Positions 1 to 64,000 of a stretch of 64,000 nt of DNA are shown piece by piece. A program made the position numbers and the translations under genes. Location: the NCBI GenBank assembly GCA_013420905.1, contig JAAXNY010000004.1, forward strand, positions 2,542,001 through 2,606,000, written 5' to 3'. Within the stretch, counting starts at the first letter, position 1. Each line of letters opens with the position of its first letter. This stretch comes from Collybia mongolica. Taxonomy: Eukaryota > Basidiomycota > Agaricomycetes > Agaricales > Clitocybaceae. The notes under the pieces are model-generated. The model did not search any database. It had not been told where the DNA came from and saw nothing but the letters and a program-made list of their open reading frames with translations.

Positions 1-2879
1 GATACCCGACACTTCAACATTCTGATGAATAAGGTAAGGCCCCAGCCCGCTTTCGCACGGTTTCGCTCTTCATCCCAAACCACCACCATCTATCTGTTGG
101 AGCCACCGCTCCCTCCTTGTCGACTACTTCGTAAGTATGATTCATTAGTTTATTAGTATATATCAATGTAGTAGTGTATTAAAACAAAAAACCAACACGA
201 ATGATAATGATAGTAATAAAGATAGACTAACAAAAAAATCTAATGCCCTTAGGAAACCTAAGGACACTGCTGCAGGGATGACAGGCAAGAAGATCCTTAA
301 CATAGCACGCGGCTTTGTTGACCTTGAGGCTCAGGTGGATGACAAGGAGGATAATGAAGGATTTGAGGAAGATCAGGACCTCGGTGCGCCCCCCCTCGCC
401 TTCGTAGTGCTTGGGACCTGCTAACACCCTGACATGCCAGATGACTTCATTGACAGGGACGACACTGTAGAATCCCAAAGCACGGCGAGACCATCTACAT
501 CAGTGGTGAGATCTCATGCCCAGGATGGCCAACTAGACGACCCTTTGGAGGGGATATTGGAACGTTCATGCGCCCAACGCCCAGCGCACGATTATGGGCC
601 AGGATCAGACATTGAATCGGATGACCTACCCATCAACACCATACGCGGTCCAGTCGACTCGGATTATCCATTGCTAAGGGTCTGCTGCACTGTGAGTCTT
701 CACCACCGCATTTTGTGATACCTCTTACAGAAATACCTTATTTTCCGCCTCCAGCTGGGGAGGGAGGAGGAGGCCGTTATTTACCTCTTCCAGAATGCAC
801 TTCCAGTTCACAGGTTGCGATCAGCATTCACCCGAGATGCTATACAAGGCTGGTTTTACATTGAGGCTGCCATGAACACCGAGCTTTCGACACTTCTATA
901 TTCAGCCCCAACGATAATTCGTCCCCATGATGGTCTTTTTGGGATTAGGACAGAGGAATGGACACAATTGCTGGATATGGAGATGCATGGAGGGTCTCCA
1001 TCAATTGGAGACTGGGTCACAGTCAATCGGGGGCTATACAAAGGGGACGTTGGATATGTTCTGTCTACTGAGAACTGGGGGAAAGCTACCCTCCTTTTAG
1101 TTCCCCGTCTCCCCCACTTCCCTCAAAATAAGTCCTCTTCCTCTAAGAAAAGGAAATGACCTCTTACCTGCACGAACCCTGCCTTATTCGACCTTGGGAC
1201 GGAGGTCAACACCATGGCGAATTATCCCAATGCGCGCGTTGAATATAGAGAAGATGGAACGGCCTCTGTCTTCAATCGCATATTCGACCACTCCCTTGAA
1301 CGTCGAACTTATCATTTCCACTCAATTTCTGTCCCCATTGACACCAAGCCACTCTCAATGCCAAGTGATATACTTGACAAATTCTTAAGATCCCCCCACC
1401 CCCATATCGCAACAGCACAATTCCCTTGCCCCACGGAATGGAAATTCTTCGAAGGTGAAGAAGTGGTGATCAAGTCGTCAAGAAACAACAGGATTATCAA
1501 AGCTATAGGAACTCGCTCTGTGGAAATAGATCTTATGAATGGGGAGGGTCAAAAGATGTTCCAGTGGTCTAATGTGTGGAAGTATATAGCTCCGGGCCAC
1601 TTTGTTGAAGTGCAGAGCAGCCCTCTGCGAGGGGAACAGGGATGGGTGGTAGGGGTTGAAGAACAAATGGTCTCTATTACCGAACGGCTGGAACAAGAGG
1701 TACATGAGGATTTTGTCCTTCACAACGCACTAAAGGTAACTAAACAGTTGATATATTTTCGAGTAACTACTAATTAATGTCCAACAGCCAAACGAAGTCC
1801 ATAGGAATTGGATCAAAGTTATCAGCCCACCGATTACACTCCATGGACACGCTCCGGTATCAGACGACGAATTGACAGGCCTTATGAAGCGCGACCATAC
1901 GCCCTGGAAAGGCATGGAAGTCATAGTTCAGAAGAAAGGTCACGCAATGAGAGGTTACCATGCAGTTGTCCAGGATGTTCAGCAGTCGCAGGAGACTTTG
2001 AGTGGCCTCAAAGTAACTGTGCAATTTATGCACCTCAACCCAGCAAATCCCTTCAACAAGCAGGTTCTGGACTACGATGATATTGTGGAAGTGCGGTAAG
2101 TCATTTCATATCTACTGATAGTCAGCTTGGCCTCATTTTCATTAAGCTCTCATCGTAAATTATATGACTTCGCCCCCACCAAAAATAAAATATTTACACC
2201 CCTTCCCGCTCATTTTATCACAAATCACCCACCAGTGGCCTCACAGCCTATCCCCGAGCCATCCGGAAGTGGCACTCCAATGCCCGACTTCCACTACCTC
2301 ACGCCAGCTTGGAATCCATCGTCAAGGACTCCACTCACACCGCTCCCACCCCTTGAGGCTGGGCCAAGTACCCGGATATATTCCCCACTCCCTTCACCAC
2401 AGCCGCAAGGCCCCATCCACCCACTATTAGACATGCGGCTGGTTGGTCGAAAGGTGAAAGTGCTGGTCACTGAAGGGAAACGGAAGAGCAAGGAGGTAGC
2501 CGCTTTGGTCGTGGAGACGGATGGAGAGTTATCCATCCGTTCCACGCATTATACCACTTCAGAACTCTTGTCACCAGAGCAAGTTACTCTGAAACATCCC
2601 AATCCAACACGCGACAATGGCTTGCTTCTTGTAATTGAGGGTGAGCATTGTGGTAAATATGTCCGGCGAATTCACCATCGATATGATGGTGACAATGCAT
2701 TTGTTCTTTTAGCTGTGATCAACCGGACAGAGGATGGCCATGAGAGTTTGTCGGAGGAGCATTTTGAGCTCAATCCCAACAAACTCTGTGTTGGTATTGA
2801 GACTAAGGATGAGAAAGCCCGTGGTGGTGAGCTGATGGCCAGCCTTCGTGAGGAGGCTCGAAAAACTCGCGCAAAATAA
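1..2879 (+). pseudogene. Spt5-like NGN/KOW gene of element 1, one in-frame stop, 5' end cut by window
   Basis: Paralogue of the RNA polymerase II elongation factor Spt5. Exons read from splice sites and from the second copy at 45190-46690: leader to 130, then 253-383, 441-691, 731-1735, 1788-2095 and 2126-2879; all junctions keep frame. An acidic linker with DDFIDRDD opens the third exon. The NGN-like domain covers about 740-1000 (LGREEEAV, SAFTRDAIQGWFYIEA). A KOW unit follows (GDWVTVNRGLYKGDVGYV, then LVPRL as in Spt5); further KOW-like units lie near 1430-1735, 1890-2090 and in the last exon. A TGA at 1157-1159 sits between KKRK and PLTCTNPALF; CGA would give arginine. It may instead be a split gene or use an alternative exon, but no sites support that. 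A true housekeeping Spt5 is unlikely because the block is repeated and ends in transposon-type repeats. Confidence 0.8.
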
Positions 2880-2989
2880 GTAGGGGCACTATTAACATAA
2901 TCCTTCTATAATATATACATTGCTTGATAATTGACATGCCCACATCCTATCCTAAGTATGACTTAATTTCTGTCGTTTATGCTGTCTTC

Positions 2990-3523
2990 CTTTTTCTATT
3001 ATCCTACGGCCCAGTTTACTTCCCTGCTGCCTTTTTTGTTGGAAATTGAAGTTAAATACTGGGTTTACTAGGCTTCCACCTTCAATGTGTATATGTATTG
3101 TAATATCCTTTTCATGATCAATTATACAACCGAAATGCAGTTAAGTGTTGCACATACCTTGTCTTTCACAGATTGAATAATGCTGACTCCCATTTCCCCC
3201 TTGCTGTCCTCAGAGATTTTCCCGGAATTCTTGACATGATTATTATCACCTGCATCCGATGTTCAGCCTTAGCGCCACTCGTCAAACTGATCTATACCTA
3301 TTTCTTTGGTTGTACTGGCCTCCCTACTGGAGGCGTTGGAACAATACGGAACCCACCCGACGTATTCCGGTAGCCCAAGTTGATTTTCTGGACCAATGGA
3401 TTGTTCGCGGTCAGAGTCTGTTTCGGGCTCTGTCACATTTTCTATGGTGTTGTGGCCATCCTCGTTGATGCACGGACTCGCAACACCACTGTGAAGTATT
3501 GAGGAACGAGACATGGTAGGCAT
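2990..3523 (-). pseudogene. Gene X of element 1, small acidic protein of unknown function, convergent to the Spt5-like gene
   Basis: Not a family I recognise. First exon runs down from 3523 to 3158 and begins MPTMSRSS; it contains TEPETDSDRE and PENQLGLPEYVGW. A 50-base intron (3108-3157, GTATGT to AAG) is followed by an exon giving DITIHIHIEGGSLV and FNFNFQQKRQQGS. The paralogue at 35700-45133 has the same two-exon layout (ETESDQES, PENQLSLLENRLW, then NITIHIHIQG and FNFNFQQE), which is why it is called as a gene. Here a TAA after FDEWR plus a frame change near 3260 breaks the first exon. It lies tail to tail with the Spt5-like gene and upstream of gene Y, an order preserved in the second block. 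Confidence 0.6.
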
Positions 3524-3868
3524 GAGGTATGCGTTTAGGATAACGAGCTATAATTTTACTAACTCAAATATATAACACTATATGTGATTTCACTACTCTA
3601 CGGGTGTCTTTTCCGACACTTGTTCAGAGATCCGTGGAGCCGCGATAGCAAAACCCTCTGCCCCAATATCCGACATTAGAACTCATCAAGCGACAATTAA
3701 GTGAATTGGAGTCGGAATTCCTCATTCCGACCCTTGCACTAGTGTCAAGATTTTGTGTTTTCCGCTTCCGCGTCAATAGTGCCTAACCATGGAGCATATC
3801 CATGGTCGAATTCTTAAGGATGTAAGACATCTCTCCTCTCCCTCAACAACTCAATCCTCACAATCCTC
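3524..3868. other. Intergenic stretch between divergent genes X and Y
   Basis: 345 bases between the start region of gene X (minus) and the ATG of gene Y (plus). It is the only place where promoters of both can lie. I see no clear TATA box or repeat and no open frame worth calling. Confidence 0.4.
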
Positions 3869-4771
3869 ATGGCTAAATCCTCAGCATCGAAAGTCAATAA
3901 GCGTGGTGGCAAGGTCAAGTCGGGGTCAACTCCTGCCAAAAATAAAGTATTAGGTAGTTGCCACTTCCTCTAGTAGGATGATTTCACTAATTGTATTACA
4001 CCTGAAGCGGCACAGACCATGACCCTACAAGCTAAGCTGAAGAAACTACAAGGTACCTACGTCCGATTTATTTCTTCTTCAATGTGCACTCAACTTCGTC
4101 AATACCATCAGCCGAGAACGACGCCCTGCGCAAATCTGCCGCTGCAAAAGAGATAACATCGGACTTGATACCACAGCCAGCGCACAGCTCTAGCAGAAAG
4201 AAATTTAACTTACAGTTTGCAATGTGTTTAGAAGATGACCAGGATTTATATACATCAATTCGCGTAAGTTTCATTTTTATTCACGGAATCTATCTGATTA
4301 TCTATAGCGTTCTGTTCGTGAATTGACTGCCACGGCAGGGATCGATTACAGCCTTTCATGGCACTGACAACCCAAACCAATAATAGCCCGAATAATTGCT
4401 GTAGTAAGTCTCCTGTTATTTACCCTCCCTTTGACTAACAAAGTTGTCAGGCTCGAAAGTGTCATGAGTATCTGAACCGATTTGCCCATGGCTGGCCCGT
4501 CGAGGAATTTATAAAATACAACCTCAAAAACAGGCGCGCCTATGCTCGTCATCACGGATATCTACCACCACCCTCAACACTCGCCAATAACACAGATGAT
4601 GATGATCGAGAAATGGAAGCAGATGAGGATGGAAGTGAACACGGCGAGAGTGATGACATGGACACAGCCATAGGAAATGGGGACCGAGAGGACGAGGATG
4701 AGGGCAAGGGCAATGAGGATGGGGATGAGGACATGACAGGTGAATCAGACCTAGAAGAGGAGAACTTCTGA
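3869..4771 (+). pseudogene. Gene Y of element 1, coiled-coil protein with acidic tail, one in-frame stop
   Basis: Five exons (3869-3953, 4008-4052, 4112-4263, 4308-4403, 4451-4771) with GT-AG introns sum to exactly 233 codons, starting at ATG 3869. Order: basic Ser/Lys-rich start; short coiled coil (LQAKLKKLQAENDALRKSA); a core with NLQFAMCLEDDQDLY and VRELTATAGIDY; a segment with RKCHEYLNRFAHGWP and FIKYNLKNRRAYARHHGYL; then about 55 residues rich in Asp and Glu ending EEENF. One TGA at 4365-4367 replaces the codon that is TGC in the copy near 50140, consistent with an ancestral CGN. Function unknown; basic, coiled-coil and acidic parts suggest a nuclear DNA- or protein-binding role, which is inference. 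Copies at 35127-35418 plus 50019-50541, and 28140-28277, share the LEDDxxLY|gtaagt exon end. Confidence 0.7.
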
Positions 4772-4859
4772 GTAGGAGAATTTTCCAAAATCTTCTAATT
4801 GATAAACCATACAGATACCATATTTTTTTCATATATAATTGGATTTTTTTGGCACTCTA

Positions 4860-5583
4860 GTGGATGACTTTCAGTTAGAAAAGGCTATATTTTAGGCAAT
4901 ATAATTATTGCATTCAGTGGATGAATATTTCCTGCTCCCCAGTCTGAAAAGTCCCCCAAAAATTGTTGAAAATCATCCAAACTCAAGGGTATGAAATTCA
5001 TTATGAGCAAGGGGATGAATTGAGAGCCATAGAATTAATCCAGTTATGGTGAAGAATTCATCCAGAGATACTGTAGCTAATCCCACCTTTAAAAGTATGA
5101 AATTCATTCTAAGACAAGGGATGAATAAAAGCCATTTATTTAATCCAGTTTTGGTGAAGAATTCATCCAGAGATATTTTAACTAATCCCACCTTTAGAAG
5201 TATGAAATTCATTCTGAGGAAAAGGATGAATAAAAGCCATTTATTTAATCCAGCTTTGGTGAAGAATTTATCCTGGGATAACATGGTTAATATTGCCTTT
5301 AGAGGTATGAAATTCATCCAGGGTATGAATAGTGGATGAATCTAAAGGTGCTGACTTGGGACATTCTATGGCTTGAATTCAGCCAATAAAATACATACTT
5401 TCAAGGGGGAAAATCATCTCTTTTTACCCACCCTAAGGGTTGAATTTCCCAATATTTGTAAATGAAATTCATTATATTTCTGTTGTTATGATGGGATGAA
5501 ATTTATACTTTATAAAGATGACTTCCCACTGCTTAAGTAAGGAAAGGGGGGTTGTAAATTCATCCTCTATGGAGCTCACAGTG
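4860..5583 (+). repeat. Subterminal repeat region and probable right end of element 1
   Basis: Dense in TGAAATTCAT and GGATGAAT words on both strands. Includes three 105-base tandem units beginning at 5047, 5152 and 5257 (each opens TGGTGAAGAATT). The region ends in CACAGTG at 5577-5583, the terminal heptamer of the CACTA-type elements at 25940 and 46924. In En/Spm elements such subterminal motifs bind the TnpA protein. The left end of element 1 lies outside the window, so the boundary is inferred from one side. Confidence 0.55.
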
Positions 5584-5965
5584 AGTTATCATCTTTGTTG
5601 TCCTTGTGGTGGTGGTTGTCATCTTTGTCCTCATTCTAGTTGCCCTTTGTCATTGTCATTGTGCTGTTGTTGGTACTGTGCTGCTGCTGTTGCCATTGTC
5701 ATGGTTGCTGCTGCTGCTGCTGTCTTCATTGTTGTTGTTGTCATTGTTATTGTTGCTGTTGCTGTTGTTGTTGTTGTTGTTCTTGCCATTGTCTTCCAGG
5801 TGTGCTGGGGCACCCTGGGCATTGGTGGCTGTGTCCTTGTCATCTCAGGTTCCTGCAGTGGGAGGAAACATGCTGCATGGTCAGTGCGTAGGTGAGCAGC
5901 CAGTGGGACTCACCTCCACCTGCCCCTTGGGGCACCCTTTCCTCATTGTCCCCTCATTCTGTGTT
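5584..5965. repeat. Low-complexity TGTTGC-rich DNA related to CACTA interior
   Basis: Runs of TTG, TGC and GTT, then about 80 bases (GACTCACCTCC, CCTTGGGGCACCC) that match the interior of the CACTA-type element near 27060-27120 and, inverted, 8100-8180. Open frames here are poly-Leu/Val/Cys translations of the microsatellite and are not called as genes. Confidence 0.5.
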
Positions 5966-6307
5966 ACGAGTCCTTATGTTTACATAAGTAACTCGTTCAT
6001 CATCCTGGGTTTGCGGGGAAAATTCAGCATACCCAACAAGATCCAGTGTTGTTTTTCCCACAGTTAGTAAGTTTGAAGTGTTCCGAGATTTCATTAGAAC
6101 ATGATCAGTAAACATTTTGAAGTACATCAGTAACACTTTGTAGTCGTGGAAATATTTTTCTAACTGTGGGAATCAAAATTAGCCGACGCGCGGATTTCGA
6201 GCAAAAAAGGCAACTGAGCGCAGCATTTAATAATATAAATTCGAGTTAATTGGTCTTTTTCTTGGGATATCTCAAGAATTAATTAATAACTGTCCACTGC
6301 ATAATTG

Positions 6308-6365
6308 TGCTTACGTTTGTCAACTATGCTGTTAGCTCTAACAGCGTAGTTGGCAAACGTAAGCA
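6308..6365. repeat. 28-base palindrome with 2-base centre
   Basis: Left arm 6308-6335 and right arm 6338-6365 are inverted copies (TGCTTACGTTTG at the outer ends, CTGTTAG at the centre) with two mismatches, both T against C. The same palindrome occurs at 13876-13933. Confidence 0.85.
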
Positions 6366-6410
6366 TGATTACAAGAGGCTTGTTCCACTTTGGGTCAAAC
6401 TTTTCCCACA

Positions 6411-7345
6411 ATACAAAATATTGCATATCTCCACAATGACAAGGCCTATGGATGCAATTTAAATTGCTACTACTAGATATGGTGAAGGGCTACCCAATTA
6501 GTATATTTATGTATATTTGTATTTGTTTGTTCACCTTCAAACATCATGATCAAAAGCACCTCTCTCACTACAAGCATGTTACAAATGAATATCAAGTTTG
6601 TGTATGACTTTGCCAGAGCTAGCCAAACAAACAATACCATCAAAGTTCCCACACTATAAATCATTGCATATCTCAATAACAACAAGGTCTATAGATGTAA
6701 TTTAAATTGCTAGTGTTAGATATGGTGAGGTAGTACCTCATGTATATGTTTGTATGTGTTTGTATTTGTTTGTATCTCTCAAAACATTATCAACATCATT
6801 TTTCTTGCTACATATTACAAATCAATACTGTCTGTATATCACTTCACCACACATCTGGCCAAACAAACAATAATACTAAAGAAATTTCCCACAATATAGA
6901 TGATGCATATTTCAGCAAATATAAAGCTGATGGACATGCTACTGCTAGACATTGTAAAGGAATACATTATGTATATGTTTATATGTGTTTGTAGTTGTTT
7001 GTACTCTTCCAAATCTCATTATCAACACCTTCTTTACTACATATTACACATCAATATCATCTGCATATTACTTTGCCAACATCTGGCCAAACAAACAATA
7101 TTAATGAAATTCCCACAATATAGATGATGCATATCTCAGCAAATACAAGGCTCATGGATACAATTGAAATTGCTACTACTCCTAGACATATAAATGGAGG
7201 GGATACATCAAGAGATGTATATTTATATTTGTTTGTATCTTTCCAAATTTGATTATAATCTCTTGTTATACCTATTTTTAGTATCACATTCATATATTAC
7301 TTGGCAAAAAGCATAGCCAAATAAGTCAATGTGGTGACAAGCATG
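6411..7345. repeat. Four diverged tandem units of about 235 bases in E3
   Basis: Units begin with TTCCCACA-ATA-ATGCATATCTC at about 6411, 6650, 6890 and 7115, and each contains CCAAACAAACAAT near its end. The mirror array lies at about 12930-13850, and a partial one at 24700-25140. Confidence 0.65.
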
Positions 7346-7530
7346 GTTGCACTCCATGCATGTCAATGACCCTTTTTCATATCTCCCAAGTCTGACCAAC
7401 TTGACAATGATGGACCTCATTCCAACTGACTCAACAACTGTAAAGGGTCACATTACTCTGAGTGCCCAGGAGGGGAGAGTGATATGAACAGTGAGCTCAG
7501 CCACACAGGGAAGGGGGCACCTGAGGAGGT
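7346..7530. other. Unassigned spacer
   Basis: AT-rich, with no supported gene or repeat that I can match elsewhere in the window. Confidence 0.4.
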
Positions 7531-8799
7531 CTTTACACTAAACCACATAACCCGTGCAGACTCTGTGCGAACTCCGCGTGGACACACAGACTCATTTGGC
7601 AGGACCGTCAGCCAGACAAGAATCCGTGTCCGCGCTGAGTCCGCATCAATCCGCATAATTTTACGTGGACATGCAGACTAGCATGGACGGACAGCTCGCA
7701 GAGTCCAGGCAGCCAGTTGATTACTAATCAGATTAGTAATATAAATTTTATTTACACAAATTATATATACTATTTGTTATTAATAACATAACATAATGGC
7801 GGTGAAAAACTTGCATCCAACTAGGTTTGAACGCGTACAGGCACAAACATTATGTAATATGTTTGGCGTTCATAACCATTGGGCAAGGCGGGCATTTCTA
7901 GCTACAGAATCACTGGCCTCAAGTCAACAGACTTAGGTCACATGATTACAAGGCATGTGCAATGGTCACATTACCATTGCCACATCTTCGTTGGTTCTTT
8001 TCAACCACATCAATGACGTCTGCCAAAACCACCAACGCCAACACCAACGCATTGAACACCAACCGACATCAACATGACGATGCACAAGACGGTGTGGGGA
8101 GAAGGATAGAAACGGACGTGGAATGAGGGGACGACGAGGAAAGGGTGCCCCAAGGGGCAGAACCAGGTGAGTCGTACACCGCTGCTCACCCACACGCTTG
8201 CCATGTAGCACATCCCCCCCCCCACTTCAGGAACTCAAAACAAAGGATACGGCCGCCAACAGCAACAGGAGGAAGGCGGCAACGACAACAACAATGACAA
8301 AGACAGCAACAGCAACAGCAGTAACAGTGCTGACGAGGCCTGTGGCAACAACAGCAACAGCAGTGGCACTAACAACGGCACAACAACAACAACAACAACT
8401 ACAACAAAGACAACCACCACCACCACAAGGATGATGACGACTAAGGACAATGAGGACAACAACAACAACAACAACTAAGGACAATGGGGACAATGACAAG
8501 ACAAGCAGCCAGTGCTGCTGCTGCTGAAACCCAGGCTGCTGACAACGTCACAGGGGCCAACAAGGACGACGGGGGGGGGGGGGGGGGGGGGGCAGGGGCC
8601 CCCACCCCTGCCTATATTAAATTATTTTATCATATATGTATTATACTTAGTAATAATATATGTTTTGATCTATTAATTATATAGATTGTTAGTAAGCAAA
8701 AGAGTAAGTAAGTGCTTCATAATAAAAGAAAGTAAGTGAGTCCACACGGACTTTTGCAGTCCACGTGGAGTCCACAAGGACATGTGGGGGAGTGTAAAG
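7531..8799. mobile_element. Possible TIR element (CTTTACACT ... AGTGTAAAG)
   Basis: The ends are CTTTACACT at 7531-7539 and its complement at 8791-8799. Similarity continues inward (CACAT, then CGTGGAC at both ends), giving imperfect inverted repeats of about 50 bases. No target duplication is evident, so the boundaries are tentative. Interior: AT-rich DNA, a tRNA-like stretch, a CACTA-derived stretch (7960-8200), a CAA/CAG microsatellite (8260-8480) and a run of about 20 G near 8572. No transposase. A related left end appears near 10525 and 22270. Confidence 0.35.
7811..7893 (-). other. tRNA-like stretch (possible SINE head), copy 1
   Basis: On the minus strand, TTGCCCAATGGTTA resembles a pol III A box. 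GCGTTCAAACC about 50 bases later resembles a B box. CAAACAT and ATGTTTG could form the anticodon stem between them. The acceptor stem is not convincing, so this is not called a tRNA gene. Confidence 0.3.
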
Positions 8800-8806
8800 T
8801 ACAGAT

Positions 8807-9577
8807 TCCTGGCCACCAGTATTCTTGACTGATTAATTCTTGTGTTTTATATTGGCCTGGGTGTCCTCCTGGTTTCATGTCATGATATCTTCATACTATT
8901 TCTCATTGCAGTTTTACATCTGGTCCCACATAACATCTGCTCTTGAAAAACAGAAGTCCATCTTCAAATTTCCAATCAGACAGATTTGATTTGATTGGTG
9001 GTGTTCCTGTTTCCTTTAATGCTTCAATTGATTTTGCAAATAACTTGTCTTCTTCAACTGATTTCTTTAGGTCTTCTTGTAACTCTATATCAATCATCTT
9101 GATGAAAATGTCATCTGGTAATAGGATCCAGTCTTTGTTGTCTGTGTCTTCTGTACTGACATAGTCTGATCTTCTTGATAGAGCATCAGGTGGCCCATTT
9201 TGAAGCATCTGATTTGATGTGGAATGGTTTATTCTTGTCTGGCATCATGAGGATGGGTGATTTCAAAAACTTCTGTTTCAATCTGTTGAATGCTTCCTGA
9301 CAGTCTTGAGTCCACTTCCATTCAATGTCTTTTCTTGTCAGATTTGTCAATGGTCTGCTAAGTTCAGCATAGATCTCTATCACATAGATGTCATTCATCA
9401 TGTTCTGGAATGTTGCTGGTGAATTGCATGAGCCAAAAAACATAACAAGGGGTTCGAACAGTCCCCTGTTTGTTTTGAATGCTGCTTTCCATTCATCACC
9501 TTCTTTGATCCGGATATTGTTGTATCCCCATGGTAGGTCCAATTTTGTGAAATATTTGGCTCCTTTCAGTTTGTCAC
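8807..9577 (-). pseudogene. Gypsy-2c pol fragment (RT, RNase H, start of integrase), with deletions
   Basis: Minus-strand remnant of the Gypsy-2 pol. From 9577 downward it reads [18 protein letters not shown] and [19 protein letters not shown], then jumps to [14 protein letters not shown], losing the RT catalytic YMDD region. After SDASKWAT it jumps to [14 protein letters not shown], losing most of RNase H. It ends in the integrase linker. The upstream half of the same element is at 14279-16455, after the element E insertion. No LTR is attached at this end. Confidence 0.85.
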
Positions 9578-9659
9578 TTGAGGTAGAGGGCCATTACTGG
9601 CAGATACAAGTCCTTATGTTTTTTTTTTGATTAACTTTTCTTTATATTTCTAGAACCAT

Positions 9660-9880
9660 GTTGTTGCAATAGAAGTAGCTATACCTCTGACTCCTATGGA
9701 GCCAGAATCTATTCAACTTTATATTACTTTTTGTTGTTGATAAGTTTGGTTCTGGAATACTTGTCAGGCATTGTCCTAGAATTAGATTGTAGGGTACAGG
9801 GAGTAGCTTGACATCATGGAAGGCCTGATGGATACACAACATGAAGATGTGATATGACCACACATTTGAGCTTGCCAAAT
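9660..9880 (-). pseudogene. Short chromovirus pol C-terminal remnant inside E1
   Basis: The minus-strand frame reads AFHDVKLLPVPYNLILGQCL and IPEPNL. This lines up with PVFHVVKLLPAPHDPIPGRT and VPEPTL just before the chromodomain of Gypsy-1 (near 33680-33760). Short and alone, so homology is probable but not proven. The same piece is in the second E copy (19800-20011). Confidence 0.45.
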
Positions 9881-11639
9881 ACTTGTTGCACTTCTGTAAG
9901 GGGTCATGTTGCCAAGAGGCTCAGACAGGGAGCAGTATACACAGTATGAATAACCATGCAGGGAAGGGATGAGCATAGAGCACTAGAAGCTTGACTATGA
10001 GTAGAGAACCCAGCCCAAGTCTATTGCAAAGGTGCCCTTCCATGGAGAGGAAGGGGCACCTTATATACAGTACATTGTACCTATGTCTCAAATAACAACA
10101 GAATCTGATATCAGTAACTCTACTGATGCAACAATCCATCTGTGATATGTCAGTCCAGAGTAAACTACTATCTGCCAAGGGGTCAAAGCAGTGTGTGTCA
10201 GAATAATAGATATAACAGTGAGGCTATGCAAGCTATGCAATAGTGATTCTGATGGCTAGATGTGGACAAACAAGTGATCCCCTTACAACTTCACCCATAT
10301 CCATGGTTATACCAATAGAAGTTGGTGTTTATAGATCCTATACAAATATCCACCAATAAAAGGTAACAATATATATCTAGGCATTTTCCTTAAAAACAAG
10401 TCAGCTTGTAAAGTGGGGACTCAGACTCTCAGGGATGGACTGTATGAAAAAATTAACAAGCTTGAAAATGTAGATCCATATTTGTATATTCCAAATATAC
10501 GACTAACTCAGTAGCTTCTCTGGGGACTTTACACTGAGCCACATGAGCCACACAGACCACACAGACAAATGCAGGTGTCTGCAGACTGACTCAGACCCTG
10601 TTTGGCAGGGAGCCCTGCTTAATGGACAGTGTGCATCTGAGCCAAGCCAAAGCTAAGTCCATAAATCCACACTGTTACTTGGATGCTCAGACCCAGCTTG
10701 GAACAACTTCTCATGGAGTCTATGCAGACTATCCAGATTGCTTACTTAATTATAGTTACCATTGCTTATTTAATGCACAAAAATGCAATATTTTGGAGAG
10801 TCAAATACAAGGCCTCAAGGTTACATACATGTCATGTGTATAAAGCATGCAGATTAACCATTTGGTAATATGAGTTTGTCAGTCCAAGGTGCTTGTTTTT
10901 ATAATGGCCCCTGCTGTTTACTCTTGGCCATTACTGGCAATGGTTGAATATTGTTGATAGGTGCCACATCACCTGTCAGCCTTGTTGACAACCTACACCA
11001 CTACATCCCCAGCTACCCCTCCCATCACCTCCCTGCCATATGATTGTGCACAATACTGCCAAATCCAAATACAATGCCAGGTCCCACTGCCATGGATACC
11101 ACCACCCTCTCTCATACCCACCCCTCTCAGTGAAAATAGCAACTGCAAAATCACAACAATAAAAGCTGCAACAAGAACTACAGAGACACCTGCCACATTA
11201 CCAGTGACTGCCTGCCCACATCTGCTAGTGGAGCAGCTAGCATGGCAGACATGGGTGGTGCAGTGGTGTATTCCATATGGTAGAACCATCACCTGGTGGC
11301 TGGGTGTGCACCCCTGGATGTGCTGTCTAGACCAAGTAATGCCAATCACCCCTGTGCCCTAACCAGATGTGTGTAAGGTGAGTGCATATGTGCCCCACAT
11401 CTAGTTGCTCAGATATACCTTGTTCTATTGTATATGCACCTATATGCTACTGTATACCTTGAGACTACCTTGGTATAGTTCTATCTACCTTGTGATATGT
11501 TCTTATTCCTTTTACAAATATTAGTTTACTTCTTATTGATACTTTACCCCTGTACTATTTGCACAGCTCCAGTAGGCTGATATAGACTCCTGGTACCCCA
11601 CAGTATTTATCCAATGTACCTATTTACAGATTGGACTAC

Positions 11640-12590
11640 CCAATTGTGTGATATAAGGAAGTAATATCAATGCAAATGCCTATCAATGCTTCTTGATCTT
11701 TTACCACCACCATCTGACCATGGGAATTTGTCCCTCCTGCACTAGGTTATCCCTAAACTACCTAACACCTCATCCCTAATCAACATTGCCCTTCATCAGA
11801 CCACTCTTTTGGCCTGGGCCACTATCCTTTTATACCATATCCAAATTTCTAACTTATCAGAGCTGATCCTGACTATCTGCAGGGTCATCTCATCTTGCCT
11901 GTACTGGGGGCTTCACTAATCTGTTCACATCCACCTCATCAACTACCAGGCCACATGAGGACACCACAACTCTTGTACTCTGCTTCATGCAGATCCTTAG
12001 GGAGTGTCACCACCAACATTTTCGACAATTTATTTGTACTTGCTTAACCACTACACCCAAATACAAAAGGAGGAAGGGGTCTGGCCTCCAATCAGCTACT
12101 GTCCCTGCACAGAGCACACCTCTTGGGGAGAATGCCAGTTTATTGTCCTATGGTGGGATTTGGCAGCCTCATTTTGGAGGGGAGTCATTGCTTTGGGAGA
12201 GCGGTGTGGAACAGGGGGGAAAGTAATAGGGGGGATTCAGGAGAGGGGGAGCAGGTTTGAGGTATGGGTTGTTCATTTAGATTGGACATTTATCTTTGAC
12301 ACTGGGGGGGAGTAATGGGTTTCCAGGGTGACCTGAAAATACCAGGGGGGGAGTGGAACGGGGTACCAATGTGAAGGGAGGGGACCATGCCCCAACAAGC
12401 AAAGGCAAACCTTTAAGGCATTGGGAGGTTCAGACATGGTACAGTACAATACTGTTGGACTGCAGGTATCCTCAGTCTAGACCTGTAATATGACCTGGAG
12501 AGCAACTTAGTGTACAGCTCCACCCTGATGGCCCATACAGATTACTTAGTGGTAATAGGTGTTTATGCCCACATGTAGCTGGGTCAAACC
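11640..12590. other. E1 interior without recognisable genes
   Basis: C/T-rich then G-rich DNA. It differs from the equivalent place in the second E copy after about 11640. No frame shows a domain I recognise; frames of up to about 130 codons in 10960-12315 are not conserved in the sister copy. Confidence 0.4.
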
Positions 12591-12899
12591 CACATGTGCT
12601 TAATATTATTATATGACCAAAAAAAAAAAAAATTGCAAATGCCTATAATAGAACCAAGTTCCCACAGTATTGAAATATATATCAACTATTCAACATTTAA
12701 CAATTTATTTCTAGTCTTGCATCCTGGGTTAATCAAGAACTTATCAGATATGCTAAAAATAGAAATATCATCATCAAAGACAAAGTTCAAACAAATGTAC
12801 ATATGCCTGTTAAGTGTTTTTTGTTGTGTTATCACATACTATATTTAAGCGTACTTATATAGCTAGCCATTGTCAAGATATTGAGCATTATAGATTCCA

Positions 12900-14278
12900 G
12901 GAGCATCCACATTGACTTGTTTGGCTATGCTTATGGCCAAGTAATATATAAATGTGATGTTAAAATAGATATAACAAGAGGTTATAATCAAATTTGGAAA
13001 GGTACAAACAAATATAAATATACATTTCCTGGTGTACCCCCTCCATAGGTCTAGGAGTAGTGGCAATTTTAATTGTCTCTGTTAGCCTTGTATTTGCTGA
13101 GATATGCATCATCTATATTGTGGGAACTTCAGTAATATTGTTTGTTTGGCCAGATGTTGGCGAAGTAATATACAGATCATAGTCATTTGTAAAATGTAGT
13201 AAGAAAATTGTTGTTGATAATGTGGTTTGGAAGGGTACAAACAACTACAAATACATATAAACATACATATAATGTATTCCTTTACAATATGTAGTAGTAG
13301 CATGTCCATCAGCTTTGTATTTGCTGAGATAAGTATCATCTATATTGTGGGAAATTTCTTTAGTATTATTGTTTGTTTGGCCAGATGTGTGGTGAAATGA
13401 TATACAGACAGTATTCATTTACAATATGTTGCAAGAAATTTATTGTTGATGAGGTTTAGAAAAATAAAAACAAATACAAACACTTACAAACATATACATG
13501 AGGTACTACTTCACCATATCTAATACTAGCAATTTAAATTACATCCATAAGCCTTGTTGTTGTTGAGATATGCAATGATTTATATTGTGGGAACTTTGAT
13601 GTTATTGTTTGTTTGGATAGCTGTGTGGCAAAGTCATATACAAACTTGATATTCATTTGTAACATGCTTGTAGTGAGAGAGCTGCTTTTGATCATGATGT
13701 TTGAAGGTGTACAAACAAATACAAATACATATAAATATCTCCATTGGGTAGCCCCTCATCATATCTAGTAGTAGCAATTTAAATTGCATCCATAGGTCTT
13801 GTCATTGTTGAGATATGTAATGTTTTGTATTGTGGGAAAAGTTTGACCCAAAGTGGAACAAGCCTCTTGTAATCGTGCTTACGTTTGTCAACTACACTGT
13901 TAGAGCTAACAGCGTAGTTGACAAACGTAAGCATGATTATGCAGTGGACAGTTATTAATTAATTCTTGAGATATCCTAAGAAAAAGACCAATTAACTCGA
14001 ATTTATATTATTAAATGCTGCGCTCAGTTGCCTTTTTTGCTCGAAATCCGCGCGTCGGCTAATTTTGATTCCCACAGTTAGAAAAATATTTCCACGACTA
14101 CAAAGTGTTACTGATGTACTTCAAAATGTTTACTGATCATGTTCTAATGAAATCTCGGAACACTTCAAACTTACTAACTGTGGGAAAAACAACACTGGAT
14201 CTTGTTGGGTACGCTGAATTTTCCCCGCAAACCCAGGATGATGAACAAGTTACTTATGTAAACATAAGGACTTGTAAA
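12900..14278 (+). repeat. Right arm of E1: tandem units of about 235 bases plus terminal part
   Basis: Inverted match to 5966-7345. Tandem units carry CCCACAATATAGATGATGCA-type words. A palindrome lies at 13876-13933, and the end is ACTTATGTAAACATAAGG. Long arms built from tandem units recall Foldback-type elements, but here only the right end of E1 has such an arm. Confidence 0.6.
13876..13933. repeat. 28-base palindrome, second copy
   Basis: Arms 13876-13903 and 13906-13933 with centre AG and one mismatch. It is the counterpart of 6308-6365 in the opposite arm. Confidence 0.85.
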
Positions 14279-16455
14279 GAAGCTCCCCTACAAGTGGTAC
14301 AGGGTATATGTTCTTTATTGTTCCTTCATTTAGTCTCCTGTAATCCTGAGTTGGTCGAAGTTTTGCTGAATCTTTCTTTGATACAAAGAAGAAGGGTGAT
14401 GGTCTGATGTATCCTTTTTGCATGTTTTCATCAATGAATTCATCCAGTTTTCCTTGTTCTGCCAGACTGGTGGGATAGATCTTACAATCCTTTGGAATGA
14501 AGTCGGGTTTTAGATCTATTGTGTGGTCCCATGATTGTCATGTTGGCATTCTTTCTGAGTTTGTTTTGTTGAATAATGATGCGTATTCTTGATAGAATTC
14601 TGGTAGTGTCTTCTTTGGCTTCTGGTCTTCAATTTCTGCCTTGTGTTCCAGTTCCTGTGATATTGATGTCTTTGCCTTGATCCAAATGGATTCTTCTTTG
14701 TCATCTTCCAGGTAGATGTATGTCCTAAGTAGGTTGGTTTCTTGTTCATCATCTCTTTCATTGATTCCTAAAAGAATTGGTTGCCAATCTTCAAGGGGTT
14801 GATTCCTTGGGATTTCTTCTGGGTATTCTTCCTGTATTTCTGTTACTGTTGCCTTGGGGTATTGCTGTGTTTGTTTCATCTGTCAGATTTCTATATTATT
14901 TCAGATTGCTTCTGATAGAACTCCTTTTCTGATGCTTGGTCTGAAGTCAAGTGTTCCTTTCTCCCAATCAATCTTGGGGTTGTACCATTTTAACCATGGT
15001 AGTCCAAGGATGATGTTTTCTTTTCCTAATCTGCTAACTAATAGTCGGATTCTGATTTCTTCATCTCCAATTCAAATCTTGGTCCATACACAGTCTGTGA
15101 TGTTCCCTGATTTGTTCTTTGTTCTGTCTATGTTTCTGACTGAGATTGACTTTCTCAGTGGGGTTGTCTTTATTTTGTTTTCTTCAACAAATGTTTTGTC
15201 AATGAAGATTCCTCCAGCTCCACAATTGATAAGTCCAATTGCTGGGGTTTTGATGTTTTTCTGTTCTTCAATCACTGTAATTGGAATAGAAAGAGATTGT
15301 CAATTCATTTCTCCTAAAATTACAGGTGATAGTGTAACAGAATAAGTCTTGGCAGGTACTGACATTGATTCAGGCCACCGCTTTAAAAACCCTCATCTTC
15401 CATATTCTTTATGGTGATCTCCTTCTCTTCTTTGTCCAATCCTGCTAAAAGGGATTGGATCTTTGTATAGGCATCTTTGCCTTTCATTGGTACTTTTGGG
15501 TCTTCCTTTTGTGGGGTCTGGGGAATAGAGCCTCCAGCTCTATGGTCTGATGCTCAATGTCCATACTTGTGACATTTGAAACATAATCCTCACTTCATGT
15601 CTTTCCTGGATAGTCAATCAATCTATATCCATTGCGTTTGGGTCTCTGGCATTGTTTGGGACATATTGGGGATTGTTCTGCTGGAAATTGTATTTCTTTC
15701 CGTTGTTTCCTCTGATTCATGCTACAATTGACCTTGCATGTCTGAACTGGGTGTCAAATATGGATGCTTTCTGGTACCAGCCTTTGATGGTGGTAGGTGG
15801 GTTATCCATTGTTAAAATCTTCTGCATCAAGGAGGGTGGTATTCCTTCCATGAAGTACTCGATGAGTGCTTTGTCTTCCGTGATCTGGCTTTCTGATGCA
15901 GCTGATTTGAACTCTGCAATGTAATCATCTGCTGTCATGTTTCCTTGCATGCACAGCATCTTCAGGGTCTGTCTGGTGTCTCCTGCTTCATCTGGTGTGG
16001 AAAACGCTTCTTTGACTGTCATCATAAAATCTGTGAAAGTGCCTGGGTTTTCACTTTTTTCTCCATACCAGGACTTCTTCCATGATCCTGCTGTTCCTCC
16101 TTTTATATATGAAAGCACATAAAGGATTCTTTTCCAATCCATGTTGTAAATTCTGTGTTCACTCCCAAGTACATCTTGCAATCAAGGACAAAGTCCTTTG
16201 TTATCTTTCTGTTTCCATCAAAAATATTGGGTGAGCTGAGTTTGATCTCAGTGGGTCTTTGTTTGTCTGCCATTTCTATGTCAGAATTGGGTGGTATCAG
16301 GGAGTCTGGTGATTTGGGTTTTGGTGGTTCTTTAGGTTCCTTTCTTTTAGAACTTTCTGTCTTTGGTTTTGGTGTTGTGGGTGTTTCTATCATCTGTGTG
16401 ACTACTGCAAGTCTTGGCTGTTCTTCTGCATCTTGGAAGTCTTTGTTGCTGAAGG
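14279..16455 (-). pseudogene. Gypsy-2c gag, protease and start of RT, decayed
   Basis: Continuation of 8807-9577 across the E1 insertion. Read downward from 16455: gag N-terminus (NKDFQDAEEQPRL, FDGNRKITKDFVLDCKMYL), gag core (FMEGIPPSLMQKILTMDNPP), a damaged zinc knuckle near 15560, the gag end with GGGTTTTTAA near 15385, then protease (GLINCGAGGIFIDKTFVEEN, where Gypsy-2 has LIDCGAG), the spacer region, and RT as far as PLQ. The catalytic Asp of the protease is Asn here. Frame changes and stops are present. The match to other copies ends at about 16455, so the 5' LTR is lost. Confidence 0.85.
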
Positions 16456-17453
16456 CGCTGATAGGGCCCGAAATTGTTTGCACTTATAAAGTCAACAAGT
16501 AAGGCTATTAGTATCATTTCTAATAACCAAGTAAATGGTAATAAAGGATTAGAGTTGAGCTCTGAGATGGCTAATCAGAGTGAACTAGTCTAATGGATAA
16601 TACACTATCAGTACAGAGGACTATGAGTATGGCCTATTATTAGCCCTATTCACCATGCCTGGTTACAACCTCAGTATCTTAGTTCATAAGTAACTGTTGT
16701 AGTATGATATCATTAGTCTGGGGATCATCATTAATAGGAGAAGTAATTGTAAATTTGGGACTTGCACAACCCAATCCTAGTCAGGGGCACTTGGTATTAA
16801 CTACTGGAAGAAACGGGACACCATGAATAACAACTGGGATGATCAGGAGAAGTAAACAACAGTGCCATGCTATTTTAAATAACCAAGCACATGGTTGGGC
16901 CTTGATAAGAGTTTAGCCAGCTCTTTCAATATTGGATAAGTAACCAGTAATGACATAATTGGCATGCATGGCATGCGCGCCAAGTCGTAGAGGACGGGTC
17001 AGCATTAAATACAAGATCCTTGGCATGGGGGAGCACAGTTCCATATAAAATTTACAATTCCTTATGATATTTAGTTTGTACACTATAAATAGACTGTAGA
17101 TGAGTAGCGCAAAGGTAAGGAATCTTGCCCCCACTTTGCGCTACTATAGAGTATACAAATCACATTTGTTAAAACACTATTGCATGCCTGAATTAAGGCT
17201 CAGATTGCTTCAAAGTTGTCTTGATTGGAATTGTTTGAAGAGATCACAGAATTGAAGAGTCTTAGTTCACTTGGAACTTAGTACCGCATTGTCCATTGGA
17301 ATTACTAGGCACTTGGCCTTTAGTGCACTTGGCACTGTTTGTTTAATAAGTCACTTGGACTTATAGATCCACTTGGGATCATTAATAATTGAACATACAC
17401 TTGGTACTCAGTCTATTGGATCAAGAGATATTATAAATATACCTAGCAAGCTT
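16456..17453. other. Unassigned, possibly LTR-like DNA
   Basis: AT-rich with no gene. Contains GTAGCGCAAAG and its complement near 17104-17145 (a possible hairpin) and TGTTAAAACACTATTG at about 17168. Its position next to a gag gene and an LTR-like arm suggests retroelement flank, but no paired copy confirms it. Confidence 0.3.
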
Positions 17454-18157
17454 TAAACTTGTGTTAAAGCTTTGTCTGAATCAAACCTGTCAAGAGATCA
17501 TTGGAAAGGGCCTTGACTAGTACTGTTACAAATTCCCTACTCACATGCCCTTATCATTTCTTTTCTTACATACTACTGATTGCCGGATACTTATCGACTC
17601 TTATCTTTCAAAGGCCCATATATGCACTTCCTTTCCCATGCTTATTCATCCTTTGAATTATGCTTACTCATTCTCATCTTAGCTTACTCATTCCTTTATC
17701 TATAACCAATAGCGTAAACCATGCTTATCGGACTCTTACATATATATACGGATAGTTTAGCTTAGCTAGCTCTTTAGCTTGACCTAGCTGAATCAACCTT
17801 ATTCATCTACTCTGATCTCTTGACGCGAACTTGATCCTACTTGCCTTACGAAGGGAGTAGTGCATCTTTGATTCAACGATCTGACTTTAGCCCCATTGAG
17901 GGAGTCATTGGACATTAGACTTACAAAGTCAACGGTCTATAGTGAATGAACGATAAACCAGATTGATCCAAAGGATAAGGCTTAAACAGCTGTAACAAGT
18001 ACTATTCAAAGCTTAGTGCTTCCAAGCACTTGAACCTGAACTCAAAACAGGCGATTCCTACTGTTTGTGTGTTGATTGTTAGATTTGGTGTGTGTGTGTG
18101 TAAGAGATTACATTTCATAGCATCAGCACACTTATAGCACAGGAGCCCCCTTTCAGT
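17454..18157 (+). repeat. Left inverted arm beside a gag gene, split by a solo LTR
   Basis: 17454-17523 plus 17998-18157 match 19497-19728 in reverse orientation (words AACTTGTGTT, CTGAATCAAACCTGTC, GTGTGTGTGTAAGAG). Both arms border the gag region. Two LTRs would be direct repeats, so this is an inversion or an inverted-end element. Confidence 0.6.
17524..17997 (-). mobile_element. Solo LTR of the Gypsy-2b subfamily
   Basis: 474 bases from TGTTACAAATTC to CAGCTGTAACA, flanked by the 5-base duplication AGTAC (17519-17523 and 17998-18002). It closely matches the 475-base LTRs of Gypsy-2b, read in the opposite orientation on the plus strand. The internal region was lost by LTR-LTR recombination. 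Strand is uncertain only by naming: the LTR itself reads TGTTACA to GTAACA on the plus strand. Confidence 0.9.
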
Positions 18158-19400
18158 GCTATTTGTGGCATGGTTCTGAACAGTTGCTTGTTGAAGCGCT
18201 TTCATTACATCCTTGAATCCACTCCTTGTATTCTTCTCATTTACTTGGAGATGGTCTAATAAATTAACTATTTGTTGTTTTATTTTGTCCATCTCCACTT
18301 TGATCTTGGGCACTGCTGTTGCTGTTACAGACATTATAAAAGATCTATTCATGTCTGGAATATTCATGTTGGCTACGCCTTCAGAAATGCTGATTGCAGT
18401 TGCTATAACTTCCTCCAGATCATACTGATCTCCTTTTTGTCGTGTGAGCACGGCAGCTTTGGCAATAGTATTAGGATCTGCTTGGTTGTTTGTAGCAATG
18501 GCCTGTCCTGCCTGTGTGGCATTAGACTGATTATTCCCTAGCAGGGTTAGCCTTCCTTGTACTTGGGATCTGAAGACTTTGTCTAGACACCCCAAGAACT
18601 TGGTAACTAATTCTTGGTCAGAGATAATAGGTGGCCTAACTCCCAAGAGTTTAATAGATTCTGCTTTGAATTCATGCTTTAGCTTTTTCAGCGTGGCCTC
18701 ATCAGTTACTCCAATATGTGGGTTGGCATGACACACTGCTTCTAACTTGGCTACTGATCCTTCTACTTGATCAAGTGCTTCCAGATAACTAGAGATCAAC
18801 TCTGTTTTGAAATCTGTCCAAGTGCCTGTTTTATAGTGGTCTAATGCCCTCCACTCATTCTCTGATTGTAGGTCTGCATACTTTCCTAACATTAACTTCT
18901 TTTCTTTATCATTTGTAATGTTACACTCCTTCCATAGGACCTCCATGCACTCCAGAACCTGGATTAAGCCTGTGGGCTCTTTTCCTTTGAATACTGGTGC
19001 ATCACGGGTGCCTGGTTGGGGCATATATTTACAAGGGGGTTCAGTCATGATTACTGAACAGTTCTGAGTAGCTAACAAGTTTGGGTTTGCTACTGGGTTT
19101 ACTACGGATGATCTTCCATGCGCTACTGGTCTACTAGTAGTTGATATGTTTCCTAAGGGCTCTGGGGTTCTAAATACTTGCCTTGGTCCTGAAGATCCAA
19201 AGGCTGGTTGTGAAGATCCTCGTGTGCACGCATGTCTAGGAGGTGGTAATGGCTCTGTTACTCCAGCGTTTTGCAAATTTTTAGTCCTACACATTTTTGT
19301 AGCTACTTGTCTTGCAAGTGGCTGATTAGTTAGTCTGTTTGACAAGCTGGCTTGTGGGCGTGGCTCTTGAGACAGATTGACTAAACTTTCTCTGCTCTAC
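18158..19400 (-). CDS. Retrotransposon gag-like protein without attached pol
   Basis: Long open minus frame from upstream of 19345 to 18002, of which the part above 18158 is gag. Recognisable fungal Gypsy-type gag features: DAPVFKGKEPTGL, MLGKYADLQSENEWRAL, GTWTDFKTELISSYLEAL, LRVKPPI-like VRPPIISDQELVTKFL and DVMKALQQA. At the end, LLCYKCAD is the first half of a zinc knuckle; the frame then runs into the inverted arm, so the knuckle is cut. No protease, RT or integrase follows. The frame upstream of 19345 is open without an ATG; 19345 itself is a TTG. Likely a truncated gag of a different retroelement lineage than Gypsy-1 and Gypsy-2. Confidence 0.65.
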
Positions 19401-19496
19401 TTCAATTTGTAGACAATGTTACTCGTCTTGGTATAATATTTTTCAAAGAAAGATGCTCTTCTTAGACTATTCAAAACTCTGAACCCTTGCAGTGGG

Positions 19497-19728
19497 CTCC
19501 AGATGAAAGGGGGCTCCTGGGCTATAAGTGTGCTGATGCTATGAAATGTAATCTCTTACACACACACACACCAAATCTAACAATCAACACACAAACAGTA
19601 GGAATTGCCTGTTTTGAGTTCGGGTTCAAGTGCTTAGAAGCACTAAGCTTTGAATAGTACTAGTCAAGGCTCTTTCCAATGATCTCTCGACAGGTTTGAT
19701 TCAGACCAAAGCTTCAACACAAGTTTAA
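19497..19728 (-). repeat. Right inverted arm beside the gag gene
   Basis: Inverted match to 17454-18157 without the solo LTR. It repeats the last coding bases of gag (CYKCADAMKC reads as GYKCADAMKC here). It ends at the left boundary of the second E copy. Confidence 0.6.
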
Positions 19729-20263
19729 CTTGAGGTAGAGGGCCATTACTGGCAGATACGAGTCCTTATGTTTTTTTTTTGATTAACTTTTCTTTATATT
19801 TCTAGAACCAGGTTGTTGCAATAGAACTAGCTATCCAGAATCTCTTTAACTTTATATTACTTTTTTTTGTTGATAAGTTTGGTTCTGGAACACTTGTCAG
19901 GCATTGTCCTAGAATTAGATTGTAGGGTACAGGGAGTAGCTTGACATCATGGAAGGCCTGATGGATACACAACATGAAGATGTAATATGACCACACATTT
20001 GAGCTTGCCAAATACTTGTTGCACTTCTGTAAGGGGTCATGTTGCCAAGAGGCTCAGACAGGGAGCAGTATACACAGTATGAATAACCATGCAGGGAAGG
20101 GATGAGCATAGAGCACTAGAGGCTTGACTATGAGTAGAGAACACAGCCCAAGTCTATTGCAAAGGTGCCCTTCCATGAAGAGGAAGGGGCACCTTATATA
20201 CAGTACATTGTACCTATGTCTCAAATAACAACAGAATCTGATATCAGTAACTCTACTGATGTA

Positions 20264-21871
20264 CAGTGGCTCAAAAAACTGCCCCAATGTTTGTACATTT
20301 TTGAAAGATCAATATGGTATGAAGTGCTGACATAAGCAGGGAACCTGGGGTAATTATGTAAGATACTATGACATCGTGGCTTTCCAATGGACCCTGGATC
20401 ATGTGATTTGGATCAATATCCATTAAGCTATAAGCCAAACAAAATGGTTACTTATTGGGGCAGTTTTTTGACCCTTATCTTATTTTCCATTATTCTGGCA
20501 TTTATGATCCAATGCAAGAACATTATGGACTGTGGGAAGAATAAACAATGTCATGTGACTTTATTTGTATCAATTTGACATGTTGGAATTGGTTCAATCA
20601 TCTTCTTGACCTCTTACCACCATCATGAAAGCCATTTCTACTGCTCAGCACAATACTGTTGTTTCTCTCCTCAATGAGGGCTATTCTCAGCGTCAAATCA
20701 AGGAGAAAACTGGTCTAGGGAAGGGTACCATCAGTAGGATCAGCAAAGATGTGGATGGAAACAAAGAAAACAACCTTGGTGGCTGCCCCTCCAAGCTGTC
20801 TGTTCGTGACAAACAGTCAATTATTCGTCAAATCAAGTCAGGGAAGCTTGATAATGCAGTTCAGGCTACCCAATTCATCAATGGCATCATCCCCAATCCT
20901 GTCACACCCCAGACAGTCAGAAATGCACTCAAGGAAAATCAATTTTATGCTGCTACAAAGAGGAAAGCTCCTCTTCTCAAACGAGCCCATCGCATCCGGC
21001 GTCTCCAGTTTGCAAAATATCATGAAAGCTGGACTGTGGAGGACTGGAAAAGGGTTCTATGGACAGATGAGACCAAAATCAATAGGATTGGGTCAGATGG
21101 AAAGGTTTATGTCTGGAAACAAAGGGGAGAACCACCATCTGATAGAACAACATCACCTACTGTCAAACATGGAGGAGGAGGAAACCTCATGGTATGGGGT
21201 TGTATGGGGTGGAATGGAGTGGGAAAGCTCATAGAGGTGCAGGGGAACATGGACAAGGTTCAATACTGTGAAATTTTGGAGAGTGGAGTTCAGGAAAGTT
21301 TTGAGAAGTTGGAAATGGTGGATGGCGAGCGCTACTTTCAGCAAGATAACGACCCCAAACACACATCTGGACTGGCCACACAGTGGTTTGAAGACAACAA
21401 CATTCAAGTCCTTGGCTGGCCTGCCCAATCCCCTGACATGAATCCAATAGAACACCTTTGGGAACATCTCAAGCGCCGTCTTAAAGAATATCCGACACCA
21501 CCCAAAGGAGTACATGAGTTGTGGGATAGATTGGCTGAAGAGTGGGGTGAAATTCCACTAGAGGTATGCCAAAACCTGATAGAAAGTATGCCCAGGCGGA
21601 TACAAGCAGTTATAAAGGCAAAAGGTGGTCATACAAAGTATTAGATAGAAAATTAATAGAGGGTCAAAAAACTGCCCCAATGAGTAATCATTTTGTTTGG
21701 CCTATAGCTTAATGGGTTTTGATCCAAATCACATGATCCAGGGTCCATTGGAAAGCCACGATGTCATAGTATCTTACATAATTACCCCAGGTCCCCTGCT
21801 TATGTCAGCACTTCATACCATATTGATCTTTCAAAAATGTACAAACATTGGGGCAGTTTTTTGAGCCACTG
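20264..21871 (+). mobile_element. Complete Tc1-family transposon
   Basis: 1608 bases with ends CAGTGGCTC and GAGCCACTG, TA on both sides (20262-20263 and 21872-21873) and inverted terminal regions of about 210 bases. The same place in E1 (near 10124) has no insert, giving an empty-site comparison. Within each terminal region the 18-base word around CAAAAAACTGCCCC occurs twice in opposite orientation (outer and inner). Confidence 0.95.
20625..21644 (+). CDS. Tc1-like DD34E transposase
   Basis: 339 codons from an ATG, the usual Tc1 length, with no stop or frame break. The helix-turn-helix N-terminal part contains SLLNEGYSQRQIKEKTGLGK and GTISRISKD. The catalytic domain has the first Asp in VLWTDETKI, the second in FQQDNDPKHTS and the Glu in SPDMNPIEHLWEHLKRRL; the last two are 34 residues apart by family convention. 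It cuts and pastes its element by binding the inverted ends in the nucleus. A complete frame, both ends and the TA duplication are present, so it could be active; no promoter evidence. Confidence 0.93.
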   Translation: MKAISTAQHNTVVSLLNEGYSQRQIKEKTGLGKGTISRISKDVDGNKENNLGGCPSKLSVRDKQSIIRQIKSGKLDNAVQATQFINGIIPNPVTPQTVRNALKENQFYAATKRKAPLLKRAHRIRRLQFAKYHESWTVEDWKRVLWTDETKINRIGSDGKVYVWKQRGEPPSDRTTSPTVKHGGGGNLMVWGCMGWNGVGKLIEVQGNMDKVQYCEILESGVQESFEKLEMVDGERYFQQDNDPKHTSGLATQWFEDNNIQVLGWPAQSPDMNPIEHLWEHLKRRLKEYPTPPKGVHELWDRLAEEWGEIPLEVCQNLIESMPRRIQAVIKAKGGHTKY

Positions 21872-23370
21872 TAACAATACATCTGTGATATGTTAGTCCA
21901 GAGTAAACTACTATCTGTCAAGGGGTTGAAGCAGTGTGTGTCAGAATAATAGATACATATAACAGTGAGGCTATGCAAGCTGTGCAATAGTGATTCTAAT
22001 GGCTAGATGTGGACAAACAAGTGATCCCCTTACAACTTCACCCATATCCATGGTTATACCAATAGAAGTTGGTGTTTATAGATCCTATACAAATATCCAC
22101 CAATAAAAGGTAACAATATATATCTAGGCATTTTCCTTAAAAACAAGTCAGCTGGTAAAGTGGGGACTCAGACTCTCAGAGATGGACTATGTGAAAAAAT
22201 TAACAAACTTGGAAATGTAGATCCATATTTGTATATTCCAAATATACAACCAACTCAGTAGCTTCTCTGGGGACTTTATGCTGAGCTATATGGGCCACAC
22301 AGACCACACAGACAAATGCAGGTGTCTACAGTCTGAGCTCAGACCCTGTTTGGCAGGGAGCCCTGCTTAATTGGCAGTCTGCATCTGAGCCAAGTCAAAG
22401 CTAAGTCCATAAATCCACACTGTTACTTGGATGCTCAGACCCAGTTTGGAACAACTCCTCATGAAGTCCATGCAGACTGTCCAGATTGCTTACTTAATCA
22501 TAGTTACCATTGCTTATTTAATGCACAAAAATGCAATATTTTGGAGAGTCAAATACAAGGCCTCAAGGTTACATGTCATGTGCATAAAGCATGCAGATTA
22601 ACCATTTGGTAAGTCCAAGGTGCTTGTTTTTATAATGACCCCTGCTGCCTACTCTTGGCCATTACTGGCAATGGCTGAATATTGTTGATAGGTACTACAT
22701 CACCTGTCAGCCTTGTTGTCAACCTCCACCACTACATTCCCAGCTGCCTCACCCATCGCCTCCCTGCCATATGATTGTGCACAATACTGCCAAGTACAAT
22801 GCCAGGTCCCACTGCCATGGATACCACCACCCTCTCTCATACCCACCCCTCTCAGTGAAAATAACAACTGCAAAATCACAACAATAAGAGCTGCAGCAAG
22901 AACTACAGAGGCACCTGTCATATTACCAGTGACTGCCTGACCACATCTGCTAGTGAGCAGCTAGCATGGTGGACATGGGTGGTGCAGTGGTGTATTCCAT
23001 ATGGTAGAACCATCACCTGGTGGCTGGGTGTGCACCCCTGGATGTGCTGTCTAGACCAAGTAGTGCCAATCACCCCTGTGCCCAAACCAGATGTGTGTAA
23101 GGTGAGTGCATATGTGCCTCACATCTAGTTGCTCAGATATACCTTGTTCTATTGTATATGCACCTATATGCTACTGTATACCTTGAGACTACCTTGGTGT
23201 AATTCTATCTACCTTGTGATATGTTCTTATTCCTTTTACAAATATTAGTTTACTTCTTACTAATACTTTACCCCTGTACTATTTGCACAGCTCTAGTAGG
23301 CTGATATAGACTTCTGGTACACCCACAGTATTTATCCAATGTACCTATTTATAGATTGGACTACCCACTT

Positions 23371-24260
23371 GTGAAACTTAAACTAATTGTTTAAATTTTA
23401 AGACAATTAATAAACAAAGAATACACCAAATAGTTAAATCACTAAGGAAGTAATATTGATCCAAATGCCTACTTGGGTGGAGTGGGCCAACACACTGTGT
23501 GGCTCCATTCCACATTCAGGAAGTTGTAAATGAGTAGAAACAATGTAGATGATAGTTTATAGAGGTCATGTGACCATGGGAAAATGTTACCAAGTAAACA
23601 AGCAATACCTGTGCACAAAACCCAATGCCATAGCTTGCCTGGTTATGGAGAAAACACGAAAACCATCAGAACTAACTTTTCTCAGGATTATGGACACTAA
23701 TAAGCATTCAGATTGTTGTCATGTATTTGGTATACTTATATGGTGGAATAGATCATGTGACATGTGCCAATAAATAGAGAAATCAATGTAATTTGTATTT
23801 CAGGTAAATATAGTAGTAGTTGTTGATTATTCCAATGTTTAGTGTAATTTCCCACAAGGGTCATGTTTGGTAAGGGTCATTGTTGTTATAAGATGTTTGT
23901 TCACCCCTGACATAACACACAGACCTTCAAAACTAGCTGAATCTGGACATTTCTAAAATTTTGCTCAAAATGGACTGTGGGAAAAATATGCTCAACAAGG
24001 AAATTGTAGAGCCATGTTTGTACATTCCAAACATATAAAAACAAAGTTAATAGCTTTACTGGTTATGGAGAAAAACACAAAATAAATTTTGAAACACAAC
24101 ACTCTGAAATATTAGATATGCATAATTTTGATGGCATCATCAAAAGCATTATGTAAGCATCCCAAAAACATGCAAATTATGTCACAACACTTTGTATTTG
24201 TGGAGAAATGCTGTAAAAAGCTATAAGAGAAGAAAAATCCCATTATGGAAATATTTTCCC
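23371..24260. other. E2-specific AT-rich interior
   Basis: No counterpart in E1 at this place. Several TGTGGGAA words but no supported gene; the longest frames are under 80 codons. Confidence 0.4.
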
Positions 24261-24274
24261 ACGGTGTTGAAATA

Positions 24275-24338
24275 TGAATCAATGAATGAATCAATCAATC
24301 AACTTTTTGCCCAAAAACTGGGTTGATAAAGAACTCGT

Positions 24339-24369
<31 letters not shown>

Positions 24370-24370
24370 T
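24275..24370. repeat. TCAA/AATC microsatellite within a duplicated 45-base unit
   Basis: Two blocks of AATC/TCAA repeats separate two copies of GGGTTGATAAAGAACTC, so the unit was duplicated by slippage or unequal exchange. Confidence 0.7.
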
Positions 24371-25144
24371 TTTTGCCTGAAACCTGGGTTGATAAAGAAC
24401 TCATAATAATAGAAACAAGTTCCCATAGTATTGAAATGTATACCAACTATTCAACATTTAACATTTTATTTCTAGCCTTGCATCCTGGGTTAATCAAAAA
24501 CTTATCAGATATGCTAAAAATAGAAATATCATCATCAAAGACAAAGTTCAAACAAATGTACATATGTCTGTTAAGTGTTTTTTGTTGTATTATCACATAC
24601 TATATTTAAGCGTACTTATATAGCTAGCCATTGTCAAGATATTGAGCATTATAGATTCCAGGAGCATCCACATTGACTTGTTTGGCTATGCTTATGGCCA
24701 AGTAATATATAAATGTGATATTAAAATAGATATAATAAGAGATTATAATCAAATTTGGAAAGGCAAACAAATATAAATATACATTTCCTGGTGTACCCCC
24801 TCCATAGGTCTAGGGGTAGTAGCAATTTCAATTGTTTCTGTTAGCCTTGTATTTGCTGAGATATGCATCATCTATATTGTGGGAATTTCATTAATATTGT
24901 TTGTTTGGCCAGATGTTGGCAAAGTAATATACAGATGATATTCATTTATAATATGTAGTAAAAAGGTTGTTGTTGATAATGAGATTTGGAAGGGTACAAA
25001 CAACTACAAACACATATAAATAAACACATCATGTATTCCTTTACAATGTCTAGTAGTAGCATGTCCATCAGCTTTGTATTTGCTGAGATAAGTATCATCT
25101 ATATTGTGGGAATTTCTTTGATATTATTGTTTGTTTGGCTGGAC

Positions 25145-25939
25145 CCCCCCTAACCACCATGCTTTTGTTGCATGGACTGTGCATCTTCACCATGAAGAGC
25201 ACATCTTAACCTTCCTCCTTGACATTGTGGATGTCCCTGAGGTCCATTATGTTCTTTGACTTTGATTGACACTTCTGATTGTTGCCTCACAGTCTCACAC
25301 AGGGGATGCACTTGCAAGGGCATCCCACAAGATGCTAGTTGAGCATGGCTTGACACAGAAGGTAAGTGTGATGGCTACAGCACCTCTTCCATTGCTGACA
25401 TGTGATTTAGATGTTGACATTTTTTGGTGACAATGCAACATCAAATGACAAGCAGATGGCACATTTACATTGATTACCAAATACATTTGAATCTGTCAAC
25501 TGTGTTTGGTGCTTCAACCACACAATGCAATTGTCTGCAAAGACTCTCCAACCATTTGCCTCTGCTGCTCTACCACCTTGCCTGCTGAGCCTGAACCTAA
25601 CCCCAATGATAATGAGGACAATCTACCAACCCTTGAAGAGGTGGATGACAAAGATGAAGAAGAGGATGACAATGACAATAGGGGGAGCAGAGAGGAAGAA
25701 GACTCCAAGGCTGAAGATGATGAAGATGAGGTTGACAAGGTGTTTGATGGCTTGACAGAGGAGTGTGAACAGCTCCTTGATAATATGGCTGCTGTTTGCA
25801 CCACCCTTGATAAGGTGCACTTTGCTCCCATGAGTTGGATCACACTGTTGCTAACTGTTTTGATTATGAAGATTTGCAAGTGCTCATTTGCCATTGTCCA
25901 TTCTACTACAATTACCCCTCCAGCATGGCATGCAGCTTG
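25145..25939 (+). pseudogene. hAT transposase, central part (hAT-1), interrupted by CACTA-A
   Basis: Reads HAFVAWTVHLHHEEH and FLLDIVDVPEV, then an intron ending CACAG, then SHTGDALARASHKMLVEHGL, then GDNATSNDKQ, CFNHTMQLSAKTLQPF, an acidic spacer (EEVDDKDEEEDDNDN), TEECEQLLDNMAAVCTTLDK and VHSTTITPPAWHAAC. These are landmarks of fungal hAT transposases. Frame changes and an in-frame stop show decay, and the N-terminus is missing. Coding stops at 25939 where the CACTA-type element begins. Its continuation is on the minus strand at 46923, across the inverted segment. Confidence 0.85.
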
Positions 25940-25974
25940 CACTGTGCACCTGGTGGGGGAGGTTTTTCCCCCAC

Positions 25975-26345
25975 TTAATGGATGAAAGCAGCATTTCCTA
26001 AGTTTAGTGGATGAATCTAAAGGGTATGAAATTGGGATGAAACTTCATCCCAGATATTTCATCCCTTGAGAGAATGAATTTCTGCTCTGATAATTTCAGA
26101 AATTTTCATCCCTTAGTGGTGTGAACTTTCATCCCATTAGAGGTGAATTATATGGGACAATTTTAATCCAGTGAAAAAGAGGGGAATTTCATCCTATAAT
26201 GGGTGGGTTTTATTAGATCATTTTAATCTATTAGAGAGTGAACTTTCATTCCATAAAAGGTGGAATATGTGGGATGATTTAAGTTCAGCATAGAAGGTAT
26301 TTCATCCCACAAATAGTGGGTTTATGGGATGACTTTACTGCCTTA
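25975..26345. repeat. Left subterminal repeats of CACTA-A
   Basis: Roughly a dozen TTCATCC, GGATGAA or GGGATGA words in both orientations within 370 bases. Mirror copy at 49640-49985. Confidence 0.75.
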
Positions 26346-26639
26346 GATGAATCATTTAGAAAAGAAGAAATTGAGATTTTGGTTAGATTAGAATGAAGTG
26401 TTATATGTAGTATGAAATGACTGTGTTAATTGACCTATATATATATATATATGACTAGTACTATTGGTCCATACTATGTACTTGAGTCTAAATTGTATTC
26501 AATATTGAGTACTTATAATGCACTGACTACATTTGTATAGAACTGCTACATACTAGAAAATGACATCTACTTACCAAATTTATGAAGAGGCTGGGGAAGG
26601 GGCCAGGAGGCCAGGCAGAAGTAGCAGCGGGTGATAATT

Positions 26640-26930
26640 GTGGTATGAGAGTGCATTGGGGTCTGTCTTTGGTGTCTGTGTCAGCATCTGCGCCTGCATC
26701 TGCATGCATGTCTGTGGCAGCGTCTGCGTCCGTGTTGATGTCTGTGTCTGTGTTGATGTTGGTGTTGATGTTGATGTTGGTGTTGGTGTTGGTGTCTGGA
26801 TCGTCATCCATCATCGGTGTCGGTGTTGGTGTCTGCATTGTTGTCCATCATCGGCGTCTGCGCCTGCATCTGCATGCGTGTCCGTGGTGGCATCTGTGTC
26901 CATGTCAATGTCCGTGTATGTTGTCAGTAG
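26640..26930. repeat. GTCTGTGT/GTTGATGTTG low-complexity block
   Basis: Hexamer-like repeats giving Val-Ser or Thr-Asp ORFs on either strand. Counted as a microsatellite, not a gene. Mirror copy at 49030-49320. Confidence 0.6.
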
Positions 26931-27388
26931 CCTGCGTCTGCGTCCCTCACCTGTGTCCTTCGGCGTCCGTCCTCTGTGTCCATCGCACGTCTCGGATTCC
27001 TGAGGCTTTCCTGGGGGGGTTGTGCTGCATAGTGAGTGTGTGTGTGAGTAGAATTTTGTGACGACTCACCTCCCTCTGCCCCTTGGGGCGCCCTTTCCTT
27101 GTCATCCCCTCGTTCCATGTCCTTGTCCACCCTTCGCCCCACTCCCCTAGGTGTGCGCACCCTCATCACTGTTTGCCTTTCGTGTGTCTCAGGGAGCTTC
27201 TGGTGCTTGGGGGGCCATGCATTTGGTTTCGGCGTTTGCACATTGACATTGGGCGGTTTGGTGGGTGTTGCTGATGTGGTTGAAGATCATCAACAAAGGT
27301 GTGGCAACAGTAATGTGACCTGGTCACGTGCTTTGTAACCATGTGACCACATTTGTAGACTCAGGACTACTTGTCCCCTCACTAAGAA

Positions 27389-27475
27389 TGCCAGTCTTGC
27401 CCAGTGGTTATCCATGCCAAAGGTATTAGTATTACATAATGATCCTCCCTGCAACTGTTCGAACCTGGTGGGTGC
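27389..27475 (+). other. tRNA-like stretch, copy 2 (in CACTA-A)
   Basis: TTGCCCAGTGGTTA (A-box-like) and GTTCGAACC (B-box-like) spaced about as in 7811-7893. The acceptor and T stems pair poorly. Mirror copy in CACTA-B near 48485-48570. Confidence 0.3.
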
Positions 27476-27599
27476 ACATTTTTCAGCCTCCTATTAATAA
27501 TGAATAGTATATGATTTGAATAAATAAATAAAAATATTTGTCAGCATCCTCAGATTTGATCACATGGCTTTGTTGACTGAGATGCCCAACAGCTGAACA

Positions 27600-28080
27600 T
27601 TCCGAGCTATATTATGTGTTGGCAGCCGCTTTCACACACTTTCCTTCTTGCTCTCATACCACCACCATTGCCCGTCACTGCCTCCCATCCTCCCCCTCAT
27701 AGTAAGCACTCTTCATTGATAGATTACAATTAGTATAATGTTAGATTACAATTACTATTGTAATACTTGTAGTAGTCATTTGAATTCCAATACAAACTAT
27801 AAGGCTTCATTAAAAATATTAATAAATGCTAATAATGATCCTACAGGAAACCAAAGGACATCATTAGTATGCAGGATAAAACCATGCCTGACAATGTCCT
27901 CAACATGGTACACCACTTTGTTGACCTCAAAGTGCAGGTGGACAATGAGGGGGTCTCAGTATGTCTGTCAACCCAATCTAATCCAAAGCACATTAACATT
28001 GACCCATTTTTCAGATCACTTCATTACAACAAGGTCAACAAAGACAATGAGCAGTCTGGCAGTGCACGAAGACCAACAAC
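27600..28080 (+). pseudogene. 5' exon fragments of the Spt5-like gene in CACTA-A
   Basis: The leader exon ends at 27701 before GTAAGC, like 1-130 of element 1 (both contain ACCACCACCAT). The next exon from 27847 reads PDNVLNMVHHFVDLKVQVDN, matching ARGFVDLEAQVDD of element 1. Sequence after about 27955 no longer matches. The NGN and KOW parts are absent. Confidence 0.7.
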
Positions 28081-28129
28081 TTCCATCCATTACTTAACTT
28101 TCTTTTATCTTTATCATGCTAATCTGACC

Positions 28130-28283
28130 AGCAAAACTCACCACCTTATGTAAAGTTGCTCATGCTAAAGAAAAAGTAGGGAGTCCTATTCCATGCCCAG
28201 TGTGTGGCATTGCTGGAAATGGGTTCTGTCTCCAGACACAGCTTCAGGATGACAAGGATTTATATAGGGCAATTTGGGTAAGT
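28130..28283 (+). pseudogene. Gene Y exon fragment in CACTA-A
   Basis: Reads CPVCGIAGNGFCLQTQLQDD and KDLYRAIW before GTAAGT at 28278, the same exon end as LEDDQDLYTSIR before GTAAGT at 4264. It directly follows the Spt5-like fragment, so the intervening KOW exons and gene X have been deleted. Confidence 0.65.
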
Positions 28284-28353
28284 TTTCTCATTACTAACCT
28301 CAATACATGATTCTAACAAATCACAGTGTTGCGTTTGCAGTCTGGTTGGTAAT

Positions 28354-28770
28354 TGTAAGGGGAACTCCATTTCCGCCTTACTTCGCCGATCTAGCTTACT
28401 TCGCGCTCACTCAATTACATTCACTACATCGCACGTTCATTACCTACGCCCACACGCACCCCCACTCTCTACTTTGCGCGCAGTTCGCTGCCGGACTTCG
28501 CACTTGTTCGGACTATCAAGGGCACGGTCACGTGACCTTCGCTAGCCCAACGCGTGTCGTCGTACCACACCGGGAACGTGTATTTAATGTAGTACTAGGT
28601 ATATAGCACACCCCCCCTGATGGAGGCTCCTCAGAGAATTCTCTTAGGATCCCCTCCACCAGGTGAGTAGTACATATGTCGTACAAGTGAATACATCTCT
28701 TAGGATCCCCTCCACCAGCGTCGGCCCGCTCTACTAAGTTCGCGCGCACTCCGCCAGAGTTGCCCTTACA
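28354..28770 (+). repeat. Gypsy-1 5' LTR
   Basis: 417 bases, TGTAAGGG to CCCTTACA. TATATA at 28600-28605; predicted transcript start near 28633. Contains two copies of CTTAGGATCCCCTCCACCAG, the first followed by GTGAGT. Confidence 0.95.
28600..28642 (+). promoter_or_regulatory. Gypsy-1 TATA box and predicted transcript 5' end
   Basis: TATATA at 28600 is 33 bases upstream of AGAGAATTCT (28633-28642), the sequence complementary to the primer site just after the LTR. The start is inferred from that complementarity. Confidence 0.6.
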
Positions 28771-28772
28771 GT

Positions 28773-28782
28773 AGAATTCTCT
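28773..28782 (+). promoter_or_regulatory. Gypsy-1 self-priming primer-binding site
   Basis: AGAATTCTCT, two bases after the LTR end, is the exact complement of AGAGAATTCT at 28633-28642. No tRNA-type TGG site is present. Tf1-type elements prime reverse transcription this way, with the 5' end of their own mRNA. Confidence 0.6.
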
Positions 28783-30073
28783 CACCAGCAGAGACCGCGA
28801 CCTCACCGCAGCCATTGCCAAATTCCGATTGGCAGAAACTGTCAGCTCTGATACAGAATCCGTCAAGACCGCGCGAGAATCGCCCTCTCCACCCTCCTCC
28901 GAACTAGAAGTGGAACTCCTACTCCGGCCGATGGACGCCGAAACAAGGATGGATAACATCAAACGAGACGTAGGAGATCTCAATAGGAAGGCGGAGGAAC
29001 AAGCCGAGCAGCTTAAGAAGCTCACTGACAGCATCAACGCGCTGATCGCGCTCCAAACCGCGGCTCCCCCACCCCTGGTCAATACCCCTGCACCCAGCGC
29101 CCCGGTAAATAATGTATCAACACCTCCCCCCGCGACCCACGTTAATTCGGGACGACCTTCGGCACTCCGGCCATCGCTTCCCGATGACTTCGACGGATCG
29201 CGCGAACGAGGGCGTGCGTTCATTAACGCATGCGAACTATATATAAATCTTGTACCACACCAGTTCGCGGATGAAGTGACGCAGGTACGGTGGGCATACA
29301 CCTTCATGAAGAAAGGCCGAGCGTATCTGTTCGCGGACCGGGCCATGCGATACCAGACCGCTACCGGGAACCCGAAGTACGCGACATGGGCCCTATTCCG
29401 CGCTGACTTCGCGGTCAACTTCTTCGTGCAGAGCGAAGCGCAGCGGGCGATTACGAGGTTGGAAACGAGCAGCTACCACCAAGGATCGCAATCGGTGGAC
29501 GACTACACGGACGAGTTCAGGGATCTCATCAACAAGTCGGGATACAAGGAGGGATTGACAATTGTGGTGAAGTACCGGAAGGGACTGAGCGGGGAGATTC
29601 AGTCGCAGATCGCGACGATGGCAGTGGGACGACCAGCGGACGATCAGCCGGAACAGTGGTATGTAGCGGCGATGAAGTGCGATGAAAACCGCCTCACCAA
29701 CGAGGCCTTCCTGAGCACTAAACCGGCGGCTCGCGCACCTCCCGCACGCACTACCTCGGCGTTTCGCGCACCGCCGCACTTCTCAGCCCCGACGCTGCAA
29801 CGGATGGCGCCACCACCACCTCCGCCGCCTCCTGCTCTCCCTCCACCGGTTCCGATGGATGTAGACGCGATGCGGAGGGCTCGAACAAACATCGAGACCT
29901 GCCACCGATGTAAGCAGCCGGGCCATTTCCGGAAGGACTGCCCCCTCCGCTACGACACGCGGTTCATGTCAATGGAGGAGCAGCAGGAGTTCGCGCAGCA
30001 CATCTTCGCGATGATAGACGCACAAGTCGAACCGCCGGCGGAAGAAGAGGGTTTTGTAGCGGACAGCGAGTGA
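28775..30073 (+). CDS. Gypsy-1 gag
   Basis: Open from 28775 (after a TAG) to TGA 30071-30073 with no ATG at the front; 28829 is a TTG, so the true start is unknown and may come from a spliced leader or non-AUG initiation. Order: N-terminal Ser/Glu-rich part, Pro-rich linker, retrotrans_gag core about 29190-29650 (RWAYTFMKKGRAYLFADRA, DDYTDEFRDLINKSGY, YRKGLSGEIQSQIA), Pro-rich stretch, one zinc knuckle CHRCKQPGHFRKDC near 29900, acidic end EEEGF. It forms the virus-like particle that packages the element RNA. No internal stop. Confidence 0.9.
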   Translation, partial: NSLTSRDRDLTAAIAKFRLAETVSSDTESVKTARESPSPPSSELEVELLLRPMDAETRMDNIKRDVGDLNRKAEEQAEQLKKLTDSINALIALQTAAPPPLVNTPAPSAPVNNVSTPPPATHVNSGRPSALRPSLPDDFDGSRERGRAFINACELYINLVPHQFADEVTQVRWAYTFMKKGRAYLFADRAMRYQTATGNPKYATWALFRADFAVNFFVQSEAQRAITRLETSSYHQGSQSVDDYTDEFRDLINKSGYKEGLTIVVKYRKGLSGEIQSQIATMAVGRPADDQPEQWYVAAMKCDENRLTNEAFLSTKPAARAPPARTTSAFRAPPHFSAPTLQRMAPPPPPPPPALPPPVPMDVDAMRRARTNIETCHRCKQPGHFRKDCPLRYDTRFMSMEEQQEFAQHIFAMIDAQVEPPAEEEGFVADSE

Positions 30074-30092
30074 ACAGTACGCCCTCGCTGTC
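30049..30092 (+). promoter_or_regulatory. Gypsy-1 -1 frameshift signal
   Basis: Heptamer G GGT TTT at 30049-30055 in the gag frame fits X XXY YYZ. After a 6-base spacer, GACAGCGAG (30062-30070) pairs perfectly with CTCGCTGTC (30084-30092). The -1 frame then reads SSVNRFACLEVENTSEIS to about 30190. The protease frame is the gag frame, so a small later indel near 30140 is needed, probably a lesion. An alternative is a 63-base intron 30056-30118, which would also fuse gag to pol in frame. Confidence 0.65.
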
Positions 30093-30118
30093 ATCTGTAA
30101 ACAGGTTCGCGTGTTTAG

Positions 30119-33100
30119 AAGTTGAGAATACAAGTGAAATTTCCCGAAACTACTACAGAAGCCGTACAAGATACCATCCCCGTCCCTAAACCGCTGCGCC
30201 AGAGACTCCCCCGATGGGAACGAGCTCTACCCAAGCGATTCGTAGTCGCCGCCACCCCCAGCACTCGCTCGCTGAAGCTCAAGATTGAACTTCAGACGAC
30301 CGACACAGGCGAGACATTCGCGACGAACAGCTTGGTAGACTCGGGAGCAACGGGCCTTTTCATCGATTCTGAATTCGTGCGGAGGAACAGGTTGACCTCG
30401 CGCAAGCTAGTTCGCACTATTCCGGTGTTCAACGTCGACGGCACTCCGAACGAGAACGGGTCTATTTCGGAGATCGTAGACCTCATCCTCCGGTACAACG
30501 GTCACTCAGAACGCACCCACTTCGCGGTCACCAGCCTAGGGAAGCAGGATCTCATACTGGGCTACACTTGGTTGCAGGAGCACAACCCGGAGATCAACTG
30601 GCAGACCAACGAGGTGAAGATGAGTCGCTGTCCCAACAAATGTCGGACCTGCGCGAACGAGGTTAAATCGGAAAAGGCGGAGAAGCGTAAATTGGAGGCC
30701 CGCATCAACGCCTGTCGCGCAGGACCCATGCCTGAACCAGAAACAGAAATTGGAGAGGTTCCCGACTCTGAGCACGAAGGAGATATCGCCCTTGAAGATT
30801 GCATCGAAGAGGGCGACCGTATCTTCGTGGTCAACATCGGCGAACCAGGACAGTTTCAGAAGGCATCGGAAGAGATTCGGACAACCCAAACCATCTCGCA
30901 GCGACTAGCGGAAAAGATCCAAACGGAAGCCCGGAAGAACGCGTCCCAGCAGATCGCAGACTCCTTTGATCGTAATGCGCAACCCAAGACATTTTTCGAT
31001 CTAGCACCGGCGCACATCCACGAATTTGAGGATGTGTTCTCCAAGACGTCCTTCGACGCTCTCCCAGATCGCCGACCGTGGGACCACGCGATCGAACTCG
31101 TCCGCGACGCAGAAGGGAAATCCTGCAAGGTCTACCCGCTCTCAGTCGCCGAACAAGCGGAGTTGGACAAGTTCCTCGAGGAGAACCTTGCCTCTGGTCG
31201 GATCCGCCCCTCCAAATCGCCAATGGCTTCGCCGTTCTTCTTTATCAAGAAGAAGGACGGTTTGCTACGCCCGGTACAGGACTACCGCGTTCTCAATTCG
31301 CTGACGATCAAGAACAAATACCCACTCCCACTCATCTCCGACCTTGTCAACAATCTTCGGGGAGCGAAATACTTCTCCAAATTCAACGTTCGCTGGGGAT
31401 ACAACAACGTCCGAATTAAGGAAGGTGATGAGTGGAAGGCCGCATTTCGCACAAACCGCGGAATGTTTGAGCCCCTGGTAATGTTCTTTGGTCTCACTAA
31501 CTCGCCGGCAATGTTCCAAACCATGATGAACGAGATATTCCACGATCTCATCATGGAAGGAGTGGTATGTGTCTACATCAATGATATTCTAATCTACACA
31601 AAGACACTCGCCGAACACCGCCGAATTACGAGGTTAGTTCTCCAGCGACTCCGCGAACATAAACTGTACCTGCGACTGGACAAATGCAAATTCGAGAAGA
31701 CCTGAATCGAGTATCTGGGGCTCATTATCTCGGAGGGGCAGGCGGAGATGGACCCGGTCAAGGTTGCCGGAGTAGCGGAATGGCCAACGCCCACGAACAA
31801 GAAGCAAGTGCAGTCCTTCTTGGGCTTCACGAACTTCTATCGGCGGTTCATTCGCGACTTCTCCCATATTGCGCAGCCATTGTTTGATCTCACCGGTAAA
31901 GACGTGCCTTGGAAGTGGGGTGAGTCGGAGCAGGAGGCATTCGAAGGGTTGAAGGAAGCGGTGTCGTCTAAACCGGTACTGATGTTCGCAGACAACAACC
32001 GGCCATTTAGGGTGGAGGCAGATAGTTCGGATTTCGCGACCGGCGCAGTACTTTCGCAACTCAGCCCGGAGGACGACAAGTGGCACCCGATCGCGTTTTC
32101 GTCAAAGAGCCTCAACGCGGTCGAGCGGAATTACGAGATACACGACAAGGAAATGCTCGCCATCATTCACGCACTCAAAGAATGGCGACACTTCCTTGAA
32201 GGCGCGCGACACGACTTCGAGATCTGGACAGACCACAAAAATCTAGAGTACTTCCGGACGTCCCAGAAGCTAAATCGGAGACAGGCCAGGTGGTCACTGT
32301 ACCTCTCCCGATTCAACTTCTCGCTGCACCACAAGCCCGGACGAAGTATGGGTAAGCCAGACGCGCTATCTCGCCGAGCGGACCACAGCGATGGAAGCGA
32401 GGATAACCGCGATCTAGTCCTCCTCAAACCGGAGTTGTTCACAATCCGCGCGCTGGAAGGAATGGTCGTGGAAGGAGAGGAAAGGGACATTCTGTGGGAT
32501 ATTCGGAGAGGCAATCGCGAGGGACATCAGGAGGAAGCGGTGGTGAAGGCAGTGCAGGAGTTGAAGAAGTCCGCAGGAAAATCGGTTCGGAGCGCAGAGT
32601 GGAGGGAAGCGCAGGAGTTGCTGTATTTCCGCGATCGCATCTACGTCCCAAAACATGCTGACCTTCGCAGACGTATAGTTGCGCAACATCACGATTCGCG
32701 AATTGCGGGACACGCCGGAAGATGGAAGACGTTGGAACTCGTATTGCGCAATTACTGGTGGCCTCAAATGTCGCGCTACATCGGCGAATACTGCAAGACA
32801 TGTGACCTCTGTCTCCGAACGAAGGCTCAGCGTCAACTTCCAAGCGGCGAACTTAAACCGCTGCCGATTCCGGAAGGTCGCTGGGACGTCGCAAGCGTGG
32901 ATTTCATCGTGGAACTCCCCGAGTCGCAAGGGCATGATGCGATCATGGTAGTGGTGGACACGGTGGGTAAACGCGCGCACTTCATCCCAACCACGACAAC
33001 AATTACCGCACTTGGATCGGCGAGGCTTTACCTCCAGCATGTGTGGAAGTTGCACGGCTTACCGAAGGCTATGGTCTCCGACCGAGGGGTACAGTTCGTG

Positions 33101-34012
33101 GCGGAATTCACAAGGGAGTTATATCGCATGCTTGATATTAAACTCACAGCGTCTACGGCGTACCACCCACAGACAGACGGACAGACCGAGCGAGTGAACC
33201 AGGAACTGGAGCAGTATCTCCGGTTATTCGTCAGCGAGCGACAGGACAACTGGGTCGACCTTTTACCGCTCGCCGAATTCCAGTACAATAACCACGTCCA
33301 CTCCTCGACACAGCACTCGCCGTTCTTCCTGGACACCGGTCGACATCCACGCATGGGCTTCGAACCACAGACCGCACCATCCTGGCTGGAAACCGCGAAC
33401 GAATTCCGTGACCGAATGAAGGACACCCTCGAGGAAGCCCGCACCGCATTAGCCAAAGCCAAGGACGAGATGGCGATGTACTACAATCGCCGCCGAAACC
33501 CAACACCCGACTACCAGGTTGGAGACCGGATGTATTTGGATTCGCGCGACATTCGTATCACTCGACCGTCGCAGAAACTGGCTCACCGCTACATCAGGCC
33601 CTACCCCATCGAAGCCAAGGTTGGATCGCACGCCTACCGCCTCAAACTTCCGCCGGCGCTATCGCGCATCCACCCAGTCTTCCATGTTGTCAAACTCCTA
33701 CCCGCGCCGCACGACCCAATACCCGGTAGAACGGTCACCGAAGTCCCTGAACCCACTCTCATAGACGGCGAGGTACATTATGAGGTTCAGGAGATCATGG
33801 ACAGCTGGATTTACAGGAACAAGCTGCAGTACCTGGTCGCCTGGAAGGGCTACAGCTACGAACAGAACACCTGGGAACCCGCCGACAAGGTGAATGCGGA
33901 CGAGTTGGTCGCCGAATTCTACAGACGCAACCCCGGAGCACTGCGACGCGTACAACGCGTCCAATTCGCACAGATCCCGTTCCAACGCCGGCGTGAAGAC
34001 ACGCGAACCTAG
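30119..34012 (+). pseudogene. Gypsy-1 pol: protease, RT, RNase H, integrase, chromodomain
   Basis: One frame from 30119 to 34012, broken by TGA at 31703-31705 (FEKT stop IEYLG). Protease LVDSGATGLFID near 30334. RT from about 31150: motif A reads KFNVRWGYNN and the YxDD box reads YINDILIY. Both first catalytic Asp residues are Asn (31385-31387 and 31580-31582), each explained by CG to CA. RNase H about 32000-32400. Integrase zinc domain with H-H-C-C (GHAGRWKTLE, CKTCDLCLRTK) near 32700, core with DFIVELP, SDRGVQF, and TDGQTERVNQE. Chromodomain at about 33780-33950 (LQYLVAWKGYSYEQNTWEP) that may direct integration to marked chromatin. Not functional as it stands. Confidence 0.95.
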
Positions 34013-34023
34013 AAGGGGGGTAA
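34011..34023 (+). promoter_or_regulatory. Gypsy-1 polypurine tract
   Basis: AGAAGGGGGG directly before the 3' LTR (TAA between); primes plus-strand DNA synthesis. Confidence 0.8.
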
Positions 34024-34438
34024 TGTAAGGGGAACTCCATTTCCGCCTTACTTCGCCGATCTAGCTTACTTCGCACTCACTCAATTACATTCACTACATC
34101 GCACGTTCATTACCTACGCCCACACGCACCCCCACTCTCTACTTTGCGCGCAGTTCGCTGCCGGACTTCGCACTTGTTCGGACTATCAAGGGCACGGTCA
34201 CGTGACCTTCGCTAGCCCAACGCGTGTCGTCGTACCGCACCGGGAACATGTATTTAATGTAGTACTAGGTATATAGCACACCCCCCCTGATGGAGGCTCC
34301 TCAGAGAATTCTCTTAGGATCCCCTCCACCAGGTGAGTAGTACATATGTCGTACAAGTGAATACATCTCTTAGGATCCCCTCCACCAGCCGGCCCGCTCT
34401 ACTAAGTTCGCGCGCACTCCGCCGGAGTTGCCCTTACA
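34024..34438 (+). repeat. Gypsy-1 3' LTR
   Basis: 415 bases; differs from the 5' LTR by four transitions at CpG sites and a 2-base gap (CAGCGTCGG against CAGCCGG). Confidence 0.95.
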
Positions 34439-34599
34439 GTAATGCTGGTGATCAGGAACTTTGGAATGAGGGATATGAATCAGAGGTATACTAGTTGATA
34501 GAGCATTCAAATTACAATACCTTAGATCTTATGGATGTTAAACCTTAACTGTACAAAATGAACAAAGTGTGTTTATTGATAACAGGGAAGAAATAATGA

Positions 34600-35110
34600 A
34601 TTCAAATTTAAGTGACATAAATGGCATGGAATTAATCCCCACAAAGGCTATTATTCTCACCTGTGATGGTATGAAATCCATCCCTACAAAGGCTATTATT
34701 TTCACCTATCATGGTATGAAATTCATCCCATAGCCTCAAAAATTTGCAGTAATGTTACCCCAAAAAACATTGCTATTCTCACCCATCAAGGTAGTAGATT
34801 AATCCCATATTGATAGGAATTACCTCCCACAATGGTTGTTTTTTCCACCTATGGTGAAATGAAATTCATCCCATAGCCTCGAGAATCAGGGGGTATGAAT
34901 ACGGACAAATTTCGCATGAAATTCATCCACTAAATTATACCTTAAGGGGGGGTTTTCCATCCATTTTTCCCCCCACAGGGGGTGTGTTTTCAAACATCTT
35001 CAAGATGAAATTCATTACATTTTAGGATTGTTAAGTGAATGAATTTCATATTTTTAATGTATTATTTCTATTATTTAAGAGTATGAAACACAGGGTTGAA
35101 TTTCATCTAT
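34600..35110. repeat. Right subterminal repeats of CACTA-A
   Basis: Many ATGAAATTCATCC-type words, including two near-identical blocks (GGCTATTATT followed by CACCT and GGTATGAAAT). Mirror copy at 46935-47440 in CACTA-B. Confidence 0.75.
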
Positions 35111-35126
35111 TCTCAGTTTCACAGTG

Positions 35127-35418
35127 TACAATTCCCCATCATCCTCTAGGCCCATCTCATATTGCAAGTTGAACCCATGTCCAGTGGAGCCATGTAGCAC
35201 CTGTGGTATTGTTTTCATTGATTCATCCTTTGTAGCTACAGCTTTGCACAAGGCATGGTTCTTATAAGTGATAGTGTCCTGATGAGGAAGGAACGGTTAC
35301 CTCTTACTGTGTTCTTTTTTGAGGATGTCAAAGGTGGTTTGGCCTTGCTGCTTTGCTTTGATGTCTTGGACACCATGGTTTTGGACACTGTGGTTTTGGA
35401 AGCTTTGATTTTTGCCAT
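35127..35418 (-). pseudogene. Gene Y of element 2, N-terminal part
   Basis: ATG at 35418 on the minus strand: MAKIKASKT and a Lys/Ser-rich start, then an intron beginning GTAAGAGG. The next exon reads VLHGSTGHGFNLQYEMGLED and DGELY, and stops at 35127 against CACTA-A. Joined across the inversion to 50022, it continues KTLY before GTAAGT, like LYTSIR|GTAAGT in element 1. Order relative to gene X and the Spt5-like gene is the same as in element 1. Confidence 0.75.
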
Positions 35419-35699
35419 ACTGGAAGGAAGAACAATGAGTTTTATTTTTAAAGACTTGATAGAGGTTAAGATCTGTCAGTGGGGCTTTTGACACAGGAAT
35501 GGACCACCAGCTGATTTTACTACCATAAGCACTGGAACTTTTCTTTCTGACCATGATCTTGTGACAGAAGGGTTCATGTAAGATAAGTTTACTAGCATAG
35601 AAATTAGACTGGGAAATTTGTGGAGCTAAGTGAAGGGATCTCACCACTCTAAATTTTGGACCCTCAACTGAGCATGGGTAAAGGCTCTTGTAGACTAGT

Positions 35700-35835
35700 G
35701 AAAATCATAATATATAAACCACAATACAAGTCAGGAAATTCAGAATACTATGAATACAAACCTCAAGTCCAGTTTTACTGTTACCTCTAAAATCCATCTT
35801 GCAATGCAAGTGATCATGGGGCAAGTGCAATGGAA
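35700..35835 (+). pseudogene. Gene X of element 2, part before the LINE
   Basis: Leads into NPSCNASDHGASAME, which lines up with SPCINEDGHNTIENVTEPE in element 1. It is cut at 35835 by the LINE; the rest follows at 44593. An in-frame TAA near 35795 marks decay or an upstream intron. Confidence 0.5.
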
Positions 35836-36586
35836 CCTCCGCCCTGGCACCATTTGGCGCTACCTCGGGTTCTTCTTTGACTGTCCCCTCACATTCAGAG
35901 AGCATGTCAAACGATACACAAACAAAGCCCTCACCTCTGTGAAGGCTATGCTCTCCCTCAGCAACTCTGTGCACGGGCTTAGGCCCAAGCACAAGTGAAT
36001 GCTATACCGAGCCTGTGTTCTCCCCATTGCTACATATGGGAGCAGGCTCTGGATGTATGAGGGGGCCCGCATGGCAGGCCCTCTCAATAACCTCCGGAAA
36101 ATGCAAAGGCATGCTTGCCTAAGACATCCCCAAACGGGGCTGGTGAGATCCTCGCAGGCATCCCCCCTATCCACCTTCATGTTAAGAAGTTGGTGGAAAG
36201 GAGTCATGTCCGCTCCCGTGTGCTTCAGGCCTTGCATGCCTTTCATCGTCTCATCGACGGGAACCACAAATTCTCTGTTGAGACCCTCAATGCCCACAAC
36301 CCAAGCCGTAGGCTTGGGAAACTCATATCACCTGTTGTAGAGGCCTGGGCTAACCTTGGCCTCTCTTCCCTGGATCTGGACCCCGTCCACCCACTCAACC
36401 AACTGGGCATGCGCCCCAGGGACCTGTTCCCTGATTGCATAGTCTATGATATTGTCACCCCCCCACCTAAGGGCAGTGATCACCGCAAGGATTTCATGAA
36501 AGACTGCATCACATCGCTGAAGAGCGCTGTCGATGAGGCCTCTCACTCCCCATGGAGCATCTGCATCATCACTGATGCATCCACTC
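35836..36586 (+). pseudogene. LINE RT C-terminal part and linker
   Basis: Reads WRYLGFFFDCPLTFREHVKR, LYRACVLPIATYGSRLW and LRKMQRHACL, typical of the region after the RT catalytic core in basidiomycete LINEs. A TGA after RPKHK and a frame change near 36115 interrupt it; the second frame continues to ITDAS, the first RNase H Asp, just before the Gypsy-2b insertion. Confidence 0.85.
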
Positions 36587-37061
36587 TGTTACGGCTGTTT
36601 AGGCCTTATCCTTTAGATCAATCTGGTTTGTCGTTCGTTTACTTGTAGACCGTTGACTTCGTAAGTCTAATGTCCAATGACTCCCTCAATAGGGCTAAAG
36701 TCAGATCATTGAATCAAAGATATACTACTCCCTTCGTAAGGCAAGTAGGATTGAGTTCGTGTCAAGAGATCAGAATAGATGAATAAGGTTGATTCAGCTA
36801 GGTCAAGCTAAAGAGCTAGCTAAGCTAAACTATCCATATATATATGTAAGAGTCTGATAAGCGTGGTTTACGCTATTTGTTATAGATAAAGGAATGAGTA
36901 AGCTAAGATGAGAATGAGTAAGCGTAATACAAAAGATGAATAAGCATGGGAAAGGAAATGCATATATGGGTCTTTGAAAGATAAGAGTCGATAAGTATCC
37001 GGTAATCAGTAGTATGTAAGAAAAGAAATGATAAGGGCACGTGAGTAGGGAATTTGTAACA
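36587..37061 (-). repeat. Gypsy-2b 3' LTR
   Basis: 475 bases (plus strand TGTTACGGC to TTTGTAACA). Confidence 0.93.
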
Positions 37062-37099
37062 TTACCCCCTCTCTATCCCTAAAGTGTCCCAGCTTTAGT

Positions 37100-38091
37100 A
37101 GTCAATTGGCTCCCCTGTCATGTTTGCAATGGCTTCCGGATAATCGAAAGGATTGTCAATCCCATCGTCTACCTCTTTGTGTTCGTCACCAGCTCTGATA
37201 ATACCCCACTGTTCTAGTCGTGGGTCTTTTGGGGCATTGGTCACAACAATGTCCTGGTGCTGGTTGAAAACATATTGGACAATATTGTTTTTCACAATTT
37301 ATTGATGAATGTCCAAAGTTGAGGCATTGAGAGCATAATACATTTTTGTAGATGAGTGCTCATTCTACTTGGGTGAGGTCGATGGGTTTTTCTTGACTTC
37401 CAACGTAATTGAGAGGGTTCATTGTGTATTTGATGGGTTTGGGTGCTTTCTTCTTTTTAATGACAGATTTAGTGGCTTTTTGACCTTTCAAATGTTTAAA
37501 TATTTCTTTGTTTGCAACCATGTCCGCTGGATCAGGAGTGGAATGTTGCGATGGTGAAGGGGATGGTTCGCAAAAAGGTGGGATTGGAAGGGGTTTGGGT
37601 TGATAAATAGGAGAATTCGGAGTCGAAGGTGTGGGTGTTCTGGGAGGAGATGTTTGTACTTCTTCATCAACTGTATCAACTCTTTCGGTTGATTCTGTGG
37701 GTGTTGAAGGCATGGATGTAGGTAGTCAAATTCCTTCTTGTAATAACAGAATTAGATCTTCTAGAATTCGAAATTCTTGCATGTCCATTAATTCTTCTGT
37801 AGTTTGATCTAGAGCCTGGCTGATATTTGCAGTTTGGTGATATAGCATGTCCCTGATTTCCAGGTATTTTTCAACCAGTTTGATGAGTTGATTGTGTGGT
37901 GGCTGATTGAATGCTTGAATCATTTGTTCGCGATGTTCTTCATGCATGAACCATGATAGGAACTTCTGGTGACATATGATCTTTGTTGTGATTTCAAGGC
38001 GTTCTTGAGATGCAATATTAATGATAGGGGTGTTAGGAGGGTTGGTGAGGGTGGTGGCAGTGGTGGTGTAGAAGTTGATAGGGGAAGACAT
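37100..38091 (-). pseudogene. Gypsy-2b ORF3
   Basis: Homologue of 61955-62968. Read down from ATG 38091: SQERLEITTKIICHQKFLSW, EEHREQMIQAF, LVEKYLEIRDMLYHQ; TGA after LLLQEGI near 37733 (CGA in Gypsy-2); a Pro/Ser-rich middle; DPADMVANKEIFKHL; then CLNFGHSSINC and CPICFQPAPGH knuckle-like motifs and an acidic tail DGIDNPFDYPEAIANM. Conserved blocks despite decay indicate the ORF was maintained while the family was active. Confidence 0.8.
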
Positions 38092-38149
38092 TGTTTGTTA
38101 AGGATCTGGAATTTGTTGAGAGCGATAGTAGATGGTAGTTGGTTAGAGG

Positions 38150-41100
38150 CGATGTAGCTTCTGATAGGATTGAAGTATCATTTGAGCTCTTTTTAAGTGG
38201 TCTTCTGGTTCCCATGTGTTGTGTGCAGATGAGTAATCTTTCCATTTCACAAGGTATTGGAAGCCTCGGCCTCGTTGTCGGTGATTGATAATCCCTTCTA
38301 CTTTGTACTCTTCTTCCATTGTGATGGAAGTTTCAGTTTGTACGTTACTGGTCTGCAGACTTCTTGGATTTTGAAGGGTCCTTCTCATTTTGGTGCTAGT
38401 TTCCTTGAAGGATAAGGAATTTGAAGGTTTGTTCCTTCTAACCAAACGTGTTCTCCTTGTTTGAATGGAGTGAAACCTTGTGTTGTCCTTTCTGCAACTT
38501 TTCTTCTTGCCAAGTTGTGTGCTGCCATAGCTTCTTCTCTTGCTCTGTTAAGTTCGATCATCCATTGCTCCACACTTGGAACGTTTGTCTTCTGGAATAC
38601 TGATGGAATTGCTTGTGGTTCATATCCCATCATAAGAAAGAATGGGGATCTTTTTGTTGTGGAGTGTGTTCTTTGATTATGCGCGAATTCTGCAATTGGG
38701 TTAAGATCCTTCCATATTGCTGGGTTGTTCTGGCAGAACATTCGGAAATAGATTTTGAGCTCTTGATTTAATTGTTCTGTTTCTCCATCTGTTTGTGGGT
38801 GATACGCCGTGCTCATTACAAGCTTAATTCCAAGGAGTTTTCCTAGTTCTTTGAAGACTTTTGCTGTGAATTGAGGGCCTCGATCAGATAAGAAGGTGTC
38901 GGGTAATCCAAATCTTTTATAAACATGTTCCAGGTAAAGGTTCGCTGTTCCTAGAGCATCAATCGTTTTAGTGCAAGGGATAGAAATTACCCCCTTCGTA
39001 AGGCCATGATCTACCACAACCATGAGACTGTCTTTTCCATTGTTTTCTGGGAGGTCTGTGACAAAATTGGCTGTGACAAATGAGAAAGGGTGTGGTTCTC
39101 CATTTGTTGCAATCAATATTAACCCTGATCTTGTTGGGTGTGTGTTGACTTTCATTTGTTGGCATGTGGCGCAGCCATCAACATAATTCTTTATGAATAC
39201 TCCCATTCCTGGCCACCAGTATTCTCAACTGATTAACTCTTGTGTTTTGTATTGGCCTGGGTGTCCTCCTGGTTTTGTGTCATGATATCTTTGCACTATT
39301 TCTTGTCGCAGCTTTGCGTCTGGTCCTACATAACATCTGTTCTTGAAAAACAGAAGTCCGTCTTTGAATTTCCAATCAGACAAGTTTGATTTGATCAGTA
39401 GTGTTCCTGTCTCTTTTAATGCTTCAATTGATTTTGCAAACATATCATCTTCTTCAACTGATTTCTTTAGGTCTTCTTGTAAACCTATATCAATCATTTT
39501 GATGAAAATGTCATCTGGTAGAAGGATCCGGTCTTCGTTGTCTGTGTCTTCTGTACTGACATAGTCTGATCTTCTTGATAAAGCATCAGATTGTATCATT
39601 CGTGTTCCGGGTGTGTGTACGAGTTTCAGATCAAATTGTGACAGGAACAAGCTCCATCCTGCTTGTTGTCGATTCAATTTTTGTGCCGTTCAGAAGTACG
39701 TCAGGTTCTTGTGCTCTGACAGAATTACTGTGGGAAATTGTGATCCTTCAAGGTAATGTCTCCATGTTTTCAAGGCTCGAATGATGCCTAATAGTTCTCT
39801 GTCGTAAATTTCGTAGTTTCTTTCTGTTTCTGTAAATGAATGTGAAATGTATCCGCATGGATGCCATTCTCCGTTGTCATTTTGTTGTCGTAGTACTGTG
39901 CCTGTGGCCCATTTCGAAGCATCTGATTCAATGTGAAATGGTTTGTTCTTGTCTGGCATCATGAGGACAGGTGATTTCAAAAATTTCTGTTTCAATCTGT
40001 CAAATGCTTCCTGACATTCTTGAGTCCATTTCCATTCAATGTCTTTTCTTGTCAGATTTGTTAATGGTCTGCTAAGTTCAGCATAGTGTCCAATGAACTT
40101 TCAGTAGAAGTTTGCAAATCCGAGGAATGATTGGACTTGTTTCACTGTTGTCGGGGCTGGCCAATCTGCAATTCCTGCTAACTTTGTTGGTTCTATACCT
40201 ATTTCATTTTCTCTGATAACTAATCCGAGGTATTCAAGTTCTGTGGCTTCAAATACGCATTTGTCTAGATTTAGGTATAGATCGTTTTCCTTTAATTTAT
40301 CCAAGACTTTTGTGGTCTTTTGTCGTAGATCATTGATGTTGTCAGAGGAAATTAGAATGTCATCCATGTAGATCAGGATCCATCCTTCGTCAATTTCTAT
40401 TGCATAGATATTGTTCATCATGTTCTGGAATGTCGCCGGTGAATTGCATAAGCCGAAAAACATAACAAGAGGTTCAAATAATCCTCTGTTAGTTTTGAAT
40501 GCTGCTTTCCATTCATTGCCTTCTTTGATCTGGACATTGTTATATCCCCATTGTAAATCCAGTTTTGTGAAATATTTGGCCCCTTTCAGTTTGTCAAGAA
40601 GTTCCCCTACAAGTGGTAAAGGGTATGCATTCTTTACTGTTCCTTCATTTAATCTTCTGTAGTCTTGAGTTGGTCGAAGTTTCGCTGAGTCTTTCTTTGA
40701 TACAAAGAAAAAAGGTGATGCTTGTGGAGATTTTGATGGTCGGATATATCCTTTCCATAGATTTTTGTCAATAAATTCATCTAATTTTCCTTGTTCCACT
40801 GGACTAATGGGGTAGATCTTACAGTCTTTCAGAATGAAGTCTGGTTTTAGATCTATTGCATGGTCCCATGATCGTTGTATTGACATTCTTTCCGAATTTG
40901 TTTTGTCAAATAGTGACGCGTATTTCTGGTAAAATTCTGGTAGTGTCTTCTTCGGCTTTTGATCTTCAATTTCTGCCTTGTGTTCCAGTTCTTGTGATAT
41001 CAATGTTTTTGCATTTATCCAGATGGATTCTTCTTCATCGTCTTCTGGATGGATGTATGTCCTAAGTAAGTTGACTTCATGTTCATCATCTTTTTTGTTG

Positions 41101-41735
41101 ATTCCTAAAAGAATTGGTTGCCAATCTTCAAGGGGTTGATTCCTTGGGATTTCTTCTAGATATTCTTCCTGTATTTCTGTTACCATTGCCTTGGGGTATT
41201 GCCGTTTTTGCTTCATCTGTTGGATTTCTAAATTCTTTTGGATTGCTTCCGATAGAACTCCTTTCTTGATGCTTGGTCCAAAGTCGAGTGTTCCTTTCTC
41301 CCAATCAATTTTGGGGTTGTGCCGTTTTAACCATGGTAGTCCGAGGATAATGTTTTCTTTTCCAAGTCCACTAACTAATAGTCGGATTCTGATTTCTTCA
41401 TCTCCAATTCAAATCTTGGTCCATACACAGTCTGTGATGTTCCCTGATTTGTTCTTTGTCCAATCTACGTTTTTGACTGAAATTGATTTTCTCAACGGAG
41501 TTGTCTTTATTTTGTTTTCTTCGACAAATGTTTTGTCAATAAAGATTCCTCCAGCTCCACAATCAATGAGTCCAATTGCTGGGATTTTGACATTTTTCTG
41601 TTCTTCAATCACTGTAATTGAAATAGATAATGATTGTTGATTCATCTCTCCTAGAATTACAGGTGACAGTGTAACAGAATAGTTTTCAGCAGGTACTGAT
41701 GTCAATTCAGTCCACCTCTTTAAAAACCCTCATCT
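38150..41735 (-). pseudogene. Gypsy-2b pol
   Basis: Read downward: protease GLIDCGAGGIFIDKTFVEEN near 41570, RT with KLDLQWGYNN and YMDDILISS, RNase H, integrase (CATCQQMKVNTHPT, SDRGPQFTAKVFKE, TDGETEQLNQE) and chromodomain (FQYLVKWKDYSSAHNTWEPE). TGA stops at about 41407 (TKI), 40109 (ANFY), 39691 (LTYF), 39226 (ELIS) and 38384 (LAPK). About 100 bases are missing before the chromodomain. Confidence 0.92.
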
Positions 41736-42905
41736 TCCATATTCTTTAAGGCGATCTCCTTTTTGTCTTCATCTAATTCTGCCATAAGAGATCTGATTTT
41801 CATGTAAGCATCTTTGCCTTTCATTGGTAATTTTGGTTCTTCCTTTCGTGGAGTTTGAGGAATTGAACCTCCTGCTTTGTGATCGGATGCTCGATGTCCA
41901 AATTTATGGCATTCGAAGCATAGTCCTCGTTTCATATGTTTGTCTCTTTCTTGAATGGTCAATCGATCTATATCCATTGCATTTGGATCTTTGTTTGGAA
42001 CATATTTGGGGTTGTTTCATTGGAAATTATATTTTTTTCCATTGTTTCCTCCTGTTGGTTTTCTTGTGTTTCCTTTAATTTGTGCTACAATTGATTTTGC
42101 ATGTCTGTACTGAGTGTTGAATATAGATGCCTTCTGATACCAACCCTTGATGGTGGTCAGTGGGTTATCCATCGTCAAGATTTTCTGCATCAAGGAAGGG
42201 GGTATTCCTTCCATGAAGTACTCAACAAGTGCTTCGCTTTCGGTGATCTGACTCTCTGATGTGGCTGATTTAAATTCTGCAATGTAATCATCTGCTGTCA
42301 TGTTTCCTGTCATGCATAGCGTTTTCAGGGTTTGTCTGGCATCTCCTGCTTCATCTGGTGTGGAGAATGCTTCTTCAACTGTTGCTATGAAATCTGTAAA
42401 GGTTCCTGGGTGGGTACTATTTTCTCCATACCAGGACTTCTTCCATGGTCCCACTGTTCCTCCTTTCATATATGAGAGCATGTAAAGGATCTTCTTCCAT
42501 TCCATGTTGTAAATTCTATCATTTGCTTGCAAGTACATTTTGCAGTTGAGGACGAAGTCCTTTGTCATTCTTCAGTTTCCATCAAAGATGTTTGGTGAAC
42601 TAAGTTTGATTTTGGTGGGTTTTTGTTCATCTGCCATTTCTACGTCTGAGTCGGGTGGTATCGGGGAGTCTGGTGATTCGGGTTTCAGTGGTTTCTCTGG
42701 TTCCTTTCCTTTGGAACTTTCTGCCTTTGGTTTCAGCGTGGTGGGTGTTTCTACTGTTTGTGTGACTACTGAGAGTCTTGGTTGTTCTTCTGCATCTTGG
42801 AAGTCTTCGTTGCTAAAGGCACTTTGCCTACTGCTGCTTCTACTGTTTTTGCTGCTGCTTGCAGGCTTTAATCCATATCGTGGTGCTGTTGCATCTGAAC
42901 CTTAA
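41724..42905 (-). pseudogene. Gypsy-2b gag
   Basis: Read downward from about 42905: NEDFQDAEEQPRLSVV, FDGN then TGA at 42572-42574 (CGA in Gypsy-2), MTKDFVLNCKMYLQ, FMEGIPPSLMQKILTMDNPL, a TGA near 42016 (NFQ stop NNPK), then [13 protein letters not shown] and the knuckle [14 protein letters not shown]. The last codons MEDEGF are encoded over GGGTTTT. MDIDR here directly shows that the Gypsy-2 stop at 57977 was CGA. Confidence 0.92.
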
Positions 42906-42936
42906 TAGGTTGACGATTCTGATCAGCTTGACCTTT

Positions 42937-43411
42937 TGTTATGGCTGTTTAGGCCTTATCCTTTAGATCAATCTGGTTTGTCGTTCGTTTACTTGTAGAC
43001 CGTTGACTTTGTAAGTCTAACATCCAATGACCCCCTCAATAGGGCTAAAGTCAGATTGTTGAATCAAAGATACACTACTCCCTTTGTAAGGCAAGTAGGA
43101 TTGAGTTCACGTCAAGAGATCAGAATAGATGAATAAGGTTGATTCAGCTAGGTCAAGCTAAAGAGCTAGCTAAGCTAAACTATCCATATATATATGTAAG
43201 AGTCTGATAAGCGTGGTTTACGCTATTTGTTATAGATAAAGGAATGAGTAAGCTAAGATGAGAATGAGTAAGCGTAATACAAAAGATGAATAAGCATGGG
43301 AAAGGAAATGCATATATGGGTCTTTGAAAGATAAGAGTAGATAAGTATCCGGTAATCAGTAGTATGTAAGAAAAGAAATGATAAGGGCACGTGAGTAGGG
43401 AATTTGTAACA
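42937..43411 (-). repeat. Gypsy-2b 5' LTR
   Basis: 475 bases. Its inner neighbour on the minus strand is AAAAGGTCAAGCTGATC, the same primer site as Gypsy-2. Compared with the 3' LTR it has lost three CpG sites by C to T. Confidence 0.93.
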
Positions 43412-43416
43412 CACTC

Positions 43417-44246
43417 CCCCTCCTCCCATGCAATCAGTTGCGGTCTACCATGTATGGCACGCCAGGGACCTATATGAGGACTGGTACGCTACCAGCCTCT
43501 CTACGTCTGATGACACCGAGCTGCGAGCAATTGTGGAAGGCGTCCGACAGGCAGCTGACATTGGACTAGAAGACGTTCATGATGTCCACATCTTCTCTGA
43601 CTCCACCAACGCCCTTAGGCGTTCCCTCAATGCGTCTCACCACTCAGGTCAAGCGTCCGCCCTCAGAGTGTGTGAGGTGCTGCTGCCTTGGCTGCAGCTC
43701 TGCGCCATCCACAAGATACACCTCCACCACATTACAAATGGAGTGGAGATTGAAGACCACCAACTGGCACACATCAGTGCCGTCTTGACTCGCGTTGAGG
43801 CAGGTGGAGCACCAGTTATATCTGCTGACTTCGCACGACGCGAAGCAGTCACACGCATGCTTGATGGCTGGAAGTCTCTCTTCCAATCCAAGAAGTACAT
43901 TGGCTCCAATTTCCTGATGCTCTATGCGAAAAAGGACACCCTGCTCACCCCGACCCATGTAAACAATGGGCCATGGATGCGCAAGACTGGTCACAGCCAT
44001 GCTTTGACCACTCGTGTGGTGCGATGCATCACCAGACACGCCCCAATTGGGGTGTTCCAATCACAATTCTTCAAGGAAGAATCTGTCTCCTGTAGGTGCG
44101 GTGCTCCCCTGGAAACTGTACAACACATCCTATATGACTGTCCACGACATGGACGGGAAGACAAGCCCAGCCATCAGCTGCGCTATGTGTGGCTGGTTGA
44201 CTTCCTCTCGGAGAACAAAAGCGCATTCGCGTTTGACGTTCCCTAG
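43417..44246 (+). pseudogene. LINE RNase H domain and C-terminal zinc motif
   Basis: Continuation of the LINE after Gypsy-2b. RNase H: DDTELRAIVEGVRQA (Glu) and IFSDSTNALRRSL (Asp). C-terminal part TRHAPIGVFQSQFF and CRCGAPLETVQHILYDCPRH, a CCHC motif usual in fungal LINE ORF2 ends; TAG at 44244-44246. This stretch is open, so the break is the Gypsy insertion and the earlier stop. Confidence 0.88.
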
Positions 44247-44594
44247 TCCTAAACAGGCTAGGGGCGGTACTCAGTGTTCTAAGTGACAGCTATAGGGTGC
44301 TCCCTGCCCAAACATGCAAACCTGGATAATCGGTGGACTCAAAGCCACCACCCACTGCAGGGCACCGCAGTGGGGGCCTACCCCCTGGCGTAGATTGGCC
44401 CTTCTGGCCTGTGTACAACAAGCTCTGGCTCCATTCGCTAGCTTGACCTCAGTCGGGCAAGCATCCCAGCTCTGCAGCGCTTTGTCCTCTGCCCCCCCTC
44501 CCCATTCCCCCAATTACTACTTGTAGTGACCAGCACATGTATTAGGTACAGTTGGTATATAAAATGTCAAACAAAAAAAAAAAAAAAAAAAAAA
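44247..44594 (+). other. LINE 3' untranslated region and poly-A tail
   Basis: About 325 bases without a gene, then a run of about 22 A (44573-44594) directly followed by the target duplication. Confidence 0.85.
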
Positions 44595-45133
44595 GTGCAA
44601 TGGAATCTGAAACAGAGTCTGACCAAGAAAGCACCAACAATTTCCTGGAACCTTGTTCACCAGAGAATCAACTCAGTTTACTAGAGAATAGGCTTTGGGT
44701 AACTTGCCATTCTGATGTCTCAAATCAGAGAGCAGATGTGACTGGGGAAACAGGTGAGTGTCAGTTTGAATTGGAGTTCATGCTGAAGCTGACATTGCAT
44801 ATAGAAAGTGGTAACCTGGTCCTTGACAATAGCAAGGTGGATGTAGAAGTTAGCATTATCCATCCAGCTGGAGAAAAGGTATGTGGTAATACTTACAAGA
44901 TGTGTTAAAGATTGTACTCCTCATTGTGTGTTCATAGCTAGAAGAATATTACAATCCACATCCACATTCAAGGTGTCCACCTGATAACATTCAACTTCAA
45001 TTTTCAACAAGAAGAAACAGGGCAGGGAACAAAGTGTGTGCATGAGTCAGACAAAGGGGATAGACAGGGGGGAAATGTCAGAGATTGTAGGAAAATGATG
45101 ATGAATATATTTATATGTACATTAAGATTATAG
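44593..45133 (+). pseudogene. Gene X of element 2, part after the LINE
   Basis: ESETESDQES, PENQLSLLENRLW and VDVEVSIIHPAGEK, then an intron 44879-44944 (GTATGT to AAG at the element 1 position). The next exon reads NITIHIHIQGVHLITFNFNF and runs to TAG 45131-45133. Unknown function; acidic N-terminal half, alternating hydrophobic residues in the C-terminal half suggesting beta strands. Broken only by the LINE as far as can be seen after 44593. Confidence 0.65.
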
Positions 45134-45189
45134 GACATCTAAAGTATTCAGTATTACACTAAATGCACATTAGTACCTATTACTTACAT

Positions 45190-46690
45190 GGCCAATACAC
45201 AGTTCATCAGGACTGAGCTCCAACCGTTCCTTAGAAAGGCTCTCATAGCCATCCTCAGTCCAATTGAGGACTGCTAGTAAGACAATTGGCTGGTTGTTGT
45301 TGTACCAATGATGTACATATTCAATGAACATACTTGCCACAATGGTCATCCTTGATCATAACAAGCAACCTGTTGTTGTGCATTGGGTTGGGATGTTTCA
45401 GGATGACTTGTTCTGGAGGCACAGTCCTTATTGTCACATAGTACATGTACTAGAATGACAACTGTCTATCTACTTGTTTAATTGAGACAACCAGCTCCCT
45501 ACTGTTATGTTCCCCACCTGTAACCAAGGCCTTCAATGTTATATCAATGAGCTGTTGATCTAATAGTGGGTGGGAAGGACTTTTGAGTAACTGTAATAGG
45601 GTAGGGAGGTGGGGGCTCTGGGGGGCTGGCTCAGTCTCTAAGGAAAATGGAACATGGGTCTGTGATGATGGGTTCCAAGCTGGCATTGAGTAGTGGAAAT
45701 CAGGCATGGGGGTACTACTACTCCCAGCTACTGTGGCAGTGGGTTCCATAGGTGGATTCTGGACAAAATGGGCTGGAATGGGTGTGAAGTTTTTATTCTT
45801 GGTGGGGGTGAAATTGTACAGCTTGCAATGAGAACTTGGGAGAAGTATGTTAATGATGCCAACTGATTGGAATAAGATAACTTACAATATTTCTACAACA
45901 TCATCATAATCCAAAACTTGAGCTTGAAATGGATGGGCCAGGTTGAAGTGGATGAATTGGATACTGAGTTTGAGGCCACTTAATATATTTTGCAGCAGCT
46001 GAACATCCTTGACAATTGCACAATAGCCCTTCATTGGGTGGCCAGTCTTCTGAACTATGACTTCTGTGCCAATCCATGGTGCTCGCTTGCACTTTAGAGG
46101 CATGCTACTTGATGCAGATGGTTGTCCATGAAGTACAATTTGTGGGTCAATGACTTTGATCCAATTGATATGGACTATATGTGGCTGTTTGAATGTTATG
46201 TAGCAGTTTATTGAGGGTATTGATAATCTACCTACCTTTTGGACATTTTGAAGCACATAGCCATGAATTACTTCCTCCTCAACAAGTTGGTTAGTAATGG
46301 TTATTTCTTCTTCATCCACCCCTATTGCCCATCCCCTTTCCCCCTGAAGATCTCCACTTAATACTTCAGCATAGTGACCAGGTGTGACATGCTTCTGCAA
46401 GTCAGACCAGGGAACTATCCTTCTGCCCTCCCTAGTCTCAAGATTCACTTCTGCAGAACAAGTCTTGGTGGCTTTGATGATACCCCTCATTCTCAAAGTC
46501 CTGACAAATATCTCTTCACCTTTGAAAAATTTCCACTTTGAGGGGCAAGGGAATTTTGCATGTTCAAATTTGGGGTGGGGGGCCATTGAAAATGCATAAA
46601 ACACCTTGGTTGATATGGAGACTGTGGCAAGAGATATTGTATGGATGTGGAATTTTTTACATTCAAGGCAGAACTCAAACAAGTGACCCC
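45190..46690 (-). pseudogene. Spt5-like gene of element 2, N-terminus missing
   Basis: KOW-containing part only: exon to 46236 (KFPCPSKWKFFKGEEIFVRT, VTPGHYAEVLSGDLQGERGW), intron 46185-46235, exon to 45886 (WIGTEVIVQKTGHPMKGYCA, VLDYDDVVEI), intron, and last exon (TPMPDFHYSMPAWNPSS, then PPEQVILKHPNP near 45400) with stops and frame changes. Every block matches element 1. The NGN domain is absent; hAT coding sequence abuts at about 46700. Confidence 0.8.
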
Positions 46691-46699
46691 AGGCAGTGA

Positions 46700-46923
46700 C
46701 AACATAGATACAAGCTTACCTTCAAAACCTCCAAGAGATCCTTGACAACCTCCCAGTCCCCATCATTGAGTTCATACTGACAAAGCTGAGTGTCTTATTT
46801 CCTGTCATATTGTTGATGATGAGATGGTAGTCAAAGATGACTGTAAGCATGTCATAGGTGGAGTTCCAGCAAGTCTTGACATCATGAGGGATAAGGCAGA
46901 CATGCTGACCATGAGTGACACAA
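46700..46923 (-). pseudogene. hAT-1 transposase, part after the CACTA insertion
   Basis: Minus strand: CVTHGQHVCLIPHDVKTCWN, STYDMLTV, then after a frame change YELNDGDWEVVKDLLEVLK. RWNSTYDML-type sequence is the best landmark of fungal hAT transposases. Joined to 25939 it reads AWHAAC VTHGQHV with no base lost. It ends at the Spt5-like remnant. Confidence 0.85.
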
Positions 46924-49900
46924 CACTGTGAAACTGAGAATAGATGAAATTCAACCCTGTGTTTCATACTCTTAAATAATAGAAATAATACATTAAAAAT
47001 ATGAAATTCATTCACTTAACAATCCTAAAATGTAATGAATTTCATCTTGAAGATGTTTGAAAACACACCCCCTGTGGGGGGAAAAATGGATGGAAAACCC
47101 CCCCTTAAGGTATAATTTAGTGGATGAATTTCATGCGAAATTTGTCCGTATTCATACCCCCTGATTCTCGAGGCTATGGGATGAATTTCATTTCACCATA
47201 GGTGGAAAAAACAACCATTGTGGGAGGTAATTCCTATCAATATGGGATTAATCTACTACCTTGATGGGTGAGAATAGCAATGTTTTTTGGGGTAACATTA
47301 CTGCAAATTTTTGAGGCTATGGGATGAATTTCATACCATGATAGGTGAAAATAATAGCCTTTGTAGGGATGGATTTCATACCATCACAGGTGAGAATAAT
47401 AGCCTTTGTGGGGATTAATTCCATGCCATTTATGTCACTTAAATTTGAATTCATTATTTCTTCCCTGTTATCAATAAACACACTTTGTTCATTTTGTACA
47501 GTTAAGGTTTAACATCCATAAGATCTAAGGTATTGTAATTTGAATGCTCTATCAACTAGTATACCTCTGATTCATATCCCTCATTCCAAAGTTCCTGATC
47601 ACCAGCATTACCAACCAGACTGCAAACGCAACACTGTGATTTGTTAGAATCATGTATTGAGGTTAGTAATGAGAAAACTTACCCAAATTGCCCTATATAA
47701 ATCCTTGTCATCCTGAAGCTGTGTCTGGAGACAGAACCCATTTCCAGCAATGCCACACACTGGGCATGGAATAGGACTCCCTACTTTTTCTTTAGCATGA
47801 GCAACTTTACATAAGGTGGTGAGTTTTGCTGGTCAGATTAGCATGATAAAGATAAAAGAAAGTTAAGTAATGGATGGAAGTTGTTGGTCTTCGTGCACTG
47901 CCAGACTGCTCATTGTCTTTGTTGACCTTGTTGTAATGAAGTGATCTGAAAAATGGGTCAATGTTAATGTGCTTTGGATTAGATTGGGTTGACAGACATA
48001 CTGAGACCCCCTCATTGTCCACCTGCACTTTGAGGTCAACAAAGTGGTGTACCATGTTGAGGACATTGTCAGGCATGGTTTTATCCTGCATACTAATGAT
48101 GTCCTTTGGTTTCCTGTAGGATCATTATTAGCATTTATTAATATTTTTAATGAAGCCTTATAGTTTGTATTGGAATTCAAATGACTACTACAAGTATTAC
48201 AATAGTAATTGTAATCTAACATTATACTAATTGTAATCTATCAATGAAGAGTGCTTACTATGAGGGGGAGGATGGGAGGCAGTGACGGGCAATGGTGGTG
48301 GTATGAGAGCAAGAAGGAAAGTGTGTGAAAGCGGCTGCCAACACATAATATAGCTCGGAATGTTCAGCTGTTGGGCATCTCAGTCAACAAAGCCATGTGA
48401 TCAAATCTGAGGATGCTGACAAATATTTTTATTTATTTATTCAAATCATATACTATTCATTATTAATAGGAGGCTGAAAAATGTGCACCCACCAGGTTCG
48501 AACAGTTGCAGGGAGGATCATTATGTAATACTAATACCTTTGGCATGGATAACCACTGGGCAAGACTGGCATTCTTAGTGAGGGGACAAGTAGTCCTGAG
48601 TCTACAAATGTGGTCACATGGTTACAAAGCACGTGACCAGGTCACATTACTGTTGCCACACCTTTGTTGATGATCTTCAACCACATCAGCAACACCCACC
48701 AAACCGCCCAATGTCAATGTGCAAACGCCGAAACCAAATGCATGGCCCCCCAAGCACCAGAAGCTCCCTGAGACACACGAAAGGCAAACAGTGATGAGGG
48801 TGCGCACACCTAGGGGAGTGGGGCGAAGGGTGGACAAGGACATGGAACGAGGGGATGACAAGGAAAGGGCGCCCCAAGGGGCAGAGGGAGGTGAGTCGTC
48901 ACAAAATTCTACTCACACACACACTCACTATGCAGCACAACCCCCCCAGGAAAGCCTCAGGAATCCGAGACGTGCGATGGACACAGAGGACGGACGCCGA
49001 AGGACACAGGTGAGGGACGCAGACGCAGGCTACTGACAACATACACGGACATTGACATGGACACAGATGCCACCACGGACACGCATGCAGATGCAGGCGC
49101 AGACGCCGATGATGGACAACAATGCAGACACCAACACCGACACCGATGATGGATGACGATCCAGACACCAACACCAACACCAACATCAACATCAACACCA
49201 ACATCAACACAGACACAGACATCAACACGGACGCAGACGCTGCCACAGACATGCATGCAGATGCAGGCGCAGATGCTGACACAGACACCAAAGACAGACC
49301 CCAATGCACTCTCATACCACAATTATCACCCGCTGCTACTTCTGCCTGGCCTCCTGGCCCCTTCCCCAGCCTCTTCATAAATTTGGTAAGTAGATGTCAT
49401 TTTCTAGTATGTAGCAGTTCTATACAAATGTAGTCAGTGCATTATAAGTACTCAATATTGAATACAATTTAGACTCAAGTACATAGTATGGACCAATAGT
49501 ACTAGTCATATATATATATATAGGTCAATTAACACAGTCATTTCATACTACATATAACACTTCATTCTAATCTAACCAAAATCTCAATTTCTTCTTTTCT
49601 AAATGATTCATCTAAGGCAGTAAAGTCATCCCATAAACCCACTATTTGTGGGATGAAATACCTTCTATGCTGAACTTAAATCATCCCACATATTCCACCT
49701 TTTATGGAATGAAAGTTCACTCTCTAATAGATTAAAATGATCTAATAAAACCCACCCATTATAGGATGAAATTCCCCTCTTTTTCACTGGATTAAAATTG
49801 TCCCATATAATTCACCTCTAATGGGATGAAAGTTCACACCACTAAGGGATGAAAATTTCTGAAATTATCAGAGCAGAAATTCATTCTCTCAAGGGATGAA

Positions 49901-50018
49901 ATATCTGGGATGAAGTTTCATCCCAATTTCATACCCTTTAGATTCATCCACTAAACTTAGGAAATGCTGCTTTCATCCATTAAGTGGGGGAAAAACTTCC
50001 CCCACCAGGTGCACAGTG
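46924..50018 (-). mobile_element. CACTA-B, inverted near-identical copy without Gypsy-1
   Basis: 3095 bases, CACTGTG at 46924 and CACAGTG at 50012-50018. Interior matches CACTA-A in reverse, with long stretches identical by eye. It serves as the empty site that proves the Gypsy-1 insertion (GTAAT once, near 47610). Contains mirror copies of the Spt5-like and gene Y exon fragments, the tRNA-like stretch and the microsatellite. Confidence 0.88.
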
Positions 50019-50541
50019 GTACAAGACACTCTATGTAAGTTATAAGTTATAATGACTTATTATAATCAATATTCTGATGATAAATAGTGCTGTGTCCAGA
50101 ACTTGATTAATATAGCAGGGCTCAACTGCTCTATTGTATGGCACTGCCAGCCCAAGCCTGTTATTGCTCACATTATTGCAGTGGTAAGATCTCACCCCTT
50201 CAATTCCTTCACTCTAACAGCACCTTGCAGGCCCAGGAGCACCATGACTACTTCAAATTATTTCCCCATAGTTGGGCAATCTAGGAGTTCATCAAATCAA
50301 ACTTGAAGAACAAGTGTGCCTATACATATAAATGTGGTTACCTACAAACAATCACTGGCTTCAACAACATGCAGACTGGGAGTGACAACAAAGATAGTGA
50401 AGACAAGGAGAACACTTAGGATGAGAATTCCAAGGATTAGGACAGAAAGGATAAGGACAAGGACAAGGACAGAGAGGACAAGGATGAAGAGGAAGGGGAA
50501 GGGGAATTTGAGTGGGATGGATTAGAAGACACTGCAGAGTG
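50019..50541 (+). pseudogene. Gene Y of element 2, C-terminal part
   Basis: Begins GTACAAGACACTCTAT before GTAAGT (LYKTLY once joined to 35127). Next exon NLINIAGLNCSIVWHCQPKP, VIAHIIAV before GTAAGA, then HHDYFKLFPHSWAI, a stop, EFIKSNLKNKCAYTYKCGYL, and an acidic Asp/Lys/Glu tail to about 50541. Matches the last exons of element 1 gene Y with several stops. Confidence 0.75.
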
Positions 50542-50945
50542 AGATCCTTCACAAGAACTGGTAGAAAAATAATTAGATGAAGGTAGTACAAAGTACAAAA
50601 TACTTTTGGTTTTGGGCATGAAGAGAATGATGTGGGTGAACAAAGACACATCAAACTCAGCTTTAGGTGTGCAGAATGGAAGGTCATATTCTTGCTGGTT
50701 TTAGGTGCATGGAATGTAAGGTCATATCCTTGCTGAACTGCAGGGGTCTCAGCTTTAGGTGTGCAGAACATAAAGTTGTATTCTTGCTGAAATGCAGGTC
50801 TCAGCTTTAGGTGCATGGAATGTAAGGGTGTATTCTTGCTCATTTTAGGTGCATGGACCATAAGGTTGTATCCTTGCTGAAATGCAGGGGTCTTGGTTTT
50901 AGGCTGTCAAGGGGATGCTGCATAAATACAGCTCTCCAATACTAG
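50542..50945. repeat. Short tandem units with TTTAGGTG
   Basis: Units of about 45-65 bases containing GGTGTGCAGAA or GGTGCATGGA, AAGGT and ATTCTTGCTG recur about six times at 50660-50890. No gene. Confidence 0.55.
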
Positions 50946-51600
50946 TACTATAATATATGAATTTTTGCATATCAAATTGGATGCTTTTCAGCATCATGTG
51001 GGGGAATTTTCCATTGAGAGACAGGTGCATTTCAAGCTTGCAGCAGATGAAATTTCATTACTAGCTATAGAGGTCTGAAAATGAATAGCAAAATTACTAT
51101 ACTGATTGAATGAATGGTTGATGAAAAACATCTGGATCATGGATGAATTCAATCTCAATAAAAGGGATGACTACAAAGCAATATGAACCTGGTGCAAAAT
51201 TCATCTTATTGATTCATCCATTACATTAATGATTTACCTTCACTTTTTGTTGCTCTCAGGCCTCCAGGAACTTCATGAAATTCACACCAAGGAAACTGTA
51301 GCTATTTTGCCATTAAACATATGAAAAACATCATGCAGAAAAAATCACAGGGGTATGATTTGTGAGGTTTTCATCCATCTTATTCATACTTTATGAAGAG
51401 GAAAAACCTCCTTTCTCCACCCTATTTAGTGGTTGATTTTTATATCAAATCCTGATGAAAATAATCTCATTTCGGGGGGAACCAGACTATGGAATTCTAC
51501 ACTATTTGTATTACTTCCAGCTACTTAAGTCATAGAAAATGAGGTGGAATTTCCCACCTTAAGGGTTCCATCATGTCATCATTTGAAGAACAAAGGGATA
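50946..51600. repeat. Subterminal-type repeats at the right side of element 2
   Basis: TGAAATTCAT and ATTCATCC words in both strands, as at 4860-5583 and in the CACTA ends, placed as expected after gene Y. I do not find a clear CACAGTG end. Confidence 0.5.
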
Positions 51601-53529
51601 CAAGAATCCAGATGCCACACCTTTTCACAAACTTCTTTCTTACTCCTTACATTTGTCTTCTTATTGAACTGAATCAGAATTGATATATATATGATACTTC
51701 ATTCTCCATCTCGCATTAATCACTAATAATTCTAATATAACACAAAAAATGACATCGCACATCTTGACTATTTTGCTTCAATCAAACACTACTGCACTCA
51801 ACAATCTCTCAAATTAATGGTCTTGAACAACCATTTTGAATTGTTTAGCCAGTGTGTTTGATGCAAGCAATTTCCTGATCTCACACAATTATTATTAGGG
51901 ATAGACATAGTTATGCTCAATGACCTGGTTCTGTGCCAGGTCTGGTGCAAAAGAAGCCAGCACAGCTTGCCCATTACAACAAGTTTTGAATGGAGTGGCA
52001 CTTGCATGAAAATTCTTTGACATCACAATTTCACAAATGTTGTGGCCTTTTGCAGACAGTGTTGGGTGTCTGGTTAGGGAGCCATATTCATCAATAATTG
52101 CCTGCTACTGGTATATATGTACTCCTGCAAGGTGATGCATGTTTATGGGGGTCCCAAAAAAGGGTTTATGTTATTTTGTTAACTCATGACATCTTCACAC
52201 TAGTGCCATTCCATTTGGAAACTGCTGTAACTAAAATTTTAGTGGTTGAAGCTGGTAGTGAATTCATTTGCATGGGCAAAGAGAAAGGGGGAAACACATG
52301 AAGATAAAGTGTAAGAGGGTATATGGTGGAGTTCCAAATTAGGTCACATGTGTCTGCACTTGTAGTGAAGGCCCATCCCAAAACCCACTACTAAAGTAGT
52401 GGGAATATCTGTCATATTGTACTTGCCCTGTAGTCCCTGAATTATCATCAGCTGTATTTCAGTCACCAAACTACAGACTATTGTGGGAGGGATTTGCCAA
52501 ATACCCAAGATTGCAGGAACACAGAGGGTAAGACATATTGATGTGTTCTCCAACTCTACCAACATGCTTCATGCCCATATAGACACTTTTTTCCCCTCAA
52601 AGTTTTATATACCACCATACATAAACAGATGTACTTGTAGCAAACTACAGTAAGAAGAGTCATAAATGCACACACATAAATCCATTGTGCATGGTAAAGT
52701 AGCACTCTGCAGGGGGAGTTGCATGCCTGGTAAGGGACACTGAGGGGATGGATCTCTTGGAGCAGCATGCACCCTGATGAGCCATGGGCCCCCTTTGAGG
52801 TGGCTCAGGCAAATGCAAAGTCCTCCACTGTTGTAGAGTTCTATGAATTTGTTACTGATGTACTTCCAGGTCCTAGACAAAGAAGTCCAGGCCTCAGTCA
52901 TACAATTAGTGGCATCAGACCATGCTTGATTGAGTGAGATCTCAGAAGCTCTAACCCAATATGAAGACTTATTTTATGGACTGCCATTGGAAGGTGAGGA
53001 AAACAGAACTGATAAACAACAGGATTTTTATAATCCCCTCCAGACATCATCTGGTGGAAACTTGACTTGACAATATCATCAGAACTGGAGGGGAAGCAGG
53101 GATTATCATGGATAGTATTACAAGTCCAAATCTTATAGAATCCAGACTACAAAATCACCAATACAAGGTCTGCTAAACAGACAAACACAGTGATGACTCA
53201 CATGGGGTGTAGAATGATCCACATTTTCAGTTCAATCAGAGGAAGGAGGAAGAATGATTGAGTTAAAGCAATACATGGCTTGACCTTCAGGATGTTTGTG
53301 TAAGGGGATCGCTGTCCACACCAACATCACCATCACCAATTGAAGACTACCACCACATGTTGACACTTGTACCATTGGTTGACCAATCATACAGTGAACC
53401 ACTGCACTGATATGCATGCTGCTTGTCAAAATCACATTGGCCCATTATGTGAATGTATGTATTGTATTACTGACCCTATTGTTCAACCCTGAGACCATGG
53501 TGACAATAGCAGTACATAGTAGCATTGTG
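51601..53529. other. Unassigned DNA
   Basis: Frames are under 100 codons and show no domain I recognise; several TTG/CTG-started frames on the minus strand around 52184-52901 have no supporting motif. Probably old repeat DNA. Confidence 0.4.
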
Positions 53530-53661
53530 TAGGTTAGGTATATAGTAGCCACCACTTGGTAGGGGAATCCTTAGATTGATCTCTTAGGATTTCCCCTATC
53601 AGGTGAGTAGTTTAGACTTGTACTTATAACAATATACTTAGGATTTCCCCTATCAGTCAGA
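53530..53661 (+). promoter_or_regulatory. LTR-like leader with duplicated box and intron signals
   Basis: GGTATATAG at about 53538, then CTTAGGATTTCCCCTATCAG twice, at 53583-53602 and 53637-53656. The first copy is followed by GTGAGTAG; the second ends in a possible acceptor CAG. The layout is that of the Gypsy-1 LTR (GGTATATAG, two CTTAGGATCCCCTCCACCAG boxes, GTGAGTAG after the first). Probably a diverged LTR or a promoter derived from one. Confidence 0.55.
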
Positions 53662-53663
53662 AG

Positions 53664-55850
53664 GTGGCCAACTTGTGATTGTGTGTGCTTCAACTTAGGG
53701 TCACCCTGACACAAGCTCTTAGAATAGGCAGAAAGCTCAAAGAACACAAGCAGGCAAAACAAAACCTACAGGCTTGGATTGACTTGTTGAAGTCTGTAGA
53801 CCTTCCAACTGCTAAAGCTGATGCATCTAAAGCTATTTCCCTTCTTGATGAGCTCAGATCTGAAAGCCAATATATGGAAGACTGCTTTATTTCACTTGTT
53901 GACAACTGTACCTCTGAAATAACTGATCTAAAGCACTGACATGCATTGGAAATGTATTGCAAGAGAGCACCTGGGGTACTTGATTGTGCTGTTCAAAAGG
54001 CAAGAGGCAAAGCTCAGAAAGAGAACAACAAATATCAGCTATTGAAGAAAGGTGTATATACTCCTGAGGCACATGCTCTAGCTAGATCACTGATTAATGC
54101 TGGATGCTCCCAGGCTTATGTGGGAGAAATTATACAAAATATCTGCAAAGCAGCAGGTGTTTCAGTGGGTGCTAAAATGAGCCAGAAAACTGTACAAAGA
54201 GCAATTCTGGAGGGTAGTATTGCAGCAGAAATACAACTTGGATTTGAAATAGGCCAGACTGATGGTTTGACAGTCAGTGGAGATGGGACAACACACAAAC
54301 ACATAAACTTTGAATCCTGTCATATTAATCTAAAAGCCAAAGTATCATATCTTCAGGATGATGCAGAAACCAAACATCAGAGCCAGCTTCTTGGTGTTTA
54401 TTCCTCTGTTGACCATACAAGTCAAACTCAGGTTGATGGTCTTATTGAACTGATACTCCAAATAATTGAACAGTTCCAGCAAAGTCCTCTAGCACAAAGA
54501 CACAAGATGTCTCTGCTCCCAGCTGAGTTTTTTGCTAAGCTCAAGGGTATGAACTCTAACCATGCAGAGGATCAGGAAAAAAAAGCAAGGCTACTACAAC
54601 AACTAAAAGAGGACTTTGCTTTTGAAACACTTGGTGGTGAGAGAATGGTTGAGATGATAGCAGGAAATCTATTTGCTCTCATCCAGAAGGAGAATGAAAA
54701 GATGATACTAGAAGCTGGGGGCCTTGAGAAATAGAATCAGCTTGCTAAAGATGATCAGACAGAAAAAGGTGCTGAAATGATGAGGGCCTTAGTGTTGAAC
54801 TTAGCAGCAATAGAAGGAAAGAGTGAGAATAAAAGAGTGAATTGAGATAGTAAAATAATGTACATATTTGCTTGTATAAATACACAAATAATATAACTCC
54901 TATAGTAATAGTAAATCATATGTGAGTCTGTTATAAAAAAACAAATGTGAAACTAATATGTCCATGTGATTGTACATGTCATGTGAAATGTCTGTGTGAT
55001 GTGACTAGTAAGCTGGATCACCCTATTCTAATACTTAGCTATGCAATTGGGAAAAGAAGCCTAGGTGAATTTATCTGAAGAAGAGAAAAATGCTTTGCAT
55101 TTGTTTATTTGGGCTGGATGTGGAATGCATAAAGATTTAAATGGTGGAAAAGGTGGAGACATTGCTATGAGCCAATAGTGGGCAGACACAGGAAACACAG
55201 GGCTTATTCTTCTAGCAAATAGGGATAATGCTCAAGTCATAGCTGGAATCTCTGATCATGAAGAAATGACAGTTGCTGAGAAATGGGCAATAGATTCCAC
55301 CACTTGTGGAGGCAGAAAAATGGCAGCAATTGCTGGATATATGTTTAATCACAAAGATGATAAAAAAGGACAGCAGAACACCTTCCAGTACTATATGGAA
55401 CAACCAATAGGAAAGGCAATTACCTTTGCAGATACTACCAATATCCAATATCAGTCATTTGGGAAGGTAGGTGGAATGCTTATATGATATCTGAAAACTA
55501 TAATCAGATTCTTGGATTTCATATGAGATTGCAAACAAAATTGCAGATTCAGCCACTTAGAGCAGAACCTGTACATTGCATTGCATGACACATTCCTACA
55601 CTTACTGAGCTTTGTGTTCTTGTTTTGTATGCACAAGCTATTACACACCCATATATGCACCAAATATGAGGCCCAGGAACAGAAGAACTTAACATGCTCA
55701 ATCTTGGTCCAGTGCATACTCAGCTCAAGGAACATATGCAGGCTAGTATTGACAATCCTGATCCACTTATATCTGGTGACTATAAAAATGGTACAATGGA
55801 CAAGAAACCATGGAAAGAGCCAGCTGTTGTTGCAGCAATCAGTGAAAAAT
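53664..55850 (+). pseudogene. Decayed gene of an unnamed basidiomycete family (DGT ... HKDLN ... FNHKDDKKGQQ)
   Basis: Parts in order: N-terminal coiled coil (LRIGRKLKEHKQAKQNLQAW); a core with GVYTPEAHALARSLINAGCS, MSQKTVQRAILEGSIAA, LTVSGDGTTHKHINFES, DHTSQTQVDGLIELI and MNSNHAEDQEKKARLL; after about 190 bases of non-matching DNA (54850-55040), GCGMHKDLNGGKGG, FNHKDDKKGQQNTFQYYME and DTTNIQYQSFGK; and a tail ending near 55850. In-frame TGA at 53937-53939 and TAG at 54732-54734, later stops too. I recall similar unannotated proteins repeated in mushroom genomes, but no name. Conserved Asp/His/Glu positions could be an RNase H-like transposase; that is a guess. No ATG is seen at the front. 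Confidence 0.6.
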
Positions 55851-55854
55851 AGTG

Positions 55855-55990
55855 GTTTGCAAGGCTGGGCTCAAAGCCCTGAAAGCCTGAGCCCAGCCGA
55901 GCCCTGCCACAAGGCCCATTCGGCTCAGGGCTTGGCTCATGAGATTGAAAGCCTGAGCCAAGCCCTCGAGCCTGGGCTTTGTATGGTTAT
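55855..55990. repeat. GC-rich short repeat ending the 53.6 kb gene
   Basis: Repeated GAGCCC, GCCTGAGCC and CAAAGCCC words with inverted edges (CAAGGCTGGGCTC and GAGCCTGGGCTTTG). Looks like a small inverted-end insertion, but without a convincing target duplication. Confidence 0.4.
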
Positions 55991-56097
55991 TCCACAGCAT
56001 GCCGCCATCAATATTGATGGCAGACATTCACTGACTATACAGTTCTTCAGCCACTAAAAAAGGAAAAATCAGGACCAGGGACAAACTATTGTTCCTG

Positions 56098-56536
56098 TGA
56101 TGTCGGCCCCACGCCCAAAACGGGCAGTCATTGCATCGAGCAAACTCTTGGACCCACACAATATTGCTCACTCCGATGTATGTTCACACCAGCATGCTAT
56201 GGAGGCAAGGACAGCAGAACCAGCTGATAAACAACCTGCAAGAAACGGTACTCCCAAGTCTCCCTCTGAATTACCAAATCAATCATCGTTGTCGACAACA
56301 TCTACGGTACCTTCTCGAGAACCACCAACTATCACAAACCCAAACTCGGTGGATGGGAATCGAAGTGATGGCTCAGGTGATGAGCATGAATCAATTGGAC
56401 TTCGTGCGTAAACCTTTTTTAATGCATTTCAAATCTTGATGGCCCCTGATAGAGAGCAAACAGTCACGGCACATCACAATAGTTGACGAAAGCAATGAAG
56501 AGATGCGAGATGCAACTGCAATGGCAACCCTAATGC
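56098..56536 (+). pseudogene. hAT-2 transposase, N-terminal exons before Gypsy-2
   Basis: Opens MSAPRPKRAVIASSKLLDP, then a Ser/Pro/Glu-rich region. A likely intron (GTAAAC to AACAG at 56466) leads to RHITIVDESNEEMRDATAMA. The frame is cut at 56536 by Gypsy-2 and resumes at 63470. Different from hAT-1; higher CpG content and fewer lesions suggest it is younger. Confidence 0.6.
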
Positions 56537-56999
56537 TGTTACAAATTCCCCTATTCTTTTGTCACATCATTTCTTTTCTCTCTTCTTTACTATCAGATGC
56601 TCACTTGACCTTATCTTTGACATCCATATATGCATTCTCTTTCTCATGGTTACTAAGCTTTCTTATTCATCTTCTTAGATAGCTTACTAACCCTTATCTA
56701 TAACAAATAGCGTAAACAACGCTTATCGAACTACTACGTATATATAGGGATACTTTAGTTAGTTAGCTCTTTAGCTTGACCTAGCTGAATTCACCTTATT
56801 CATCTATCTCCTTGACACGAACTCGATCCTATCCGCCTTATGAAGGGGGTAGTGCATCCTTGATCAGATAACTTGATAACTTGACTTTAGCCCTATTGAG
56901 GGAGTCAATAGACGTTGGACTTACCGAAGTCAACGGTCTAAGAACGAACGAACGATACATCGGATTGACTTAGAGGATAAGGCCTAAACAGCTGTAACA
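56537..56999 (+). repeat. Gypsy-2 5' LTR
   Basis: 463 bases, TGTTACAAATTC to CAGCTGTAACA. All six CpG differences from the 3' LTR are in the decayed state here. Confidence 0.96.
56739..56782 (+). promoter_or_regulatory. Gypsy-2 TATA box and predicted transcript 5' end
   Basis: TATATATA at 56739-56746 lies 34 bases before AGCTTGACCT (56773-56782), which is complementary to the primer site at 57002. Confidence 0.6.
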
Positions 57000-57001
57000 A
57001 A

Positions 57002-57011
57002 AGGTCAAGCT
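57002..57011 (+). promoter_or_regulatory. Gypsy-2 self-priming primer-binding site
   Basis: AGGTCAAGCT, two bases after the LTR, is the exact complement of AGCTTGACCT in the LTR. Same offset and same distance from TATA as in Gypsy-1. Confidence 0.62.
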
Positions 57012-57034
57012 GATCAGAACCGTCAACCTATTAA

Positions 57035-58222
57035 GGTTCAGACGCAACGGCACCACGATACGGATTGAAACCTGCAAGCAGCAGCGAAAGCAGCAGAAGC
57101 AGCAGCAGGCAAAGCGTTATTAGTAGCGAAGACTTCCAAGACGCAGAAGAACAACCAAGACTCTCAGTAGTCATACAAACAGTAGAAACGCCCACCACGC
57201 CGAAACCAAAAGCAGAAAGTTCCAAAGACAAGGAACCAGAAAAACCACCGAAACCAGAATCACCAAACTCCCCGATACTGCCAGACTCAGATGTAGAAAT
57301 GGCAGACGAGCGAAGACCCACTGAGATTAAACTTAGCTCACCAAACATCTTTGATGGAAATCGAAGAATGACAAAGGACTTCGTCCTTGATTGCAAAATG
57401 TATTTGCAGGCAAACGACAGAATTTACGATACAGATTGGAAGAAGATCCTCTATGTACTTTCGTACATGAAGGGAGGAACAGCAGGACCATGGAAAAAGT
57501 CCTGGTATGGAGAAAACAGCGACCATCCAGGAACTTTCACAACATTTATGACAACAGTCGAAGAAGCGTTCTCTACTCCAGATGAGGCAGGAGACGCCAG
57601 ACAGACTTTAAAAACGCTGCGCATGACAGGAAACATGACAGCAGATGACTACATCGCTGAATTTAAATCAGCCGCATCAGAAAGCAAGATTACAGAAAGC
57701 GAAGCACTTGTCGAATACTTCATGGAAGGGATACCTCCTTCTTTGATGCAGAAAATCTTAACAATGGACAACCCACCGACCACCATCAAGGGTTGGTATG
57801 AAAAGGCATCCATATTCGATACCCAGTACAGACGTGCAAAATCGATTGTAGCACGCATCAAAGGAAACACAGGAAAAACCACGGGAGGAAACAACGGGAA
57901 AAAGTACAATTTCCAGCGAAACAATCCCAAATACGTCCCAAACAACAGTCGAGATCCAAATGCAATGGATATCGATTGATTAACTATCCAAGAAAGAGAT
58001 GAACATATGAAACGAGGATTATGCTTCGAATGCCATAAATATGGACATCGAGCATCAGATCACAAAGCAGGAGGATCCATCCCTCAAACACAAAGAAAGG
58101 AAGAACAGAAGACACCGATGAAAGGCAAAGACGCCTACATGAAAATCCGAGCACTTATGGCAGAATTAGACGAAGAAGAAAAAGAGATCGCCCTAAAGAA
58201 TATGGAAGATGAGGGTTTTTAA
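57035..58222 (+). pseudogene. Gypsy-2 gag
   Basis: Open from 57035 (after TAA) to TAA 58220-58222, with one TGA at 57977-57979 where Gypsy-2b has CGA (MDIDR). N-terminal part EDFQDAEEQPRLSVV and Pro/Lys-rich linker; gag core with FDGNRRMTKDFVLDCKMYLQ, TFMTTVEEAFSTPDEAGDAR, DDYIAEFKSAASES and FMEGIPPSLMQKILTMDNPP; zinc knuckle CFECHKYGHRASDH near 58021. No ATG at the front; the first in-frame one is near 57298. Ends MEDEGF over the slippery site. Confidence 0.93.
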
Positions 58223-58255
58223 AGCGGCGGACTGAATCGACGTCAGTACCTGCCG
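58213..58255 (+). promoter_or_regulatory. Gypsy-2 -1 frameshift signal
   Basis: G GGT TTT at 58213-58219 in gag frame, stop TAA next, 5-base spacer, then CGGCGGACTG (58225-58234) pairing with CAGTACCTGCCG (58244-58255) with two bulged bases. The -1 frame reads GFLKRRTESTSVPAE and stays open into protease. GGGTTTTTAAAG is kept in Gypsy-2b and 2c. Confidence 0.8.
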
Positions 58256-61200
58256 AAATCTTTTCAGTAACACTATCACCTGTAATATTAGGAGAAATGA
58301 ATCGACAATCATTATCTATTCCAATTACGGTGATTGAAGAACAGAAAAACGTCGAAACCCAAGCAATCGGATTAATTGATTGTGGAGCTGGAGGAATTTT
58401 CATCGACAAAACATTTGTCGAAGAAAACGGGATAAAGACAACCCCATTAAGGAAATCATACTCGGTTAGAAATGTAGACGGCACAAAGAACCAATCAGGA
58501 AACATCACTGATTGTGTATGGACCAAAATCCGAATCGGAGACGAAGAAATCCGAATCCGACTACTCGTCAGTGGACTAGGAAAAGAAAATATCATTTTAG
58601 GATTACCATGGTTAAAACGGCACAACCCCAAGATTGATTGGGAAAAAGGAACACTCGACTTCGGATCAAGCATCAAGAAAGGAGTTCTTTCGGAAGCAAT
58701 CTGAAGAAACCTGGAAATCCGACAAATGAAATTAACATGGCAATATCCCAAGGCAACGGTAACAGAAATACAGGAAGAATACCCGGAAGAAATCCCAAGG
58801 AATCAACCCCTTGAAGATTGGCAACCGATTCTTTTAGAAATCAACGAAGAAGATGATGAACCTGAAATCAATCTACTCAGGACATACATCGACTCAGAAG
58901 ATGATGAAGAAGAATCCATTTGGATACAGGCAAAAACATCAATATCACAGGAATTAGAACATAAAGCAGAAATCGAAGACCAGAAACCAAAGAAGACATT
59001 ACCAGAATTCTATCGAGAATATGCGTCATTATTTGACAAAACAAATTCGGAAAGGATGCCAGCACGACGATCATGGGACCATGCGATAGATCTTAAACCT
59101 GATTTTATCCCAAAAGATTGTAAGATCTATCCCATCAGCCCGGCGGAACAAGGAAAACTGGACGAATTTATTGATGAAAACATGCGAAAAGGATACATTC
59201 GACCATCGAAATCCCCACAAGCATCACCTTTCTTCTTCGTATCAAAGAAAGACTCGACAAAACTTCGACCAACCCAAGATTATAGAAGACTAAATGAAGG
59301 AACTATCAAAAACGCATACCCTTTGCCACTTGTAGGGGAGCTCCTTGATAAACTTAAAGGGGCAAAATACTTCACAAAGTTGGATTTACGATGGGGATAT
59401 AATAACGTCCGGATCAAAGAAGGCGATGAATGGAAAGCGGCATTTAAAACGAACAGGGGATTATTCGAACCCCTTGTTATGTTTTTCGGTCTATGCAATT
59501 CGCCGGCAACGTTCCAAAATATGATGAATGATATCTACGCAATTGAGATCGACGAAGGATGGATTCTGATCTATATGGACGACATTCTTATTTCCTCCGA
59601 CAACATCGATGATTTGCGAAGAAAAACCCTTAAAGTCCTGGACAAATTGAAGGAAAACGATTTGTATCTGAATTTGGACAAATGCGTATTCGAAGCCACA
59701 GAACTTGAATATCTCGGACTAGTCATCAGAGAAAACGAGATAGGTATGGAACCAACTAAATTGGCAGGAATCGCAGATTGGCCAGCACCAACAACAGTAA
59801 AACAAGTCCGATCATTCCTTGGATTTGCAAACTTTTATCGAAAATTCATTGGACATTACGCCGAACTCAGCAGACCATTAACGAATTTGACAAGAAAAGA
59901 TGTCGAATGGAAATGGACACAAGAATGTCAAGAAGCATTTGATGGTCTGAAACAGAAATTCTTGAAGTCACCGGTCCTTATGATGCCAGACAAAAAGAAA
60001 CCATTTCACATCGAATCAGATGCTTCGAAATGGGCCACAGGCGCGGTATTAAGACAACAAAACGATAATGGAGAATGGCACCCATGTGGATATATTTCAC
60101 ATTCATTCACAGAAACCGAACGAAATTATGAGATCTATGATAGAGAACTATTAGGCATCATTCGAGCTTTGAAGACATGGAGACATTACCTCGAAGGATC
60201 ACAATTCCCAACAGTAATTCTATCCGATCACAAAAACCTAACGTATTTCCAAACGGCACAAAAATTGAACCGACGACAGGCAGGATGGAGCCTTTTCTTA
60301 TCACAATTCGATCTCAAACTCGTGCATACACCTGGAACACGGATGATACAATCTGATGCCTTATCAAGAAGATCAGACTACGTCAATACGGAAGACACAG
60401 ATAACGAAGATCAGATTTTATTGCCAGATGACATTTTCATCAAAATGATTGATATAGGATTACAAGAAGACCTGAAGAAATCAGTTGAAGAAGATGATTT
60501 GTTCGCAAAATCAATCGAAGCATTAAAGGAAACAGGGATGCCACCGATTAAATCAAACTTATCAGATTGGAAATTTGAAGACTGACTTCTGTTTTTCAAG
60601 AACAGATGTTATGTAGGACCGGATGCAAAATTACGGAAGGAAATAGTGCGAAGATATCACGACACAAAACCAGGAGGACACCCAGGCCAATATAAGACAC
60701 AGGAATTGATCAGTCGAGAATACTGGTGGCCAGGTATGGGAGTGTTTATAAAAAATTATGTTGACGGTTGCGCCACATGTCAACAAATGAAAGTCAACAC
60801 ACACCCAACAAAACCCGGGTTGATACCGATCGCAACAAACGGAGAACCGAGACCATTCTCATTTGTCACAGCCGATTTCATCACAGACCTGCCAGAAAAC
60901 GATGGGAAAGATAGCCTCATGGTCGTGGTAGATCATGGCCTTACGAAGGGGGTAATTTCTATCCCTTGCACCAAAACGATTGATGCTTTAGGAACGGCGA
61001 ATCTTTATCTGGAACATGTTTACAAAAGATTTGGACTACCCGACACTTTTCTATCGGATCGAGGCCCTCAATTCGCAGCAAAAGTTTTCAAAGAACTAGG
61101 AAAACTCCTTGGAATCAAACTCGTAATGAGCACGGCATATCATCCACAGACAGATGGAGAAACAGAAAGATTAAACCAAGAACTCGAAATCTATTTCCGC

Positions 61201-61902
61201 ATGTTCTGTCAAAACAATCCGGCAATATGGAAAGAACTTAACCCAATCGCGGAATTCGCGCACAATCAAAAAAATCATTCCACTACAAAGAAATCTCCAT
61301 TCTTCTTAATGATGGGATATGAACCCCAAGCAATTCCATCAGCATTCCAGAAGACGAATGTTCCGAGTGTAGAACAACGAATGACCGAGCTTAACAAAGC
61401 CCGAGAAGAAGCTATGGCTGCACACGATTTAGCGAGAAGAAAAGTCGCGGAAAGGACAACACGAGGTTTCACTCCATTCAAACAAGGAGAATATGTTTGG
61501 TTAGAAGGAACAAATCTTCGAATTCCTTACCCATCGAAGAAATTAGCACCAAAAAGAGAAGGACCCTTCAAAATCCGAGAAGTCCTCGGACCAGTGACGT
61601 ATAGATTAGAACTTCCATCACAATGGAAGATTCACCCCGTGTTTCATGCATCACTCCTCACACCATACAAAGAAACCAACGCCCATGGACCTAACTTCTT
61701 AGAACCACCACCGGATCTTGTAAATCAAGAAGAAGAATACGAAGTGGAAGGGATTATTAATCACCAACAACGAGGCCGAGGCTTCCAATACCTCGTGAAA
61801 TGGAAAGATTACTCATCCGCGCACAACACATGGGAACCTGAAAGTCACTTAAAAAGGGCTCAAACGATCCTTCAATCCTATCAGAAGCTACATCGCCTCT
61901 AA
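58219..61902 (+). pseudogene. Gypsy-2 pol: protease, RT, RNase H, integrase, chromodomain
   Basis: One frame with TGA at 58702-58704 (LSEAI stop RNLEI; glutamine in 2b) and 60583-60585 (KFED stop LLFF; glycine in 2b and 2c, a G to T change). Protease LIDCGAGGIFIDKTFVEEN near 58372. RT with [16 protein letters not shown] and YMDDILIS near 59571. RNase [35 protein letters not shown]. Integrase: H-H-C-C (HPGQYKTQE, CATCQQMK), DFITDLP, SDRGPQF, TDGETERLNQE. Chromodomain about 61730-61890 (FQYLVKWKDYSSAHNTWEPE). Makes and integrates the cDNA; catalytic residues remain, but the stops block it. Confidence 0.95.
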
Positions 61903-61954
61903 ACAGACTATCATCTCTCATCGCTCTCAACAAATTTCAAAGCTCATACAAACA

Positions 61955-62968
61955 ATGTCTTCCCCCATCACCAACAACCTTTACATTGCCACCGCCACCC
62001 CTCTTAACACTCCTTCCGACACTCCTGTCGTCAACATTGGATCCCAAGAACGTCTCGAGATAGCTACGAAAATCATACGCAGTCAAAAGTTCTTATCATG
62101 GTTCATGAACGAAGAACACCGTGAAAGAATGATCCAAGCGTTTGATCAACCACCGTATAACCAACTCATCGAATTAGTTGGGAAATATTTAGAGATTAGG
62201 GATATGTTGTACACTCAAACTGCGGATATCAGCCGAGCACTAGACCAGGTCACTGACGAGCTGACGAACACACAAGAATTCCGAATTCTAGAAGACTTAA
62301 TCCCATTACTACAAGACGGAATTCGATTACCTACGTCCACGCCGTCGACACCTATGGAATCGACTACAGATATTTCGACAAGTGACAAAGAAACACAAAC
62401 ATCCCCTCCGATAACACCAACACCTTCAGCGCCCAACTCTCCTATTTATGAACCCGCACCATTACCAATTCCGCCCTTTCGCGAACCATCCCCTCCATCC
62501 TCGCAACATTCCACCCCTGATCCAAACAACATGGTTCAAAACAAAGAAGTATTTAAATATTTAGAAGGACGAAAAGGTACAAAATCGGTCATAAAGAAGA
62601 TGAAAACCCTCAAACCAATCAAATACACGATGAACGCCCTTAACCATGTTGGAAGTCGAGAGAAACCAATCGACCTCACACAAGTGGAACGAGCAATCAT
62701 TTACAAAAACGTGTTATGCTCTAGATGCCTTAACTTCGGACATTCATCAATACACTGCGAAAAACAATATTGTCCAATATGTTACAAACCAGCCCCAGGA
62801 CATCGACGAGACCAATGTCCTGAAAGACCAGTAACTAGGACGGCAGGATACCATTGAAGTTGGCGACGGGTTGGAGATGAATATGAAGATGTAGATGACG
62901 GAATTGACGACCCCTTTGACTTCCCAGAAGCCATTGCCAACATGTCGGGAGAGCCAATTGATTTCTAA
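61955..62968 (+). pseudogene. Gypsy-2 ORF3, accessory zinc-knuckle protein downstream of pol
   Basis: ATG 61955, 53 bases after the pol stop; open to TGA 62855-62857, then in the same frame to TAA 62966-62968. N-terminal helical part (SQERLEIATKIIRSQKFLSW, EEHRERMIQAF, LVGKYLEIRDMLYTQ), a Pro/Ser/Thr-rich linker, DPNNMVQNKEVFKYLEG, a basic stretch (KSVIKKMKTLK), two knuckle-like motifs CSRCLNFGHSSIHC and CPICYKPAPGHRRDQC, and an acidic tail DDGIDDPFDFPEAIANM. Conserved in Gypsy-2b. Probably binds nucleic acid; role unknown. Confidence 0.85.
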
Positions 62969-62982
62969 AGCTGGGACGCTTT

Positions 62983-62998
62983 AGAGATAGAAGAGGGG
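62983..62998 (+). promoter_or_regulatory. Gypsy-2 polypurine tract
   Basis: AGAGATAGAAGAGGGG three bases before the 3' LTR. Confidence 0.8.
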
Positions 62999-63001
62999 TA
63001 A

Positions 63002-63464
63002 TGTTACAAATTCCCCTATTCTTTCGTCACATCATTTCTTTTATCTCTTCTTTACTATCAGACGCTCACTTGACCTTATCTTTGACATCCATATATGCAT
63101 TCTCTTTCTCATGGTTACTAAGCTTTCTTATTCATCTTCTTAGATAGCTTACTAACCCTTATCTATAACAAATAGCGTAAACAACGCTTATCGAACTACT
63201 ACGTATATATAGGGATACTTTAGTTAGTTAGCTCTTTAGCTTGACCTAGCTGAATTCACCTTATTCATCTATCTCCTTGACGCGAACTCGATCCTATCCG
63301 CCTTACGAAGGGGGTAGTGCATCCTTGATCAGATAACTCGATAACTTGACTTTAGCCCTATTGAGGGAGTCAATAGACGTTGGACTTACCGAAGTCAACG
63401 GTCTAAGAACGAACGAACGATACATCGGATTGACTTAGAGGATAAGGCCTAAACAGCCGTAACA
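63002..63464 (+). repeat. Gypsy-2 3' LTR
   Basis: 463 bases; differs from the 5' LTR at seven places, six of them intact CpG here and TpG or CpA there. Confidence 0.96.
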
Positions 63465-63469
63465 AATGC

Positions 63470-64000
63470 CATCAAGTGACGGTACGCATATTCATAACCC
63501 AGGATTGGTAGCCCTTACAATTTGCAGTCGAAGCTCCCTGTCAACCTGACGCCACTGACAGTGATGGATTTCTGGCAGACATCCACGTTCAGTCGGTTTC
63601 TGATGGCCCGAAGGTGCCAATCAAGGATTGACAATGGGATATTGATCATTTCTTTACTCCAGTATTCTTGAAGGATGGGAAGAATTGCAGAAATTGTCGT
63701 TTGTGCTCGTGAGTGCCCATTAATCAGTGTAAAATTATTTTATCTCAACGACGTCAATGTCTAACAGTAAAAAGTCCCCACTCCACCCTGTCTCCCTTGT
63801 AGCACATGTCAGCACCTGCCGACGGCACATGGAATCACATCACAAGGTACGTCTTATTTTTGTTTCTTGTACCCTTCTCAGTGTATCATCACCACCAGGC
63901 TTGGTATCGGGATTGGGTAGGTATGAACGGCTTCCAATCAATGTTGCCGAAGGATGCCAAGAACCGCCGTGACTCAGCGACCGCCGCAGCTGAAGGGCAG
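63470..64000 (+). pseudogene. hAT-2 transposase continued: BED-type zinc finger, runs off the window
   Basis: After Gypsy-2 the frame continues with IDHFFTPVFLKDGKNCRNCR, then an intron 63709-63767, STCRRHMESHH, an intron 63847-63898, and WYRDWVGMNGFQSMLPKDAK. CxxC ... HxxxH is a BED zinc finger, followed by the usual W-W-F segment of fungal hAT transposases. A TGA at 63629-63631 before QWDID is again explained by CGA. The catalytic part lies beyond 64000. Confidence 0.75.

Follow-up and report, generated by a model that had tools for sequence, protein, structure and literature searches.

Inversions bounded by opposite copies of one transposon are known from Drosophila buzzatii, where Galileo elements produced inversion 2z3 and two earlier ones (Delprat et al. 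2009, PMC2775673). The Galileo copies at the breakpoints carry exchanged target duplications, a single target sequence is present in the un-inverted chromosomes, which were sequenced, and the copies are chimeric, a trait used to exclude their insertion as a hybrid element. Transposon termini also bound the maize inversions caused by reversed-ends transposition of Ac/fAc, with a matching junction duplication; there, a new duplication arises at one junction pair and the interval between the donor elements is lost (PMC8225341).

The window analysed here, 64,000 nucleotides of Collybia mongolica contig JAAXNY010000004.1 (positions 2,542,001 to 2,606,000), appears to hold an event of the kind known from Galileo (Table 1). 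Each breakpoint is occupied by one copy, A or B, of a common element, the two copies being oppositely oriented; their flanks are exchanged, and at both junctions paralogs from the same genome have the un-inverted order. An 11.8-kb inversion between them, as claimed by the first-pass annotation, is thus well supported at the level of sequence. The element superfamily and the host differ from those of Galileo, A and B are practically identical where the Galileo copies are chimeric, and the un-inverted order with its single target sequence comes from paralogous repeats, not from the orthologous locus. Unlike in the maize inversions, both flank pairs match across the copies, and neither junction has lost any sequence.

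Table 1. Coordinates of the features of the inverted locus, counted from the first base of the window.
Feature	Position	Strand	Remark
Left piece of broken hAT-like transposase frame	25506..25939	+	ends ..STTITPPAWHAA(C)
TTG, 5' flank of copy A	25937..25939	+	partner CAA 46921-46923
Copy A, CACTGTG..CACAGTG ends	25940..35126	+	9187 bp with the nested element counted
LTR retrotransposon of Ty3/gypsy type nested in A, carrying a chromodomain	28354..34438	+
LTRs of nested retrotransposon	28354-28770 and 34024-34438
GTAAT 5-bp duplication around nested retrotransposon	28349-28353 and 34439-34443
TAC, 3' flank of copy A	35127..35129	+	partner GTA 50019-50021
Dispersed repeat, 'gene Y' side	35127..35838	-	continues at 50019 on plus strand
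Inverted segment between A and B	35127..46923	.	11,797 bp
Second LTR retrotransposon, within inverted segment	36587..43411	-	integrase and RT domains
Terminal repeats of second LTR retrotransposon	36587-37061 and 42937-43411
Truncated part of dispersed 'gene Y' repeat, Spt5-like frame	44593..46697	-	matches 227-2331 of query
Right piece of hAT-like frame	46725..46923	-	CVTHGQHVCLIPHDVKTCWNSTYDML..
CAA, flank of copy B	46921..46923	+	partner TTG 25937-25939
Copy B, same element as A, reversed	46924..50018	-	3095 bp, without retrotransposon
GTA, flank of copy B	50019..50021	+	partner TAC 35127-35129
Dispersed repeat continuation outside inversion	50019..51500	+	stretch tested; right boundary may lie elsewhere

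Once its nested 6.1-kb retrotransposon is removed, copy A differs from the reverse complement of B by a single substitution and a 2-bp indel over 3.1 kb, an inverted identity of 99.9% that bears out their proposed identity as one element. The retrotransposon starts where it was first placed; its end had been set at 34443, which takes in one GTAAT duplication, and is corrected to 34438. CACTA/En-Spm transposons have CACTG..CAGTG ends, 3-bp target duplications, internal-deletion derivatives and repeated subterminal stretches, and all four traits are shared by the family of A and B. The CACTGTG..CACAGTG ends recur in the other copies read with single-base exceptions (CATTGTG in L006, CACTATG at C1:4394631). 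Counts for the family came to 95 3' ends and 148 5' ends. Of 60 end pairs in the flank census, three were left out, two for having a 5' end in common with another pair and one because its letters were not obtained. Among the 57 copies read at both ends, exactly equal 3-bp flanks are present in 28 and unequal ones in 29, in a census in which pairings of distant ends may be partly false (e.g. C7:261581-270465, C13:313797-317703). Terminal repeats and 3-bp duplications together uphold the CACTA-type label of the first-pass annotation. Unlike autonomous CACTA/En-Spm elements, no transposase domain is found in the single A/B ORF scanned (26582-27061); the family also includes members of ~10 kb (e.g. 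C6:3540212-3550232).

As read along the window, the flanks are TTG and TAC around A, and CAA and GTA around B. Expressed in element sense they become TTG/TAC for A and TAC/TTG for B, the target duplications being reciprocally exchanged with the letters and positions that had been claimed. Two independent 3-bp matches would occur by chance in about 1/4096 of cases, assuming equal base frequencies. Paralogs of the interrupted sequences give stronger evidence for the un-inverted order than these flank matches.

At the hAT-like junction, paralogs place the left piece directly upstream of the piece read on the minus strand from 46923 to 46725. A protein database search with the right piece returned nothing at E<=0.001, and protein matches within the same genome were used instead for this join. 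At protein level all three non-self matches of the left piece adjoin a match of the right piece, at spacings of 24, 24 and 33 nt, as predicted for a join in which the duplication has collapsed; the right piece has 14 non-self matches, of which 11 lack a left-piece match at the threshold used, and none of 69 loci spans the join at DNA level. The claimed rejoining of the frame from 25939 (plus) to 46923 (minus) is therefore sustained by every paralog with both pieces. Assignment to the hAT superfamily comes from L072, a paralog running through the junction, whose downstream frame in the same gene gives a match to the dimerisation domain Dimer_Tnp_hAT (PF05699, 23.6 bits for a cutoff of 21.4). 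A profile search with the window's own two pieces gave no hAT domain match, and the single hit of the hAT paralog among solved structures was at chance level (E=0.99).

The junction between 35127 and 50019 lies in a dispersed repeat. Across the rejoined sequence the frame passes from ..GLEDDGELY into KTLYVSY, where a paralog reads ..GLEDDRELYKTLCVSY. Among 40 scored out of 194 candidates, 13 non-self places reach the 35127 edge: by coordinates, 11 run straight on into 50019.., either abutting exactly or overlapping by 3 bp as a target duplication would; another resumes beyond a small indel, and the last is without a listed partner. A joined query, made of the reverse complement of 35127.. followed by 50022.., is spanned by 12 of 69 loci representing nine distinct places, and neither of the present junction orders is spanned by any of the 69. 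In alignments, nine of nine places show no gap at the join. Paralog L014 carries Spt5-NGN and KOW domains (Pfam). The rejoining proposed for 'gene Y' is thus confirmed, its status as a gene is not, and the sequence is better described as part of a dispersed repeat with an Spt5-like frame. Failure of the frames to rejoin had been named as a refutation of the inversion; both do rejoin.

Since the paralogs fit an un-inverted chromosome equally well, near-identical inverted copies might have misled the assembler. Copy A, at 9.2 kb, exceeds many reads, and the high figure of 29/57 unequal flanks could be inflated by misjoins. However, the 46 Mb assembly is in 26 contigs, multi-megabase ones among them, which suggests long reads able to cross the 3.1-kb copy B, and unequal flanks are also present in 11 of 24 short family copies (2,839-2,931 bp). 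An artefact appears very unlikely, and we presume the assembly to be correct at the locus.

We lean towards recombination between the inverted copies as the origin of the inversion. Two near-identical CACTA-type elements, separated by ~12 kb, would have faced opposite ways, one inserted in the hAT remnant (target TTG) and the other in the dispersed Spt5-like repeat (target GTA). Non-allelic homologous recombination between these inverted repeats, within one chromatid or between sisters, would then have flipped the 11.8 kb between them and left each copy with one flank from each insertion site. The substrate is ample, with 3.1 kb of inverted sequence 99.9% identical. This same near-identity counts against recombination, since the nearest other long copies read, among 40 scored out of 512 candidates, are L004, at 92.8% identity over its whole length, and L003, at 93.5% over the first 2.5 kb; recombination thus needs prior local transposition, the presumed source of the second copy, or gene conversion, whereas a one-step aberrant transposition predicts it directly.

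Such a one-step event would be the insertion of a hybrid element, in which transposase takes up the element's right end from one sister chromatid together with its left end from the other and inserts them ~12 kb away, in the orientation that inverts the interval. The second copy and the inversion would then arise at once, the two copies sharing the donor flank and the target becoming duplicated. Its outcome is strikingly similar to that of ectopic recombination save that the copies are identical, as stated by Delprat et al. (2009, PMC2775673). The first-pass annotation saw in the locus direct evidence of ectopic recombination; the inversion, the flank exchange and the rejoined frames stand, but the mechanism does not follow from them because hybrid insertion leaves the same anatomy. 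The single substitution and indel between A and B, compared with the divergence of the nearest long copies, is in its favour, as are the unequal flanks of 29/57 copies, which aberrant transposition can produce. Comparison of A with B revealed no mosaic markers telling them apart, and in copies so nearly identical chimerism of the Galileo kind would not show. Nonetheless, local transposition would be equally expected to yield identical copies, and closely spaced inverted repeats recombine readily. Further evidence comes from a second neighbouring, inverted and reciprocally flanked pair of family copies on C8 (within C8:2005900-2020900), whose first 321 bp score 562 and 566 bits against A; these copies are not quite identical, which counts for recombination and against hybrid insertion. 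We judge the latter rather unlikely.

The nested retrotransposon hints weakly that A and B have exchanged sequence by homology. Its LTRs differ by four substitutions and an indel in 417 bp, more than A differs from B (Fisher p=0.0009, all substitutions), although its insertion should be no older than the split of the two copies, and under hybrid insertion must come after it. All four substitutions are at CpG, and the LTRs were therefore discarded as a clock and kept as a weak hint; a comparison restricted to CpG gives 4/34 vs 0/41 (p=0.038), or p=0.016 with the indel counted.

Intramolecular replicative transposition, the Shapiro-type adjacent inversion of bacterial Mu and Tn3, should likewise flip a segment, cross its flanks and leave an identical copy, inversely oriented, on either side, and the near-identity of A and B agrees with it. 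It is hardly credible here, as CACTA elements are regarded as moving by cut and paste, nothing at the locus indicates replication, and the LTR comparison speaks against it just as it does against hybrid insertion. Two other routes were rejected. After reversed-ends transposition the flanks would not match on each side and the hAT frame would not be continuous, and an inversion by staggered breaks, with inverted duplication and end joining, does not account for duplicated stretches that coincide precisely with a single transposon and its termini.

The examined parts of the segment consist of mobile elements and repeats; neither there nor at the junctions was a host gene recognised, and the inversion is probably neutral for that reason. 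A search of the window against Rfam gave no match at gathering scores. Inverted repeats this long and this similar can flip the sequence between them again and again, and if recombination is the correct reading, both orientations should be recoverable within the species.

The locus is a clean case within a single assembly, in which repeats act as built-in references for the pre-inversion order. The frequent flank mismatch (29/57 copies) is a more interesting lead than the inversion itself. In one reading, unlikely in our opinion, a recently active CACTA-type family routinely reshuffles chromosomes through transposase joining ends of different copies rather than by homologous recombination; about half of the copies would then have flanks from two sites, and at least two local inversions would survive with both flanks exchanged. 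If the mismatches hold in long reads, they would provide a direct count of the rate at which a transposon family rearranges chromosomes, in a genome that would also permit recombination to be tested against aberrant transposition.

Copies A and B, the two oppositely oriented CACTA-type elements that bound the 11.8-kb segment, are almost the same in sequence. Self-comparison of the window aligns 25940-28353 with the reverse complement of 47607-50018 at 99.88% identity and 34439-35127 with that of 46923-47611 at 100%. Once its nested retrotransposon is taken out, copy A is separated from the reverse complement of copy B by a single substitution and a single 2-bp indel, in agreement with the near-identity claimed in the first-pass annotation. 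Both elements start with CACTGTG and end with CACAGTG. Their 3-bp flanks are crossed, as had also been claimed: in element sense, A has TTG (5') and TAC (3'), B has TAC (5') and TTG (3'). The retrotransposon inside A gives domain search matches to gag, protease, RT, RNase H, integrase and a chromodomain. The CpG observed/expected ratio is 0.32 in the CACTA element (25940-35126) versus 1.1-1.2 in the retrotransposon.

Features of copies A and B and of the reciprocal pair on contig C8 (window coordinates unless a contig is given)
Feature	Position	Strand	Details
Copy A	25940-35126	+	with nested LTR retrotransposon
Retrotransposon inside copy A	28354-34438		LTRs 417 and 415 bp, GTAAT duplications
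Inverted segment	35127-46923		between A and B
Copy B	46924-50018	-	without retrotransposon
C8 pair, first copy	C8:2017654-2020516	+	flanks CAA/TAT
C8 pair, second copy	C8:2006266-2009128	-	flanks TAT/CAA

The order at the gene Y junction, which lies in a dispersed Spt5-like repeat, was read from paralogs in the same assembly (46 Mb, 26 contigs; window on contig C4). Three separate DNA queries, 46923-44500 (-), 36586-35127 (-) and 50019-51500 (+), were searched, with the best 40 of 296, the best 40 of 194 and all 33 candidates scored, respectively. Among the matches listed, the three queries hit one repeat family, arranged as un-inverting predicts, and of the 13 non-self places in which the second query is matched to its very end at 35127, 11 lead on into the first bases of the 50019 query, with either direct abutment or a 3-bp overlap such as a target duplication makes. 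Of the other places, C10:2984621 has the 50019 query resuming past a small indel and C1:3608793 is without a partner among the matches listed. Of 69 loci, 12, representing 9 distinct places, run through the join of the un-inverted query, and none runs through the joins of the present order. None of the 9 aligned places has a gap at the join; two (L022 and L029) show divergence or gaps farther to its right. The paralog frame runs continuously across the join as GLEDDRELYKTLCVSY, where the window holds the pieces GLEDDGELY and (Y)KTLYVSY, so that the gene Y frame rejoins on un-inverting as proposed.

At the hAT junction the left piece, ending at 25939 (+), matches nothing else at the DNA level in the own-genome search, and none of the 69 loci spans the un-inverted joined DNA query. 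Protein searches give 14 non-self matches to the right piece (46923-46725, -) and three to the left piece, each of which adjoins a right-piece match (C11:718124-718438, C6:217661-217975 and C6:4357514-4357828). The intervening gaps of 24, 24 and 33 nt equal exactly the residues uncovered by both matches, counting one TTG; this predicted spacing in all three upholds the rejoining of the hAT frame. At E 1e-4 to 4e-4 the three matches to the left piece are modest, and stop codons occur within them, as is usual in old transposon remnants. Both sides of the join align at exact spacing in L071, L072 and L074 (C13:398555), and loci L073 and L075 have 18 nt extra, with a left match that is not significant (E 0.72). 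Within the window pieces Pfam detects no hAT domain; Dimer_Tnp_hAT scores above the Pfam cutoff in a downstream frame of the paralog locus L072.

That the 11.8-kb inversion is the derived state is well supported by these sequence comparisons. The first-pass annotation ascribed it to ectopic recombination: the inversion stands, and its mechanism is less clear, since hybrid element insertion, an aberrant transposition using element ends from two sister chromatids, leaves the same exchanged duplications. Delprat et al. (PMC2775673) expect such duplications from both this process and recombination between inverted copies, and separate the two by chimeric versus identical copies. A and B resemble their system in the exchanged duplications and are identical copies, which by this criterion would read as hybrid insertion. 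However, local transposition would yield two inverted daughter copies with the same identity, indistinguishable from the hybrid-insertion product, and we regard hybrid insertion as a rather unlikely source of the inversion. A near-perfect inverted repeat, 3 kb long and 12 kb apart, is also a strong recombination substrate. On both counts recombination between the inverted copies A and B is placed first, as the explanation we are somewhat inclined to prefer.

The retrotransposon is present only in A and its site is empty in B; its insertion should therefore not predate the A/B split. Its two LTRs nevertheless show 4 substitutions and one indel over 417 bp, versus 1 substitution and 1 indel in ~3.1 kb between A and B (Fisher p=0.0009), an excess that would weakly suggest homogenisation of A and B by conversion since the retrotransposon inserted. 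This clock is weak because all four LTR substitutions fall at CpG sites; at CpG sites only, the comparison becomes 4/34 (LTRs) versus 0/41 (A/B) (p=0.038), or 5/34 with the indel counted (p=0.016).

Terminus patterns of the family have 95 3' and 148 5' matches in the genome (100 of the 148 5' places are among the matches listed), and reversed control patterns none. The family looks young from its sequence, as the last 683 bp are at least 97% alike in 38 of 41 matches listed, A and B included (best 40 of 152 candidates scored). Nearest-end pairing, which reaches no more than 60 of the 95 3' ends, gave 60 candidate copies, 57 of them read at both ends: flanks are equal in 28 and unequal in 29, differing at one base in 7 and at two or three in 22. 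Among copies of 2,839-2,931 bp (n=24), 13 have equal versus 11 unequal flanks. The unequal flanks may have arisen by exchange, by deletion or by aberrant transposition, or may reflect false pairing or misassembly.

Exactly two reciprocal pairs occur among the 29 unequal copies, A/B and one on C8 whose copies lie in opposite orientation, 8,525 bp apart. When 3' flanks were redealt among the 29 copies (20,000 shuffles), at least two reciprocal pairs arose in 0.57% of shuffles and at least one in 13%. Since A/B was known beforehand, a fairer test omits it (n=27): at least one reciprocal pair then arises anywhere in 9.4% of shuffles, and one also opposite and <20 kb apart in 0.57%. Four neighbouring opposite pairs exist among unequal copies; both pairs of separate copies are reciprocal, and neither of the two pairs whose copies overlap (C7, C13) is. 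The C8 pair is, judging from its flanks, probably a second inversion. In this census of at most 60 of 95 3' ends, no reciprocal partner turns up for the remaining 25 unequal copies, which may be due to deletions, partners beyond the matches listed, false end-pairing or misassembly. The ends at C7:261581-270465 lie in mirror symmetry (2,027 bp each side) with identical inner 5' flanks, which suggests that nested family copies form an 8.9-kb palindrome, either genuine or produced by a fold-back in the assembly.

Inversions made by transposable elements are on record for Drosophila and maize; ectopic recombination is reportedly treated in some fungal papers (e.g., PMC4112212, PMC3562529, PMC5568439), and non-standard transposition of impala in Fusarium is mentioned in PMC8225341. 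We claim no priority in fungi for a transposon-bounded inversion.

The dispersed repeat includes an Spt5 NGN + KOW frame (window 44593-46697, 35127-35838 and 50019-51500). Among the matches listed, its seven best places are 87-89% alike and an older set ~65%, one member of which is window 1392-2794. Paralogs run from 44593 to 35838 with ~15 bp overlap and lack 35839-44593, which on this comparison is a separate insertion of ~8.8 kb with an LTR retrotransposon at 36587-43411. At 46697/46698 the hAT remnant gives way to the Spt5-like repeat, whose paralogs have different upstream sequence; this is read as an older junction.
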